NCBI GenBank assembly: GCA_947384955.1
Contig: CANDJC010000007.1
Coordinates: forward strand, 1-57,185
Source of the DNA: an uncultured Eubacterium sp.
Lineage (GTDB): Bacteria; Bacillota; Clostridia; Lachnospirales; Lachnospiraceae
Direction of reading: 5' to 3'
DNA: 57,185 bases
Shown: one piece after another, positions 1-57,185 of the stretch
Position numbering within the stretch: the stretch's first letter is position 1
Layout of the letters: the number at the start of each line of letters is the position of its first letter
Notes under the pieces: generated by a model
The model's database searches: none
Told to the model about the DNA's origin: nothing
Seen by the model: only the letters and a program-made list of their open reading frames with translations
Translations under genes and position numbers: made by a program

Positions 1-103
1 TGCCGCTTCGGCTTCGCCGCCTGGTTATCGGGCAGAATGCTAAGGGATTCTAAACATTCTTCCGATGCCGCAGAAAGACCGGACAAATCCCCTCTCCCGG
101 CTG
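1..103 (-). repeat. Hairpin element copy A (partial, cut by window edge)
   Basis: This is the left-end half, in reverse orientation, of the hairpin element family described at 358-603. It keeps the inner-arm block (GCAGAATGCTAAGGGATTCT) and the end motif CCGGCTG at 97-103, the reverse complement of the CAGCCGG that starts every forward copy. The partner arm and core lie upstream of the window, so pairing cannot be tested. It forms a divergent pair with copy B across the spacer at 104-357. Confidence 0.75.
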
Positions 104-357
104 TTTTTTGGGAAATGTTACGTGATACATTTCGGTTAGAACTATGGATAGTTTTGATTGTAAGTTTACAGCTTTCCAGATTCCAGCATATTTTTATATA
201 AATCAAGACTGTAAATTGTATTAAGTCATATCAGTATAATCTATATATAGTATCGACTCAAAAACTTGTAAACCAGCGTAATTATACTAAAAAAAACAAT
301 AACCATAAAGACAAAATTTCAGCACCGCATTGCTTTTCAAGTAAAACCTGTGAAAAA
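104..357. other. AT-rich spacer between divergent hairpin elements A and B
   Basis: No gene is supported here. The first roughly 190 bases resemble the start of the spacer between elements C and D (46626-46815): both carry AATGTTAC, GTTTACAG, GCATATTTTT and AATCTATATAT in the same order. A TATAAT stands at 235-240, but I see no good -35 box at the right distance, so no promoter is called. Confidence 0.6.
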
Positions 358-603
358 CAGCCGGGTGACGGGAAGATGCCCTGGATTCCTGTGCCATTGG
401 AGGAACGTTTAGAATCCCTTAGCATTCTGCTCAAAAACCAGGCGGCGAAGCCGAAGCGGCACCTTTAGCTGCTGGCTGCAGGCCAGGGCGAACTAGGTGC
501 CGCGACCGTCCGGGGCCACAGCGTAAATGCAGAATGCTTAGGGATTCTTAACGTTCCGGAGCCGGCACAGGAATCCAGGGCATCTTCCCGTCACCCGGCG
601 TCC
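358..603 (+). repeat. Hairpin element copy B (complete)
   Basis: This 246-bp element starts CAGCCGG and ends CCGGCGTCC. The outer arms 361-395 and 564-598 are perfect inverted repeats of 35 bases. The inner arms (about 401-430 and 529-556) pair except for two T-T mismatches. The core holds GCGGCACCT...AGGTGCCGC (about 456-503), followed by CCGTCCGGGGCCACAGC. Other copies have different outer-arm sequences that still pair, which suggests selection on structure. It lies just downstream of galM, which ends at 629 on the other strand. Function is unknown: a structured RNA or a structure-maintained mobile repeat are both possible. Confidence 0.8.
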
Positions 604-628
604 GCGAAGCCAAACCCCCCCCCTTTTT

Positions 629-1675
629 CTATTTTACCCCAAACTGATAACTCGTCTTAGTCTTATAAACTTCCCCCGCCTTCAAAAACGGAGCCTCAAA
701 GTTCGGGTCATTTACAGAATTCGGGAAATACTGCGTTTCCAGACAGAACCCATGCCGCTTGTCGTAAACAGCCCCCTGTTTTCCATCCTGTTTTGTAACA
801 AAATTGCCGGAATAAAACTGGATACCAGGCAAATCAGTGTAAGTTTTCATTACAATCCCTGTTTCCGGCGAATATGCTTCCGCTGCCAGCTCGAATGCTC
901 CCTTTTCGCTCTTATCCAGCACAAAATTATGGTCAAAGCCGCCGCCGTAATGAACCTGGGTATCGTTCGCATCCATATCCCTTCCGATTGGTTTTGCTGT
1001 CGTAAAGTCCATCGGTGTTCCGGCTACTGCGGCGATTTCTCCTGTCGGGATTGCTTTTGCATCGATAACCGGCGTAAAATGCGATGCCCGCAGCATCAGC
1101 TCCTGGCCTAAAACATCGCCGGACGCGTGGCCTGACAGATTGAAATATGCATGGTTGGTGAAATTTGCCACCGTATCTTTATCGGATACTGCCTCGTAAG
1201 CAAGCTCTACGGCATGAGCGTCTGTCAGCGTATATGTAATCTGCGCCTTCATAGTTCCCGGAAAGCCCTGCTCGCCGTCGGCGCTTGTACAGGTAAAGGT
1301 AATGGAGTTTTCTGTATGTTCTTTTACATCCCATACCTTTGCATCCATTCCATTGTTACCGGAATGCAGATTGTTTTCATTGTCATTCTGATCCAGCTGG
1401 TAAACTGTGCCGTCAATGGTAACCTTCGCATCTGCGATACGGTTTCCGTTTCTGCCAATCACTGCGCCGAAATAACAGGTATTGTTTTCATAGCCCGTTA
1501 CATTGTCATAGCCAAGCAGCACATCCTGCATGGTCCCGTTTTTATCCGGCACAATAATGGAAACTAATGCTGCGCCGTAATCGGTAACGCGCACCTTATC
1601 TCCGCTCTTATTTTCGATTTCATAGACAGACACTGCTTCTCCATGCCTGCCTGTTCCAAATGATTCCTTATTCAT
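629..1675 (-). CDS. galM: Aldose 1-epimerase (mutarotase)
   Basis: A 348-residue protein of the galactose mutarotase family, which interconverts alpha and beta anomers of free aldoses in the cytoplasm. The family's catalytic pair is visible: His175 in NHAYFNLSG and Glu313 in FCLETQYFPNS. GRNGNRI near residue 75 is also typical, and length is normal for the family. The ATG at 1675 follows a reasonable GGAA-type site. It is the last gene of the minus-strand pentose cluster, 103 bp after araD, so it probably prepares sugar anomers for the arabinose pathway. Substrate cannot be read from sequence; arabinose, galactose and glucose are all possible. The hairpin element B begins only 26 bp past its stop. 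Confidence 0.93.
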   Translation of the reverse strand: MNKESFGTGRHGEAVSVYEIENKSGDKVRVTDYGAALVSIIVPDKNGTMQDVLLGYDNVTGYENNTCYFGAVIGRNGNRIADAKVTIDGTVYQLDQNDNENNLHSGNNGMDAKVWDVKEHTENSITFTCTSADGEQGFPGTMKAQITYTLTDAHAVELAYEAVSDKDTVANFTNHAYFNLSGHASGDVLGQELMLRASHFTPVIDAKAIPTGEIAAVAGTPMDFTTAKPIGRDMDANDTQVHYGGGFDHNFVLDKSEKGAFELAAEAYSPETGIVMKTYTDLPGIQFYSGNFVTKQDGKQGAVYDKRHGFCLETQYFPNSVNDPNFEAPFLKAGEVYKTKTSYQFGVK

Positions 1676-1777
1676 AAATCTTATTCCTTTCTTTCCTGGT
1701 ACACCTTAAAATAAACAGCTGGTTACATTGCTTCGGATAAATCTTCGAGCGTGCAGAGCTTTTTCATTCTGCGCATA

Positions 1778-2473
1778 TTAATTCTGCCCATAGTACGCAT
1801 TTGCACCGTGCTTGCGGTAAAAATGCTTATCCTTGATGCTGTCAGGAGCCGGTTCTGCTTTCGGGTTAATCAGCTCTGTATTCAGCGCCATTTTGGCAAC
1901 CTCCTCTAGTACGACTGCATTATATACTGCCTGGTCAGCATCTTTGCCCCAGGTAAACGGCCCGTGGTTCTTGCACAGGATTCCCGGCGTGTACATTGGA
2001 TTGATTCCGTTTTCTTCTAATGTTTCTATAATGACAAGCCCTGTATTTTTCTCATATTCCCCGTTGATTTCATCCGGTGTCAGGCTTCTTGCACACGGAA
2101 TTGAGCCCAGAAAATAATCTGCGTGCGTTGTCCCGTATAACGGAATGCTTCTGCCGGCCTGTGCCCAGGATGTGGCTGTCGTGGAGTGCGTATGTACGAC
2201 GCCGCCGATTTCCGGGTATTTTTTATACAGCTCTGCATGCGTTGCGGTATCGGAGGACGGCTTATATTTTCCTTCGATTTTGTTCATGTCCAGGTCCATG
2301 ACGACCATATCATCCGGTGTCAGCTCGTCATATTCCACGCCGCTTGGCTTAATGACAAAATAACCGGTTTCACGGTCAATTCCGCTGACATTGCCCCATG
2401 TATAAGTAACCAGGCCGCGTTTTGGAAGTTCCATATTTGCTTCATATACCTGTTTTTTTAATTCTTCGAGCAT
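1778..2473 (-). CDS. araD: L-ribulose-5-phosphate 4-epimerase
   Basis: A 231-residue class II aldolase/adducin-fold enzyme that converts L-ribulose 5-phosphate to D-xylulose 5-phosphate, the last dedicated step of L-arabinose use. The zinc ligands are visible: His94 and His96 in [10 protein letters not shown] and His170 in [10 protein letters not shown], with Asp75 in the SSDTATH motif. The frame stays open upstream to 2593, but the start at 2473 ([10 protein letters not shown]) has an AAGGAGA site nine bases away and matches the usual N-terminus. It is separated from the transketolase genes by a hairpin terminator at 2543-2578, so its level may be tuned apart from theirs. Ribulokinase (araB) is not in the window. 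Confidence 0.95.
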
Positions 2474-2542
2474 AACTGTTATTCTCCTTTTTAATGCTAA
2501 TGCTTCAGCTTTCAGACTGCATGTCAGATGCAATTCTTCTGT

Positions 2543-2578
2543 CAAAATCAGGCAGCAGGAAACCCTGCTGCCTGATTT
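2543..2578 (-). terminator. Intercistronic rho-independent terminator
   Basis: A near-perfect hairpin with arms AATCAGGCAGCAGG and CCTGCTGCCTGATT, followed on the minus strand by TTTTG. It lies between the transketolase C-terminal gene (ends 2662) and araD (starts 2473), so it probably attenuates read-through into araD-galM. Confidence 0.75.
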
Positions 2579-2661
2579 GTGTATCTGGCTCACGCATAAC
2601 TCTTCTGCCAGGCTTCTGTATTCAGTCAGGCATCATTCTGCCGGCTGTTTCAAACAAAGTT

Positions 2662-3600
2662 TTATTGAAAAGCTTTCACTTTCTTATAAATGCCTTCTGC
2701 ATCAAGTCCGTATTTTTCAAGCAGCTGCACTGCCGGGCCGGACTCGCCGAATACGTCTTCCATGCCTATGCGCAGCATCTTTGTCGGGCATTTTTCGCTG
2801 AGCACCTCAGCAACTGCGCCGCCAAGTCCGCCGATTACGGAATGCTCTTCGACTGTCACGATTTTTCCGGTTTCCTGTGCTGCTTTTACAATTAAATCCG
2901 CATCAATCGGTTTAATCGTATGGATGTTAATCACTCTGGCGTCAATGCCGTCTGCCGCGAGCTTTTCTGCCGCTTCTAACGCGCCGGACACGCACAGGCC
3001 GGTAGCGATAATTGCAAGGTCTTTGCCGTCTCTTAATGTAACGCCTTTGCCGATTTCAAATTTGTAATCCGCACGGTCATTGATAACCGGAACTGCAAGA
3101 CGTCCGAATCTTAAGTAAACCGGGCCTTCATAAGCATATGCCGCTCTGACTGCTGCCTTTGCTTCCACATCATCCGAAGGATTGATAATGGTCATGCCTG
3201 GAATCACGCGCATCAGGGCGATATCTTCGTTGCACTGGTGGCTGGCACCGTCTTCGCCTACGGAAATACCGGCATGTGTTGCGCCGATTTTTACATTCAG
3301 ATGCGGATATCCGATGGAATTACGTACCTGTTCGAACGCACGTCCTGCCGCAAACATGGCAAATGTGCTTACAAACGGTACTTTTCCTGTGGAAGCGATG
3401 CCTGCCGCAATGCCCATCATATTCGATTCCGCAATGCCGCAGTCAATATGTCTGTCAGGAAAAGCTTTTTGAAATACGCCTGTCTTCGTCGCTGCAGCCA
3501 GGTCTGCGTCTAAAACTACAAGGTTGTCTGCTTCTTTGCCAAGTTCCGCCAAAGCATTGCCGTAGCTGTCTCTGGTTGCAATCTTCTTTACTTCTGACAT
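2662..3600 (-). CDS. Transketolase, C-terminal subunit
   Basis: This 312-residue protein carries the pyrimidine-binding and C-terminal domains of a split transketolase. With the partner encoded just upstream it should transfer two-carbon units between ketose and aldose phosphates in the pentose phosphate pathway, using thiamine diphosphate. Seen motifs include CGIAESNMMGIAAG near residue 55 (holding the conserved glutamate that activates the cofactor) and RFGRLAVPV in the linker region. Splitting into about 280 and 310 residues is normal in Clostridia. The start overlaps the end of the N-terminal subunit gene by 13 bp, which suggests translational coupling. DXP synthase is excluded by the split form and short length. 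Confidence 0.93.
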   Translation of the reverse strand: MSEVKKIATRDSYGNALAELGKEADNLVVLDADLAAATKTGVFQKAFPDRHIDCGIAESNMMGIAAGIASTGKVPFVSTFAMFAAGRAFEQVRNSIGYPHLNVKIGATHAGISVGEDGASHQCNEDIALMRVIPGMTIINPSDDVEAKAAVRAAYAYEGPVYLRFGRLAVPVINDRADYKFEIGKGVTLRDGKDLAIIATGLCVSGALEAAEKLAADGIDARVINIHTIKPIDADLIVKAAQETGKIVTVEEHSVIGGLGGAVAEVLSEKCPTKMLRIGMEDVFGESGPAVQLLEKYGLDAEGIYKKVKAFQ

Positions 3601-4427
3601 AATGCTTCACCTGCTTTCTTAAGTTCTTCCATTGCAATTGCATATTCTTCATCGTTCGGGGCTTTGCCATGCCATCCGGCCTGGTTTTCCATATACGAAA
3701 CGCCCTTGCCCTTTACGGTTTTCATTACAATTGCAGTCGGCTGGCCTTTTGTCGCCTTTGCTTCTTCAAAAGCAGCACGAATCTGCGCCATGTCATTCCC
3801 GTCTGCTACATTAATCACATGGAAATTAAAAGCTTCAAATTTCTTATCGATTGGATAAGGCGAGCAGACTTTATCTACCGCTCCGTCAATCTGCAGGCCG
3901 TTATTATCTACGATAACACACAGATTGTCCAGCTTCCGGTGTCCGGCAAACATCGATGCCTCCCAGACCTGTCCTTCCTGAATCTCGCCGTCTCCGAGAA
4001 GCGTATAAACCCGGTAGCTTTCATTGCTTAATTTTGCCGAAAGCGCCATGCCCACAGCTACGGAAATCCCCTGTCCCAGCGAACCGGAAGCAGCGTCAAT
4101 CCCCGGTGTATGCTGTACACACGGATGCCCCTGCAGATGAGAGCCCAGATGACGCAGTCCTTTTAAATCTTCCACCGGAAAATAACCTCTGTTTGCCAGC
4201 ACTGAATATAAGCCAGGCGCCGTATGTCCCTTCGACAGTACAAAGCGGTCACGGTCTGCCTTCTTTGGCTCCTTCGGGTCTATATTCATTTCTTCAAAAT
4301 AAAGATATGTAAAAACCTCAGCAGATGATAAAGAGCCGCCCGGATGTCCGGCCTTTGCCGAATGAACGCCCGTTACGATTCCTTTTCGTACTTCCACTGC
4401 TATTTTCTGTAATTCTAAATCAGTCAT
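3588..4427 (-). CDS. Transketolase, N-terminal subunit
   Basis: This 279-residue protein is the thiamine diphosphate-binding half of a split transketolase. The cofactor motif runs from GDGE at residues 145-148 to NN at 175-176. The conserved phosphate-site histidines are in VHSAKAGHPGG (22-31) and SKGHTAPGLY (66-75), and LGSHLQGHP carries another. It sits 44 bp downstream of the transaldolase gene and overlaps the C-subunit gene, so the three probably share one mRNA and feed xylulose 5-phosphate made from arabinose into glycolysis. Confidence 0.95.
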   Translation of the reverse strand: MTDLELQKIAVEVRKGIVTGVHSAKAGHPGGSLSSAEVFTYLYFEEMNIDPKEPKKADRDRFVLSKGHTAPGLYSVLANRGYFPVEDLKGLRHLGSHLQGHPCVQHTPGIDAASGSLGQGISVAVGMALSAKLSNESYRVYTLLGDGEIQEGQVWEASMFAGHRKLDNLCVIVDNNGLQIDGAVDKVCSPYPIDKKFEAFNFHVINVADGNDMAQIRAAFEEAKATKGQPTAIVMKTVKGKGVSYMENQAGWHGKAPNDEEYAIAMEELKKAGEALCQK

Positions 4428-4470
4428 ATTACTATCCTTTCCCAGATGATGCAGTCAATTGTGCATATTT

Positions 4471-5112
4471 TTACTGTGCGCTGTCCTGTACAAATTTTGC
4501 AATGCCGGCATCTGTTAACGGATGTTTGGTCATAGATTCAATGACACCGTAAGGAACGGTAGCGATATCTGCTCCTGCCAGGGCACAGTCAATAATATGA
4601 ATCGGATTGCGGATAGATGCTGCGATAATCTCTGTCTCGATATCATGAATCGCGAAAATCTCTGCGATTGTTTTAATCAGGTCTACGCCCGGCACAGAAA
4701 TATCATCCAGACGTCCCAGGAACGGAGATACGTATGTAGCGCCTGCCCTTGCTGCCAGCAGTGCCTGGTTTGCATTGAAAATCAGTGTCACATTTGTCTT
4801 GATTCCTTCTTTGGAAAGCTGTTTGACTGCCTTTAAGCCTTCGACTGTCATAGGAATCTTTACTACCATATTCGGATGGATTTTAGCGATTTCACGGCCT
4901 TCTGCAATCATGCCTTCTGCGTCCTGTGTCGTAGCCTTTACTTCTCCGCTGATTGGTCCGTCTACGATATCGGTAATCTCTTTGATAACTTCTGCAAAAT
5001 CCCGGCCTGACTTTGCAATCAGGGACGGATTTGTCGTTACGCCGCAGATAACCCCCATGTCATTTGCCTTTTTGATTTCTTCAACAATCGCTGTGTCCAC
5101 AAAAAATTTCAT
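4471..5112 (-). CDS. Fructose-6-phosphate aldolase / small transaldolase (FSA/TalC family)
   Basis: A 213-residue TIM-barrel enzyme of the short transaldolase family. The Schiff-base lysine is Lys85 in VVKIPMT, and GVTTNPSLI at residues 24-32 is the family N-terminal signature. Family members are either true transaldolases or fructose-6-phosphate aldolases and sequence alone does not separate them safely. The context, directly before a split transketolase, favours transaldolase activity in the non-oxidative pentose phosphate pathway. The start has a GGAGAAGAAGAATT leader. It lies 145 bp downstream of araA. Confidence 0.9.
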
Positions 5113-5256
5113 AATTCTTCTTCTCCTTCTCTTTTACCGGGTCATACCCATTTATTAGCTATTATAGCAAACCATTCTTGCTGTGACAACCTTCATTTTT
5201 TGCTGATTTTATCTTCTTATCTGCAAAATCGCCATTTGCAGTGATTCCCGTCATTT

Positions 5257-6753
5257 CTATTTGCCGTATACCACATTTCCCAGCATCAAATCTCTCTTTA
5301 AGCCAGGAATTGTCGTTCCGTCTGTAATATATACCGGCTCAATGCCCATCATAGATGCCCAGTCGCCAATCTGCTCCGAAGTCAGGTCATAAGTAAATGC
5401 TGTATGATGCGCGCCTCCCGCCAGAATCCATGCTTCCAGCCCGGTATAGAAATCCGGCTTCGGTACCCAGAAATTAGAGCCTACCGGAAGATTCGGCATT
5501 GGCTTTTCTGTCTTTTTGCAGGTAACATCATTAATCAGCAGACGGAATCTGTCTCCCAGGTCAATTAAAGATGCCGCCACACCAGGGCCTTCCTTAGATG
5601 TAAATACAAGCCTTGCCGGGTCTTCCCTGTCGCCCATCGATAACGGCTGGCATTTAATGCTGACCGGGCCGTCTGCAATCGAAGGGCATACCTCCAGCAT
5701 GTGGGACTGCAGAATGCCTTCTTTGCCAGGTACCAGATTATACGTATAATCCTCCATCATAGAAGTACCCTTTGCATCCTTCATGCCGGCCGTCATAATT
5801 TTCATAATGCGGACCATCGCAGCCACCTTCCAGTCGCCTTCTGCACCGAATCCGTATCCTTTCTGCATCAGCCTTTGGATTGCAAGGCCAGGCAGCTGTT
5901 TTAAAGAACCAAGGTCGCCGAAATGCGTCACAATTGCCTGATAATTCTTTTCTTCTAAGAACCGTTCAAACCCGATTTCAATCTGCGCCTGAACAGCCAC
6001 ATGTTTTTTGAACTCTTCCGGGTCCCTGCCTTCTAACAGAATTTCATATGTATCATAATACTCATCCACAAGCGCATTCGTATCTGACTCGGATACTGCT
6101 GCCACCGATTCTGCGATTTCATTCACTGGATAAGCATCCACTTCCCAGCCGAACTTCAGCTGTGCTTCTACCTTATCGCCTTCGGTAACTGCAACATTGC
6201 GCATATTGTCTGCCACACGCATCACACGCACATGGCTGCTTTCGATAACACCAAGCGCCACGCGCATCCAGGAAGCAAGCCTTTTTATCACATTTTCATC
6301 TTTCCAGAAGCCCGCAATGACCTTGCGCTCAATCCCCATGCGGGTTACCATATGGCCGTACTCTCTGTCGCCGTGCGCTGCCTGATTCTCATTCATAAAA
6401 TCCATATCAATCGTATCATACGGAATTTCCTGATTATACTGCGTATGCAGATGGCACAGCGGTTTCCTTAATTCTTTCAATCCCAGAATCCAGGACTTTG
6501 CAGGAGAGAATGTGTGCATCCATGTGATTACGCCTGCGCATTCATCATCCGTATTCGCCTCGTTAAAGGTCTTTCTGATTAATTCATTGGTGATTAATGT
6601 CGGTTTCCATACTACTTCGAATGGCAGAATACCAGACTTATTTAAATACTCTGCAATTTCTTTGGAATGAGCCGCTACGTGGCTTAAGCACTCATCTCCG
6701 TATAAGTCCTGCGAACCTGTACAAAACCAAAACTTATAATTTCTTGTCTGCAT
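5257..6753 (-). CDS. araA: L-arabinose isomerase
   Basis: A 498-residue protein of normal length for AraA, which converts L-arabinose to L-ribulose in the cytoplasm with a divalent metal. The N-terminal FWFCTGSQDLYG and the segments GVITWMHTFSPAKSW and FGAEGDWKVAAMVR are family hallmarks; the glutamate of GAEGDWK and the histidine of AGGAHHTAF are expected at the metal and substrate site. The start has GGAGGATG seven to nine bases upstream. It is the first gene of the cluster and has a promoter with an overlapping palindrome (6873-6904), which points to sugar-responsive repression. Confidence 0.97.
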   Translation of the reverse strand: MQTRNYKFWFCTGSQDLYGDECLSHVAAHSKEIAEYLNKSGILPFEVVWKPTLITNELIRKTFNEANTDDECAGVITWMHTFSPAKSWILGLKELRKPLCHLHTQYNQEIPYDTIDMDFMNENQAAHGDREYGHMVTRMGIERKVIAGFWKDENVIKRLASWMRVALGVIESSHVRVMRVADNMRNVAVTEGDKVEAQLKFGWEVDAYPVNEIAESVAAVSESDTNALVDEYYDTYEILLEGRDPEEFKKHVAVQAQIEIGFERFLEEKNYQAIVTHFGDLGSLKQLPGLAIQRLMQKGYGFGAEGDWKVAAMVRIMKIMTAGMKDAKGTSMMEDYTYNLVPGKEGILQSHMLEVCPSIADGPVSIKCQPLSMGDREDPARLVFTSKEGPGVAASLIDLGDRFRLLINDVTCKKTEKPMPNLPVGSNFWVPKPDFYTGLEAWILAGGAHHTAFTYDLTSEQIGDWASMMGIEPVYITDGTTIPGLKRDLMLGNVVYGK

Positions 6754-6872
6754 TGCAACATCCTCCTATTATTTATAAAATTAAAGTGCTGAACCGGGAT
6801 ATCCAGAATCTGGATGCTGTCCCTTATTTTGCAGCAGTTTAAAAAACAGACTGCCGTTTTGAGTTACTATAT

Positions 6873-6904
6873 ATAATTTACCACTAAATGGTATTGATTG
6901 ACAA
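6873..6904 (-). promoter_or_regulatory. Promoter of araA with overlapping palindromic operator
   Basis: On the minus strand a -35 box TTGTCA (6904-6899) and a -10 box TAAATT (6880-6875) are 18 bp apart. The inverted repeat TACCACTAAATGGTA (6879-6893) fills the second half of the spacer and touches the -10 box, a position that fits a repressor blocking RNA polymerase. No regulator gene for it lies nearby, so the binding protein is unknown. Confidence 0.55.
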
Positions 6905-7048
6905 GTTATATTTTTTAAAATATACAAAAATATTTTATATTTATCTAAAATTATGCTCTGTTAAACGAATTTTTGAAAACAGAATATAGAAATTTATGCA
7001 CATTTATGACAAAACGGATGCTTTTGGGAGATTGGGGACTTTTGAATG

Positions 7049-7336
7049 GGACGCCGGAGGGAGGAGCGGGTTCCTTTTGGATGTTCCGCTTACGAAAAGC
7101 AGGAAGTTCTAAACTTTCTGCACCAAGGTTTCGGCAGCGGACGGACCGGCGCCTGATGCCCTGGCGTTACTGGCGGTTATACGTATTGGCACTGGCAGGC
7201 GCCTTTTGGGGACTTCAAAGTTTAATCGGACGGTAAGCAGTGTGTCCCCAAATCCTGTGTATTGAGCAGAAAGTTAAGAACTTCCAGCTTTTCTCCAGAG
7301 TCACATCCAAAAGGAACCCGCTCCTCCCTCCGGCTG
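7049..7336 (-). repeat. Hairpin element copy E (complete, reverse orientation)
   Basis: A 288-bp member of the hairpin family in reverse orientation. The outer arms 7053-7084 and 7303-7334 pair perfectly over 32 bases but differ in sequence from all other copies. The inner arms (about 7100-7117 and 7265-7287) pair with the conserved T-T mismatch. The core carries the GGCGCCT/AGGCGCC hairpin and the CCGTCCG block (antisense as shown). An 87-codon open frame crosses it but follows the hairpin rather than any gene logic. Confidence 0.8.
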
Positions 7337-7498
7337 TTCTTGGCTGAATTTACGCTACAGAACCAGCTGTACATTATCGGCTATCCTTTCAGCAGTCAAA
7401 AGCTGACACATTCGTTTATATCAGCTGATTCTAATTATTATTTATAGAAAGTAAAATTTCTGCTTAACCTAAACTCTCAGTTTCGGCTGAACGATAAA
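7337..7498. other. Spacer between divergent hairpin elements E and F
   Basis: A 162-bp AT-rich stretch with no open frame worth calling. It contains the short inverted pair GGCTGAA...TTCGGCTGAACG and otherwise shows little likeness to the spacers at 104-357 and 46626-47135. No convincing promoter was found in either direction. Confidence 0.5.
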
Positions 7499-7784
7499 CA
7501 GCTGGATGGAGAAATTTTTTCCTTCTGATGTGACTCTGGAAAAAAGCAGGAAGTTCTTAGTTTTCTGCTCAATACACAGGATTTGGGGACACACTGCTTA
7601 CCGTCCAATTAAACTTCGAAGTCCCCAAAAGGCGCCTGCCAGTGCCAATGCGTATAACCGCCAGTAACGCCAGGGCATCAGGCGCCGGTCCGTCCGCAGC
7701 CACAGCCCCGGCGCAGAAAACTTAGAACTTCCTGCTTTTTGGAAGCGGAACATCAGAAGGAAAAAATTTCTCCATCCAGCGTCC
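7499..7784 (+). repeat. Hairpin element copy F (complete)
   Basis: A 286-bp forward copy starting CAGCTGG and ending CCAGCGTCC. The outer arms 7501-7531 and 7750-7780 are perfect complements over 31 bases. They differ from copy E at many positions with the pairing kept. The core is almost identical to E (about three differences in 100 bases) and ends with CCGTCCGCAGCCACAGC, the same block as in B and D. It stops about 50 bp from the permease stop at 7836. Confidence 0.8.
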
Positions 7785-7835
7785 CTCCCTCCCCCCCACT
7801 TCCACCCATCCCCCCTCAGACTCACAATTTCCTCA

Positions 7836-8666
7836 CTACGCCTTAACCGCCCCATTCGTCAGTCCGCTGACAATATATTTCTGCATAAAGATAAATATCA
7901 GCACAACCGGCATAATCGCAATAATCCCGAACGCCATCGTCGCATTCCACAAGGTCTGATACTGCTGCACATAATTATAAATACTAGACGTAATCGGCCG
8001 CTTATTCGGGTCTGTAATAAACGTAATCCCGTAAATCAAATCGCCCCATGCATACACAAAGGAGAACACTGCCGCTACCACGATTCCCGGCTTTGCAATC
8101 GGAAGCATGACTTTTGTAAAAGAAGTAATACTATTGCAGCCGTCTATCTTTGCCGCCTCATCAAGCTCCTTAGGAATCGAAAGGAAATACGTTCTCAGTA
8201 TAATAATGCTGAACGGAATTCCAAGCGTTGCATCTGCCAGTATCGGAGCCAGATAAGAATTTAAAAGGCCCATTCCCGAAAACATGATATACAGTGAAGT
8301 AAGAATCAGCGTGGAAGGAAGCATCTGTGTCATAAGGAAGTACAGAATCAGTACCTTTCTTCCGCTGAATTTAAATCTTGCAAGTCCGTAAGCCGCCGGA
8401 ATTGACAGTACGGTTGAGATAACAGTCGCCCCGCAGCCGATAATCAGGCTGTTCTTAAATCCGCGCAGTGTATCGCTCGAAGCGGAGAGCTGGTCTGCAA
8501 ATGCTTCAAATGTCAGATTTTTCGGCCACAGCGGCGTCGGTATCTGGAAAATCTCGACCTGTGTTTTTAATGCTGTGACAGCCATCCAGTAAAGCGGAAA
8601 AATAAAGATGATAAATACAATCAGTCCTATCACAAAAAATTTCCAGTTTCCCTTGTCTTTTTTCAT
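7836..8666 (-). CDS. Sugar ABC transporter permease (CUT1, MalG type)
   Basis: A 276-residue inner-membrane permease with about six hydrophobic segments. The EAA loop that docks the ATPase is DEAAKIDGCNSITSFTKVMLP near residues 190-215. The C-terminus QKYIVSGLTNGAVKA is the standard ending of this family. It pairs with the MalF-type permease encoded 4 bp upstream and the binding lipoprotein before that. No ATPase gene is present; such importers in Firmicutes usually share an MsmK-like ATPase encoded elsewhere. The ATG at 8666 has GAGGTG ten bases upstream, and a GTG one codon earlier is an alternative. The sugar is not evident; the flanking pentose genes hint at an arabinose-containing oligosaccharide. 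Confidence 0.92.
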   Translation of the reverse strand: MKKDKGNWKFFVIGLIVFIIFIFPLYWMAVTALKTQVEIFQIPTPLWPKNLTFEAFADQLSASSDTLRGFKNSLIIGCGATVISTVLSIPAAYGLARFKFSGRKVLILYFLMTQMLPSTLILTSLYIMFSGMGLLNSYLAPILADATLGIPFSIIILRTYFLSIPKELDEAAKIDGCNSITSFTKVMLPIAKPGIVVAAVFSFVYAWGDLIYGITFITDPNKRPITSSIYNYVQQYQTLWNATMAFGIIAIMPVVLIFIFMQKYIVSGLTNGAVKA

Positions 8667-8670
8667 CACG

Positions 8671-9573
8671 CTACATCACCTCTTCTTCATCATTAATCAG
8701 TTTAATATAGAAAATACCGACTGCAAACAGGATTAAAAACAGGATATTTGCTGCCGCCGCGCCGCTGCTGAACTGGAACTGTTCGAAGGACAGCTTGTAT
8801 GCATAGGTGGATACCAGCTCTGTCGCATTAATCGGCCCGCCCTTTGTCATTACCCATACAAGGTCAAATACTTTGAATGTATATACAAATCCAAGTGTCA
8901 GTACAGACATAATAGCCGGACGTATCATAGGAATTGTAATCAGAAACAGTGTCTGAAATTTATTTGCCCCGTCCAGATTAGAGCTTTCGTAAATATCTTC
9001 CGGTATCGTTGTAAGGCCTGTAATCAGGAGCATCATGTTAAACGGAATTCCAATCCATATATTTGCGGCCACAATCGCCGCCATTGCAAGCTTCGGCTCT
9101 AACAGCCACTCAAGAGGCGCATTTATCAGATGCAGGGACATAAACAGCTGATTGATAATTCCGCCCTTGCTGGCAAACATAAATTTAAACAGCAGGCCTG
9201 CAACCGTAACAGGCAGCAGCCAGGAAATCATCGTAACGCCGCGGAAGAATGAGCTTCCTTTGAATTTTTTATTGAAAAGGAGCGCCAGTCCGAAACCGAT
9301 AAAGAACTGGAAAAATATCGATACCACGGTAAATATCAGCGTATTTATAATTGCAGAAGGCAGAATAGCTCCCTCGCCCGCAAACAAATCTGCATAATTT
9401 TTAAATCCGACAAATGACTGCTTCGTTTTATCTGCAAATGTATACACATCTACATTTTTAAAACTTAAAATGAAGTTCTGTATCATCGGATAGCCGACAA
9501 ATATCAGCATGTAGACAGCCGCCGGAAGCGCAAACAGAAATCCCGGTTTTATTTTTATATGTCTTTTATTCAT
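8671..9573 (-). CDS. Sugar ABC transporter permease (CUT1, MalF/UgpA type)
   Basis: A 300-residue permease with six predicted membrane segments, beginning KIKPGFLFALPAAVYMLIF. The EAA loop reads ESSNLDGANKFQTLFLITIPMI near residues 205-226. It forms the heterodimeric channel with the MalG-type protein encoded immediately downstream and receives sugar from the binding lipoprotein encoded 87 bp upstream. Length and topology are normal for the family. Confidence 0.93.
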   Translation of the reverse strand: MNKRHIKIKPGFLFALPAAVYMLIFVGYPMIQNFILSFKNVDVYTFADKTKQSFVGFKNYADLFAGEGAILPSAIINTLIFTVVSIFFQFFIGFGLALLFNKKFKGSSFFRGVTMISWLLPVTVAGLLFKFMFASKGGIINQLFMSLHLINAPLEWLLEPKLAMAAIVAANIWIGIPFNMMLLITGLTTIPEDIYESSNLDGANKFQTLFLITIPMIRPAIMSVLTLGFVYTFKVFDLVWVMTKGGPINATELVSTYAYKLSFEQFQFSSGAAAANILFLILFAVGIFYIKLINDEEEVM

Positions 9574-9660
9574 CTCTTTCCTTCCTTTCTGAAATTAAAT
9601 TTCCAGCAATTAATTTCCGCAGATTTTCTGCTTTTTCATGGTTTGCCCCTTATATGTTCC

Positions 9661-10974
9661 TTATTTTTCAGATTCTTTCACCTTATCGACTGCCGCCTGT
9701 GTATCTTCTGCCGCCTTCTCCGGTGTCTTTGCGGAAGTCATGACTTCCTGGAATCCGGTCTGGATAGCATCGGAATATGCCGGCCAGGAAGCGCTCGGTC
9801 CTCTTGGAATGGATGTATCAAGCTGTTTGATAAATGCTTTCTGAATCGGGTCGTCTGTCCAGTAGGAATCCTGTGCGGCTTCCGTCTTCGGAGGGAAGGA
9901 ACCATACTGTACCATGCATTCAATCATAACATCTGTCTGGTCGTAATATTCCATAAATGCAATGGCGCCGTCCATGTTATCCTGTTTTACCGCACCCATA
10001 TTCTCGCCGCCGAGAATGGATGTCGCCTGCCCGGAGTCCGCATCCTTCTTTGGAAGAACGGTTACGCCGTAATTAAGGTCTGGAGCCTGCTTTTCGATTC
10101 CCGGAATCTGCCACGGCCCGTTCTGCTGCATTGCCAGGTTGCCGGCTACAAAGTTATTGTTCGCATCTGACTGTGTCCAGTTTACGCAGTCCTTAGACCA
10201 GCATCCTTCTGATACCATTTCCTGCATCAGATTGTAAGCGTCAATGCCGTCTGCAATATTCTGATAATCCCCGCCTGCCGTATATAACCACTGCAGACAC
10301 TGGAATGTGCCTTCGTCTGTTCCTGTAGCTGCATTGCCAAATCCTGTCACACCGTCTTTCGTCAGCGCTTTTGCCATTTCATGAAAATCATCCCAGGTCG
10401 TATTTTCATCCGGATATTCCATGCCTGCCGCATCGAAAATATCTTTGTTGTAAAACAGCGCGGTACAGTTGGTCGCGAACGGGATTCCGTAATGCCTGCC
10501 GTCTGCCATGGTCGAAGACATCGGCCCTTCCATGTATTCATCCCATTTAATATCTGCATCTGACACGTCGCCAAACAAATCCATTTCTATAAAGGAAGCC
10601 ATGCCGCAGCCGTCTAAAATGACAATGTCCGGAAGCTCGCCCGAAGCCATGCCGAGCGTCAGCTGCTTTTCATAATCTGCAAACGGCACATAGACATGAG
10701 ACGCTTCGTATTTATCCTGTGAGCTGTTAAACCCGTCAATCATGCTCTGCATCATATTCTTCTGGGCATCTGTCTCAAAATAATCCCAGATTACAACCGA
10801 TTCTTTCCCCTGGTCCGAATCTTTCCCCTCATCAGACTCGCCGCCCTGGTCTGTTTTTGCTCCTTCGGATGCGGATGACCCATTGGAATCATTTCCGCCG
10901 CCGGAACCGCATCCTGCAAGGAGTCCTGCTGTCATTGCCAGGCTTAATAATGTAACCGCAATTTTTCTTTTCAT
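9661..10974 (-). CDS. Sugar-binding lipoprotein of ABC transporter
   Basis: A 437-residue extracellular solute-binding protein (family 1). The N-terminus is a lipoprotein signal with lipobox LLAGC at residues 18-22, followed by a Gly/Ser/Asp-rich linker. The body shows the family pattern (LPDIVILDG, NKDIFDAAGMEYP, FVAGNLAMQQNGPW). It delivers ligand to the two permeases encoded downstream. It is clearly paralogous to the lipoprotein at 11167-12456, sharing for example CVNWxQxDAxxxF and MxxNGPW. A terminator at 11070-11109 and its own -10 box separate it from the regulatory operon, so it is likely the strongly expressed, YesN-activated unit. Confidence 0.93.
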   Translation of the reverse strand: MKRKIAVTLLSLAMTAGLLAGCGSGGGNDSNGSSASEGAKTDQGGESDEGKDSDQGKESVVIWDYFETDAQKNMMQSMIDGFNSSQDKYEASHVYVPFADYEKQLTLGMASGELPDIVILDGCGMASFIEMDLFGDVSDADIKWDEYMEGPMSSTMADGRHYGIPFATNCTALFYNKDIFDAAGMEYPDENTTWDDFHEMAKALTKDGVTGFGNAATGTDEGTFQCLQWLYTAGGDYQNIADGIDAYNLMQEMVSEGCWSKDCVNWTQSDANNNFVAGNLAMQQNGPWQIPGIEKQAPDLNYGVTVLPKKDADSGQATSILGGENMGAVKQDNMDGAIAFMEYYDQTDVMIECMVQYGSFPPKTEAAQDSYWTDDPIQKAFIKQLDTSIPRGPSASWPAYSDAIQTGFQEVMTSAKTPEKAAEDTQAAVDKVKESEK

Positions 10975-11026
10975 AATTTTCCCGCCTTTCTCAAAGCTCT
11001 CTGCTTTTGCTTTATTTGTTGTATTT

Positions 11027-11055
11027 AGTATAAAAAATTCTATCCTGTGCTGATA
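11027..11055 (-). promoter_or_regulatory. Likely activator-dependent promoter of the sugar importer genes
   Basis: A good -10 box TATACT (11032-11027 on the minus strand) lies upstream of the binding lipoprotein gene, but the sequence 17 bp further up (TATCAG) is a poor -35. This would fit activation by the AraC-type response regulator encoded upstream. No operator can be defined from one copy. Confidence 0.4.
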
Positions 11056-11069
11056 CTCTAAAAAATTAA

Positions 11070-11109
11070 ACAGGGTGGAAATTCTTCAACTGAATTTTTC
11101 CACCCTGTT
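11070..11109 (-). terminator. Rho-independent terminator of the YesM/YesN-lipoprotein operon
   Basis: Arms ACAGGGTGGAAA and TTTCCACCCTGT form a long hairpin, followed on the minus strand by TTTAATTTTTT. It closes the regulatory operon, whose last gene ends at 11167, before the importer operon starts. Confidence 0.85.
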
Positions 11110-11166
11110 CTTTGTCCGTATTTGATTTATATCCTGCCTGACTGTATATCTAAGTTTCTCTGCATT

Positions 11167-12456
11167 TCACCGGCTGCTCCCCTGCATGTTCTTTTTCAGC
11201 GCGCGAATTTCCCTGCACACCTCTTTTGGTGTACTCTCTCCCGTAATCACACGGTACTGCCCGTCTGCGAGCTTTGCAGACAGCTCCGCCCAGTTATCAC
11301 ACTCTGTCCTGGATATGCAGTCTTCCATCTGTGAGAGAACCACGCGGTATTCCGGGTTCACCTTCAGGGAAAGTTCTGCCACATCCCGTCTCGGCGGAAG
11401 GGAATTAGCCATCAGGTTTGCATTCAGCATCGGAGAGAGCTGGCTGTAATATTTAAAAAAAGCGATGCTTCCCTCTACATTTTTGCCTTTGATTACCGCA
11501 ATATCCTCTCCCCCAAGCAGCCCTACACGCTCCTCCCCGGCCGGAAATGCAGCGATGCCGTAATGGATTCCCGATGCATCCAGCGCCGGAAACACCCACG
11601 GCCCGTTTTCCATCATGGCACATTTTCCGTCTATAAATATCCTTGCCACATCGTTCTGTGACCAGTTCACACAGTCGCGCGGCATCCAGCCATGCTCTGC
11701 CATATCCCGGATAAACTGAAATGCCCGGAGCGTCCCCGCTCCGCCGGCGTTTTCCAGACTGTCCCCTGCTGACAGCATAAAAGCTCCAAACTGAAATGCT
11801 CCCTGCTCTCCGCTTACTGCCGACATGGCAAATCCATATCTGCCGGGAACCGAAAGCTTCGCTGCCGCTTCCTTCAGCTCCTCCCATGTCTGAGGCACCT
11901 GTATGCCTTCTTTTTTTAGTATGTCCTGATTATAAATCAGCACCACATTGTTGCAGCAGAACGGAAGCCCGTAATATCTGCCTTCGGATTTCACTGATTT
12001 TACCGCACTTGGAAAATATTCATCCAGCTTTTCCAGCTTCTTTACCTCTTCTGTAATATCTTCCAGCTTATCCATCTTAATATAAGACGGCATATCCGGG
12101 TTATCCAGAATCACCATATCAGGAAGCTGATTCTGTGTAATCGCAATCGCCAGCCTTTTATTAAATTCCGTCACCGGGCCGTGATATTCCCATGTCAGAT
12201 GATAGTCCTCCTGCGAGCCGTTAAAACCGTTTACAAGCTCATCCATCGAGGCCTTCTGCATTTTCGTTTCGTAATATGTCCATAAAACAATTTCTTCTCT
12301 TTCTTCCTTCCAGTCTGTTTTTCTGTCATCCTCCTCCTGCACCCTCGCACATCCGCAGAATGCAGCTATACATAGAAACATAACAGGCAGCAGTATATTT
12401 CTGATAAAGCGCTTCGTCCAGGCCATATCCAAAAAATCATTTTTCCGCAGCAGCAT
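11167..12456 (-). CDS. Second sugar-binding lipoprotein, encoded in the sensor operon
   Basis: A 429-residue solute-binding protein with a hydrophobic N-terminal signal ending in a cysteine-rich lipobox-like stretch (IAAFCGC). It is a paralogue of the transporter's own binding protein at 9661-10974: both share a CVNWxQxD segment, a MxxNGPW segment and a LGGEx(D/N) segment. It is placed directly after the response regulator gene and is cut off from the importer genes by a terminator. That position suggests a sensory role, presenting ligand to the YesM-type kinase, although a second transport binding protein is equally allowed. The ATG at 12456 has AAAGGAGGAG eleven bases upstream. Confidence 0.88.
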   Translation of the reverse strand: MLLRKNDFLDMAWTKRFIRNILLPVMFLCIAAFCGCARVQEEDDRKTDWKEEREEIVLWTYYETKMQKASMDELVNGFNGSQEDYHLTWEYHGPVTEFNKRLAIAITQNQLPDMVILDNPDMPSYIKMDKLEDITEEVKKLEKLDEYFPSAVKSVKSEGRYYGLPFCCNNVVLIYNQDILKKEGIQVPQTWEELKEAAAKLSVPGRYGFAMSAVSGEQGAFQFGAFMLSAGDSLENAGGAGTLRAFQFIRDMAEHGWMPRDCVNWSQNDVARIFIDGKCAMMENGPWVFPALDASGIHYGIAAFPAGEERVGLLGGEDIAVIKGKNVEGSIAFFKYYSQLSPMLNANLMANSLPPRRDVAELSLKVNPEYRVVLSQMEDCISRTECDNWAELSAKLADGQYRVITGESTPKEVCREIRALKKNMQGSSR

Positions 12457-12508
12457 CTTTCAAATCTCCTCCTTTCCAAACGCTGTCTTTCCTTCATATT
12501 CTCTTTTC

Positions 12509-12627
12509 TCAATGCCCTCCTTCTTTCATGCCCTCTTTCCTCAGTGCCGTCCTTCCTTCATGCTGCCTTTCTCAGTGCTGTCCTTCTTTCACGCTCTCTT
12601 GCCTCAGTGCCGCCCTTCCAGCTCCTC
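12509..12627. repeat. Degenerate 32-bp tandem repeat
   Basis: About 3.7 units of 31-32 bp, each beginning TCAGTGCCGTCCTTC or a close variant (12509, 12541, 12572, 12604). It fills the gap between the response regulator stop (12647) and the second lipoprotein start (12456), inside the presumed operon. On the mRNA it is purine-rich (GAAGG/GAGGCA), unlike a CRISPR because there are no spacers. Confidence 0.75.
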
Positions 12628-12646
12628 ATCCGCCGTCACTGCCGTG

Positions 12647-14170
12647 CTATTTCATCTGGCGGTACTCTCCCGGCGACACCCCGACGACTTCTTTAAACAC
12701 ACGCTGAAAATATTTCGGGTCACTGTAGCCGACTGCATCTGCAATCTCATATACTTTCCGGTCTGTGCCTTTCAGCATCCGCTTTGCATGGCTGATACGG
12801 AACTGTTTTAAAAATACAGAAAAATTGATGCCCATCTCCCTGTTAAACAATGTGCTCAGATACTCCGGCGTAATTTCTAAAGCCGCCGCTGCCTCTTCCT
12901 GGGTAAGCCCTTCCTGATAATGCTCCCGGATATAATTAATGGCCTTTTTAATCACATAATTGCTGATATCCTCGCGTTTTGCCTTCGTCCCGTTAATCGC
13001 TTCTAACACATCCGCACAGGCGCTCTCCAGTTCATGCCATGTAACCGCGCGTTCCAGATTGCGCAGCAGATTTTTGCTTTTCAGGTGCTGGTATCTGGCG
13101 CGGTCTATTTCCTGAATCGTATCGCTAATCAGATAATAACCCTTGATAAAGGCCTTGCGAATCTCCCCGGTCTCAAAATGCCCTCCGGCCATATACGCAA
13201 GAAACTTTTCCACTGCCTTTTTAAGCTGCGGCATATCATCCCTGCAGACGGCATTTTGTATCTGATTATAAATCGAAACCGGAGCTGTAAACGGCTGCGG
13301 ACAGTATGCCTGAACCTGTGCGGCATCCAGCCATCCGTCCGGCTCTAACACCAGCGCATAGTCAAGCAGGGCATCCAGCTCCTTTGCTTTGCTGTGAATC
13401 TGTTCCGGGCGTTCAAACTGCTTTTTTGTCCACACCGCTTTCTGCGCCCTTCCCTGGTATTTTAAAATCAGCCTGTTATAAAACGATTTTTCCAGTGCCT
13501 GAATGTTTCCTGTACCTTTCTCACAGCATCCCAGCAGATAACCCTTTTGAAAATTTTCCATGTAAACGTAATAAATTTTCAGTTCTTCGTACTTTTCTTT
13601 CAGTTCTTCCACAGCATGTTCAAGCTCGTCCCTGTAGGAAGAATCCGCAGAGCCGATATAGCCGGCAAATAATGCATATTCTCCCTCAGCTGGAAATCCG
13701 CAGATATCTTTGAGAATGCCGCAGTTTTTATTCACATCCTCTTCTTTCCCCGTCATCAGGTTCCTAAGATGCATGCCGGGCGTTCCGTTTGTCATCTGCT
13801 CCCTGTGAATCTTTTGTTCTACCTTGTCCAGCATTTTTTTAATATCATCAATATCCAGCGGTTTGAGCAGATAGTCGTCCACGCCGTACTGTATCGCTTT
13901 CCTGGCATACTCAAATTCAGAATACCCGCTGAGAATCACGGCATGGAGCGGAACTCTGCGTTTATAAAGGTTCTCTATCATCAAAAGACCGTCCATCTTC
14001 GGCATTCTCACATCTGTAATAACCAGGTCCGGCTTGAATCTTACTATCATCTCCAGTCCTTCCTCTCCGTTTACGGCCTTTCCCTGAACGATATGCTCTG
14101 TCTGCGACTCAATCATTTTTGCGATGCCTTCCCGAATCTTAACCTCATCTTCCACAATCACAATTCTCAT
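12647..14170 (-). CDS. Response regulator, YesN/AraC type
   Basis: A 507-residue transcription regulator. Residues 1-120 form a receiver domain with the phosphorylated Asp53 in LVITDVRMPKMDG and the conserved lysine in LLKPLD. The last 100 residues form an AraC-type double helix-turn-helix (ISNYVIKKAINYIREHY to YFQRVFKEVVGVSPGEYR). The start at 14170 (MRIVIVEDEV) overlaps the kinase stop as ATGA; the frame remains open upstream but is kinase coding sequence. It most likely activates the importer operon at 7836-10974 in response to a sugar sensed by the neighbouring kinase. Confidence 0.95.
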   Translation of the reverse strand: MRIVIVEDEVKIREGIAKMIESQTEHIVQGKAVNGEEGLEMIVRFKPDLVITDVRMPKMDGLLMIENLYKRRVPLHAVILSGYSEFEYARKAIQYGVDDYLLKPLDIDDIKKMLDKVEQKIHREQMTNGTPGMHLRNLMTGKEEDVNKNCGILKDICGFPAEGEYALFAGYIGSADSSYRDELEHAVEELKEKYEELKIYYVYMENFQKGYLLGCCEKGTGNIQALEKSFYNRLILKYQGRAQKAVWTKKQFERPEQIHSKAKELDALLDYALVLEPDGWLDAAQVQAYCPQPFTAPVSIYNQIQNAVCRDDMPQLKKAVEKFLAYMAGGHFETGEIRKAFIKGYYLISDTIQEIDRARYQHLKSKNLLRNLERAVTWHELESACADVLEAINGTKAKREDISNYVIKKAINYIREHYQEGLTQEEAAAALEITPEYLSTLFNREMGINFSVFLKQFRISHAKRMLKGTDRKVYEIADAVGYSDPKYFQRVFKEVVGVSPGEYRQMK

Positions 14171-15990
14171 CTGACAGCCTCTCCTTTCCCGCTGGCCGGG
14201 ATTTTTAATGTAATGACCGTACCGACCTGCGCAATGCTGCTTACATTCCACGAAGCACTGTTTCCGTAATACATGCGCATTCTGGAAAATGCATTCTGCA
14301 GTCCGATTCCAGTCTGAGCATCTTTTGATACAATGTCCGGATGATTGCATTTTTCAACAATTTCATGAGGAATTCCCTTCCCGTTATCCTCAATGATGAT
14401 ATCCAGCTTATTTTCATCCTCCGAAAACATGACATCCACACGCAGCATTCCTCCATACTCAATTTCCCGGAATCCATGAATAATTGCGTTTTCCACAAAA
14501 GGCTGCAGCAGGAGCTTATACAGCCGTATCTCTTCCGTCTCCGGCTGTATATGAATTTCGCAGTCAAACGCATCGTTAAAGCGCATGCGCTGAAGGCTCA
14601 CATATTTCTCCAGCCAGTCAGCCATTTCACCCACCGTCGCCATTTTATTGCTTTTATCAACACTGTAACGCAGAATCACGCCCAGGTTTCTCACCATCCG
14701 GCTGATTTCATATTCTTCCTTTTCGATTGCCATCCAGTTAATGGAATCCAGGGTATTATACAGAAAATGCGGATTAATCTGAGCTTCCAGCGCGCGAATC
14801 TCTGCCTCCTTCTGCTTTTCAGTCACAGCTTTTACTTCTTCAATCAGGCCTTGCACTTTTCCCGTCATCGTATTAAAATTGTCCGCAATCTGTCCCATTT
14901 CATCCCTGCTTTCCACATACACCTGCACATTCAGATTCCCCTGCTGTACTTCCATAATTCCTGCTACGATATTCCGGGTAGAGCTTTCTATCAGCCTGAC
15001 CGTATAGCGAATCAGATATACGGATATCAAAAGCAGTAACAGGCCTATCGCAATGGTCAGATACTGAATGCTTCTGACATCCCATAACATATAATCTTCG
15101 TCATAAGCATTGTAAAAATACCATCCAAGATTCTCATTTTCGTACCTGTGAACCGCAATCGTCTTCCCAGCCAGCACTCCTGTCCTTTCCACAAATTCTT
15201 TTACAGACCGCCCTTTAGACAGTGTAATCCCGGAATAAAAGGAGTCCGGGTAAGACAGAACACTGCCTTCTTTATCGGTAATAAAATTAATGGCATAAGA
15301 GCCGCCGTTTTCTTCGGACACACTGCATACAGCATTCAGCACTGACTCGTTAACACTCATAATCACAGTGCCGATTGTTCCTCTCTGTACATCTGTAAAG
15401 TCGTACATCTGCTTGGAAATATGAAAAACCCGCTGTTCCTCCCCTTCCCGCACAATCCGTTCTGTCGGAGAAACGCTCATGCTGGCAGAAGTCTCCTGCG
15501 CCAGCCTGTATGGCAGCGTGCTTTTCTTATCCTGATATCCCTCCCACAGATTATCTACCGCGGAAGCCATTCCAAAATCATAAGTAATGTCCTGCCCGTC
15601 TTCTAAAACGATGCTGATGCACTCTATCCCGCTGGCTGACAGCCCATACTGCTGTATCTTTTCCCCGATTTTCCTGTATGCCTGCGCACGCCTGTTCGAA
15701 GATGCATGCCCGTAATCTGCTATATATGCAATCAGCTCATCATTCGCATAAATCTGATAAACCAGATTCGTATAAACATCCATCGTTAAGTCTGTCCGTT
15801 CTGAAATCTGAATAAGCTGGTTCATCATCAGCTCATCTGTTTTTTCTTTCATATGATTCGAAATGACATACAGCATCAGAATCTGCGACACCAGAAGGGG
15901 AATAACGGATATCACAAGAAACGTATACATAATCTTCTTTCCTACTTTCTGGTTCATAAACCACTGCAGGAATCTTTCTTTTACTTTCAT
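14167..15990 (-). CDS. Sensor histidine kinase, YesM type
   Basis: A 607-residue membrane sensor kinase. It has an N-terminal membrane segment (IMYTFLVISVIPLLVSQIL), a large extracellular sensing domain to about residue 300, a second membrane segment (YLTIAIGLLLLLISVYLI) and a HAMP linker. The His_kinase domain follows, with the phospho-acceptor histidine in INPHFLYNTLDSINWMA and the ATP-binding DNGKGIPHEIV and TGIGLQNAFSR. The ATG at 15990 has GGGAGG nine bases upstream, while the ATG at 15999 is fused to that site and is less likely. A strong promoter lies at 16036-16064. It pairs with the response regulator whose start overlaps its stop. Confidence 0.95.
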   Translation of the reverse strand: MKVKERFLQWFMNQKVGKKIMYTFLVISVIPLLVSQILMLYVISNHMKEKTDELMMNQLIQISERTDLTMDVYTNLVYQIYANDELIAYIADYGHASSNRRAQAYRKIGEKIQQYGLSASGIECISIVLEDGQDITYDFGMASAVDNLWEGYQDKKSTLPYRLAQETSASMSVSPTERIVREGEEQRVFHISKQMYDFTDVQRGTIGTVIMSVNESVLNAVCSVSEENGGSYAINFITDKEGSVLSYPDSFYSGITLSKGRSVKEFVERTGVLAGKTIAVHRYENENLGWYFYNAYDEDYMLWDVRSIQYLTIAIGLLLLLISVYLIRYTVRLIESSTRNIVAGIMEVQQGNLNVQVYVESRDEMGQIADNFNTMTGKVQGLIEEVKAVTEKQKEAEIRALEAQINPHFLYNTLDSINWMAIEKEEYEISRMVRNLGVILRYSVDKSNKMATVGEMADWLEKYVSLQRMRFNDAFDCEIHIQPETEEIRLYKLLLQPFVENAIIHGFREIEYGGMLRVDVMFSEDENKLDIIIEDNGKGIPHEIVEKCNHPDIVSKDAQTGIGLQNAFSRMRMYYGNSASWNVSSIAQVGTVITLKIPASGKGEAVR

Positions 15991-16035
15991 GCCTGTCATC
16001 CTCCCTCTGACGCCGGTGTCTGGCTGTTCACCTAT

Positions 16036-16064
16036 TTTATACCATTTTATCCGGATTACGTCAA
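16036..16064 (-). promoter_or_regulatory. Promoter of the YesM/YesN operon
   Basis: A -35 box TTGACG (16064-16059) and -10 box TATAAA (16041-16036) on the minus strand are exactly 17 bp apart and lie 46 bp upstream of the kinase start. Confidence 0.75.
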
Positions 16065-16106
16065 TTTAGGAAAGACCGAAAATCTTATGTCCAAAACAAA
16101 AAAATG

Positions 16107-16134
16107 TTTACAGACGTTTTTTTTGCGCTATAAT
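16107..16134 (+). promoter_or_regulatory. Promoter of the rloA-rloB operon
   Basis: A -35 box TTTACA (16107-16112) and a consensus -10 box TATAAT (16129-16134) with a 16-bp spacer, 31 bp before the rloA start. It is divergent from the kinase promoter only about 40 bp away. Confidence 0.75.
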
Positions 16135-16165
16135 ACAAATGAATAATTAAATTGTGAGGTGCTGT

Positions 16166-17359
16166 ATGCTGATCTATTATCGGTTTAATAATTTTTGTTC
16201 ATTTAACTGCGAAAATGAATTTTCCATGAATGCACCGGCTGGAAAGGTGAAAAAGCGTTTTCCAGACAACTATGTTGAAACTGCTGAAGGGTTTGATTTA
16301 CTGAAGTCTGCAGTGATTGTTGGTGAGAATGCCGGTGGTAAATCCAATTTTATCAATAGCTTAAAATATTTAAAATCTTTGTTTGTAACCAATAGCCAGG
16401 TGAAATCTGTCCGCCCATTTGTGAATGCTGCAAGTTTACATGATGAAAAGGAGCCTGTCCAAAAGTTTGATTTGTGTTTTCGGGCTGATAATGGAAAAGT
16501 CTATGTTTATCATCTGCATCTGAATGAGTCTGGGATTGTATATGAAGAATTACAGATTTTAAAAAAAAGAAATGCAGCAGCATCCAGTCTTTTTAAGGCA
16601 GAAAAGCAGCAGGGATGTGCCTGGTCTGCCAGTGCAAAAGAAGCAAATGGTTTAAGCGGGAGGATGGATAAATTTCTTGCCGGAGACAGTATCGGTCTTC
16701 TGGTATCTAAGTTTGCGCTGTTGGGAGATGAAGATGCGTTAGCAGCTGTCGAATGGATGACAGAAAAGTTATATCCAGAGTCTTTAGCTTCTGACATGGC
16801 AGATGATGTTATCAGGCAGGATGCAGATATGCATATTTTAGAAGATAAAAAATATCTAGAAATCTTCCGTATGGCTGATTATAGTATCTGCGGTATCGAA
16901 CCTGACAGGGATAAACCATATAGCAGGACAATCATTATTCGTAAGGACGAAAACGGGAATTATTTCAAAAGAGAACTACAGATGGACTCTGCCGGTATCC
17001 GTGAGTTCTTTGCATGGGCAGTACACATTTTCCGTGTCGTTTATGAAAATAAAGTTGTGTTTGCAGATGAAATGGACCGTGTATTGAATCCTATTCTGTC
17101 TGACAGAGTGCTCTCTTTTGTAAATGGGACAGAGCATAACGGACAGTTTATCTTTACCACTCATAACGTGCTTCACCTGGATTTAAAACGGTACATGAAA
17201 GAACAGATTTATTTCGTTACCAAGAATAGAGAGCAGCTGACTTCGGAAATATATTCTTTGTCGGATTTTCCGGAAGTTCGCTATGAAATTACTAAGATTT
17301 ACGAATTTTATATGAAAGGCATTCTGGGAGGTACAGCATTTGAGCAGACCGAAACGTAA
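16166..17359 (+). CDS. rloA: RloA-like AAA/ABC-family ATPase (AbiL-type defence)
   Basis: A 397-residue ATPase of the OLD/RecF-like group. Walker A is GENAGGKS at residues 53-60, Walker B is VVFADEMD at 297-304 and a TTH switch lies at 331-333. The downstream gene encodes an RloB protein, and the ATPase-RloB pair is the layout of AbiLi/AbiLii and of the rloAB genes found in restriction loci. The role is therefore probably phage defence; the mechanism is not known from sequence. The ATG at 16166 has GTGAGGTG five bases upstream; an in-frame GTG at 16154 lies inside that site. The DNA is clearly more AT-rich than the sugar loci on both sides and runs against them, which fits acquisition by transfer. 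Confidence 0.85.
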   Translation: MLIYYRFNNFCSFNCENEFSMNAPAGKVKKRFPDNYVETAEGFDLLKSAVIVGENAGGKSNFINSLKYLKSLFVTNSQVKSVRPFVNAASLHDEKEPVQKFDLCFRADNGKVYVYHLHLNESGIVYEELQILKKRNAAASSLFKAEKQQGCAWSASAKEANGLSGRMDKFLAGDSIGLLVSKFALLGDEDALAAVEWMTEKLYPESLASDMADDVIRQDADMHILEDKKYLEIFRMADYSICGIEPDRDKPYSRTIIIRKDENGNYFKRELQMDSAGIREFFAWAVHIFRVVYENKVVFADEMDRVLNPILSDRVLSFVNGTEHNGQFIFTTHNVLHLDLKRYMKEQIYFVTKNREQLTSEIYSLSDFPEVRYEITKIYEFYMKGILGGTAFEQTET

Positions 17360-17996
17360 ATTACAAAAACGATTTGTTGTTTTTTGTGAAGGTGATACAG
17401 AATACAATTATATTGATAAAATGCGTGATGTAAAACGGCAGGATGTGCAGATCGCATTAAAACCCGTCAATATGCATGGCGGCGGCTGCAGCAGCTTTTT
17501 AAAGAAACTAAAGACAGAATCACAGACAAACTGTCTGGCTAAATTTATCATTGTAGATGCTGACCGTTTGACGAAGCATTATGAAGAAAAAGACAGTTTC
17601 CTGCAGCTGACAGAATATTGCAGACTGCAGAATAAGAAAGGTACCATTCCTCATTTTCTGATTGTGAATAATCCGGATTTTGAGTATGCTGCCTGTTTAC
17701 ATATACCTGAGTATAAAGGGCAGGAAGCAGCAAAGTATCTGCAGATGGTTCTTGGATTCCAGTCTTTGGAACAGTTTAAGAAGAGCACAGATGTGTACGA
17801 GCACCTGAATAACGGCGAACGCTCCTACCAGGTATTGATTCAGAAGATTCAAGGCAAAGATAAGTTTGTGAAAAATACATACTCTGTAAAGAAAAAGAAT
17901 TTTGAAATTACAATTAGCCGAACTGATGTGACATGGGAGATGCTTGGCCGCAAAGGCAGTAATATAGAAGAATTTTTTGATGTCATAGACTGGTAA
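17340..17996 (+). CDS. rloB: RloB family protein (AbiLii-like)
   Basis: A 218-residue protein with the RloB N-terminal motif VVFCEGDTE (residues 13-21) and IIVDADR with acidic residues 73-75. The glutamate and DxD spacing resembles a Toprim nuclease fold, so nuclease activity is plausible but inferred. The start is a TTG at 17340 with GGGAGG seven bases upstream. It lies inside the end of rloA (20-bp overlap), a sign of translational coupling. Together the two genes form a compact defence operon of about 1.8 kb set between two unrelated sugar transport loci. No terminator of its own was seen. Confidence 0.82.
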   Translation: MSRPKRKLQKRFVVFCEGDTEYNYIDKMRDVKRQDVQIALKPVNMHGGGCSSFLKKLKTESQTNCLAKFIIVDADRLTKHYEEKDSFLQLTEYCRLQNKKGTIPHFLIVNNPDFEYAACLHIPEYKGQEAAKYLQMVLGFQSLEQFKKSTDVYEHLNNGERSYQVLIQKIQGKDKFVKNTYSVKKKNFEITISRTDVTWEMLGRKGSNIEEFFDVIDW

Positions 17997-18048
17997 TGTC
18001 ATCGAAAACAAACACGATTACCGCCGGCTGCTCCATCTATAATAAAAA

Positions 18049-18091
18049 ATTCCAGGACGCCCGCTTCCCTAAAACGCAGGTATCCTGGAAT
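18049..18091 (-). terminator. Terminator of the alpha-galactosidase operon
   Basis: Arms ATTCCAGGA and TCCTGGAAT enclose a 25-base loop region and are followed on the minus strand by TTTTTTATT. It starts 4 bp after the alpha-galactosidase stop codon and also separates it from the converging rloB gene. Confidence 0.8.
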
Positions 18092-18094
18092 TCC

Positions 18095-20227
18095 CTATAT
18101 TCTGGAAAAATCATCTCCATTTTTATTCATCTGAATCAGTACAGCCACCGCTTTCCAGTTCTCTGACGGCTCATAGACTAACTTCCCGCCCTGTACACAT
18201 ACCGTTTCTTTTGTATCACTATACACCTCTTCCACAATGCATGCACAGTTTTCAGGCAGCGGAACTGGAATTTCGATTCTGTCCGGCAGCTCCCCGTCAA
18301 AGATATGCAGCACAGCAAACGCCTTCCCATTTGTTCCTTCGCGCAGAAGCCCCTGCCAGCCCTTCGGATGACGGATACAGGTAATTTCCGGCCCGTATCG
18401 GAAACTGATTCCGTCTTTGATAACCGGACAGATTTTCCTGTAAAATGCAGTCCCCGCATCAATCACATCCCACTGCTCTTTCGACAGCTCCGTCACATCG
18501 CCGGACAGGCACATCCGCCCGAGAAACGTACTGATAACAGAATACGCAGTCCGTTTCAGTGAATCGTCCTTTCGAATCACAGCCCATATCTGGCTCTGCC
18601 TCGGAAGAATGACACGGTGAAGATTTGCAGCAATAATCGGAATTTCCACGCATTCATGTGCATCCGAAAAAGAAGCCATGCTCGATAATGCCATAAATCC
18701 CGGTTCCAGCCGGTGTCCGCCTGAAGCGCAGTTTTCAATCACAATGCCCGGTATTTCCTCCGCGATTTTTTGAAAATATGCCTCTGTCGCAAGAATATTT
18801 TTCCGAAGTCCCTCTCCCTGAGATTCGCATCCGTCGCAGCCGATTCCAATGGTGTCGTTATAATCGACTTTCAGATACCCGAATCCATAACGCTTTAACA
18901 TCCCAATCAGCCGCTTATCCAGATAGTCTGTCACCCATGGGTCGTTCATATCCCAGAAACGTCTTCTGCTTGTTGTCAGCGGATATCCGTCACGCTTCAG
19001 CAGATGCTCTGTCTGATGATATGCCCGGGAAGCGGGGCCTGCGGTTTCAAATTCAAACCAGATTCCGGGCTTTAAGCCGGCTGCCCGAATCGCTGCTGTC
19101 GTTTTTTCCATGCCATCCGGAAACAGCGTTTTTGAAACCTCATAATCGCCCATGCTGATATCCCACGGAACGCCTTCTTCTTTATACCAGCCGCAGTCAA
19201 TGACAAAATAAGAAAATCCTCTGCCCTTCAGCGCATCCAGTATGTTTACAATATTTTCATGCGAAGGATTTCCCCATGTCGTGCAGTATTCATTAAAAAT
19301 AAGCGGCAGCTCCTCTTCTGACTCCGGAAGCGTGCCCAGCGTATCTTTCTGAGACTGCAGCAGACGGTCTGCGGCAATATCCAGAGAGTCTGTCCGGCAG
19401 ACGGTCAGCACTGCCTTTGGAGACTGAAAATATTCTCCGGGTTTTACGATTTTCATCCAGTGCCCCGCTTCCCGGTCTGCAAGCCCGCCGCTTACGGCAA
19501 AATTCTCGTCCTTTCGAAACAACTCTATCTGCCAGGAAGAGCCGTGATACAGCTGTGCACCCCAGAATACCCCGTTTGCCGTATCCTGCACCATCACCCA
19601 TGGAAAAAAGTTATTCACCGGAAGGGAACCGGTCTGCCCGAACCGCTCGCATTTTACGGAATCCCTGTTCCAGCAGGCATCCAGCTGCAGCTTTTCCAGC
19701 GGTACAGATTCCAGGCATCCCTCCTGGCTCCAGCGGCTGCGCAGGCGGTGAACGGTGAGGCATTCATGTCCGTCTCCGTCCAGATACGGAGAAATCCTTT
19801 CTATGGAAAAGCTGGAAAATAACTCCAGCTGTGCTTCCTTCTGCCCCTTGTTTTGAAACTCACAGAATACATCCACATACGAAGCCCCGTACTTCCAGTG
19901 CAGATGATGACTCACTATGTAACCCCGCTCATCCCCGAGGATGGTAATGATTTCTGTTTCCTGTCCGTTTACTGTCACATTCTGGCTTAACAGTTTCATT
20001 TTCTTTACCGTTTCGCTGCCGCGCATCGTGTTTCCCGGCGCATAACAGCCCTCGGCAGCGTCGCAGGCCAGCTTTAACTGTACAAGGGCATCCAGCGCTT
20101 CCTGCTTTCTGACATCCGGCAGCGGCATTTTGGCCGGATAAAGCGTCAGCCCGACATGTTTTTCTTCATCTGTTTCGTACCGCACCGTCATATCGCCCAG
20201 ACGGTATTCCTTCAGCAGCTCTCTCAT
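18095..20227 (-). CDS. Alpha-galactosidase, glycoside hydrolase family 36
   Basis: A 710-residue GH36-type enzyme. It has an N-terminal beta-sandwich, the TIM barrel from about residue 310 (YFVIDCGWYKEEG), the nucleophile segment YLKVDYNDTIGIG and the acid/base region CASGGHRLEPG...SFSDAHE, then a C-terminal beta domain. No signal peptide is present, so it acts inside the cell on alpha-galactosides such as melibiose or raffinose brought in by the ABC importer encoded just upstream. The SDAHE block differs from the common SDxTD form, so the substrate could be a related alpha-galactosaminide or another alpha-linked sugar. It is the last gene of its operon, 37 bp after the permease gene. Confidence 0.9.
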   Translation of the reverse strand: MRELLKEYRLGDMTVRYETDEEKHVGLTLYPAKMPLPDVRKQEALDALVQLKLACDAAEGCYAPGNTMRGSETVKKMKLLSQNVTVNGQETEIITILGDERGYIVSHHLHWKYGASYVDVFCEFQNKGQKEAQLELFSSFSIERISPYLDGDGHECLTVHRLRSRWSQEGCLESVPLEKLQLDACWNRDSVKCERFGQTGSLPVNNFFPWVMVQDTANGVFWGAQLYHGSSWQIELFRKDENFAVSGGLADREAGHWMKIVKPGEYFQSPKAVLTVCRTDSLDIAADRLLQSQKDTLGTLPESEEELPLIFNEYCTTWGNPSHENIVNILDALKGRGFSYFVIDCGWYKEEGVPWDISMGDYEVSKTLFPDGMEKTTAAIRAAGLKPGIWFEFETAGPASRAYHQTEHLLKRDGYPLTTSRRRFWDMNDPWVTDYLDKRLIGMLKRYGFGYLKVDYNDTIGIGCDGCESQGEGLRKNILATEAYFQKIAEEIPGIVIENCASGGHRLEPGFMALSSMASFSDAHECVEIPIIAANLHRVILPRQSQIWAVIRKDDSLKRTAYSVISTFLGRMCLSGDVTELSKEQWDVIDAGTAFYRKICPVIKDGISFRYGPEITCIRHPKGWQGLLREGTNGKAFAVLHIFDGELPDRIEIPVPLPENCACIVEEVYSDTKETVCVQGGKLVYEPSENWKAVAVLIQMNKNGDDFSRI

Positions 20228-20264
20228 AATGATATTTGCTCCCTTTCTCTATTATATTCTCATA

Positions 20265-21164
20265 TCAGCCTTTAACCGCCCCAACCGTCATGCCTTTAAT
20301 AAAATACTTCTGCAGGAACATAAACAGCACCGCAATCGGCAGTACGGAAATAACAATCGCCGCCATGGCTGTCGTATAGTCACTGCTCTGTGCGGAAAAC
20401 AGCGACTGAATTGCGACTGTTAATGTCTTTAGCTGCTTTTTGCTCACATAAAGACTTGCCAGCAGATAATCATTCCAAATCTGGAAGGACTGCATCACAA
20501 TCAGCGTAGCCATTGCCGGCTTTAACAGCGGAAGTACCACCAGAAAATAAGTCTTAAATACCGAACATCCGTCCATGCGGGCCGATTCCTCCAGCTCCAG
20601 CGGAACCGTGCTCATAAAGCTGTTCATCAAAAATACTCCAAAAGAGATTCCCGTAGCCACATACATAAAAATAATCCCAAATCTGGTATTTGTCAGATGC
20701 ATCCGGTAGCCGATTGTATAAATCGGCAGGAACAGCGCCTGATAAGGAATCAGTATGCCGATAATAAAATAGATATATGCAAATTTAAAAAATTTCTTTT
20801 TACATCTGGCAATCGCCCATGCCGTAGTCCCGCATAAGAACGCAAGCAGTAAAACGCTGCACGCCGTATAAAAAAATGTATTCAGGAAGGTCACTTTCAT
20901 ATTCAGCTTGTCAAAAGCCTTCACATAATTATCCAGGTTCAGCGACTGCGGCAGGGACAGCGGACTGCCCAGATACAGTTCCTTTTTGCTCTTAAATGAA
21001 TAATTCAGAATAATTACGATTGGCGCGACAAACAGCACCGCAAATACTGTCATTATTATCTGCGTAACCAGCGTCTGTTTTGTATAAGGCGTGCTGTCCG
21101 GCATATCTTCTTCTTTTTTTCTGCGGAATAGCGCTTTAGCGGATGCCTGTTTTGCTTCTGTCAT
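20265..21164 (-). CDS. Sugar ABC transporter permease (CUT1, MalG type)
   Basis: A 299-residue permease with an unusually long cytoplasmic N-terminus of about 30 residues before the first membrane segment. The EAA loop reads EESARMDGCSVFKTYFLVVLP near residues 195-215 and the C-terminus FLQKYFIKGMTVGAVKG is typical. Its start overlaps the stop of the MalF-type gene (TAATG). It probably imports alpha-galactosides, given the GH36 gene directly downstream. Confidence 0.93.
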   Translation of the reverse strand: MTEAKQASAKALFRRKKEEDMPDSTPYTKQTLVTQIIMTVFAVLFVAPIVIILNYSFKSKKELYLGSPLSLPQSLNLDNYVKAFDKLNMKVTFLNTFFYTACSVLLLAFLCGTTAWAIARCKKKFFKFAYIYFIIGILIPYQALFLPIYTIGYRMHLTNTRFGIIFMYVATGISFGVFLMNSFMSTVPLELEESARMDGCSVFKTYFLVVLPLLKPAMATLIVMQSFQIWNDYLLASLYVSKKQLKTLTVAIQSLFSAQSSDYTTAMAAIVISVLPIAVLFMFLQKYFIKGMTVGAVKG

Positions 21165-22051
21165 TATGCCTGCACCTCCCTGCTCTTTAAGCTTTTCACC
21201 TGTATTAATGCAACCAGCAGCAATGCGGCTATCAGCGTTACTGTCATTGCAGAACCGTATCCGTACTGGCGTCCGTTAATCGCTGTCGTATAAGTTTTAT
21301 AAATAACAGATGTCGATGCCCGTCCAGGCCCTCCTTTTGTCGAAGATACCAGCAGGTCATACACCTTCAGAGAACCGGTTGTAATCCCTACAACACAGAT
21401 GGTAATAGCCGGAGCCAGCATTGGAATCGTAACATGGAAGAAACGCTTCACGGCTCCTGCCCCGTCTACTCTGGCTGCCTCATACAGTTCTGCCGGAACA
21501 CTCTGCAGCCCCGCCAGATAAATCAGCATCCAGTAACCAATCCACTGCCAGTTATTCGCAATTAAAAGTCCTCCGAGCACCGTATCCGGATTTCCAAACA
21601 GCAGGAAATCAAAATTGGTCCCAAGCGCATCATTGACTGCCGGAAGCACATTCGAAAACATCTTAAGCCACACAAATCCTACAATAACCGCACTAATCAG
21701 ACACGGTACAAAAAATGCCGTACGGTAGACTTTCTGTGCCTTTATCCCGCTGTCTAACGCTACTGCAAAAAGAAGCGCCGCAGCATTCTGGATAAGCGTA
21801 TTGCCGACTGTAAATTTCAGGGTGAACCACCAGCTGTCTAAAAATTCTCTGTCCTGAAACAGTTTAATATAATTCTGAAAGCCCACAAACGGTTTTTCTG
21901 CCGTCATTCCGTTCCAGCTCGTTAAAGAATAGCGAAACGCAAGAACCAGCGGAATAATCAGCCCTATCGTAAAAATAATAAATCCCGGAAGTACCAGAGC
22001 CAGATACTGTAAGTATAACCGGTCCTGCATGCCTGTTTTTCCTTTTTTCAT
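21164..22051 (-). CDS. Sugar ABC transporter permease (CUT1, MalF type)
   Basis: A 295-residue permease with six hydrophobic segments. The EAA loop is YEAARVDGAGAVKRFFHVTIP near residues 196-216. It partners the MalG-type permease whose start overlaps its stop. A terminator hairpin between this gene and the upstream lipoprotein gene (22087-22124) should make it less abundant than the binding protein. Confidence 0.93.
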   Translation of the reverse strand: MKKGKTGMQDRLYLQYLALVLPGFIIFTIGLIIPLVLAFRYSLTSWNGMTAEKPFVGFQNYIKLFQDREFLDSWWFTLKFTVGNTLIQNAAALLFAVALDSGIKAQKVYRTAFFVPCLISAVIVGFVWLKMFSNVLPAVNDALGTNFDFLLFGNPDTVLGGLLIANNWQWIGYWMLIYLAGLQSVPAELYEAARVDGAGAVKRFFHVTIPMLAPAITICVVGITTGSLKVYDLLVSSTKGGPGRASTSVIYKTYTTAINGRQYGYGSAMTVTLIAALLLVALIQVKSLKSREVQA

Positions 22052-22086
22052 AATACTCCTTTCTTCTGACGCATGCTTTTCTGCTG

Positions 22087-22124
22087 AAAAAGCCGGTATA
22101 CATGCACTATATACCGGCTTTTTT
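22087..22124 (-). terminator. Intercistronic terminator after the binding lipoprotein gene
   Basis: A near-perfect hairpin, AAAAGCCGGTATA against TATACCGGCTTTT, with T-runs possible in both directions. It sits 22 bp past the lipoprotein stop and before the permease genes. This is the usual way to make more binding protein than permease. Confidence 0.85.
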
Positions 22125-22145
22125 GCGCATCGTCCTGATCAGATG

Positions 22146-23510
22146 CTAATTGGCGCTGCTGGAAGCTTTTCTGCCGTCAGATGCCTTCAGCGCATCCTCA
22201 AAGCTTTCCTGTCCCTGCAGCCATGCTGCAACATCCTTTGCATTCTCTTCCTGGAAACCGCCCCATACAAGCTGGTTATTGCCCAGTGTTACATCTACAA
22301 TATTTCCGTCTGACGAATATTCATCAATATCGGTCTGGCTTGGATTTTCAAACGTCGGAGAGATATCCTTTAACATCGACGCCGTTTTGGTAAAGTTGTA
22401 AATCTCAACCGCAAGGTCTTTATCCGATGTAAGTACATCAAGAACCTTGTTAACCGCATCCTGATGCTCTGTCTGAGCGCTTGTCATAATCGTAATATTC
22501 GGCTCAAAAATAAGCTTAGAATCGCCCGTCTGGTTCGGGAACGGGAAGATACCGAAGTTAAAGTTCTCATCGATATCGAGGAAATTCTGGATAGACCAGG
22601 AGCCCGAAACCTTCATGGCTGCTTCGCCCATAACCATTTTAGCATCGCAGTCCGTCTGTTCTGTCGAGAATGTATCTTTAAATGTATGATCAAAAATCAG
22701 CTGATTATATTCATAAGCTGTTTTCATTTCCCCGCTGTCTGCAAAGCTGGTTTTTCCTTCCCGGAACTGATCGCCCCAGTCTGGAATTTTATTAAATACA
22801 TCGTTCATCATAAACTGCATGGTAACATTTCCGATAGACCATGTATCAACCATATGGCTCGCAAAAGGTGTAATATTCTTTGCTTCGCAGTCGTCAATAA
22901 TCTTTTGCAGGTCATCTAATGTCTTCGGCACTTCCCAGCCGTTTTCTTCGAACATGTCTTTGTTATAGTAAACGCCCTGATAAAGAGCATTGTACACCAT
23001 ACCGTATGTCTTCCCGTCAATGGTTACATTTTCCCTCGCTGCATCCAGCCCGCGGTCCAGATAGGTACTGTCAATTTCTGCCAGGACACCCTGCGGAGCA
23101 TATGTAGCGACATCCTGCGCTTTGCCGATCATAATATCCGGAAGACCTGACTGCAGATACTGCTGCATTTTCGGCTGGAAATCATTGCCCCAGTCTACGC
23201 ACTCCCATTCCAGCGTGATATTCGGATATTTCCCGGCAAGCGCTTCGTCAATCATGTCCTCGATACCGGCATCTGTTGTAGACTGCCCTGCCAGCACGGT
23301 TAATGTCACATCCCCTTCATCTGAGGTCTCCTGCTGCCCGTCCTGATCTGTCCCGCTGTCCTGCTGCTCCTGTCCGCCGTCTGCTGCTGCCGTATTCTCC
23401 TGCCCGCTGTCTTTCTGTCCGCCGTCGGAAGTACCGCTGTCTCCGCAGCCTGCCAGCGTTCCTGCAAGCACTGCTGCCGTTAATACTACACTTACCAGTT
23501 TTCTTTTCAT
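22146..23510 (-). CDS. Sugar-binding lipoprotein (probable alpha-galactoside importer)
   Basis: A 454-residue solute-binding protein. The lipoprotein signal ends in TLAGC (residues 18-22), followed by a linker of about 45 residues rich in Gly, Gln, Asp and Ser. The mature domain shows family-1 features such as NKDMFEENGWEVPKTLDDL and GEAAMKVSGSWSI. It captures sugar at the cell surface for the two permeases encoded downstream. It is not close to the two lipoproteins at 9661-12456. A strong AGAGGAGG site precedes the ATG. Confidence 0.93.
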   Translation of the reverse strand: MKRKLVSVVLTAAVLAGTLAGCGDSGTSDGGQKDSGQENTAAADGGQEQQDSGTDQDGQQETSDEGDVTLTVLAGQSTTDAGIEDMIDEALAGKYPNITLEWECVDWGNDFQPKMQQYLQSGLPDIMIGKAQDVATYAPQGVLAEIDSTYLDRGLDAARENVTIDGKTYGMVYNALYQGVYYNKDMFEENGWEVPKTLDDLQKIIDDCEAKNITPFASHMVDTWSIGNVTMQFMMNDVFNKIPDWGDQFREGKTSFADSGEMKTAYEYNQLIFDHTFKDTFSTEQTDCDAKMVMGEAAMKVSGSWSIQNFLDIDENFNFGIFPFPNQTGDSKLIFEPNITIMTSAQTEHQDAVNKVLDVLTSDKDLAVEIYNFTKTASMLKDISPTFENPSQTDIDEYSSDGNIVDVTLGNNQLVWGGFQEENAKDVAAWLQGQESFEDALKASDGRKASSSAN

Positions 23511-23541
23511 CTTTATGTCCTCCTCTTAATTTGTTAAAAAC

Positions 23542-23565
23542 ATTATAAAACGGATTCTGAAACTG
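23542..23565 (-). promoter_or_regulatory. Likely YesN-dependent promoter of the importer/GH36 operon
   Basis: A perfect -10 box TATAAT (23547-23542 on the minus strand) lies 32 bp before the lipoprotein start, with no recognisable -35 box at 17 bp. As at 11027, this suggests activation by the AraC-type regulator encoded immediately upstream. Confidence 0.45.
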
Positions 23566-23581
23566 CTGTTAGGAAAATCTT

Positions 23582-23619
23582 GAAAAAAAAAGCTGGCCAT
23601 TTTAGAAACCGGCCAGCTC
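23582..23619 (-). terminator. Terminator overlapping the response regulator stop codon
   Basis: The last codons (GAGCTGGCCGGTTTCTAA) form the first arm of an AGCTGGCC/GGCCAGCT hairpin that is followed by nine T residues on the minus strand. Terminator and coding sequence thus share bases. Confidence 0.9.
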
Positions 23620-25218
23620 CATATTCTTTTTGTAGTCCCTTGGACTTACACCTGTCAGTTTGCGAAATACTTTATTAAAATACGTATAATCATCATAGCC
23701 CACCATAAACGCAATTTCTGTCAGACTCCCGGCATTTTCCTTCATATATTCCACAGCCTTGCGGATACGCAGCCCTGCAATATACATCATCAGCGTTTCT
23801 CCTGTTTCTTTTTTAAACAGCTTGGAAAAATAGGAGTGTTCCACATGAAACTGCTCCGCTAAGCCGGACAGTGTCAGAGGCTCAAAATAATGCTCCCTGA
23901 TATAGGCGGCTGCCTGATGCACAATCTCCTGCATCGTATCGGCCGTATCTTCTGTCCCTGCTTCCAGTACGCTGTCAATCATGCCTTCGATGATTTCGCA
24001 CAGATAGGCTTCGTCTAAGAGCTCGACTGCCTTATCCGCCATTTCCCCCATGCTTTCCGCCTGCAGCAGCTCTTTCGGCGACAGTCTTTTTTCGGCGTCC
24101 GTCAGCAGGATATTTAAAATACGCTTCACAGTCTGGCGCACTTCCAGATAACTCCACTTTTCTTTTGTACACCGCCTGATTCCGGCTTTTTCAAAAACCA
24201 GCTCGCAGATACCCTTCCGGTTGCCGGACTGAAGCAGTATCTGCAGTTCTTTTGCCTGTACCTGCGAAAAACGGTTCTTTACCTCTTCTTCTGATGCACG
24301 CTCTTCGCCGGACGGCATAAAGCAGCTGTCGGGTGTGAATTTCCTTGTCATCAGCAGTGAAACAGCCTGTACGTATGCCTGCTGAATACTGTACAGAGAA
24401 TACGAAGGGTCGCTCACTACAATCGTCAGCGGAGACTGCACCCAGCCGCACAGTTCCTGAATCATTTTCTCTGCCAGCCGGATAAACGCTTCCTTTTCCA
24501 TCCCTGATACAATCAAAAACTCATTGGAGCGGTAAATATAATTAAATACCATAAGCGCGCCTGTGCCGACAATCTCACGGATGCGGTTTTTCATTTTCAC
24601 AGATATCAGATTCATGTCATAACCGCATTCTTTCATCAGATGAGACATATTATGGACCTTGACAAGCGTCAGGCTGACGCTGGCCAGCTCCATGCCGGAT
24701 TCCATTGCCAGATGCGGCGCTGACAGCATCTCTCTGCTTTCTAACAGCTGGGAAAATTCCCTGTCCTGCATCAGCGATGCTGCCTTGGAAAGCTCCAGCT
24801 TTTTCTGTGCCTGCTGCTCCTGCTGTGAGCGCCTTTCCTGAATGATTTCCAGTGCCTTGATAATCGCATTCACCAGATCGATTTTGCTCACCGGCTTCAT
24901 CAGATAATTCATCGAGCCTGCCAGAAATGCCCCCTTTACATATTCAAAATCATCATAGCCGCTGATGACAAATGTAACAACATCCCTGTAGTTTTCCTGG
25001 ATTTCTTTCAGAAGCTCTACCCCGTTTAAAAAGGGCATATTGATATCCGTAATCAGGATATCCGGTTTTTCCTGTTCCATGCGGGCGAGTACCTCTTCCC
25101 CGTCGCCTGCCATCGGCATCAGTGTCAGTCCGTACTCCTCCCATTCTATCATTTTGCGCAGTTTTTCCCTCGTCCAGTATTCATCGTCTGCAATCAATAC
25201 TTTAAATCCTTCGTCCAT
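23602..25218 (-). CDS. Response regulator, YesN/AraC type
   Basis: A 538-residue regulator. The N-terminal receiver domain has Asp58 in ILITDINMPFLNG and a lysine in YLMKPVS. A long middle region of about 300 residues of unknown fold follows, then a C-terminal AraC-type DNA-binding domain (AAAYIREHYFEPLTLSGLA to FRKLTGVSPRDYKK). The start at 25218 (MDEGFKVLIADDE) has GGAGGAGGCGG seven bases upstream and lies inside the end of the kinase gene (25-bp overlap). It presumably activates the alpha-galactoside operon downstream. Confidence 0.95.
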   Translation of the reverse strand: MDEGFKVLIADDEYWTREKLRKMIEWEEYGLTLMPMAGDGEEVLARMEQEKPDILITDINMPFLNGVELLKEIQENYRDVVTFVISGYDDFEYVKGAFLAGSMNYLMKPVSKIDLVNAIIKALEIIQERRSQQEQQAQKKLELSKAASLMQDREFSQLLESREMLSAPHLAMESGMELASVSLTLVKVHNMSHLMKECGYDMNLISVKMKNRIREIVGTGALMVFNYIYRSNEFLIVSGMEKEAFIRLAEKMIQELCGWVQSPLTIVVSDPSYSLYSIQQAYVQAVSLLMTRKFTPDSCFMPSGEERASEEEVKNRFSQVQAKELQILLQSGNRKGICELVFEKAGIRRCTKEKWSYLEVRQTVKRILNILLTDAEKRLSPKELLQAESMGEMADKAVELLDEAYLCEIIEGMIDSVLEAGTEDTADTMQEIVHQAAAYIREHYFEPLTLSGLAEQFHVEHSYFSKLFKKETGETLMMYIAGLRIRKAVEYMKENAGSLTEIAFMVGYDDYTYFNKVFRKLTGVSPRDYKKNMELAGF

Positions 25219-27014
25219 AACTGTTCCGCCTCCTCCAGCTTCTTTTTCGGCATGCACAGCGTCACTTTCGTCCCCTGCCGCGGCCTGCTTTCGATTTTCA
25301 GCCCGTATGGTTCCCCATACAGCATTTTCATCCTCATATGGATATTCATAAGGCCAATGGAGCCTCTTTTCTCCATTCCTGTTTCGCTGTTTCCGTACAG
25401 CACGGCGTTGATTTTTTCTTCCGGCATGCCTGTACCGTTATCTTCCACGGATATGAGCAGCAAATCCCCCTCTGTCCCTGCCCGCACGGTGACTTTCTTT
25501 TCACCCCTCATATTGCGCAGACCGTGGTTCAGTGCATTTTCTACAATCGGCTGGATAGACAGCCTCGGTATCGAATCTTTCAGCACATTCTCCGCGATAT
25601 CAAATTCATACTGAATATGGCTCTGCATCCGCACATCCATCACATAAATATAATTTTTCAGATGTGCAGTTTCTTTTGCCACATTCGAAAACGGATGTCT
25701 GAAATCCAGGCTGTATCGGAATATATTAGACAGTGACTGGCACAGTGCGCTCACCTGCCGGCATCCCTGCACATCCGCAATGCTGCTCATGGTATCCAGC
25801 GTATTGTACAAAAAGTGCGGATTTACCTGTGCCTGCAGCGCATTATACTCTGCCCGGTCCAGCATCAGCTTTGTCTCGTATCCGCTGCTTATCAGGCTCT
25901 CTATCTGGTCCAGCATTTCATTAAAGCTCTTAGCCAGCTCCCCCACCTCATCATCCTTCATTCCCTCAATCCTAAGCTTTGTGCTGCCGTCCCGTATTTT
26001 CCTGGCAGTCTGCGTCATCCGCTCTAACGGCCCGGTCAGTGATTTGGAAAGCATGCCTGTTACAATGCCCGTCACGGCAAGCATCAGAGCCGCAATCGTC
26101 ACGAAATTTCCAGCCAGTGTTTTCTGATTATTATTTAAATAAAACTGCGGCATCAGTGCATATGCCCCCAGATTGTACCGGCTCTGGCCGACCTGGAAAA
26201 ACACGCAGTCTCCCAGCTGAACCGCCGTCCCCGCAGGCCTTTCCCCGGCTGCTATTTTTTCCTGAAGGAGTGCGCAGCCTTCTGCATCCGATTCATCCAG
26301 ACATCCTGTTTCCAGTACCGGCCGGTCTCCCTGCGGCTGTATCCACATGCCGGCCTCTTCATTGACCGCATATTTTTCCAGTATCGTCTGTACCCGCTTG
26401 CAGTTCACATCGCATACCACATAACCGATTTTTTTCCCGATATTGCTTGTTTCGTATATTTTCAGTGCAAATCTGATCATGTTTTTCTGCCTGGATTTGT
26501 TATAATAACTGGAAATCAGCATCCTTGCATTGTCAGAGCTGACGTAATCCAAAACAGGCCTGACATTATATTCATCCGGATTTTCATAAATATCCTTTGG
26601 AAAATGATATCTGGGCGTTACGGCCCGCCGGTAACAGCTGATTAACTCATGCTCTGCATTATACAGATAAACGGCCGCCACGCTGTCTGAAGAATCAAAT
26701 CTGCTTTCAACAAGCTCGCGCGCCTTTGTATAATATAAATCCCTCATTTTCTCTGCCGTCCGCCCGCCCTTTAAGTCATTCAGATATTCCTTTTCGTTAT
26801 AAATACCCGCCAGGCTGTTTTCTATCTTTTTGATATATACATAAAGATCATCCTGCATATTCTGCAGCGCATTCATACTCTCTTCCTCTGCCTGCTGATA
26901 AATAATGCCGGATGAACTGCGCCAGAATAAAACAGTCTGGATAACGAGCGCGAATAAAATAATTCCCCCGAATGCCAGAAATATCTTCGTATGCATTGTC
27001 CAAGTGTGTTTCAT
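25194..27014 (-). CDS. Sensor histidine kinase, YesM type
   Basis: A 606-residue membrane kinase. It has an N-terminal membrane helix (IFLAFGGIILFALVIQTVLF), an extracellular domain to about residue 290, a second helix (FVTIAALMLAVTGIVTGML), HAMP, and the kinase domain with the phospho-acceptor in VNPHFLYNTLDTMSSIA and ATP-lid motif DNGTGMPEEKI. The ATG at 27014 has AAAGGAG six bases upstream and is preferred over the one at 27032. A promoter is visible at 27048-27076. It senses an extracellular sugar signal and passes phosphate to the overlapping response regulator. Confidence 0.95.
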   Translation of the reverse strand: MKHTWTMHTKIFLAFGGIILFALVIQTVLFWRSSSGIIYQQAEEESMNALQNMQDDLYVYIKKIENSLAGIYNEKEYLNDLKGGRTAEKMRDLYYTKARELVESRFDSSDSVAAVYLYNAEHELISCYRRAVTPRYHFPKDIYENPDEYNVRPVLDYVSSDNARMLISSYYNKSRQKNMIRFALKIYETSNIGKKIGYVVCDVNCKRVQTILEKYAVNEEAGMWIQPQGDRPVLETGCLDESDAEGCALLQEKIAAGERPAGTAVQLGDCVFFQVGQSRYNLGAYALMPQFYLNNNQKTLAGNFVTIAALMLAVTGIVTGMLSKSLTGPLERMTQTARKIRDGSTKLRIEGMKDDEVGELAKSFNEMLDQIESLISSGYETKLMLDRAEYNALQAQVNPHFLYNTLDTMSSIADVQGCRQVSALCQSLSNIFRYSLDFRHPFSNVAKETAHLKNYIYVMDVRMQSHIQYEFDIAENVLKDSIPRLSIQPIVENALNHGLRNMRGEKKVTVRAGTEGDLLLISVEDNGTGMPEEKINAVLYGNSETGMEKRGSIGLMNIHMRMKMLYGEPYGLKIESRPRQGTKVTLCMPKKKLEEAEQLWTKDLKY

Positions 27015-27047
27015 GCAGTTCTCCTTTGGCATGATGTTTTTAGCACT

Positions 27048-27076
27048 ATTATATCGTTCTTTTAGAAATTTGTATA
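27048..27076 (-). promoter_or_regulatory. Promoter of the second YesM/YesN operon
   Basis: A perfect -10 box TATAAT (27053-27048) and a -35 box TATACA (27076-27071, four of six matches) on the minus strand with a 17-bp spacer, 34 bp before the kinase start. Confidence 0.6.
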
Positions 27077-27206
27077 TTGGACTTTTTTGTGAATAAAGCT
27101 GGATAAAATAGAAATTCGAAATCTGATAGATTCATTGACTGTTTGTAATTACAATGACTTAAGCTGCCAGAATCCTGCCGATGCGATAGTCTGCCAGGAA
27201 AAAGTT

Positions 27207-27252
27207 CAGGCATACCGTACTGCGCAGCTGACGCGAAATACGGTATGCCCAT
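27207..27252 (-). terminator. Probable terminator after the Rpn-like gene
   Basis: A hairpin with arms GGCATACCGTA and TACGGTATGCC, followed on the minus strand by TGAACTTTTTCC. It lies about 50 bp past the stop at 27298 and before the kinase promoter. No gene is seen in the 283-bp gap. Confidence 0.6.
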
Positions 27253-27297
27253 TCAGGTTTCACCTGCTATCGTTTTATTCTGGAATCTATATCTCTT

Positions 27298-28308
27298 TCA
27301 TGATTTCCAGTATTTATTTACTTCCTTCCCGGCCTGTTCTAAAGATATGGAAAATTTTTCGGCAATCCGGCGCACGGCTTCCTGCAATGGAAGCTGAAAC
27401 TCCATATACGTCTCAACAGCTCCTTTCATTTCCCCCTCAGTCCGGCCTTCCTGGCGGCCTTCCTGCCAGCCTTCCTGGCGGCTGTCCATTTTCATTTCTT
27501 CAATCGCTGCGCACACATCAATCGTCCCCTTCCCTTGCGGATATTTCAGCTTTGAATTCGTAGCTGCATTAATCACCTCCGCTGCCTGTCTGTCCAGGTT
27601 CCGAAAACCAGGCTCTGCCAGCACTGTTTTCTGCAGCCTGTCTTTATCCCTGGAATACTTAATGTAAAGCATGACTTCCTTCAGGCTTGTTTTAAACTCG
27701 CTGATTTCATCATCCGTCATCTGCTCCGGCGCAATCAGGTTTACTCTGTAATCCGGCGCATATTTAAGGACTGCCTCGTCTGCCGGCGCATACATTTCCT
27801 TCAGCGTCAGCGGCCCGTCCCATTTTTCCGGACCGAAAAAAATAACCAGCGTTACGACCGGCAGCAGCCTGTCTGTTTTATAAAAACCGCTCAGATATTC
27901 TTCTGCTGACAGCCTGCGCTCTGTCCGGCCTCCGCTTCTGTCTTTTTCCCTCCGGTGCGACTTCGCTGCTTCGGATACCTGGCGCGTAAGCTGTATCGCA
28001 TCATATGTTATATTTCTCACAGGCATCGCATAATGCACGTCATTCTGGCCTTCACAGCCCAAAATACAGTAAGCCGTATTCCCGTCTGTCATCGCCAGCT
28101 TCAGCACGTCCCTGTATTTTTGTTCCGGCACGCCTGCACCGCCTTCTCCATAAGGTACTGCAATCTCTGCCGCATCTATCTCTGTCAGATTTTCCGGCCT
28201 GATTACCTGTTTCCCGCGATACAGAAACTTGTTAAATGCATCTGCAAAAATAACAGGGTCTCTCATATAGTTTTTTGTAACGGTATCTGTCTTTCCCAGC
28301 CTTATCAT
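27298..28308 (-). CDS. Rpn-family PD-(D/E)XK nuclease / putative transposase-like protein
   Basis: A 336-residue protein of the Rpn (recombination-promoting nuclease) group common in Clostridia. The start LGKTDTVTKNYMRDPVIFADAFNKFL and the segment ILGCEGQNDVHYAMPVR, with the acidic-x-Gln form of the nuclease motif, fit the family. Near residue 280 there is a short repeat of the QEGxQEGR type, also typical. Family members cut DNA and promote recombination; cellular role is unclear. It starts right after thyX (the thyX TAA is followed by GGAGATG), so the two are probably co-transcribed. Confidence 0.8.
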   Translation of the reverse strand: MIRLGKTDTVTKNYMRDPVIFADAFNKFLYRGKQVIRPENLTEIDAAEIAVPYGEGGAGVPEQKYRDVLKLAMTDGNTAYCILGCEGQNDVHYAMPVRNITYDAIQLTRQVSEAAKSHRREKDRSGGRTERRLSAEEYLSGFYKTDRLLPVVTLVIFFGPEKWDGPLTLKEMYAPADEAVLKYAPDYRVNLIAPEQMTDDEISEFKTSLKEVMLYIKYSRDKDRLQKTVLAEPGFRNLDRQAAEVINAATNSKLKYPQGKGTIDVCAAIEEMKMDSRQEGWQEGRQEGRTEGEMKGAVETYMEFQLPLQEAVRRIAEKFSISLEQAGKEVNKYWKS

Positions 28309-28312
28309 CTCC

Positions 28313-29023
28313 TTAATTGTATATTCCGTTTTCCGCCTGTATCATATCCGGATTCTTCCCCGGCAACCTACCGCAGGAACGTTTTTCCGGGCAGTACCCG
28401 ATAATCTCGCATTTCGGCTTAAACAGCTGTTTTACCAGATACTCCCACTCTTTTGACACATTCGACAGCGCATCGCAGATATCCTGAAACATCGCCTGGT
28501 ATTCATGATAAGCTCTCCCGCACATCCTCTGGCGGCTCATATCCACAAGGTTCCTGAGATTGCGCTTATCCACAATCTTCGTTTCCATGCCAAGCGGCAG
28601 AAGCATCGCGGCATCTTCCCTGGCAATTCTGCATTCCTTTTCCAGATACCTGCAGGTTTCGCTGATTTCGTGCATCATGCTTTCATACCGGGCACAGGCC
28701 TCTGGATTTGCGGCGACTGCCGGAGGAATCACATAAGCAAATTTATCATAATTAATATACCGTGTACTGGCCTGCAGCCGGGTCGGAGCGCCGCCAAGAT
28801 GTGTATACCATTCCCGAATCACCCGCGCCGAATAGCCGTCCAGCACCATTTCCACATTCACATACTCCATCACACGCCCGTGTCCGGCTGCAATGCAGTC
28901 CAGTCCGCGTTTGTAATTTTTCTCTTTATCCGTAATATCCGAACCCTGGCAGATGCCCGCACGGCTTCCCATCAGAGTAACCGGACTGCGGGTCGTTTCT
29001 TCCAAAATAATAACCTGGCCCAT
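28313..29023 (-). CDS. thyX: FAD-dependent thymidylate synthase, divergent ThyX
   Basis: A 236-residue protein. ThyX methylates dUMP to dTMP with methylene-tetrahydrofolate and FAD. The upstream signature GHGRVMEYVNVEM (His48, Glu53) and the S-x-R-Y part of the family motif (Ser86-Tyr89) are present. The usual RHR-x7-S motif is not: residues 70-81 read REWYTHLGGAPT instead. This looks like a distinct ThyX subgroup with the key arginines re-arranged. The C-terminal 25 residues carry three cysteines (CEIIGYCPEKRSC) of unknown use. It lies 99 bp after proA and 4 bp before the Rpn-like gene. Activity is likely but not certain. Confidence 0.82.
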   Translation of the reverse strand: MGQVIILEETTRSPVTLMGSRAGICQGSDITDKEKNYKRGLDCIAAGHGRVMEYVNVEMVLDGYSARVIREWYTHLGGAPTRLQASTRYINYDKFAYVIPPAVAANPEACARYESMMHEISETCRYLEKECRIAREDAAMLLPLGMETKIVDKRNLRNLVDMSRQRMCGRAYHEYQAMFQDICDALSNVSKEWEYLVKQLFKPKCEIIGYCPEKRSCGRLPGKNPDMIQAENGIYN

Positions 29024-29121
29024 CTTTATCCCTTTCTATGCTCATTTTCCATAAACTCCAAAAACCAGCGCTCGCAAGTCAGCTTTACTGACAAATTTTA
29101 TTGCTCATAACAGACAGCTTC

Positions 29122-30384
29122 TCAGCGAATCTGACCGTTACCCTGAATCACATATTTATAGGTACACAGCTCCGCCAATCCCATCGGCCCTCTCGCATGC
29201 AGCTTCTGCGTCGAAATGCCCATTTCGCATCCAAGCCCGAACACACCGCCGTCCGTAAACCTTGTCGAAGCATTCACATAAACCGCAGCACTATCCACTG
29301 CTGCCGTAAACTGCTCTGCTGCCTTTGCATCCGATGTCACAATGGACTCGCTGTGTCCGGTGGAATGCTGGTTAATATGTTCTGCCGCCTCTTCCACGCT
29401 GTCGACAATCCGGATGCCGAGAATATAATCCAGAAACTCTGTATCAAAATCCGTTTCTTTCGCCGGGGTTCCGTCAATCACCTGCGCGGCTTCCGTATCC
29501 AGACGCAGCTCCACGGGCTGTTTTCCTGAAGCTGCACGGTTTTCGCACAGAACTTCCTTCAGCTTAGGAAGAAACTCAGCCGCGATGTCTTTATGCACCA
29601 GACATACCTCCTGCGCATTGCAGACACTCGGGCGGCTTGTCTTGGCATTTTCTACAATTTTAAGAGCCATCGAAAGGTCCGCGGATTTATCTACATACAC
29701 ATGACAGATTCCGGTTCCGGTCTGTATACACGGTACTGTCGCATGCTCCACACAGGAACGAATCAGCCCCCTGCCGCCTCTTGGTATTAACAGGTCAATA
29801 AATCCTTCCGCTGTCATCAGCTCATTCGCGCTTACGCGTGTGGTATCTTCTATCAGATTAATCGCTGTACGCGGTATTCCTGCTTCTTCTAACCCTGTCT
29901 GCAGCGCCTGCACAATCGCGTGGCAGGTTCTCCATGCTTCTTTGCCGCTTCGAAGCACACAGACATTTCCGCTTTTCAGCGCTAAAGCCGCCGCATCGCT
30001 CGTGACATTCGGACGGCTTTCATAAATAATTGCGATAACGCCCATCGGCACTCTTGTCTTTCGGATAACCAGGCCGTTCGGGCGCACTGTCTCTGACAAT
30101 ACAGTTCCCGCCGGGTCTTCCAGCCGCACCACTTCCCGGATGCCGTCTGCCATTTCCGCAATCCGCTGCTTTGTCAGCATCAGACGGTCCAGCATAACAT
30201 CGGATATGGTGCCCTTAGCAGAATCTATGTCACGCTGGTTCGCTTCCAGTATCGCTGCCATGTTCTCCGGTTTTAGGAGTGCATCTGCCATATTCTGCAA
30301 GGCCGTATTTTTACGTGCTGTATCTGCCAGGGCAAGCGCTGTTTTCGCTTCCTTTGCCTGTATTAAAATTTCCTGAGTGGTCAT
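29122..30384 (-). CDS. proA: Glutamate-5-semialdehyde dehydrogenase (gamma-glutamyl phosphate reductase)
   Basis: A 420-residue enzyme of normal ProA length that reduces gamma-glutamyl phosphate to glutamate semialdehyde with NADPH in proline synthesis. The catalytic cysteine is in [14 protein letters not shown], and the segments [22 protein letters not shown] and [19 protein letters not shown] are diagnostic. The start at 30384 ([11 protein letters not shown]) follows AAGGAGG; the frame is open further upstream without such a site. Its partner proB lies 3 kb away at 33428-34192 with three foreign-looking genes in between. Confidence 0.96.
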
Positions 30385-30493
30385 GTAAAACCTCCTTCTT
30401 ATTACTGATTTTGCCCAGTGCTCCATCCAGCTAAAAATGAAAAAATATAAATTTTAACTCAGCACTATCGCGAGTCAGAATATATACTGTCAT

Positions 30494-31270
30494 CTATGTA
30501 TTCAGCTGCATCCAGGCATTGCAATATACTATTTTACATATTTTGACTGCCTCTTTTATGTCCAGCTTCATAAGCTTTTTTCTCAATAGCTCTACAACCA
30601 GATTATTATATTCTACATCCTGCATAAACGATTGAAAATCGATTACGTTTTTACAGTATTTCCCAACCTCATAATTTTTTCTTTCAGGACGATTCAATCC
30701 AAACAATTCAATATGATGATATATAATGTCGAGCTCCTCTTTATTATATGCACCACTATTTTTCGATGGAATATACTCGCATTTCAGGAGGTCATACTGC
30801 ATTCTCAATACGGGACCGTTTTCCCTGCTCCTTGATTCAAACGGCTGCGGAATGATTTTTCCAAGCCTGGTATATTCCATGCGCAGTTTCCGAAACTGAT
30901 TACACGGTTCTTTGCAGTCAAATCTTCTGCATATACCATCTTCAAATTGTTTTATACTCTTTACGGATAATTTCCGCTTTTCCTCTCCTTTTCTTTTATA
31001 TTTTTCATTACAGTTGCTGCAGGCAAGTCCCAGATTAGGAACACAGTCAGTTAAAAATTCCCTTGAATTTGTTTTTTCAATTCCATGCTCAATCTGGCCG
31101 CGTCTTTGTCCATTAATCCACACAGAATCATAACAGTACATGCAATAACCGTCCGTGGTGTCCTTCAGCAGATTCCATAGTTCATCATAATATCTGCTCC
31201 ATCCATATTTTTTCGTTCTGTCATATATTGGAACGAAAACAGGAATATCAACTGTAAAAAAATCCTCCAC
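30494..31270 (-). CDS. HNH endonuclease (PtuB-like), third gene of the cassette in proBA
   Basis: A 258-residue protein with an HNH nuclease core near its N-terminus. Two zinc knuckles are formed by CMYC (Cys43, Cys46) and CSNC (Cys84, Cys87); the catalytic histidine would be His62 in QIEHG, with Asn79 and Asn88 completing the motif. The layout resembles PtuB of Septu and HNH genes beside ATPases in retrons. The remaining 150 residues are not recognised. The GTG at 31270 has AGGAG ten bases upstream; a TTG at 31288 in the same frame would overlap the ATPase gene and lacks a good site. It ends 110 bp before proA. AT-rich like its two partners. Confidence 0.8.
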   Translation of the reverse strand: MEDFFTVDIPVFVPIYDRTKKYGWSRYYDELWNLLKDTTDGYCMYCYDSVWINGQRRGQIEHGIEKTNSREFLTDCVPNLGLACSNCNEKYKRKGEEKRKLSVKSIKQFEDGICRRFDCKEPCNQFRKLRMEYTRLGKIIPQPFESRSRENGPVLRMQYDLLKCEYIPSKNSGAYNKEELDIIYHHIELFGLNRPERKNYEVGKYCKNVIDFQSFMQDVEYNNLVVELLRKKLMKLDIKEAVKICKIVYCNAWMQLNT

Positions 31271-31274
31271 TTTT

Positions 31275-32243
31275 TTACCACTCCTCAATCTGTCTGTATA
31301 TCATTTTCTGATGAGGCTTCATCTGTCCATATTTCAGTCCTTTTAGCTCTTTTTGTGCAGTATCATCCCATAATCCGGCTATTTTCAGATTTAACAGCTT
31401 TCGCAGTTTTCTATCTGCAGAATCATCATCCGATTGATGTATAAACTTATCTTCAAAAAAAAGCTTTGCAAAAATACTTTCCGCATCCGCCGTATGTTCG
31501 GACCCGCTATTTGCATACATTTCAAAATCAGACTCATACAGCAGAATCAGATTCGTATTTCGTGTATTTGCAGCCATATCTGATGAATGTGTCGTTACCA
31601 GAAAATTCAGAGCAGCAAAGTTCTCCTGTAAAAAATTGAAAATCTCAGCACTATGCCTCGGCGAAAGATATTCATCCAGTTCATCAATGACTACAAATCC
31701 TCTGTCCCATTCCTTTTGTGCCATAACATCGCAAAAATACAGGATCTCAGAAAACAGCCGTACTACCGCCTGATATCCGCTGGAAAGCCGGACCGTAATT
31801 CCGTCTAATAGAACCTGATTCTCTACAACCCCCGCTTCTAACTGTTCCCGTACAATTAGAAGCTCATGATTCAAAAATAATTTACAAAGCTTAAACACCT
31901 TGCTGCTATATTTTGCAAATATCTGTTCTATACAGGATGATACACAAAAAGTATCCCGCAGATTATAATTAAACAGACTGATTCTTTCCTCTGATACCTT
32001 CTGTGCGTCCAGCCTTATATTCTGAAAAGAATCACTTACAAGTTCTACATGGTCTGCATTGAATGTACGATTTACAGAGTCAATAAAATATACCGGCCCT
32101 CCTAATTTTCTTTTTACAACATTACGTAAAACATCAGATTTTCCAGAAGAGTTATCGCCAATCAAAATATAATTTTGTCTGTCCGCTGAATTTTTACACA
32201 CAATATCTGTAATTCTGTCAATCATTTCCTGATAACTTTTCAT
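31275..32243 (-). CDS. Small AAA/ABC-type ATPase, second gene of the cassette in proBA
   Basis: A 322-residue ATPase. Walker A is GDNSSGKS (29-36), an ABC-like signature LSSGYQ is at 153-158, Walker B is VVIDELDE (184-191) and a switch histidine lies in TTHSSD (217-222). The order and short length fit the OLD/PtuA-type ATPases of defence systems but it is shorter than typical PtuA. The ATG at 32243 has CAGGAGCG about six bases upstream and overlaps the DUF262 gene by 26 bp. It probably forms a complex with the HNH nuclease and the DUF262 protein, gating nuclease action. Confidence 0.82.
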   Translation of the reverse strand: MKSYQEMIDRITDIVCKNSADRQNYILIGDNSSGKSDVLRNVVKRKLGGPVYFIDSVNRTFNADHVELVSDSFQNIRLDAQKVSEERISLFNYNLRDTFCVSSCIEQIFAKYSSKVFKLCKLFLNHELLIVREQLEAGVVENQVLLDGITVRLSSGYQAVVRLFSEILYFCDVMAQKEWDRGFVVIDELDEYLSPRHSAEIFNFLQENFAALNFLVTTHSSDMAANTRNTNLILLYESDFEMYANSGSEHTADAESIFAKLFFEDKFIHQSDDDSADRKLRKLLNLKIAGLWDDTAQKELKGLKYGQMKPHQKMIYRQIEEW

Positions 32244-33384
32244 AAACGCTCCTGAGTCTTTTTTCTATCCCCGCCTTCACAGACGTACCATGTACCATGG
32301 TGCTGCGGTACTCTTCATTTGAAATAATTTCTTCATATTTCTGCTTTGGAATAAAAGGTCTGTTTTCCATCCTCTCCCAGACTACAAACAGGCTGACAAG
32401 TATCTGTTCCTCCTTCCAGTCACCGGCTGCCTCAACTGAATCAAAAAAGGATAATAATGATTCTTTATACTCTGTTATCTCTCTGTCGCTAAACTGTTTT
32501 GCTTTTTCTGAAAAATCATCCAGCAGTAAATTCATGCTGCCGCGATATCCCGTTAGCGATAATTCTGTCCCGTTTCCTCTCACAAAATACTTAAATGCGC
32601 ACATTTTTAAAAGCAGTTCTGCATCTCTGCTTTCCTTATCTATATCTGCATTCTGGCTTCCGCTGTACAGCAGCCTCCATTTTGTGGAAAAATCATTTAC
32701 CCAGTACAGCATTTCATAAAATTTACAGCCATAAATTCCATTTCTAAGTTCCTGAGCGGATAGCGGTGTCCCCCCTGTATTCAGGTTGGCAAATATTTTA
32801 TGCAGCATTTTCTCCCTGTGCTCATCACTGTCCACGCTGACTACAATGAACATAATCGGTGAAAAATCAATTTTACGTCTCATGCGGTCACTCAGATATT
32901 CATATGTAATGTCTTCCTTTTTATGTTCTCCGTCACTTCCCTGATATTCTATATAATACGTTTTATCGGTCAGTCCATAACTTTCCAGGCGCTCACGAAA
33001 ATCAGCATTCAGAATGCTTCCTGAATCAGTAAAAGCATTTTCTCTCTTTTTCAGATATTTCCCGATATAATATAAATACAAGCTCATCACTCTCTGCTGT
33101 CCGTCCAAAATAACAAATTGCTGCTCCTGATTGCGGTAACAGTAAACGGGCGGTATCGGCATTCCTCTTAACAGGGAAATCGCAAGTTCTTCTGCCTGTT
33201 TTTCATTCCATCGGTACACCCGCTGAAAATCCGGTATCTTATAATCTCCTCTTTCCAGTCCTGACATCAGTGTGCGAAAAGATATCTGAACAGGTAACGT
33301 CTGAATCATCACATTATCAGCAAGTTCTATTTCCTGCGCCCTCTCTGCTGCTTTCAGATATCTGTTTTCGCATCTTTTTTCCAT
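32218..33384 (-). CDS. DUF262 (GmrS-like) protein, first gene of the cassette in proBA
   Basis: A 388-residue protein with the DUF262 hallmarks: YKIPDFQRVYRW (48-59) and VILDGQQR (91-98), the latter a ParB/sulfiredoxin-like nucleotide-binding motif, then NTGGTPLSAQELRNG near residue 230. In GmrSD restriction enzymes DUF262 is fused or paired with an HNH DUF1524 domain; here no DUF1524 domain is present and the nuclease is a separate HNH protein. A role in sensing or cutting modified DNA with NTP is inferred. The start could be GTG at 33390 or ATG at 33384; both have weak sites. It begins 38-44 bp after the proB stop. Confidence 0.83.
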   Translation of the reverse strand: MEKRCENRYLKAAERAQEIELADNVMIQTLPVQISFRTLMSGLERGDYKIPDFQRVYRWNEKQAEELAISLLRGMPIPPVYCYRNQEQQFVILDGQQRVMSLYLYYIGKYLKKRENAFTDSGSILNADFRERLESYGLTDKTYYIEYQGSDGEHKKEDITYEYLSDRMRRKIDFSPIMFIVVSVDSDEHREKMLHKIFANLNTGGTPLSAQELRNGIYGCKFYEMLYWVNDFSTKWRLLYSGSQNADIDKESRDAELLLKMCAFKYFVRGNGTELSLTGYRGSMNLLLDDFSEKAKQFSDREITEYKESLLSFFDSVEAAGDWKEEQILVSLFVVWERMENRPFIPKQKYEEIISNEEYRSTMVHGTSVKAGIEKRLRSVYEKLSGND

Positions 33385-33427
33385 ATCCACTTTTATGATA
33401 CCCCGCTCTCAATCTGTAAAATCCCGC

Positions 33428-34192
33428 CTATCCCTTCCGAAACCGCGTCCCCACGCTCTTTCCTTCCACAATATCATAAAGCCCGCGCGGCCTTGCCCCG
33501 TTTGCAATCACCATATCCATGCCAAAATCCATCGCAATCCGCGCGGCGCTGATTTTTGTTATCATGCCTCCGGTCCCGAGGCCGCTGCCTTCTCCATCCG
33601 CCAGCTGCATAATCTCAGGCGTAATCTCTGTCACAAGCGGAATCAGCTGTGCGTCCTGATTTTTATGCGGGTCTTTTGTATACAGCCCGTCAATATCACT
33701 CAGCAGCACAAGCAAGTCCGCTTTTGCACTGCATGCCGCCATGGCAGCGAGTGTATCATTATCGCCTACCGAAATTTCATCCGTAGCAATGGTATCATTT
33801 TCATTGACAACCGGAATCACGCCCAGCTCCAGCAGACGCTCTAATGTATTTTCAAAATTCTGTTTCCGGTCAGCATGTGAAAAATCTGCTCCTGTCAGCA
33901 GTATCTGCCCGACCGTATGATTATATTCACCAAACAGCCTGTCATACGTATACATCAGCTCGCACTGGCCTACGGAGGCCGCTGCCTGCTTGGTCGGCAT
34001 ATCCTGCGGTTTTTCTTTCAGAGAAAGCCTTCCGACTCCCATGCCGATTGCGCCTGACGATACCAGTATGATTTCATGTCCGGCATTTTTTAAATCGCTC
34101 AGTGTTTTTACCAGCAGCTCCGCATGCCGGATATTCAGACACCCGGTCGCATATGCCAGCGTCGAGGTGCCGACTTTTACTACTATTCGCAT
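33428..34192 (-). CDS. proB: Glutamate 5-kinase
   Basis: A 254-residue amino-acid kinase that phosphorylates glutamate, the first step of proline synthesis. Key segments are VVKVGTSTLA at the N-terminus, VSSGAIGMGVGRL, NENDTIATDEISVGDNDTLAA and GTGGMITKISAARIA. It lacks the C-terminal PUA domain found in some ProB proteins, as is common in Firmicutes. The ATG at 34192 has GGAGG ten bases upstream; the ATG at 34201 is fused to that site. ProA should follow directly, but three cassette genes intervene in the same direction, so the proline operon may still be transcribed through them. Confidence 0.95.
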   Translation of the reverse strand: MRIVVKVGTSTLAYATGCLNIRHAELLVKTLSDLKNAGHEIILVSSGAIGMGVGRLSLKEKPQDMPTKQAAASVGQCELMYTYDRLFGEYNHTVGQILLTGADFSHADRKQNFENTLERLLELGVIPVVNENDTIATDEISVGDNDTLAAMAACSAKADLLVLLSDIDGLYTKDPHKNQDAQLIPLVTEITPEIMQLADGEGSGLGTGGMITKISAARIAMDFGMDMVIANGARPRGLYDIVEGKSVGTRFRKG

Positions 34193-34419
34193 TCCATTCA
34201 TCCCTCCCTGTATACACAGCTGGTTTCGTTTCTAAATTTTTCCCGGCTTCCCCAAAACAGATTCCTGTGAAAACCAGCTGTTTTTCTAAGCGCTCAATAT
34301 TTCTGCGATGCATTTTTGTAACAGTTCAAATACCTTCCCTGTTACACGAAGGCCCTATCCATTCCCAGACAGAAGGCCTGCCCATGATTTTGAAATCAGC
34401 CGTCCAAAGCCGGAATAGT
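34193..34419. other. Intergenic region between jetC and proB with two hairpins
   Basis: No gene is seen. A long imperfect hairpin with arms ACAGCTGGTTT (34216-34226) and AAACCAGCTGT (about 34281-34291) precedes proB on the minus strand, and a second hairpin has arms TGTAACAG (34317-34324) and CTGTTACA (34339-34346). I looked for a T-box, often found before proBA, but its AGGGTGGNACCGCG block is absent. Confidence 0.5.
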
Positions 34420-37400
34420 TTAAAATACTAGTTCCTGCTGCCCCACAACCTCTATCTGGGACACCAGCATGGTTTCTGTATCGTCTCCTCGCACATGCTC
34501 CGCCTTCAGATACTGCATGCCGCTGCGCAGATTTGCCGCAATCAGATTCAGCACATAAATATTGTCAAATCGGTTATAAATCGACTCGCCTCCCAGGCCG
34601 GACAGACAGATTAACTGTGTATTTGTTTTCTTTGCCATATCCATCAGCGGCTTTAATAAATGCGACGCGTTTGTCTGCGCGAACGGATTGTCCATCAGCA
34701 GCACTTTGCCCTCATTGCGCTGTGCAAACAAATCCGTATCGTCTTTTCTCATATAATATAACAGGCTTGTCAGAATAATAAAAGCGGATAAAAAGCCTTC
34801 CCCGCCGGAGTTTCTGGCTACCTGGGACCAGGTAATCGGGTACTCGCGCTGCTCTTCGATTTTGTAAAGCCGTATCTGTACATTTTCAATTCCGGCTACG
34901 ACGTCATAGAGATTTTTCGTAGTCATGCGCAGGCCGAAATATTCCTGAGCATTTTCATTGCGCTCTAACAGCTCAATGCCCTTTTTAGTCGTTTCATCCA
35001 GAAAATCCTGTATCCGTATCTGGTACAGACTTGCATTTTCCTCCCAGTCAGGAAGCGTAATCTTTAACATTTTAACGGATTTGTCCCGAATCTGTATGGC
35101 AGAATTCTGGTCAATGCGTCCCAGATTCTGGTGAACCTCCTGGATATATTCGCTTAACAGCTCTGCAATCCGTTCTTTTTCTTCTTCTATAACCGAAATA
35201 TCCACCTGAATTTTTTCCATCAGGTTTGCATACGACTGCAGGGTTGTCTGCAGCTGGCGGATGACCTGGCCCGCTTCATCGGTCAGTGTCAGCATGGCTT
35301 CAATCGGCTTGCGGTAAAAATCTTCCGCGAATAATTCCTTTCTTACCATCTGATTCAGCAGGCTGGTCAGCAGTTCTTTCTGTCTCTGCCTGCGCTCTAA
35401 ACAGCTGTTGTAATCGCGCACCAGCATTCCTTTTTTGCGGCGCAGCTCCTCGCCGGAAAGGTGTTCGTGAACCGCCTGCTCCTCCGCCGTCATTTCCAGC
35501 GCATATCTGCGTATCGCGGCATCTCTTAATTTTTCTGACAGCTGATGATTCTCAATTTCTTCCAGCATGGCAGAAACATCCAGGTCCGGTTTTAAAAATT
35601 CCCACAGCTCCTCTTCATCCTTCGGCATAAATTCCGCATATTCTGCCAGCGCCGTCAGATTTTCCTCATAATGCGCCATCCGCTGCTGTTCTGACTTCTC
35701 TGCACGCTCTAAATCTCTCCGTTTATAATCTTTCTTTTCTATCTCTGCCTCAAAATCCACCGGCTGGATTTCTTCTTTTGGCAGCGGCGCGGACTGGCGG
35801 CATTTTTCCATTAACAGCTTCCGCTGCTGTTCCAGCCGCTGGCCTTCCAGAGCCGCGTTTTTATCGGCTTCATTCCACTGGGCCTTTTTCAGCTCGTACT
35901 GCTGCTCTTTTACCTTCAGCAGCTGCTCCTGGTATTCCTCGGCTTTGGCATCATATACGGTCTGCTTCCATTCTCCGTCGGCCAGCTGGTATTTTTTCTG
36001 ATATCTTGCCAGCTGCTTTCGGATTCGCAGCTCCTTTTCCCGCGCTGTCTGCAGCAGGCGCTCGATTTCCTGCTGGCGGAGTGAAATCTGGCTTGTAATG
36101 GCCTGATAGCGGTTTTCAAGCTCCAAAGCTTCGCCGGATACCTGCTCGGCTTTCTGATACTGTTCATAACAGGCAGCTTTCCGTGACAGCTCCAAGGCCG
36201 TGTGCTTTAACCGCTCCAGCTCCATATCCTGTTTTTTCATACGCTCCCGCAGTTTTTCGCCTGTGCTCCATGCCAGCCGTTCTTTTTCCTTTGTGACAGC
36301 CAGCTCCCGTTTTTGTGCCTCCAGCTGTTCTTTATCCTTTAGATATGCCTGGTAAGCCTTCTGCAGTTCTCTGACATCCTCCAGCCTGCGCTCCTGCCCG
36401 CTTATCTGTTTTACCGTTTCCTGAATCTGATGCTGGAGTTTTTTCAGGTCTGAAGCCAGCCTGGCTGCGGCTTCCTTCTGCTTTGCGATGTCGTCCGCTA
36501 TCCCGGAAAGCTCGCTGTTTATCTGCTCTTTTTTCTGCAGCGCCTGCGTTTCACGCTCTTTTGTCACATTCTGGCTGCGCAGCTGTTCTTTCTTTTCAAA
36601 ATACGACTCGTATTCCTCCCGGCGCAGCTGAATCTGCTCCTTCTTTGCGGCAATCTGACTCTCTTTATCAGCCGTCATCTGTTTTAATTTCTTTTCATTT
36701 AGCAAGTGCTCATTAAACAGCATATAAAAATGAATATCTTTCCATTCCACAACCGTCTGCGGCCCGGCGTCCTCCGCCTGCTCCAGCTGCTCGCGTATTA
36801 AAAGCGGTATCGGAAAGGATGTGTACGGAAGATTCTCTGAAAGCTGCCTGATTTTCTCAAAATCCCGCCCCGATAAGAGCAGCGCGTAAGGCAGAAACGG
36901 GTGCGCGCGGACCAGCCTGCGGTTTTCTTTCTCCGAATACTGGTTCTTCCTGAGCCATTCCATGCCATAGACATAAGTAATGCCGGCTTCTTCTAACAGT
37001 TTTTCAAATTCAGCCGGAAGCTCCATCACACGTCCCTGGGTCAGCCGCTCGTATTCCTTCTGCAGCTGGTCTTCTTCCTTTTCCAGCCTTCGCTTCGCCA
37101 GTTCAATCTCAGACAGCCTGTGCTCTGCCGCATGCAGAATCTTATCCGTATCGTACAAAACCGCCTCGTCCAGCCCGAAATAGCGCAGTATCTTTTTCCT
37201 TTGTAAAAGCTCCTGCTCATATCCGCGCAGCGTTTCGGTAACTTCTCTTTGCTCCGCCTCCTTTGCCATCTGCTTTTGCCTGGCATCTTCCAGATTCCGT
37301 TCGCTTTCTTTCTGCTTCCAGCTGCCCTCTTCTGCGTTTTTTAACATCTGCTGGTAAAATTTTTTCAGCCCTTCCAGTTCTTTTTCGAAATCCTGAAGCC

Positions 37401-38943
37401 CGATTTCCAGTGCAGCCGGCTCATATTCCCCCAGAATATTACGGATAAATCCAGGCTGATAGCGCCTGTTATACGTTGCTTCCTTTGCATCATACTGCTG
37501 TATCTTCGCCTGCATGCTGCCGATAGCGGTACTCTGCGTTAAAATCGCGGCACGCAGCTTTTCTGCTTTTTCATCGCATGCGGCTGTCTGCTTTTGCAGC
37601 TGCGCAAGCTCCTGCTGCGCCTTTACTGCCTGTTTCTGGCAGTCCGCATTTTCTTTTTCATAATACAGGCGCAGCGTATAGCCCAGGTTTCTGCGCTCTT
37701 TATCAAAATCCCGCTCTTTTTGATTCAGCACGTCCAGCTGCTGCTCATACCGGGTACACTCTGCGCCCTGTTCATCCAGCTCTTGCTGCTGCCTTGCACA
37801 GTCCAAAAGATGCAGAGCGCGCATCGTCTGCATGTATTCCTGTTCCTTTTCATCACGCTCAAGCTGAATCATCTCACGGTCGGCTCTTACATACCGCTCC
37901 GCATCCATCGCCTCATAAACCGCTTTGGAAACCTGCTGGTATCTTAAATACTCCATACTTTGTGTAACCGCATCCTGTTCCGCCAAAAGCGCGCTGCACT
38001 TTTTCTGCGCCGATGCCTTTGCCGCTTCTAGCTGCCATAAAAATACGCCGATGCGTTCCCGCTGCCTGTGCGTTTCCTGCTGCGCCGTTTCGTAATTTTC
38101 AGCTGTTTCCAGAATGCCCCTGGAGTCTTCCTCAAACTGGCGGATGACATCGCGGCGTTTTATTTTAGACTGATTATCTTTATACTGAAAGACATATTTT
38201 TCTAAAATATTCTGGAATTCCTTCATCCGGTCTTTCTCTTTATTCAGCTTGCTGGCCACAGATTCTAACAGCCATTTTTCTGTCAGCCCCTTTTCATCCC
38301 TGCAGTCCGCGAATAAATCCGACAGGCCGGATTCTTTTAAATTCACCTTTTTCATAATGGTTTCCCATTCTTTATAGTGAATCTGGTATTCGGCCAGCTT
38401 GTCAAAATACTGTCTGGACTGCGCGCTGCTGCCCGTATCATAGCAGAAAAATTTCACGCTGGAATCTTTTTTGTACGAATCAAACAGCTGCCTGCAGGAC
38501 GCAAAGCTTTTCAGCACCATTTCTTTTTTATTCTTTTCCACCACCGGCAGATGATGAATATCCTGGGGACATGCATGGCGGTATTCGCTGATAAACTGAA
38601 TCATCTCCAGATTTTCACCTGTATCCGCGCTGATTTCCTGGCGTTTTCTTACCATCATGCCGGTCATCACATATCCGGCCCCATGGTCTAATACCCATTC
38701 CACCAGAATAAACGTCGGCCTGGCCGTTGTGAAATAGCTCTCAAACGGCCTCTCCTTCGCATCCCGGTACCGCTTGTGGACAAAAGGCGCCATCATCATC
38801 TGCACCAGCACCGATTTTCCGCCGCCGTTTCGAAGGGATAGCAGCGTGCTTTCGCCGTTCAGCTGAAAGGTTTCATCGCTGATTCGGATAGCATTGTTGT
38901 TGTAATTCAGATTAATCAGGCGCAGTGCGCTGATTTTGCTCAT
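34420..38943 (-). CDS. jetC: Wadjet JetC, SMC-like coiled-coil ATPase
   Basis: A 1507-residue SMC/MukB-like protein. Walker A is NGGGKS at residues 39-44. Long coiled coil, rich in Glu, Gln, Lys and Leu, runs from about 280 to 1290 with a break near 640-760 that probably forms the hinge. The ABC signature NSGGEGF is at 1378-1384 and Walker B LLMDNP at 1415-1420. The residue after the Walker B aspartate is Asn rather than the usual Glu. In Wadjet systems JetA, JetB and JetC form a loop-extruding complex that finds small circular DNA, which JetD then cuts. Its ATG overlaps the jetB stop (ATGA). It is the last gene of the operon. Confidence 0.92.
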   Translation of the reverse strand: MSKISALRLINLNYNNNAIRISDETFQLNGESTLLSLRNGGGKSVLVQMMMAPFVHKRYRDAKERPFESYFTTARPTFILVEWVLDHGAGYVMTGMMVRKRQEISADTGENLEMIQFISEYRHACPQDIHHLPVVEKNKKEMVLKSFASCRQLFDSYKKDSSVKFFCYDTGSSAQSRQYFDKLAEYQIHYKEWETIMKKVNLKESGLSDLFADCRDEKGLTEKWLLESVASKLNKEKDRMKEFQNILEKYVFQYKDNQSKIKRRDVIRQFEEDSRGILETAENYETAQQETHRQRERIGVFLWQLEAAKASAQKKCSALLAEQDAVTQSMEYLRYQQVSKAVYEAMDAERYVRADREMIQLERDEKEQEYMQTMRALHLLDCARQQQELDEQGAECTRYEQQLDVLNQKERDFDKERRNLGYTLRLYYEKENADCQKQAVKAQQELAQLQKQTAACDEKAEKLRAAILTQSTAIGSMQAKIQQYDAKEATYNRRYQPGFIRNILGEYEPAALEIGLQDFEKELEGLKKFYQQMLKNAEEGSWKQKESERNLEDARQKQMAKEAEQREVTETLRGYEQELLQRKKILRYFGLDEAVLYDTDKILHAAEHRLSEIELAKRRLEKEEDQLQKEYERLTQGRVMELPAEFEKLLEEAGITYVYGMEWLRKNQYSEKENRRLVRAHPFLPYALLLSGRDFEKIRQLSENLPYTSFPIPLLIREQLEQAEDAGPQTVVEWKDIHFYMLFNEHLLNEKKLKQMTADKESQIAAKKEQIQLRREEYESYFEKKEQLRSQNVTKERETQALQKKEQINSELSGIADDIAKQKEAAARLASDLKKLQHQIQETVKQISGQERRLEDVRELQKAYQAYLKDKEQLEAQKRELAVTKEKERLAWSTGEKLRERMKKQDMELERLKHTALELSRKAACYEQYQKAEQVSGEALELENRYQAITSQISLRQQEIERLLQTAREKELRIRKQLARYQKKYQLADGEWKQTVYDAKAEEYQEQLLKVKEQQYELKKAQWNEADKNAALEGQRLEQQRKLLMEKCRQSAPLPKEEIQPVDFEAEIEKKDYKRRDLERAEKSEQQRMAHYEENLTALAEYAEFMPKDEEELWEFLKPDLDVSAMLEEIENHQLSEKLRDAAIRRYALEMTAEEQAVHEHLSGEELRRKKGMLVRDYNSCLERRQRQKELLTSLLNQMVRKELFAEDFYRKPIEAMLTLTDEAGQVIRQLQTTLQSYANLMEKIQVDISVIEEEKERIAELLSEYIQEVHQNLGRIDQNSAIQIRDKSVKMLKITLPDWEENASLYQIRIQDFLDETTKKGIELLERNENAQEYFGLRMTTKNLYDVVAGIENVQIRLYKIEEQREYPITWSQVARNSGGEGFLSAFIILTSLLYYMRKDDTDLFAQRNEGKVLLMDNPFAQTNASHLLKPLMDMAKKTNTQLICLSGLGGESIYNRFDNIYVLNLIAANLRSGMQYLKAEHVRGDDTETMLVSQIEVVGQQELVF

Positions 38944-39668
38944 AATCGTACCTCTTTTCCGTTTTCCAAAAGCCCCAGCACCTGGCGCACCCGCATCAGA
39001 TGATTTAAATTCAGCAGATTCCAGTCCATAAAGCTGTCCAGCTTTTTCGTCGTCTGAATCATTTCATCCTCTTCCACATAATCAATCAGCCCCTGCTTTT
39101 CCAGAAACTTCAAAATATGATGCAGAAAGCCCTCTTTCGTCGTCTTTGCCTTCGAGCCGCGCTCATCCGAGCGCAGCGCCTCATATGCCTCGTACATATT
39201 CGCAAATGCCAGCCCGTGTTCCTCTTCCGCCTCCCCGGCATTCGCAGCCCCTTCTTTTAAATAGGCGCCGATGCTGTTCTGCAGCTCTCCCACGCGCAGA
39301 AACGTCCTGGATTTACTGCTGCTGCCCTGACCGTCATAAAATTCCACCAGAAGCGTCAGAATCACAAACTGCGACAGAAAATAATCCCGGTCCGTCCCGT
39401 TCGACTTGCACAGAGCCGCTTTCAGCTGCGCTTTGGAAAACCCCAGAAAATTATTTTCTTCCCGCGGAATCAGATAAATGACATCGCCGTAACGCTCAAT
39501 GCTGCTTGCCGCGATTTCTCCCTGGGATTTTACCAGATTCTGTATCTGTTCATTCTCCGCGTAGGCTCTGTACAGAATGCTTTCCGTCTCTTCCCGGATT
39601 TCATGATGCTCCAAAAGAAAATAAAAAATCTCCTGGCTGGTGCGGATTTCCTCCAGTTCGTATGCCAT
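38940..39668 (-). CDS. jetB: Wadjet JetB, MukE-like subunit
   Basis: A 242-residue protein placed between jetA and jetC, as in known Wadjet operons, where JetB is the MukE/kite-like partner of the SMC protein. Sequence features fit a winged-helix protein: a mixed helical N-terminal half, then GFLHHILKFLEKQGLIDYVEEDEMIQTTKKL in the C-terminal half. I believe it matches the DUF6063 type rather than the DUF4194 type, but that needs a profile search. It overlaps jetC by 4 bp and is 22 bp after jetA, so all three are translationally linked. Confidence 0.85.
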   Translation of the reverse strand: MAYELEEIRTSQEIFYFLLEHHEIREETESILYRAYAENEQIQNLVKSQGEIAASSIERYGDVIYLIPREENNFLGFSKAQLKAALCKSNGTDRDYFLSQFVILTLLVEFYDGQGSSSKSRTFLRVGELQNSIGAYLKEGAANAGEAEEEHGLAFANMYEAYEALRSDERGSKAKTTKEGFLHHILKFLEKQGLIDYVEEDEMIQTTKKLDSFMDWNLLNLNHLMRVRQVLGLLENGKEVRL

Positions 39669-39690
39669 GTCTGCTCCTTTCCATCATTTT

Positions 39691-41313
39691 TCAGCTTTTC
39701 TTTGCCCGAAACAGCAGATTCGAACAGCGTATTGTTTTCGGATTCTCTTTTTCATCATAAACGCCAGAAAACTCCACCGCTGTCCCGTCGTCTATCCGGT
39801 ACGTACAGATTTCCTGCACCTGCCTGCCTCCTGCCGCCTCCATATCTTCCAGCAGGCTTAGCAGCATTTCGTTCAGCTGAAACCCGCCCGAAGCTTCCTG
39901 GATAAATTCGCTGCGTTCCTTTTTCAGGGCCGGTATATCGATTTCTTTGCTTTTTATCAGCTCTACCATAACCTCTTTAAAAATCTCCACATTCGGAATA
40001 AGCTGGCGCAGTGCTTCCGGCTCCTGTCCGATTTCCTCCCAGCACTGTGCCAGCGAAAACTCCCCCTGTTCCAGCAGCCGTTTCAATAAAAATCCAAGAC
40101 AGCCCCGGTATTTTTCCAGCTTTTTCTGACGGAGGATTTCCTGTTCCCGCTGCCACTGCTCTTCGTCAAAATCAATCTGCTCCTGCCTGTCTTCTTCCGC
40201 CTTTTTCCGCACCGGGCGCTGCAGCTCAAACGCCTTATTCAGGTTATAAATCTTATCCGGTCCCTGTACAAAAAGCGGCCGGAAAAATCCTTCCATGCGC
40301 GTCAGTCCGTCCGGGTTTTCCAGTATCTTATCAAATAACTCCGTGCGCAGCGAAAACCGCCGTATCAGGGACATCTGTGACAATTCTTCCAGTTCTTTCG
40401 TATACAGCGCTTTTAAATCCAGGTGGCTGTTCAGTATTTTCTGATGCTCATCAATGGCACGGTTTAAATAACCTTCAATAATCCGCAGACTGCCAAGTTT
40501 TTCCTCCTCCTCTGCATCCAGCTTATGGACATTGATATGCTCTTCTTCCAATTCCCTCGCCCTCGTCTTTACCATATCCCGGTATTCGAGAAACTGCTTT
40601 CTTGTATCCCGTATCGTGTCCATATTTTCTTCTAAAATGCTCTGGTAATCGGAAACGGAATAATTCAGGGCATTCCTGCGGATTCTGTGCATGGCCTCCT
40701 GGATTTTCTGCAGCTGCATCCGCAAAAGGTTAAATACATTTTTCACCTCATCCGCGGCTTTGTCATAGCTCTGCTTTTCTAGGTGCATTTTGAAAATCAT
40801 TTCATGAATCGTAAGCTTCATATTGCTTTCGATTTCCAGCGTGCCAAGCAGCAGGTTATACCCGTCGTCCGTCAGATAATACGAAGTACGCTTGACTTCC
40901 GTATCCAGATAGACAATCCGGTTTGCGACATAGCTGATATTCATTCTCTGATAGCCGCGTTTCTCAAAATCATAGCCTTCAAAATACATCGGACGGCCTT
41001 CGTTCGACAGTATCACATTTACAATAAAATCACCCAGCCTGCGGCAGTCGTCATACGATACCGGCTTTTGAAAGCTGGATGTATTTAAAGAATCAATATA
41101 GGCGCCGATGTCATCCATCATGCAGCTTTCTTCCTTCAGAGACTGTTCCATTAAATAAAGCATCACTGCAAAAATGACGTTCATCTGTTCATCCATACTG
41201 TCAAATCCATACTGACGCCAGGTCGTTTTCTGAACACTGTTGCTAAACAGCAGAGCGTAGAGCCCGACATTCTTCATTCGCTTTGGGAACTGCTTTAAAA
41301 ATTCGTACTGCAT
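39691..41313 (-). CDS. jetA: Wadjet JetA, MukF-like subunit
   Basis: A 540-residue protein that should be the kleisin (MukF-like) subunit of the Wadjet complex. The N-terminal 180 residues look like a winged-helix domain (YLTDDGYNLLLGTLEIE); a long helical region follows (about 180-330) and a C-terminal globular part from about 430. I place it with the DUF5716-type JetA proteins by general likeness and by its position before jetB and jetC. It lies 30 bp after the PD-(D/E)XK-like gene, so the operon continues from there. Wadjet subtype II or III cannot be settled by eye. Confidence 0.85.
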   Translation of the reverse strand: MQYEFLKQFPKRMKNVGLYALLFSNSVQKTTWRQYGFDSMDEQMNVIFAVMLYLMEQSLKEESCMMDDIGAYIDSLNTSSFQKPVSYDDCRRLGDFIVNVILSNEGRPMYFEGYDFEKRGYQRMNISYVANRIVYLDTEVKRTSYYLTDDGYNLLLGTLEIESNMKLTIHEMIFKMHLEKQSYDKAADEVKNVFNLLRMQLQKIQEAMHRIRRNALNYSVSDYQSILEENMDTIRDTRKQFLEYRDMVKTRARELEEEHINVHKLDAEEEEKLGSLRIIEGYLNRAIDEHQKILNSHLDLKALYTKELEELSQMSLIRRFSLRTELFDKILENPDGLTRMEGFFRPLFVQGPDKIYNLNKAFELQRPVRKKAEEDRQEQIDFDEEQWQREQEILRQKKLEKYRGCLGFLLKRLLEQGEFSLAQCWEEIGQEPEALRQLIPNVEIFKEVMVELIKSKEIDIPALKKERSEFIQEASGGFQLNEMLLSLLEDMEAAGGRQVQEICTYRIDDGTAVEFSGVYDEKENPKTIRCSNLLFRAKKS

Positions 41314-41343
41314 AGGGGTGCCTTTCTAATATTCTGATTCCAT

Positions 41344-41997
41344 TTATGATGTACACGAATAGCAGCCTTCCAGATACCGGCTTTCTTCGTTTCTGCAGAC
41401 GCGGACTGGAATATGCAAAAACGGCAGCCTGCAGTTATCGCCAAATCGCAGCTCAAATTCCCCGCCGTTCCATTCCTTCGCAGGCATTCCGGGCGCCTCG
41501 CCAGTACGCACTCTTTTTAAGACCGGGTTTTCCGGCATACATGTCATGCAGCCTTCGGATATCGTTTCCTTTTCATAGGTTGTATACATCCTGATATGCT
41601 CTATTTTTATATGCAGTATTGCAGAAGCTGCCAGCACAAACAGATAACTTGCCCGGAATTTGCCTTTGATTTCCAGCCATTTTTCCTTTGTCGTAACACT
41701 CGATTTCATTTCAATTAAATGGACTGTCCAGCTGCCGTTCTCCTTTTGTTCAAAAACGATGTGGTCTGTACGCTTCTTTAAAGATAATGCTTTTTCATTC
41801 CGAAAAAATAGAAAATCCGTTTTTTTCTTATCCAGATTTCTGACTGCCATGGAATGCTTTCCCGGTACATAAAAATGCAGGAGCGTTTCTCCACCAGGGT
41901 CTGCTTCTTCCAGTTCGTATGTGCCATCCGGGCTTTCTTCAAAAAAATCCTCGACAAAGAACTTTTCCATAATATATTTGCGGTATTCTTCATTCAT
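41344..41997 (-). CDS. PD-(D/E)XK-like protein embedded in the Wadjet operon
   Basis: A 217-residue protein without a recognised name. The segment TDHIVFEQKENGSWTVHLIE followed by MKSS gives an acidic residue, a beta hairpin and E-x-K, the usual pattern of PD-(D/E)XK nucleases, so nuclease activity is plausible but inferred. The start chosen at 41997 (MNEEYRKYIMEKFF) has AAAGGAA ten bases upstream; an ATG at 42024 in the same frame has none. The DNA around the start is part of a degenerate tandem repeat (41968-42150). It follows the broken ATPase gene and precedes jetA by 30 bp. Not part of a standard Wadjet set. Confidence 0.6.
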   Translation of the reverse strand: MNEEYRKYIMEKFFVEDFFEESPDGTYELEEADPGGETLLHFYVPGKHSMAVRNLDKKKTDFLFFRNEKALSLKKRTDHIVFEQKENGSWTVHLIEMKSSVTTKEKWLEIKGKFRASYLFVLAASAILHIKIEHIRMYTTYEKETISEGCMTCMPENPVLKRVRTGEAPGMPAKEWNGGEFELRFGDNCRLPFLHIPVRVCRNEESRYLEGCYSCTS

Positions 41998-42150
41998 CCT
42001 GCGTAGTTTCCTTTGATTTGTCATAGAAGCATTTTCTATATTTTATTTACATATTTATTCGTTCTGCGCACTTCCTACTGATTTGACACAGAACATTTTC
42101 CATATTTATTTGCATATTCTTCATTCATCCTGCTGATTCGGCATAAAAGT
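41968..42150. repeat. Degenerate tandem repeat of about 70 bp covering a gene start
   Basis: The 5' end of the PD-(D/E)XK-like gene (GGATGAATGAAGAATA, GCAAATA, ATGGAAAA in this order on the minus strand) is repeated upstream near 42070-42135, with a more decayed middle copy. The upstream copy encodes a short open frame MNEEYANKYGK that ends in TAG after 17 codons. Confidence 0.65.
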
Positions 42151-42250
42151 ATTTTTCTTTTACAAAATATATCGTATCAGTTTCCTGCAAAGAAATATGC
42201 ACAAAAATACTTCCATCTGTCTTATACAGCACTACAGCCGGCAGCATTTT

Positions 42251-43559
42251 CTAACTCTGAATCTGAATCACATCCTCCATCAATTCATCCAGAGCATCGT
42301 TAAATGTCGGCACGGCAAAACCATTTTCTCCGCACGGCAGCTCCTTTACCTCCGTCATTCCATCCTTGCAGACAGACATCTGGTATACCCGGACCTTTTC
42401 CGGCGCTATCAGGTCTTCGGTTTCATATCCGTAATCTTTTGGATTTTTCTGCATTCTGCTCAGCCGAATCATGTTGTTCATATGCTGCAGGATAATATCG
42501 CTGTGTGTTGTCGCTGTCACATCAATCCCCGCATTTACCATCCTGGCAAGAACCTGTCCCATACGTTTCTGCAGTGCAGGATGCAGGCACATTTCCGGTT
42601 CTTCGTAAAATAATCCGCCTATTCTCTTTGTGTGAGATAATAAAAGCAGCAGCGGAGCTAATTCTGTAACAACCGCAGACGCAGCCCGGAACGGATATTT
42701 TCGGTCCCCTCCATCTGGGATGTATGACAGCTCACGGCCGGGAAGAGAGCTGATTTCAACATTTCCCTGCGTCATTTCCCGCTGTATAAAGGATACAATA
42801 TCCCGATACGCTTCCTGCACCGTCCTGCTCCTGTGACAAATCATTCATAACATCTAAAAAATCCAGAATTGGACGGGAAAATGTCTGTGACGCTGGCCGT
42901 TCTTCGGTTTCTATCAGAGTAAATGCCTTTTCTCGCGCATACTTATTAATAATATCCTTTGACATCATAAATCCCGTACGTGCTGCCGGCATATAAACTG
43001 CGGAAGGTAATAATAACAAGCATTCTATAGCCGTTTCTAATAATAAATTTATCCTATATTCATATGTCAAATTACAGGAAAATTCTATGAACCCTATACC
43101 AAAAAAACTAGCAGTCATTTTTCCCTGGGAATCGTTTATCCATATATTTCCTGATATATTCTCAGGCACTTTCATCTGGATTTGTTCCACGCTGACACAA
43201 TTGCTATGAAAAAGCATATTCATCAGCTGCTCTTTTTTTATCTCCAGCGTCTGATTGATTTTCACCTCTAACTGTGGCAGAATGTGCGCCAGATTTAGTA
43301 CCGCTGACCCTTTATCCTCAGCCTGCTGTATTGCTTCTCGAAAATATAATCCCAGTTCATCAGACTTCGTATCATCTTCTTTCCTGAAAAACTCTCTCCT
43401 AAATATGTCATCCCCAAACTTGCGAACTGCCCACGCCAGCGAAAGCAGATAACTCTTCCCGCTGTTATTATCCCCGACAAACAGCGTCATAGGCGCAAGC
43501 TCAATCTCCGCCTTTTTAATTTTCCCAAACCCTTCCACTTCTAATTTCCAATAAGCCAT
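42251..43559 (-). pseudogene. Frameshifted OLD-type AAA ATPase embedded in the Wadjet operon
   Basis: Two overlapping frames make up one ATPase of about 435 residues. The first (43559 to 42756) has Walker A GDNNSGKS at residues 29-36. The second (from about 42844 to 42251) has Walker B GLFYEEPEMCLHP and the switch TATTHSDIILQH. Homology-like sequence moves from frame one (VMNDLSQEQD) to the other (RTVQEAYRDIVSF) around 42810-42830, so a single indel breaks the gene. There is no slippery run to suggest programmed shifting. It starts 9 bp after the jetD stop with GAGGGATG as site. With the next gene it looks like an ATPase-nuclease pair inserted between jetD and jetA. A sequencing error is possible. 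Confidence 0.8.
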
Positions 43560-43567
43560 GGCATCCC

Positions 43568-44575
43568 TCACTTACCGCCAAAATCCCCGATATTTAAAAT
43601 CTCCTGCGGAATATACCGCCCGCTTTCCAATATTTCCTTCATTTTCAAAACCGTCTGCTCCGAAAAATATGCAAAAAACCGCCCGGATATCCTGCGGTTC
43701 TGCTTTTCTTTGGTCATTGGCAGGCCGCAGACTTTCTGCGCCTTTGCCAGCATCCTCTCATATGCAGCTGTAAACGGCCGTATTTCATACTGCCAGCATT
43801 CAAACGGCTCTGCCAGCCGCTCATAGATTCCGATTCCCTCATAATCCAGGTCGCCAAAATAATAAATCTGATTCTCCTGCGCCTTCATATACGGTTCCAC
43901 GCAAAAAGAGAAATCCTGAAAAGAACGCAGAATTCCCTTCCCCGCGCCATAAATCAGTGTTCCGAACGCAGTCTCAAAAATCATTTCATCATGCTCCAGC
44001 AAATGCCGCCGCATACTGTAAAATGTATCTTTATTTTCCAGAATCAGTAAATTCTGCGGCGTCCTGCGATGTCTGCTGTAATAGGCAAGCGGCTCGGATG
44101 TCTCATAATAAGAAAGCTGCGAAGCATCGATACCGCAGCGCTTTAAGATTTTCCTTCCAGATTCTAATTGCAGAAATTTCTCCCGGTTCCAAATCTCAAA
44201 GCTGCGCTCATTTTTCGAAACCGGCATCACCGTCTCCTGCTGCTGTATCCGCAGAAGAAAACGGTTCAGCATCAGCACCCATTCACGGTCTTTGTGATAC
44301 TGCTCTAAATGACGCAGATAATAATCCACACTGACTTTCGTACTCATGCGGTATTTCAGCTCTTCTTCGTACAGACTGTAATCCAGGCCGCCATTCGCAT
44401 CCTGTTTCGTCATCCAGTATTCATAATACAATGCCGGCTTCTTCCCGTTTGTTTTCGAAGCCTTAACCGGTTTTAAGCTTCCGTCTTCAATTTGTCCGTA
44501 AATATAGCTGCAAAGCTGCGCATAGGACTCCGGCCGCTGCTTTCGTTCAATTTCTTCCAGTTTTATCCGTTTCAT
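43568..44575 (-). CDS. jetD: Wadjet JetD, Toprim nuclease subunit
   Basis: A 335-residue protein with the JetD (DUF2220) Toprim nuclease domain in its C-terminal half: the conserved glutamate in LLILENKDTF (Glu180) and the DxD pair in YFGDLDYEGIGIYERL (Asp242, Asp244). The N-terminal half is mainly helical and DNA-binding in relatives. In Wadjet, JetD cleaves the plasmid held by JetABC. Here it is the first gene of the operon, not the last. The start is uncertain: ATG at 44575 (MKRIKLEEIE) matches the expected N-terminus, and ATG at 44611 is possible; neither has a strong ribosome site. A pair of 79-bp direct repeats lies just upstream. Confidence 0.88.
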   Translation of the reverse strand: MKRIKLEEIERKQRPESYAQLCSYIYGQIEDGSLKPVKASKTNGKKPALYYEYWMTKQDANGGLDYSLYEEELKYRMSTKVSVDYYLRHLEQYHKDREWVLMLNRFLLRIQQQETVMPVSKNERSFEIWNREKFLQLESGRKILKRCGIDASQLSYYETSEPLAYYSRHRRTPQNLLILENKDTFYSMRRHLLEHDEMIFETAFGTLIYGAGKGILRSFQDFSFCVEPYMKAQENQIYYFGDLDYEGIGIYERLAEPFECWQYEIRPFTAAYERMLAKAQKVCGLPMTKEKQNRRISGRFFAYFSEQTVLKMKEILESGRYIPQEILNIGDFGGK

Positions 44576-44615
44576 TTTTCTCAGCTCTTCTGACCTTCCA
44601 GCTGTCTGCATTTTA

Positions 44616-44880
44616 TTTCTTCTCAGCCGCACTTTTTCCCGGCTGTTTCTGCTTATTCTGCCCTTTATGTCTGTTCTATTATTTTGCTCTTTGTTTTCTT
44701 CTCAGCCGCACTTTTTCCCGGCTGTTTCTGTTTATTCTGCTCTTTATACTTATTCTGCTCTTTGCATTTGTTCTATGATTCTGTTCTTTGCGTTGTTTCC
44801 GTCTATTCTGCCTTTTGCATCTGATTCTGCTATTTGTGCCGTTTCTGCTTTCTATTTCGCCTGTCTGTTTTGTTCTTTGC
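44616..44880. repeat. Direct repeats and low-complexity tract upstream of jetD
   Basis: A 36-bp block (TTTCTTCTCAGCCGCAC to CGGCTGTTTCTG) occurs at about 44616-44651 and again at 44695-44730, 79 bp apart. Each contains a hairpin CAGCCG...CGGCTG. The rest, to about 44880, is a degenerate run of TTCTGCTCTTT-like units. It spans the jetD leader on the minus strand. No promoter could be singled out within it and no gene is supported. Confidence 0.7.
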
Positions 44881-44920
44881 GCCGCATACGTTCATTTTTT
44901 AACGTATGCAGCGCTTTTTT
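44879..44920 (+). terminator. Rho-independent terminator in plus orientation
   Basis: Arms GCGCCGCATACGTT and AACGTATGCAGCGC (one mismatch) are followed by six T residues on the plus strand. The nearby genes both run on the minus strand, so it would stop antisense transcripts coming out of the jet operon. It gives no U-run for the minus-strand flavodiiron mRNA that ends at 44967. Confidence 0.7.
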
Positions 44921-44966
44921 ATCCGGTAACACTTCGTTCCTTCAAAACGCATACCGCACAAAGAAT

Positions 44967-46142
44967 TTATTCAGCCGCATTTGCAATGGCATCTGCCAGC
45001 GCTTCCAAATCTGCCATATTTTCTTCTTTCAGCGTAGATTTAATCGTAACCACCGGTTCTACAATCGACACATTTTTCATTGTTTCCAGAATTGCCTTCA
45101 TAGTCCTTGCAGCTGTCGGCCCCCAGGAACCGTTTTCCAGAATACCAACCGTACGTTTCTGATAAGCCTTGCTCTGCAGATGATGCAGAAAATCCTGCAT
45201 GCACGGGAATACCCCGCCGTCATAGCTTGCAGCCGCCAGAATCATCCGGTCATAGCGGAATGCATCCTCAATCACCTCTGCCATATCCTCTCTTGCAAGG
45301 TCGCTGACAACAACCTTTTCCACACCCTTTTCACGCAGCATTTCTCCCAGCTTTTCAGCGGCTTTTGCCGTATTTCCGTGAATCGAAGCATATGCTACAA
45401 GCACGCCTGTATTCTCCGGCTTATAGCTGCTCCATGTATCATACAGGCCAGTGTAATAGTCCAGATTTTCCTTCAGAATCGGACCGTGCAGCGGACAAAT
45501 CATTGCAATATCAAGTCCCGCAGCCTTTTTCAAAAGCGCCTGCACAGAAGCACCGTATCTTCCTACAATATTAAAATAATACCGTCTGGCTTCGCATGCC
45601 CAGCCTTCGTCATCCTCTGCATCCATAGCCCCGAACTTTCCAAAGCCGTCTGCAGAAAACAGAATCTTCTCGCTGCTTTCATAAGTCACCATAACCTCCG
45701 GCCAGTGAACCATCGGAGCCATATAAAAGTTCAGTGTATGAGAACCGAGCGAAAGTGAATCTCCTTCCTTTACAACATGCGTCCGGCCTTCCAGACTGAT
45801 ATCGAAAAACTGAGGCAGCATATTAAAAGTCTTTGCATTTCCTACAATCACAGCATCCGGATACAGCTCCATCAGCCTGCCAATGCTGCCTGCATGGTCC
45901 GGCTCTAAATGCGAAATAACAAGATAATCCACCTTTCTGCCGCCTAACGCTGCCTGTAAATTCTGCTCCCATTCCTTCATGCCTCTGGCATCTACCGTAT
46001 CCATCAGCGCTGTTTTTTCATCTAAAATCAAATATGAATTATAAGTCACACCGTCCGGCACTACGTACTGGCTCTCAAATAAGTCAATCTCTCTGTCGTC
46101 TACACCAATGTATTTAATGGAATCTGAAATTGTTACCTGCAT
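44967..46142 (-). CDS. Flavodiiron protein (FprA family, A-type flavoprotein)
   Basis: A 391-residue enzyme that reduces oxygen to water (or nitric oxide to nitrous oxide) in anaerobes. The N-terminal metallo-beta-lactamase domain has the di-iron ligands in HLEPDH (His78, Glu80, Asp82), His146 in MVHWP, Asp165 in SADGFG and His219 in CPLHGP. The C-terminal flavodoxin domain starts about residue 247 (VLVAYASIHGNTAKAAEK) and binds FMN. No extra rubredoxin domain is attached, so it takes electrons from a separate protein. It has its own promoter at 46276-46304 and a GGGAG site. It is a housekeeping oxygen-protection gene. Confidence 0.96.
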   Translation of the reverse strand: MQVTISDSIKYIGVDDREIDLFESQYVVPDGVTYNSYLILDEKTALMDTVDARGMKEWEQNLQAALGGRKVDYLVISHLEPDHAGSIGRLMELYPDAVIVGNAKTFNMLPQFFDISLEGRTHVVKEGDSLSLGSHTLNFYMAPMVHWPEVMVTYESSEKILFSADGFGKFGAMDAEDDEGWACEARRYYFNIVGRYGASVQALLKKAAGLDIAMICPLHGPILKENLDYYTGLYDTWSSYKPENTGVLVAYASIHGNTAKAAEKLGEMLREKGVEKVVVSDLAREDMAEVIEDAFRYDRMILAAASYDGGVFPCMQDFLHHLQSKAYQKRTVGILENGSWGPTAARTMKAILETMKNVSIVEPVVTIKSTLKEENMADLEALADAIANAAE

Positions 46143-46275
46143 AATTTTTCTCCCTTCTTCTTTATCCGCATTTTAAAATAACTATGTATACATTTTCTCT
46201 GTACACTGTATTTTCAGGCGGTTCTTTCTGAGTTAAAATATCTGGCATATTTGCCTGTATATCTGCATGGCTTAT

Positions 46276-46304
46276 AGTATAACCTATACATGCGTGTTTT
46301 TCAA
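46276..46304 (-). promoter_or_regulatory. Promoter of the flavodiiron gene
   Basis: A -35 box TTGAAA (46304-46299) and a -10 box TATACT (46281-46276) on the minus strand with a 17-bp spacer. The leader to the start codon is about 125 bases. Confidence 0.7.
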
Positions 46305-46381
46305 ACATTTTCTGGGAGAAATTCTGCATTTCTGTTACGGGTTATAACAACCTGGCTGGGGGAGGGGGAGTTTGGATACGC

Positions 46382-46625
46382 GGACGCCGGGAGAGGGGCG
46401 CTGCCAGGTATTCCCGGAGCCGCTCCAGAATGTTAAGAATCCCTAGGCATTCTGCATTTACGCTGTGGCCCCGGACGGACGCGGCACCTGGTTCGCCCTG
46501 GCCTGCAGCCAGCAGCTAAAGGTGCCGCTGCGGCTTCGCCGCCTGGTTATTGTGCAGAATGCCAAGGGATTCTAAACATTCTTCCAATGCTCCGGGAATA
46601 CCTGGCAGCACCCCTCTCCCGGCTG
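46382..46625 (-). repeat. Hairpin element copy C (complete, reverse orientation)
   Basis: A 244-bp reverse copy. Outer arms 46386-46420 and 46589-46623 pair over 35 bases; the single non-Watson-Crick pair is G-U when the forward-orientation strand is read as RNA and C-A on the other strand. The inner arms carry a compensating change (GGCATT/AATGCC) where copy B has AGCATT/AATGCT. Core and flank motifs match copies B and D. Confidence 0.8.
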
Positions 46626-47135
46626 GTTTTCGAAAAATGTTACATGAAACAATTTGCTGTACGTTTACAGGCTATTTCAGTTTCTGCATATTTTTGTAAA
46701 AATCCAAACTATATAGAGTATTTAGTGTTAGCTGCACAATCTATATATGGCAGGGAATCACAAATTTACAGACTGGTAAACATAGTATAAACTTCTGACG
46801 GAAGTTTACTGTCCGCCTGCCATATAAAAATTACCACTGCGATTACTAATTTTCACACCAAATTTTCAAATACCAGACCAGTATTACATGTTTTCTCGCC
46901 CAACTTTCAAATACTAGACCAATATTACTAATTTTCCCGCCCAACTCTCTAATACCAGACAGATGATGAAAAGATGCGCTGACTTTCTGCAGCATTGGAG
47001 GAATTTTCAAAATCCAGACGCATATTGCATATTTTCTCGCCGAACTTTCAAAACCTGACAGATATTCCATATTTCCACGCCAAACTTTCAAAACCTGACA
47101 GATATTCCACATTTCCACGCTGAACTTTCAATAAC
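46626..47135. other. Spacer between hairpin elements C and D, with a 40-bp tandem array
   Basis: The first 190 bases resemble the A/B spacer at 104-357. From about 46846 to 47135 lie five to seven degenerate units of about 40 bp built around TTTTCTCGCCNAACTTTCAAANNCCAGAC. Inside the array, 46961-47005 is a decayed fragment like the left arm of element D (AAGATG, GCTG, CATTGGAGGAAT). The last unit runs directly into element D. Units abut with no unique spacers, so this is not a CRISPR. No gene is supported in the 1.36 kb between 46143 and 47503. Confidence 0.7.
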
Positions 47136-47381
47136 CAGCCGGGTGACGGGAAGATGTGCTGGCTTCCCGCGACATTGGAGGAATGTTTAGAATCCCTTAG
47201 CTTTCTGCTCAATAACCAGGCGGCGAAGCCGCAGCGGCACCTTTAGCTGCTGGCTGCAGGCCAGGGCGAACCAGGTGCCGCGTCCGTCCGGAGCCACAGC
47301 GTAAATGCAGAATGCTTAGGGATTCTTAACATTCCGGAGCCGGAGCCGGAAGCCAGCACATCTTCCCGTCACCCGGCGTCC
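47136..47381 (+). repeat. Hairpin element copy D (complete)
   Basis: A 246-bp forward copy from CAGCCGG to CCGGCGTCC. The outer arms 47138-47167 and 47348-47377 pair perfectly over 30 bases. They share the first 17 bases with copy B (GCCGGGTGACGGGAAGA) and then differ from it with pairing kept. The core is nearly identical to B apart from a few changes. Confidence 0.8.
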
Positions 47382-47503
47382 GAGCAGCCAATCCCCTCCC
47401 CCACACACAAAAAAAAATTAAGCCCTCCTTAAGCCACGCAAAATCTCCCCCTAAGCTAAAAGACCTATCCTAATATCATCAAAAAAACAACAGGAGGGTC
47501 CCT

Positions 47504-48394
47504 ATGGAACTACAGTTAAATCACTTATGCAAAAAATACAGCACAGGCAATGCTGTCAGCGATGTATCCGCCTCTTTCTCTGCCGGCGTATACGGCTTAT
47601 TAGGCGCCAACGGAGCCGGCAAAACCACCCTGATGCGAATGATATGCGGCATTTTAAAGCCTTCTTCAGGCAGTGTCCGGCTAAACGGAAAAACAATTGA
47701 AGAACTGGGCGAACACTACTATGCCCAGCTTGGATATCTGCCGCAGGATTCCTGTTTCTATCCTGACTTCACAGGAAAGGAATTTCTGTGGTACATGTCA
47801 GCGGTAAAAGGACTTGAAAAAAGAAATGCAAAGTCACGCATAAAAGAACTTTTACACATGGTAAATCTGACCGGTGCGGCAGACAAAAAAATCAGTTCCT
47901 ACTCTGGCGGCATGAAGCGCCGGTTAGGAATTGCCCAGGCGGAGCTGAATCATCCGTCCATACTCATTTTAGACGAGCCCACCGCCGGATTAGACCCGAA
48001 AGAGCGGGTACGTTTCCGCAATCTTATATCTGACATTGCAAAAGAAAAGATTGTCATCCTTTCTACCCATATTGTTTCAGACGTTTCTTATACTGCAGAT
48101 ACGATACTTCTTATGAAACAGGGGCAGCTTCTGCTGCAGGAGCCGATGGACTCGGTAACAGACCTGATTCAGGGCAAAGTATGGGAAGTCTTTGCCGATT
48201 CACAAAAAGCGGAGCAGTACAGCAGAGAATTCAGTGTCGTAAATCTGCACCACGAAAACAGCTTTGTCCGTCTGCGCATCGTTGCCGATACCGCACCGTC
48301 AGCCGATGCCCGCACCGTGCAGCCGGGCCTGGAAGATTTGTTTTTATATTATTTCGGAGAGGAAGGGAAAAGCTCAAATGAACACATTGATTAA
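47504..48394 (+). CDS. ABC transporter ATP-binding protein
   Basis: A 296-residue ABC ATPase. Walker A is GANGAGKT (34-41), the Q-loop region is YLPQDSCFY, the signature is SSYSGGMKRR, Walker B is ILILDEPTAGLDP and the switch histidine is in LSTHIVSD. The C-terminal 80 residues are divergent. It energises the ABC-2 type membrane protein encoded by the overlapping next gene. Export of a peptide, lipid or drug is the family role; the substrate is unknown. The ATG has AGGAGGGT seven bases upstream. Confidence 0.94.
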   Translation: MELQLNHLCKKYSTGNAVSDVSASFSAGVYGLLGANGAGKTTLMRMICGILKPSSGSVRLNGKTIEELGEHYYAQLGYLPQDSCFYPDFTGKEFLWYMSAVKGLEKRNAKSRIKELLHMVNLTGAADKKISSYSGGMKRRLGIAQAELNHPSILILDEPTAGLDPKERVRFRNLISDIAKEKIVILSTHIVSDVSYTADTILLMKQGQLLLQEPMDSVTDLIQGKVWEVFADSQKAEQYSREFSVVNLHHENSFVRLRIVADTAPSADARTVQPGLEDLFLYYFGEEGKSSNEHID

Positions 48395-49613
48395 ATACGA
48401 ATATTTAAAAATTCTGCGCAGGAAATCAACACTGATAGTAATGGCAGCAAGTCTTATACTGACCGCATTTCTTTTCGGCCTGCCCGTCCTGCAGTATCAG
48501 ACATACAGCCAGGATGGAGTAATCAAAGGCAGCCAGGGCATCGCTTATGATAAAAAGCTGGCTGAGGCACTGGCCGTTCCTCTGACAGAAGAATACATTG
48601 CCAAAACCATCCGCGAATATCAGAAATTATTTGAAAATCCAAAAAATATCGGATACGACGGAGACGAAACATTTTTAATTGGTGACGCTTACTGGAATTT
48701 TGCCGCTCCGAGGGAAAAACTGCTGAATCTGCTCGCAGCAAATTACGATGCCCCGGGCGAAATCACAGGTTTAAGCAGACTGCTGAAGCTGGATATGACG
48801 GACGGAGCAGATTTTTACCAAACAAGAAATGCCAAAATTGAAACACTGTTAAATACACCGTCGCGGGAATTATCCGATACTCAGAAATCCTACTGGCGCA
48901 GAATGAACAGCCGCACAGATACCCCTTTTGAATACGGTTATTTCGGAGGATGGGAAATTCTTTTAAACAGCCTTGAGCTTCTTATATTTGCACTGCTCAG
49001 TGTCTGTATCGCGTCTGCTCCCGTATTTTCAGGAGAATATCAGTCTGGAACAGATGCTGTAATTTTGTGCGGAAAGTATGGCAGGACAAAGCTGATTTCA
49101 GCAAAAATCATAGCTGCGCTGCTGTTTAGCATATCCGCTTTTACGCTCCATGTAATCACAGCTTTCGGACTTGTGCTTGCCGCTTTTGGCACAGACGGCT
49201 GGAATCTTCCGCTGCAGACTGCGGGAACTTCGATACCGTATCCGTATACATTTCTGCAGGCTGCATTCATCAGTCTGGGCGTGATTTACCTGGTGCTGCT
49301 TGCAATGACTGGACTGACGCTGTTCCTTTCCGCAAACATGAAAAGTCCGTATACCGTACTAATCGTACTCGTACCGGTTCTTTTTCTTCCGATGTTCCTG
49401 ACTCCGAACGGAACAGCCGGTATTTATAATCTGACACTGTTCCTGCTTCCGTATCGTGCGGCTATGCCGGAAATCAGCAAATATATTACGTATCAGTTCG
49501 GGGGTATGGCTGCTGATGTGCTGACAGTCAGAGCTGTTTTGTATACTGCATTCACAGTGGTATTTCTGCCGCTTGCCAGGGCTGGATTTCGAAAACATCA
49601 GGTTTCCGCTTAA
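48378..49613 (+). CDS. ABC-2 type transporter permease
   Basis: A 411-residue membrane protein. The N-terminal helix (LIVMAASLILTAFLFGLPVL) is followed by an extracellular domain of about 180 residues and then five or six membrane segments from about residue 205, a layout typical of ABC-2 exporters. The ATG at 48378 (MNTLIKYEYLKILRRKS) overlaps the ATPase gene by 17 bp and has GGAAGGGAAAAG upstream. It should form the export channel with that ATPase. A hairpin at 49651-49681 follows. Confidence 0.88.
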   Translation: MNTLIKYEYLKILRRKSTLIVMAASLILTAFLFGLPVLQYQTYSQDGVIKGSQGIAYDKKLAEALAVPLTEEYIAKTIREYQKLFENPKNIGYDGDETFLIGDAYWNFAAPREKLLNLLAANYDAPGEITGLSRLLKLDMTDGADFYQTRNAKIETLLNTPSRELSDTQKSYWRRMNSRTDTPFEYGYFGGWEILLNSLELLIFALLSVCIASAPVFSGEYQSGTDAVILCGKYGRTKLISAKIIAALLFSISAFTLHVITAFGLVLAAFGTDGWNLPLQTAGTSIPYPYTFLQAAFISLGVIYLVLLAMTGLTLFLSANMKSPYTVLIVLVPVLFLPMFLTPNGTAGIYNLTLFLLPYRAAMPEISKYITYQFGGMAADVLTVRAVLYTAFTVVFLPLARAGFRKHQVSA

Positions 49614-49650
49614 AAAGGATTGCCAGACATACTGTTCCGAAAACTGAAAT

Positions 49651-49681
49651 ACGCAGCCCATCCGCGCTGAATGGGCTGCGT
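49651..49681. terminator. Possible terminator between converging genes
   Basis: A strong hairpin, ACGCAGCCCAT against ATGGGCTGCGT, between the ABC-2 permease (ends 49613) and the TPR protein (ends 49695). No clear T-run follows on either strand, so its activity as a terminator is uncertain. Confidence 0.45.
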
Positions 49682-49694
49682 TCCTGAAGCATTA

Positions 49695-50174
49695 TTAATG
49701 TGATGCATTTTCTTCTGTACAGTATAATAAAAAATCCTGTTCCATAATCTCTTCTATACTTTGATTCATATCTGACTGCCTGCTCCAGCAGAAAATGTTT
49801 TTTCCAAATGAATACAGCGATTTTGCTTCCTGTATATTCCCGCGTTTCATCCGCAGGATAGACAATTGCATGACTAATTCCGGCATTGCATAAATAGCTC
49901 CAGTCCCGCAGCACCTTTTCAGTCCCTGCATAAGTACGCGGTAAGCTTCTTCATAATAGCCAGTCTGACGAAGCGCATTTCCCATATTGCAGCTTATCAC
50001 AGGCAGCAGCACGCTGTAATTTTCCGGGCTGCTCTGTATGCCGTGGTATAATTCATCCCAAATCTGGTAAGATAAGTCCCAAAGTCCCAGTTCAAAATAA
50101 TTTACGGCTACATTGTTTAATGTTTTGATGTCCAGTTCTTTATCTGATGACATCAGAAGCTGGTAATAAAACAT
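49695..50174 (-). CDS. TPR-like protein resembling the C-terminal half of an XRE regulator
   Basis: A 159-residue all-helical protein with TPR-like helix pairs (NVAVNYFELGLWDLSYQIW, NMGNALRQTGYYEEAYRVL, QLSILRMKRGNIQEAKSLY). This repeat pattern is usual in the C-terminal part of Gram-positive XRE/Rgg-like regulators, but no helix-turn-helix domain precedes it. Either it is a stand-alone peptide-binding or anti-regulator protein, or the N-terminal part was lost. The ATG at 50174 has AAAGGAG twelve bases upstream. Its promoter lies in a perfectly duplicated 124-bp segment. It converges on the ABC exporter, which it might help regulate. Confidence 0.65.
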   Translation of the reverse strand: MFYYQLLMSSDKELDIKTLNNVAVNYFELGLWDLSYQIWDELYHGIQSSPENYSVLLPVISCNMGNALRQTGYYEEAYRVLMQGLKRCCGTGAIYAMPELVMQLSILRMKRGNIQEAKSLYSFGKNIFCWSRQSDMNQSIEEIMEQDFLLYCTEENASH

Positions 50175-50206
50175 GGTTACCCCCTCTCCTTTATGTAAAT
50201 GCTTCA

Positions 50207-50235
50207 TATATATTATTGTAGTATAACTCTGTCAA
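50207..50235 (-). promoter_or_regulatory. Promoter of the TPR-like gene
   Basis: A consensus -35 box TTGACA (50235-50230) and a -10 box TATATA (50212-50207) on the minus strand with a 17-bp spacer. A second TTGACA lies 15 bp further upstream (50250-50245). The -35 boxes are repeated in the second 124-bp copy, where the -10 position reads TATTGT. Confidence 0.65.
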
Positions 50236-50457
50236 ATCAAAAAGTGTCAAGCTGACCCCTTTTAACGTCAATTTGTACGCTTTGTGTTATCACGCAGAAA
50301 AAAGCAGCATACCAAAAATCTATATCTGCAACAATATTATTGTAGTATAACTCTGTCAAATCAAAAAGTGTCAAGCTGACCCCTTTTAACGTCAATTTGT
50401 ACGCTTTGTGTTATCACGCAGAAAAAAGCAGCATACCAAAAATCTATATCTGCAACA
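50210..50457. repeat. Perfect tandem duplication of 124 bp
   Basis: Bases 50210-50333 are repeated at 50334-50457 with no difference that I can see. The unit carries the TTGACA boxes of the minus-strand TPR gene promoter. It fills the gap between that gene and hpf; no gene lies within it. Confidence 0.92.
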
Positions 50458-50562
50458 ATTTTCACAAGAAATTTACAGATTTCACTATGAAAACTATTCA
50501 ATTTATGCTACAATCATAACAGAGTTAGCCATAACTTTAGTAAAAAATGAAGGGGTGATGAT

Positions 50563-51093
50563 ATGCGCATAACAATCAGCGGCAAAAATCTAGACATCAC
50601 AGAGGGTCTGCGCTCTGCAGTGGAGGAAAAACTGACTCGGCTGGAGAAATATTTTACACCTGATACAATTGTGAATGTTACACTCAGCGTAACAAAGAAG
50701 CGTTATCAGAAAATGGAAGTCACCATACCGGTAAAGGGACATATCATTCGTGCAGAACAGGAAAGCAATGATATGTATGTCACGATTGACCTGGTGGAAG
50801 AGGTCATTGAAGCACAGCTGAAAAAATACCGTCAGAAACTGGTAAGCCAGCAGCAGGCTTCCGGTAATTTTAAACAGGAATTCATCGATGCTGAATCGTC
50901 CGACGAAGAAGAGGTTCAGATTATCCGTTCCAAAAAATTCGGAATGAAACCGATGTTCCCGGAAGATGCATGTGTACAGATGGAATTATTAGGGCATAGT
51001 TTTTATGTATTCCGAAATGCTGAAAGTGATGAAGTAAACGTTGTATACAAAAGAAAAGACGGTAACTACGGCCTGATTGAAGCCGACAATTAA
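50563..51093 (+). CDS. hpf: Ribosome hibernation promoting factor, long form
   Basis: A 176-residue protein. The N-terminal RaiA/HPF domain (about 1-100; MRITISGKNLDITEGLRSAVEEKLTRLEKYF is the start) binds the 30S subunit, and the C-terminal domain (about 118-176; IIRSKKFGMKPMFPEDACVQMELLGHSFYVFRN) dimerises to join two ribosomes into 100S particles in slow growth. This long form is standard in Firmicutes. It is a single-gene unit with AAGGGGTG before the ATG and a terminator at 51160-51192. Confidence 0.96.
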   Translation: MRITISGKNLDITEGLRSAVEEKLTRLEKYFTPDTIVNVTLSVTKKRYQKMEVTIPVKGHIIRAEQESNDMYVTIDLVEEVIEAQLKKYRQKLVSQQQASGNFKQEFIDAESSDEEEVQIIRSKKFGMKPMFPEDACVQMELLGHSFYVFRNAESDEVNVVYKRKDGNYGLIEADN

Positions 51094-51159
51094 AAACGGG
51101 CATAAATACATAATCTTTTATTCAAAACCATTCTTGCAAATCTTAAACAAAATATACAG

Positions 51160-51192
51160 ATGACACAGTCTTTTTAACGGCTGTGTCATTTT
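51160..51192 (+). terminator. Terminator of hpf
   Basis: Arms ATGACACAG and CTGTGTCAT, extended by GTC/GGC pairing, followed by TTTTC on the plus strand. It lies 66 bp after the hpf stop, between two converging genes. Confidence 0.75.
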
Positions 51193-51209
51193 CTGATTCC
51201 AGTCTCCAT

Positions 51210-52271
51210 TTAAGTTCCGAGAAAAAACCGTAAAACAGGCATTCTCTTTACGATTTCATATATCAAAAACGCTGCAATAGACGAAATCAATACAATCAGT
51301 AAAAACTGCCCTGCAACACCAATTGGTAATTTCAAGACGAAAAAACCTGCCACTGCCAGAATTGGCATATGGAGAATATAAACAGGAAAAGACGACTGGG
51401 TGAAATAAATGCTGACCCGGTTATGAAAGTTCAGCTTTGTCTGCCCGATGCCAAGCAGCATAAGTATTCCCATCCAGCCATAGAAAATATAGAGTCCCGT
51501 CATCCAGACGTTTCGGATATTTTCAAAACAGTACAGATAAGTGTACAGACCGCCTGACAGGCCCCAAACCGCCAGACTGACAAACTGGTACTGCTGCAGC
51601 TTTTGCAGAACACTTTCTTCCGAAAGGATATAGTATCCGGACAAAAACAGCATCATAAACTGTCCTAAGCTCTTCCCGGCTATATTCAGAACGTACAGGC
51701 AAAGCCACTCTGGTACAGACAGCAGAATGATGAAGAAATAGGAAAGGCTGTCAGCTCTGAATTTCGGTATATACTTCTTCTGCAAGCGGACAATCAGCAG
51801 TGCTGTCATAGAAATAACAAACAAATAAAGCAAAAACCAAAGATGCGCCGGAGTAAAACCTCCATGATATCCTGTTAAATCGGTTATTTTTGTAAAAAAT
51901 AATTTATACTGCTGCCAGTAAGTACCTGTATACCCATTAAAAAATACTTCCGCAGTATAGGTCATGACAGGAACAAGTGCAATCAGTCCGAAGAAAAATG
52001 GAATGGCTAATTTTTTTATCCGCTCCGCAGCAAATTGTCTGTCTGTCCTTTTTAAAAGAGAATATTTACAGCTCATACCTGCAATAGCAAACAATAAGGT
52101 CATATACCATGGATACACAGCAGTTGAAAACACATAAAGAGCAGTGCTTGTGTGTGACCATATGTAAAACCCGCTGTATTCGCCTCCGCTCCAAATCTGT
52201 GCCGCATGGAAAGGAAAAAGCAGCAGGATTGCCAGCCATCTTAAATTATCTATATAATATTTTCTCTCCAT
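51210..52271 (-). CDS. Acyltransferase family 3 membrane protein
   Basis: A 353-residue integral membrane protein with about ten hydrophobic segments. The N-terminal YIDNLRWLAILLLFPFHAAQ carries the histidine typical of acyltransferase-3 enzymes, which move acetyl or succinyl groups onto surface sugars or lipids. The acceptor is unknown. The ATG at 52271 (MERKYYIDN) has AAAGGAG seven bases upstream. No partner gene for glycan synthesis lies nearby; it is followed by a divergent-length gap and a two-component system, all on the minus strand. Confidence 0.88.
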   Translation of the reverse strand: MERKYYIDNLRWLAILLLFPFHAAQIWSGGEYSGFYIWSHTSTALYVFSTAVYPWYMTLLFAIAGMSCKYSLLKRTDRQFAAERIKKLAIPFFFGLIALVPVMTYTAEVFFNGYTGTYWQQYKLFFTKITDLTGYHGGFTPAHLWFLLYLFVISMTALLIVRLQKKYIPKFRADSLSYFFIILLSVPEWLCLYVLNIAGKSLGQFMMLFLSGYYILSEESVLQKLQQYQFVSLAVWGLSGGLYTYLYCFENIRNVWMTGLYIFYGWMGILMLLGIGQTKLNFHNRVSIYFTQSSFPVYILHMPILAVAGFFVLKLPIGVAGQFLLIVLISSIAAFLIYEIVKRMPVLRFFLGT

Positions 52272-52343
52272 TCGTATACTCCTTTGCTGCAATCCTGCAT
52301 ATGCCGGTTTGTTCTTATAATTATAATGTTCTTTTGATATTTT

Positions 52344-53744
52344 TTAAATAGAAATCACAAATTCACTCCTGCATCCAGCCTGGCTTTTTACACTGACGGT
52401 TCCCCCGTGAAGCGTAATAATCTGCTTTGCAATCGCAAGTCCCAGGCCGCTTCCTTCCGGCTTTTCTATCGTGCTGGTTCCTCTGTAATAACGTTCGAAC
52501 AGCCTGGCAAGTTCCGTTTCATCCATGCCTCTGCCGTTGTCGCGGATGGCAATGCAGACATGCTCTTGCTCATTCCGATAAATAGAAATTTTTACAGACG
52601 TATCCGGCGGATTGTGCACCAGCGCATTCATTATGATATTTTGAAGTGCGCGGCGAAATAAATCCGGGTCAAGGCAGACGGAAATTTCCTGGCAGCTGCT
52701 TTCGAATTCCAGACTGCGGCTCGAAAAAGCAGGGTCATTGATGATGTCAATCACCAGCTCTCTCACATATCCCGTGAGCCGGACACGGCGCGGATGATAA
52801 GGGGCCGCGCCGGAATCAAGCTGGTAAGTCAGCTTTAAATCATTCAGCAGTTTTTCCGCATGCGATACATTCTTTAAGATAATTTTCGCGTATTCCTGTA
52901 CGGTTTGTGCGTCTTCTTCCCGATTCCCGGCCAGCAGCTCCGCATATCCTCTGACTGGAGAAAGCGGGGTTTTCAAATCGTGGGTAATATTTGTAATCCA
53001 TTCTCTGCGTACACGGTCCGTCTCTGTTTTTATCCGGTCACTCTGCCTGATTTCACTGTCCATTTGGTTCAGCGCGGTGAAAATACCGCAGAACATGCCC
53101 CTTTCCTTCCGCGGAATATAGACACGCCGGGAGATATTTTGAATCTCACCTGTAATAACCGAAAGCTTTCTGGACAGCCACAGCGTATAACTGAAAATCA
53201 AAATACCAAATACGGCAATAGCACAGACAGCGGCCGATTTTGCGGCGGGCAGCAGCCGGGAAATTTTTTCTCCGTCATAATACAGCATATATTTTCCAAC
53301 CGCATACGGAAACCCAATCAGATAGCAGCATGTCTTTTCCGAATCCTGAAAGCTGCTCACAAAAACAGTATACCCATTTTGATAAGCGCCCGTACCAAGC
53401 GATACCAGCTCCGAAGCAGGGTAATGAACCGGATACGCATCAGGCCTGCGGTAAGAAAATATTTCCTGACCGGATTCATCCAGCACCTGCAGCCATAATC
53501 CATATTCATCCAGCCTTGAAAGCCCAGTCTGATTTATCTGAACGGCCCCGCCCTCAAAATCCATCCATGCCGAAAAACCATTCGTAAACATCTGCGGCCA
53601 GGAAGCCCTGCTGAGTCCGTACGGCTTTGGAATGGAAAATATATAGTAAAACAGGCTGACAGCAGCTGCCGCTGCCAGCAGTATCAAAACAGAAAATACA
53701 GCAAAGGAACACAAAAACGGATTCAGATTTTTCTTATTTTTCAT
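52344..53744 (-). CDS. Sensor histidine kinase (HisKA type)
   Basis: A 466-residue membrane kinase. Two membrane segments (about 12-34 and 168-190) enclose an extracellular sensor of about 130 residues. A linker leads to the dimerisation domain with the phospho-acceptor in NITHDLKTPLSPVRGYAELL, then the ATP domain with NIIMNALVHNP, DNGRGMDETEL and GSGLGLAIAKQI. It overlaps the response regulator gene by 11 bp, so the pair is coupled. The signal is unknown; similar kinases in Firmicutes often sense cell-envelope stress or peptides. Confidence 0.94.
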   Translation of the reverse strand: MKNKKNLNPFLCSFAVFSVLILLAAAAAVSLFYYIFSIPKPYGLSRASWPQMFTNGFSAWMDFEGGAVQINQTGLSRLDEYGLWLQVLDESGQEIFSYRRPDAYPVHYPASELVSLGTGAYQNGYTVFVSSFQDSEKTCCYLIGFPYAVGKYMLYYDGEKISRLLPAAKSAAVCAIAVFGILIFSYTLWLSRKLSVITGEIQNISRRVYIPRKERGMFCGIFTALNQMDSEIRQSDRIKTETDRVRREWITNITHDLKTPLSPVRGYAELLAGNREEDAQTVQEYAKIILKNVSHAEKLLNDLKLTYQLDSGAAPYHPRRVRLTGYVRELVIDIINDPAFSSRSLEFESSCQEISVCLDPDLFRRALQNIIMNALVHNPPDTSVKISIYRNEQEHVCIAIRDNGRGMDETELARLFERYYRGTSTIEKPEGSGLGLAIAKQIITLHGGTVSVKSQAGCRSEFVISI

Positions 53745-54438
53745 ACGGGTTCACCAGCTTATAGCCAAGTCCTTTTACGGTAACAAGATATTCCGGTTCT
53801 GCCGGATTGTCCTCCAGCTTTTCCCGCAAATGCCGGATATGCACCATAACCGTGTTATCGCAGCCATAACCATCCTCTCCCCAGACCGTTTCGTACAGAC
53901 GCTCCCTGCTGATGACCCGCCCCTGATTCTGCGCCATATACTGCAGAATCTCAAATTCACGCGCGGTTAAGGGAATCTCCCGGCCCTGTTTTGTAACCTG
54001 GCAGCTCCAGGAATCAATTACGAGCGCGCCGACTGACAGAGACGGACGGTTTAACTCAGAATCCTGATATTCTATCCGCCGCAGCTGCGCTTTTACCCGA
54101 TAAGCAACCTCCTTCGGGCTGAAAGGCTTCGTCACATAATCGTCACCGCCCACAGCCAGCCCGAGCAGCTTATCCAGTTCCTCATTCCGGGCCGAAAGAA
54201 ATAAAATCGGACAGTGCGAAAACTGCCGGATTTGTCTGCATACCTCATAACCGTCAATGCCCGGCAGCATAATATCCAGAATCAGAATGTCCGGGCAAAA
54301 TTTCCGGCACATAGCAATGGCATCAGGCCCGCTGCCGGCCTTTAGAATGTGCTGGAAGCCTTCGGACTGAAGCGATTTCTCGAGTAAGTTCAAAATGTCT
54401 GGTTCATCGTCAGTAATCATAATCTTATATTCTTTCAT
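53734..54438 (-). CDS. Response regulator, OmpR/PhoB type
   Basis: A 234-residue regulator. The receiver domain (1-120) has Asp55 in ILILDIMLPGIDG and the lysine in VTKPFSPKE; the winged-helix DNA-binding domain (about 135-232) ends in VKGLGYKLVNPYEK. The ATG at 54438 has AAAGGAG seven bases upstream. It is the first gene of the pair and should be phosphorylated by the kinase encoded next. No obvious target operon can be named; the acyltransferase gene downstream in the same direction is one candidate. Confidence 0.95.
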   Translation of the reverse strand: MKEYKIMITDDEPDILNLLEKSLQSEGFQHILKAGSGPDAIAMCRKFCPDILILDIMLPGIDGYEVCRQIRQFSHCPILFLSARNEELDKLLGLAVGGDDYVTKPFSPKEVAYRVKAQLRRIEYQDSELNRPSLSVGALVIDSWSCQVTKQGREIPLTAREFEILQYMAQNQGRVISRERLYETVWGEDGYGCDNTVMVHIRHLREKLEDNPAEPEYLVTVKGLGYKLVNPYEK

Positions 54439-54499
54439 CAAACAGCTCCTTTAAGAATATAAATCCCCCTCTTACGGCTAGTTTTTAGCAGAAATGTAA

Positions 54500-55420
54500 T
54501 TAATTATCAGATTGCAAATTTTTACGTAATGCTTCCACTTCTTTTTCTGAATAATTAGAAACTATAAACACTATTTCTTCCGTTGAATACCCTTTTCTAA
54601 GCATTTTTTCTACTACCTGTCTCTCTGACGCTGCTGCCTTCTTTCGTTCCGCTTCTAATAAATCTGACGCCTTTTTTCTTTCCGCTTCTATCGCCTGCTG
54701 TTTTTCCTCTTCAAATATCATTGCTACCTGCGTCATTTCAATCGCCCTCCTTATTTTATTCGCTGTTTCCCTGTCAATAATCTTATCCGTAAACGTCAGT
54801 ATCCCTGCCAGTGTAAAAACCTGCTGGCTCCTGTCCTGAATCCTTGCCGCCAGGTCTACTGTTTCCCGGATTCTTTTCTCCTTTTCTTCCTTTTTCCGAT
54901 AGGACAGCGGAAGAATGATAAATTCCATCAGTTCTTCATCCGTCAGCATCTCATTTCTTTCCACCCTGCCTTTCAGACGTTCTATAATACCATCTGAATC
55001 TAATTCCGAAAGAAATGCTGTCTCTGTGTTTATTTTTACCGCGCCAATATTGTATTCACCTGACACCTGGCTCCTGCTGATATCACCTGTATAAATGACA
55101 ATCATCCGCAGCTGAGGGCAGTCCCTTTTTTCTTTCTGATACCTGTTTGCTACCCCTGTCAGATAGTTCAGATACTTTATTTTGTCTTTCTTATCATAAT
55201 CACTTTCATAATCTAATACAGCCACCGTATCGTCTTCCAGTTCAAAAAGATTGTCCATCCGCAGTTCATTTGCCTTTACAGCCGGAATGTCTGTCGGTTT
55301 TGCTTCCCTGATTTCAGGAAGCTCCAGGCCGTATACCCGAAACGTCTTACCCTTAAAGTTTTCTGCAAGCACCTTGCTTGTAATATCCTTATTCTGATAC
55401 GCAATTTCCTCATATTCCAT
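54500..55420 (-). CDS. Rpn/PD-(D/E)XK nuclease-like protein with charged coiled tail
   Basis: A 306-residue protein of a family frequent in Clostridia and related to Rpn-type transposase-like nucleases. The segment DDTVAVLDYESDYDKKDKIK (near residues 63-82) followed by LRMIVIYTGD gives the beta-strand and acidic pattern of the nuclease fold, but a full catalytic set is not certain. The C-terminal 80 residues include a duplicated EAERKKA helix and a YSTEEIV...LR end, as in other members. It has its own promoter (55465-55493) and an AAGGAGAG site. A second, distant member is at 27298-28308. Confidence 0.65.
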   Translation of the reverse strand: MEYEEIAYQNKDITSKVLAENFKGKTFRVYGLELPEIREAKPTDIPAVKANELRMDNLFELEDDTVAVLDYESDYDKKDKIKYLNYLTGVANRYQKEKRDCPQLRMIVIYTGDISRSQVSGEYNIGAVKINTETAFLSELDSDGIIERLKGRVERNEMLTDEELMEFIILPLSYRKKEEKEKRIRETVDLAARIQDRSQQVFTLAGILTFTDKIIDRETANKIRRAIEMTQVAMIFEEEKQQAIEAERKKASDLLEAERKKAAASERQVVEKMLRKGYSTEEIVFIVSNYSEKEVEALRKNLQSDN

Positions 55421-55464
55421 CATTCATCTCTCCTTAAAACAGGACCTTTTATCCTGATGATTCT

Positions 55465-55493
55465 ATTATATTTTCTTTCAGCTCAAAAATCAA
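55465..55493 (-). promoter_or_regulatory. Promoter of the Rpn-like gene at 54500-55420
   Basis: A -35 box TTGATT (55493-55488) and a perfect -10 box TATAAT (55470-55465) on the minus strand, spacer 17 bp. Confidence 0.65.
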
Positions 55494-55695
55494 CATCCGT
55501 CTTAGCATTCCGAAACAGGAAACCCGTTCCTCTTCCTGTCATCCGGGAGTTCAGACAGCCCCATACACAAGTGAAATAAAGCCCGCCATACATTAACGCA
55601 CAGTTACAATTTACAGCCCGCAGATAAACATCCGCTCAATAGAAAAAGTATACCATCTGTGATACAATAAAAACCAGAAATGGAGGATGACAGCA

Positions 55696-56748
55696 ATGAA
55701 TATCAGCGAAAAAATAAGAAAATACCGCAAAGACGCAGGGCTGACGCAGGAACAGGCGGCAGCGTATCTGGGAGTTTCAGCGCCGGCCGTAAATAAATGG
55801 GAGAAGGGAAACACATACCCGGATATTACCCTGCTTCCGGCTCTTGCAAGGCTGCTGAAAATCGATATGAATGAACTGTTTTCTTTCCGCGAGGAGATGA
55901 CGGAACTGGAAACAGGGCAGTTTGCCAATGAGCTTGTAAAGACCGCAGTGGAAGGAAACCTAGACGCTGCATTTGAAATGGCGGCAGCAAAAATTCAGGA
56001 ATATCCCCGCTGCGATTCGCTTATTTATATGGCGGCAGCCACATTAGACGGTGTATCAGCACTGTCTGATATTCCAGACGAAAGCAGGGAAGCATATAAA
56101 AAGACCGTGTTTGAATGGCTGGAACGGGTCAGCGGCAGTAAGGACGATAACATAAGGTATTCTGCTGTTTATCTGCTTGCGGCGAAGTATCTGAATATGG
56201 AAGAGTATGAAAAAGCAGGCTTCTATTTAGAACAGATTCCGGATGTTCAGACGATTCAGGCATATAAAACATTACTGCAGGCAAGGCTTCTGCTTCATGA
56301 AAAAGGCGAAACGGCTGCGGCTGTTTTTCTCGAGGAGCATCTGCTGCAGACTGCCGGAAAAATGCAAAGCTGTCTGTTTCTGCTGCTTGAAATAGAAGAA
56401 CAAAACGGAAAACACCGCAAAGCGGAAGAAATTGCAGAAATATCGGAAAAGATGTGTTCGCTGCTTGGGTTATGGCCTTATGGAACCGTTGTTCCCCGCC
56501 TGCTCATCGCTTTATACAGGAAAGACGCGAAGCAGAGCATTTCCCTGATAAAAGCCGCACTGGAGGAAATGCAGAAGCCATGGGATATCGGAGCATCCCC
56601 TCTGTATGACACATATCCGCACAAATCATCTGGCAGGCTGGGAAATAGTTTTGCAAAATCGTTTATTACCGATATCAGGAATAAGGAAGAGTATGCGTTT
56701 TTAAGAGGAAATACGGAGCTTGAGGTAATTCTGCAGACATACGAATAA
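55696..56748 (+). CDS. XRE-family transcription regulator with TPR-like C-terminal region
   Basis: A 350-residue regulator. Residues 1-60 are a helix-turn-helix domain (ISEKIRKYRKDAGLTQEQAAAYLGVSAPAVNKWEKG). The rest is helical and TPR-like, ending in TELEVILQTYE. Such proteins act as local regulators, often responding to a bound peptide or small molecule. The ATG at 55696 has GGAGG nine bases upstream. A short-chain dehydrogenase gene starts 15 bp downstream and is probably in the same operon. Confidence 0.9.
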   Translation: MNISEKIRKYRKDAGLTQEQAAAYLGVSAPAVNKWEKGNTYPDITLLPALARLLKIDMNELFSFREEMTELETGQFANELVKTAVEGNLDAAFEMAAAKIQEYPRCDSLIYMAAATLDGVSALSDIPDESREAYKKTVFEWLERVSGSKDDNIRYSAVYLLAAKYLNMEEYEKAGFYLEQIPDVQTIQAYKTLLQARLLLHEKGETAAAVFLEEHLLQTAGKMQSCLFLLLEIEEQNGKHRKAEEIAEISEKMCSLLGLWPYGTVVPRLLIALYRKDAKQSISLIKAALEEMQKPWDIGASPLYDTYPHKSSGRLGNSFAKSFITDIRNKEEYAFLRGNTELEVILQTYE

Positions 56749-56763
56749 GGAGGAATTTATTTT

Positions 56764-57185
56764 ATGCGGACAGCATTTATATCAGGAGCATCACATGGAA
56801 TCGGAAAGGCCGTGGCATTTAAGCTTGCCTCCGAAGGATGTAACCTGGCGCTGAATTGTAAATCCAGCAAAGATATATTAAACAGGCTGTGCGAAGAACT
56901 GCACCAGACATACGGGATAACGGCGCTGCCTCTGACCGGGGATATCAGCAGTTATCCGGCAGTGTGTGAGATGTTTGCCAGAGTAAAAGAACATTTCGGA
57001 GGCGCTGATATTCTGGTAAACAATGCCGGAATTTCTCATATTGGATTATTAAGCGAAATGGAACCGGAAGAATGGCAGCGGATACTGGCGGTAAATCTTT
57101 CGTCGGTTTTTTACTGCTGCAAACTGGCGGTGCCTTATATGGTGCAGAAAAAATGCGGCAAAATACTGAATATCTCCTCCGTATG
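56764..57185 (+). CDS. Short-chain dehydrogenase/reductase (partial, runs off the window)
   Basis: The first 140 codons of an SDR-family oxidoreductase. The Rossmann motif SGASHGIGKA is at residues 7-16, the NNAG motif in ILVNNAGISHIG, and the catalytic serine region begins at KILNISSV at the window edge. The general likeness is to FabG-type 3-oxoacyl-ACP reductases, but the SDR family is too broad to name a substrate. The ATG has AAGGAGG seven to eight bases upstream. It follows the XRE regulator gene by 15 bp. Confidence 0.9.
   Translation, partial: MRTAFISGASHGIGKAVAFKLASEGCNLALNCKSSKDILNRLCEELHQTYGITALPLTGDISSYPAVCEMFARVKEHFGGADILVNNAGISHIGLLSEMEPEEWQRILAVNLSSVFYCCKLAVPYMVQKKCGKILNISSV

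What the first reader, a model, noticed from the sequence alone, without database searches (positions are those of the whole stretch)
1..47381. Three loci share one layout: two divergent hairpin elements around an AT-rich spacer
At 1-603, 7049-7784 and 46382-47381 a reverse element, a spacer of 160-510 bp and a forward element occur in the same order, with the CAGCYGG ends facing the spacer. All complete copies share CAGCYGG at one end, CC(G/A)GCGTCC at the other, a GGYGCCT/AGGYGCC core hairpin and CCGTCCG..GCCACAGC. Three of three loci in divergent pairs suggests the pair is the functional or mobile unit. I know of no named element with this form.
Basis: partly seen in the sequence, partly recalled or inferred. 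Interest (0 to 1): 0.88.

Follow-up and report, generated by a model that had tools for sequence, protein, structure and literature searches.

The report
Paired mobile DNA hairpins, TwoAYGGAY type
A gut bacterium's genome is strewn with pairs of large back-to-back DNA hairpins that appear to spread as units, and their core is related to a structure that the Rfam database lists as a regulatory RNA.

Summary
All three loci carry two divergent 244-288-nt hairpins, CAGC ends inward and GCGTCC ends outward. The core motif occurs 265 times in the 5.06-Mb genome. Of 102 copies examined, 80 have a divergent mate, 7 a mate fragment, 10 no mate and 5 end at a contig edge; all 40 adjacent pairs are divergent. 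The pair behaves as one polar unit: in the main subfamily 20 of 22 pairs combine arm types A and B, and a 125-bp centre often lies between the hairpins. One unit sits between a penicillin-binding-protein gene and mraY, where 12 of 12 congeners lack an intact unit and one keeps a remnant.

The hairpin is not wholly nameless. Permissive Rfam scans place one window hairpin, and hairpins of three congeners, in TwoAYGGAY (RF01731), typed as cis-regulatory RNA and once proposed to bind CsrA. The t1 and t3 copies read here lack the AYGGAY loops. Their stems are 98% Watson-Crick and change on both sides at once.

I read this as a gene-less mobile DNA unit that works through a fold-back DNA hairpin. 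The enzyme is unknown; IS200-type transposase counts do not track with the units.

The parts
1..103 (-). Locus 1, reverse t1 hairpin of arm type A, cut by the contig start
   Evidence: profile 13-149 of t1, 133 bits; type A
163..273 (+). Locus 1, spacer core (centre of the unit, ~125-bp AT-rich sequence with ~25-bp inverted ends)
   Evidence: 120 bits
358..603 (+). Locus 1, forward t1 hairpin of arm type B (CAGC...GCGTCC); T.T mismatches at 410/549 and 420/539
604..625 (+). C-rich, G-poor tail outside GCGTCC, up to the 3' end of the neighbouring gene (629-1675, -)
7049..7336 (-). Locus 2, reverse t3 hairpin; 7088-7299 matches Rfam TwoAYGGAY (71.4 bits, gathering 43)
7337..7498 (.). Locus 2 spacer, 162 bp, 35% GC, no spacer core detected
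7499..7784 (+). Locus 2, forward t3 hairpin (no TwoAYGGAY match reported)
46382..46625 (-). Locus 3, reverse t1 hairpin of arm type A
46663..46777 (+). Locus 3, spacer core
46842..47140 (+). Locus 3, degenerate 40-41-bp repeats and a partial copy (46931-47023) of the inner edge plus left arm
47136..47381 (+). Locus 3, forward t1 hairpin of arm type B

Best explanation
Each locus is one gene-less (non-autonomous) mobile DNA unit: end A hairpin, AT-rich centre, end B hairpin, with the hairpins pointing outward. Each hairpin has a long stem capped by a T-shaped three-way junction, and it belongs to, or derives from, the family Rfam calls TwoAYGGAY RNA. The unit is inherited and spread as a pair between genes, then decays, often by loss of one mate. 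Shown here: paired layout, polarity of t1 units, copy number, a site without the unit in congeners, a match of one t3 hairpin to TwoAYGGAY, and stems kept complementary by changes on both arms. Inferred: the active form is a folded-back single DNA strand (in replication or a cruciform) that an unidentified enzyme recognises by the fixed features (CAGC and GCGTCC feet, two T.T mismatches 10 bp apart, the internal loop, the junction), and one arm is rewritten by copying the other. The different outer arms of A and B would let each hairpin fold on itself rather than pair with its inverted mate.
For: 265 core motifs in one genome, 133+/132-. 40 of 40 close neighbours divergent and 80 of 102 copies with a mate. 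Pairs of one subfamily by best profile: 31 t1/t1, 9 t3/t3, 0 mixed. 20 of 22 t1 pairs are A/B (read by me from the printout); t1 outer arms are less alike within pairs than between (0.727 against 0.785; 2000 of 2000 shuffles at least as high), apical parts more alike (t1 0.920 against 0.888, t3 0.888 against 0.819; 0 of 2000 each). 7 of 7 further typed pairs A/B. The spacer core lies between two hairpins in 26 of 30 loci, and its orientation follows A/B polarity in 11 of 13 typed single-core loci. A t3 unit sits between a PBP gene and mraY; in 12 of 12 congeners these genes are adjacent (83-483 bp between the compared ends) without an intact unit, G008 with a remnant. TwoAYGGAY: window 71.4 bits, congener hairpins 69-119 bits. 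Stems: 4374 of 4443 pairs Watson-Crick, 28 G.T, 12 A.C; outer helix 29 of 36 pairs changed on both sides, 1 on one side only. No ORF over 120 aa spans any of the 45 units looked at.
Against: No enzyme identified. No target-site duplication seen by eye at 17 pairs, and junctions cannot be read to the base because congeners are only 76-82% identical at mraY. 10 of 102 copies show no mate; 9 of 30 congener loci show a single copy and one (L079) a tandem. In other genera 17 of 20 TwoAYGGAY loci show no second copy in the stretch held. The unlike-arm effect is significant in t1 only; in t3 it is not (0.761 against 0.781; 1508 of 2000). G.T exceeds A.C in this genome (28 to 12, p 0.017), which leaves room for some RNA-level constraint. 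Window loci 2 and 3 gave no clean empty site: their two flanking genes were not found together in the relatives' fetched stretches.
Confidence: 0.6

Rival explanations
1. The hairpins act as RNA: small RNAs or cis-regulatory leaders, for instance sponges for CsrA (the published guess for TwoAYGGAY), driven outward from promoters in the spacer.
For: Rfam type is Cis-reg. CsrA proposal in PMC4333381 (passage read). Excess of G.T over A.C in the own genome (28 to 12). A TTTACA...CATATT promoter-like pair at the start of the spacer core in loci 1 and 3.
Against: Both AYGGAY loops are absent from the t1 and t3 hairpins read in this genome, so the GGA loops are not needed for spread. 98.4% strict Watson-Crick pairing and few one-sided changes. 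Hundreds of copies in varied gene contexts: 11 co-directional, 7 divergent, 4 convergent of 22 pairs. Promoter-like sites are 3 against 0.9 and 2 against 1.7 in shuffles.
Confidence: 0.17
2. They are REP/BIME/REPIN-type palindromes moved by a tyrosine (Y1, RAYT) transposase.
For: Inverted pairs, conserved spacers in one dimer type and a preference for unlike partners are described for REP dimers (PMC3733652, passages read). Intergenic, high copy.
Against: Several times larger than REPs, no GTAG foot. Y1 transposase counts run the wrong way: G001 54 matches with 2 units, G009 none with many hairpin matches, own genome 2, one of them with six stop codons.
Confidence: 0.1
3. They are structural or transcriptional insulators (bidirectional terminators, replication or nucleoid sites) kept by selection, not mobile.
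For: 15 outer ends of the 45 units looked at lie within 30 bp of, or overlap, a gene's 3' end (my count).
Against: Copy number swings from none detected (G006, G010) to hundreds between congeners; no bias to convergent genes; no intact unit at the PBP-mraY site in 12 of 12 congeners.
Confidence: 0.08

Closest known systems
TwoAYGGAY RNA motif (Rfam RF01731; Weinberg et al. 2010, PMC2864571, table row read; PMC4333381, passage read)
   Same: Same T-shaped architecture: long stem, two capped hairpins, a conserved CGTC-containing strand. Covariance-model match above gathering for the window copy at 7088-7299 and for 11 hairpins of G007, G011 and G012. Found in 35 of 200 genomes of the family.
   Different: The t1 and t3 copies read here lack both AYGGAY loops, and those tested other than 7088-7299 do not reach the model. 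They carry fixed CAGC and GCGTCC feet, occur in hundreds as divergent pairs, often around a conserved centre, and behave as mobile DNA. In other genera 17 of 20 loci show one copy, and the outer arms differ from locus to locus.
REP dimers / BIME / REPINs (RAYT-associated palindromes)
   Same: Dispersed intergenic palindromes in inverted pairs, often unlike partners, spacer partly conserved.
   Different: 244-288 nt hairpins against 20-40 bp, no GTAG foot, no link to a RAYT found; the words Firmicutes and Clostrid- do not occur in that survey's main text.
MITEs (transposase-less insertion elements)
   Same: No gene, inverted ends, many copies between genes, a site without the unit in congeners.
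   Different: Ends are self-folding hairpins rather than simple terminal repeats; no target duplication and no parent transposon found.
Parvovirus (AAV-type) terminal hairpins, recalled from general knowledge, not tested
   Same: T-shaped hairpins in inverted orientation at both ends of a DNA unit, with a short conserved sequence just inside.
   Different: No replication gene, chromosomal, bacterial; only a resemblance.

Membership tests
TwoAYGGAY (RF01731) | Covariance-model score at or above gathering (43 bits) | tested here: met
   Met for window 7088-7299(-), 71.4 bits, 3 matches in the own genome, and 11 hairpins in 8 of 20 loci given to (all in G007/G011/G012). Not met for t1 in the window, for the forward mate 7499-7784, for own t3 copies in L035, L038, L043, or for the t1 loci of the own genome and congeners.
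TwoAYGGAY (RF01731) | Two terminal AYGGAY loops | tested here: not met
   Absent in the t1 and t3 hairpins read from the own genome; both present in a G012 hairpin (L083). The t1 set is therefore filed as a derived relative, not a member.
TwoAYGGAY (RF01731) | Three-way junction with two capped hairpins | tested here: met
   Folds; pair counts (helices 3-5, 11 of 17 pairs never vary).
REP / REPIN | 20-40 bp palindrome with GTAG foot | tested here: not met
   Hairpins 244-288 nt, feet CAGC and GCGTCC.
REP / REPIN | Associated Y1 (RAYT) transposase | tested here: not met
   Copy numbers do not track; no core motif (up to 3 mismatches) in the stretches round the own genome's two Y1 matches.
REP / REPIN | Inverted pairs | tested here: met
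   40 of 40 close neighbours.
MITE | No coding capacity | tested here: met
   Of 40 spacers 35 are under 850 bp; genes found in some of the five over 1 kb.
MITE | Target-site duplication | tested here: inconclusive
   None obvious at 17 pairs; relatives too diverged for base-exact junctions.
MITE | Parent transposon with the same ends | tested here: inconclusive
   No transposase in the five long spacers; no plasmid or phage match to the hairpin; to the spacer core only four short weak plasmid matches and no phage match.
CsrA-binding sRNA | GGA in hairpin loops | tested here: not met
   t1 loops are GAA and a TGCAG-like loop; t3 loops are long and lack AYGGAY. Binding itself not testable here.

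The most novel reading that the evidence does not exclude
TwoAYGGAY is not a regulatory RNA but the end structure of a new kind of mobile DNA: a unit with two different T-shaped hairpin ends that moves as folded single-stranded DNA through an enzyme not yet known, and that keeps its arms complementary by copying one arm from the other.
Probability: 0.25. Interest if true: 0.9.

Novelty: new variant of a known kind. Interest (0 to 1): 0.7.

Why it matters
It gives an orphan 'RNA' family a different and testable meaning: a dispersed DNA element that can reach hundreds of copies, in polar pairs, in a gut Lachnospiraceae genus. It would point to an unknown mobilising enzyme. It also warns that compensatory changes in a long hairpin need not mean RNA. 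The units also coincide with many contig ends in this assembly.

Tried and rejected
Rfam default scan: no match; it misled until permissive scans of single loci. Permissive scans of long hairpins also return look-alikes below their gathering scores (plant miRNAs, RRE), rejected as chance. Viral origin: 92 stretches of viral contigs hold the 15 fixed bases exactly, but none (L249-L340) matches the hairpin profiles, so chance. Phages and plasmids: no match to the hairpin; the spacer core gives four short weak plasmid matches and no phage match. Own IS200-type transposase as mover: no core motif beside it, counts do not track. Genes in long spacers as the mover: ParE-type toxin, HTH and Arc/RHH-like proteins, GNAT and proteins without a Pfam match, no transposase. 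Host-derived outer arms in other genera: the one test locus gave no syntenic relative, left open. Promoters in the spacer: weak. Empty sites at window loci 2 and 3: flanking genes not found together in the relatives' fetched stretches. Spacer core in congeners: no match with one query in the 30 loci.
Full report
WHAT IS THERE. The window is a whole contig (C7) of a 5.06-Mb genome in 271 contigs. At the three stated places two hairpins of 244-288 nt stand back to back, CAGC ends inward and GCGTCC ends outward; at locus 1 the reverse one is cut by the contig start. The two hairpins folded alone fold far better than their shuffles. From outside in (t1): GC-rich foot, outer stem of about 35 bp, a 6x6 internal loop (ATTGGA / GGAGCC), inner stem of about 28 bp with two T.T mismatches 10 bp apart (each in about 64 of 67 t1 copies, summing two neighbouring columns), then a three-way junction with hairpin A and hairpin B and a CCGTCCG strand. 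Just inside CAGC a short sequence (CACGTAAAACCTGNGAAAAC-like) is conserved; outside GCGTCC follows a C-rich tail. Subfamily t1 (loci 1, 3) and t3 (locus 2) differ mainly in hairpins A and B. At C27 one hairpin joins t1-like inner arms to a t3 apex (my reading), so the modules recombine.

THE PAIR IS THE UNIT. The core motif occurs 133+/132- with one mismatch allowed (reversed control 0/1). I fetched stretches round the listed places and called hairpins with two profiles. Of 102 copies scoring 100 bits or more, 80 have a divergent mate, 7 a fragment of one, 5 reach a contig end within 1.5 kb on the mate side, and 10 have no mate; all 40 neighbouring copies within 3.5 kb are divergent. Left out: 165 of the 265 places, which the tool did not print, and 19 printed places at contig ends. 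By best profile all 40 pairs are of one subfamily (31 t1/t1, 9 t3/t3). In t1 the outer arms come as type A (GGGAGAGGGG...) and type B (GGGTGACGGG...). 20 of 22 pairs hold one of each (my reading of the sequences printed; C55 is A/A, C59 B/B), and 7 of 7 further pairs typed by script do too (L140 could not be typed). t1 outer arms are less alike within pairs than between; in t3 the difference is not significant. Apical parts are more alike within pairs in both: mates share their cores, probably by conversion within the locus.

THE CENTRE. Spacers share a sequence of about 125 bp with inverted ends ACACCAGTTTACA...TGTAAACTGGTGT. One search found 56 matches in the genome. Of the 30 loci returned, it lies between two hairpins (whole or partial) of either subfamily in 26; two loci have one hairpin, one has the core 560 bp outside a pair and one has none (two of the 30 loci are one place). 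Where a single core and a typed t1 end are present, the core's orientation follows A-to-B in 11 of 13; the exceptions (C44, C17) are partial copies. L140, untyped and left out, would by eye be a third exception. So the t1 unit is polar: A, centre, B. Window locus 2 has no detectable centre.

DISTRIBUTION AND MOVEMENT. The exact motif is found in 4 of 13 genomes of the genus, own included, and, apart from the own genome, once each in 7 of 397 genomes of the family, while the reversed control rings in 8, so those look like chance. Diverged versions of the hairpin occur in congeners G001-G005, G007-G009, G011 and G012. At 30 congener loci that I chose from these matches, 15 show a divergent mate, 5 a fragment of one, 9 a single copy and one (L079, G011) two copies in tandem (most stretches held about 1 kb on each side). 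G006 and G010 gave no hairpin match to either query. A t3 unit of about 1.4 kb lies between a penicillin-binding-protein gene and mraY (a Glycos_transf_4 protein; a murD-like gene follows). In all 12 congeners the two genes are adjacent, with 83-483 bp between the compared ends; 11 show no profile match there, and G008 holds what I read as a remnant, outer arm and tail repeats, with profile matches of only 9-15 bits. The best reading is insertion in this lineage, or loss elsewhere, with a decayed unit in G008. At window loci 2 and 3 the flanking genes were not found together in the relatives' fetched stretches, so no clean empty site there. No ORF over 120 aa spans any of 45 units; of 22 pairs with both neighbours, 11 are co-directional, 7 divergent, 4 convergent.

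THE NAME. The whole-window Rfam scan with default filters found nothing. Permissive scans of single loci place window 7088-7299(-) in TwoAYGGAY (RF01731) at 71.4 bits against a gathering score of 43. Of 20 loci scanned together, 8 hold 11 matches at 69-119 bits, all in G007, G011 and G012 and including both mates of pairs in L081, L086 and L362; the other 12, own t3 and t1 loci and t1 loci of congeners, hold none. The forward mate in window locus 2, other own t3 copies and the t1 copies in the window do not reach it. The link for t1 goes through G007: its hairpins match the t1 or t3 profile and RF01731, and t1 copies cross-match the t3 profile. A G012 hairpin (L083) carries both AYGGAY loops; the own-genome hairpins read have neither. 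In 200 genomes of the family RF01731 was found in 35, with at most 13 candidates scored per genome, so counts are low estimates. Among the printed matches (the list is cut) lying within 700 bp of each other, five pairs are divergent and one is in tandem (my count). In 20 loci from other genera 3 show a second copy, each time divergent, in the stretch held. In 18 of 20 the sequences outside the core are complementary beyond all 30 shuffles, and by eye they differ from locus to locus.

RNA OR DNA. On 30 t1 hairpins from five species the outer helix has 29 of 36 pairs changed on both sides and one changed on one side only; 97.4% of cells pair, with 0 of 500 shuffles as high; the structure was drawn from one of the sequences. 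In 87 hairpins of the own genome (four more could not be delimited) 4374 of 4443 pairs in the chosen stem columns are Watson-Crick, 28 G.T and 12 A.C. RNA under selection would be expected to show many more G.U pairs and one-sided intermediates (general knowledge, no control run). Their scarcity, together with fixed T.T mismatches, suits a DNA hairpin whose arms are rewritten together. The excess of G.T over A.C (p 0.017) is a point for RNA; in 20 loci of other genera it is 42 to 34 (p 0.42), and pairing there is looser (1224 of 1472 Watson-Crick).

MECHANISM. Most likely the unit moves, or its ends are repaired, as folded-back DNA recognised at the fixed feet, loop, mismatches and junction. 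Unlike arms in A and B would keep each hairpin from pairing with its inverted mate. Di Nocera et al. noted a preference for unlike partners in most REP families without obvious explanation and suggested protection from SbcCD (PMC3733652, passages read); the same may hold here. The mover is unknown: Y1 transposase counts do not follow unit counts and no gene found in the long spacers is a transposase. Tandem copies of inner edge plus left arm (six at C50, four at C72) and of the tail look like slippage during synthesis at the hairpin, which fits fold-back copying but does not prove it.

LITERATURE. TwoAYGGAY: one table row in PMC2864571 (RNA 'probably', cis-regulatory 'probably not', human gut, gamma-Proteobacteria, Clostridiales), CsrA proposal in PMC4333381 (passage), passing mentions in PMC11701678, PMC7657543 and PMC11661157 (passages). 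None of the passages read speaks of mobile or paired DNA. Searches found no report of the paired unit; the library lacks most subscription papers.

Noticed in passing
L039 665-818, L044 1247-1400, C77:20174-20327 (L129): A second palindromic insert of about 160 nt, with TACACCGTAAAATAAATAACTGG ends where read (L039, L044), interrupts t1 hairpins at the same profile point of the hairpin-B stem; it looks able to fold into a nested hairpin of its own.
   Followed up: partly
L050 234-771; L162 257-884: Spacers with six and four tandem copies of the inner edge plus left half of the hairpin (about 90 bp and about 165 bp apart).
   Followed up: partly
L134, right of 130825 in C1: The tail outside GCGTCC is repeated about seven times in tandem (GCGTCCGCGAAGCCAGACAAAATCCCG-like); a similar array is left in G008 between the PBP gene and mraY.
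   Followed up: no
L031 667-3131, L033 741-2262, L034 734-1837: Long spacers between mates hold small genes: ParE-type toxin and weak RHH/Arc-like proteins, Cro-type HTH, GNAT acetyltransferase.
   Followed up: partly
G000 contig ends: Many contigs begin at a forward copy or end at a reverse copy, so the assembly seems to break at these pairs.
   Followed up: no
G001 (Eubacterium plexicaudatum ASF492): 54 matches to Y1 (IS200-type) transposase in one genome, against 0-5 in the 12 other genomes of the genus that were searched.
   Followed up: no
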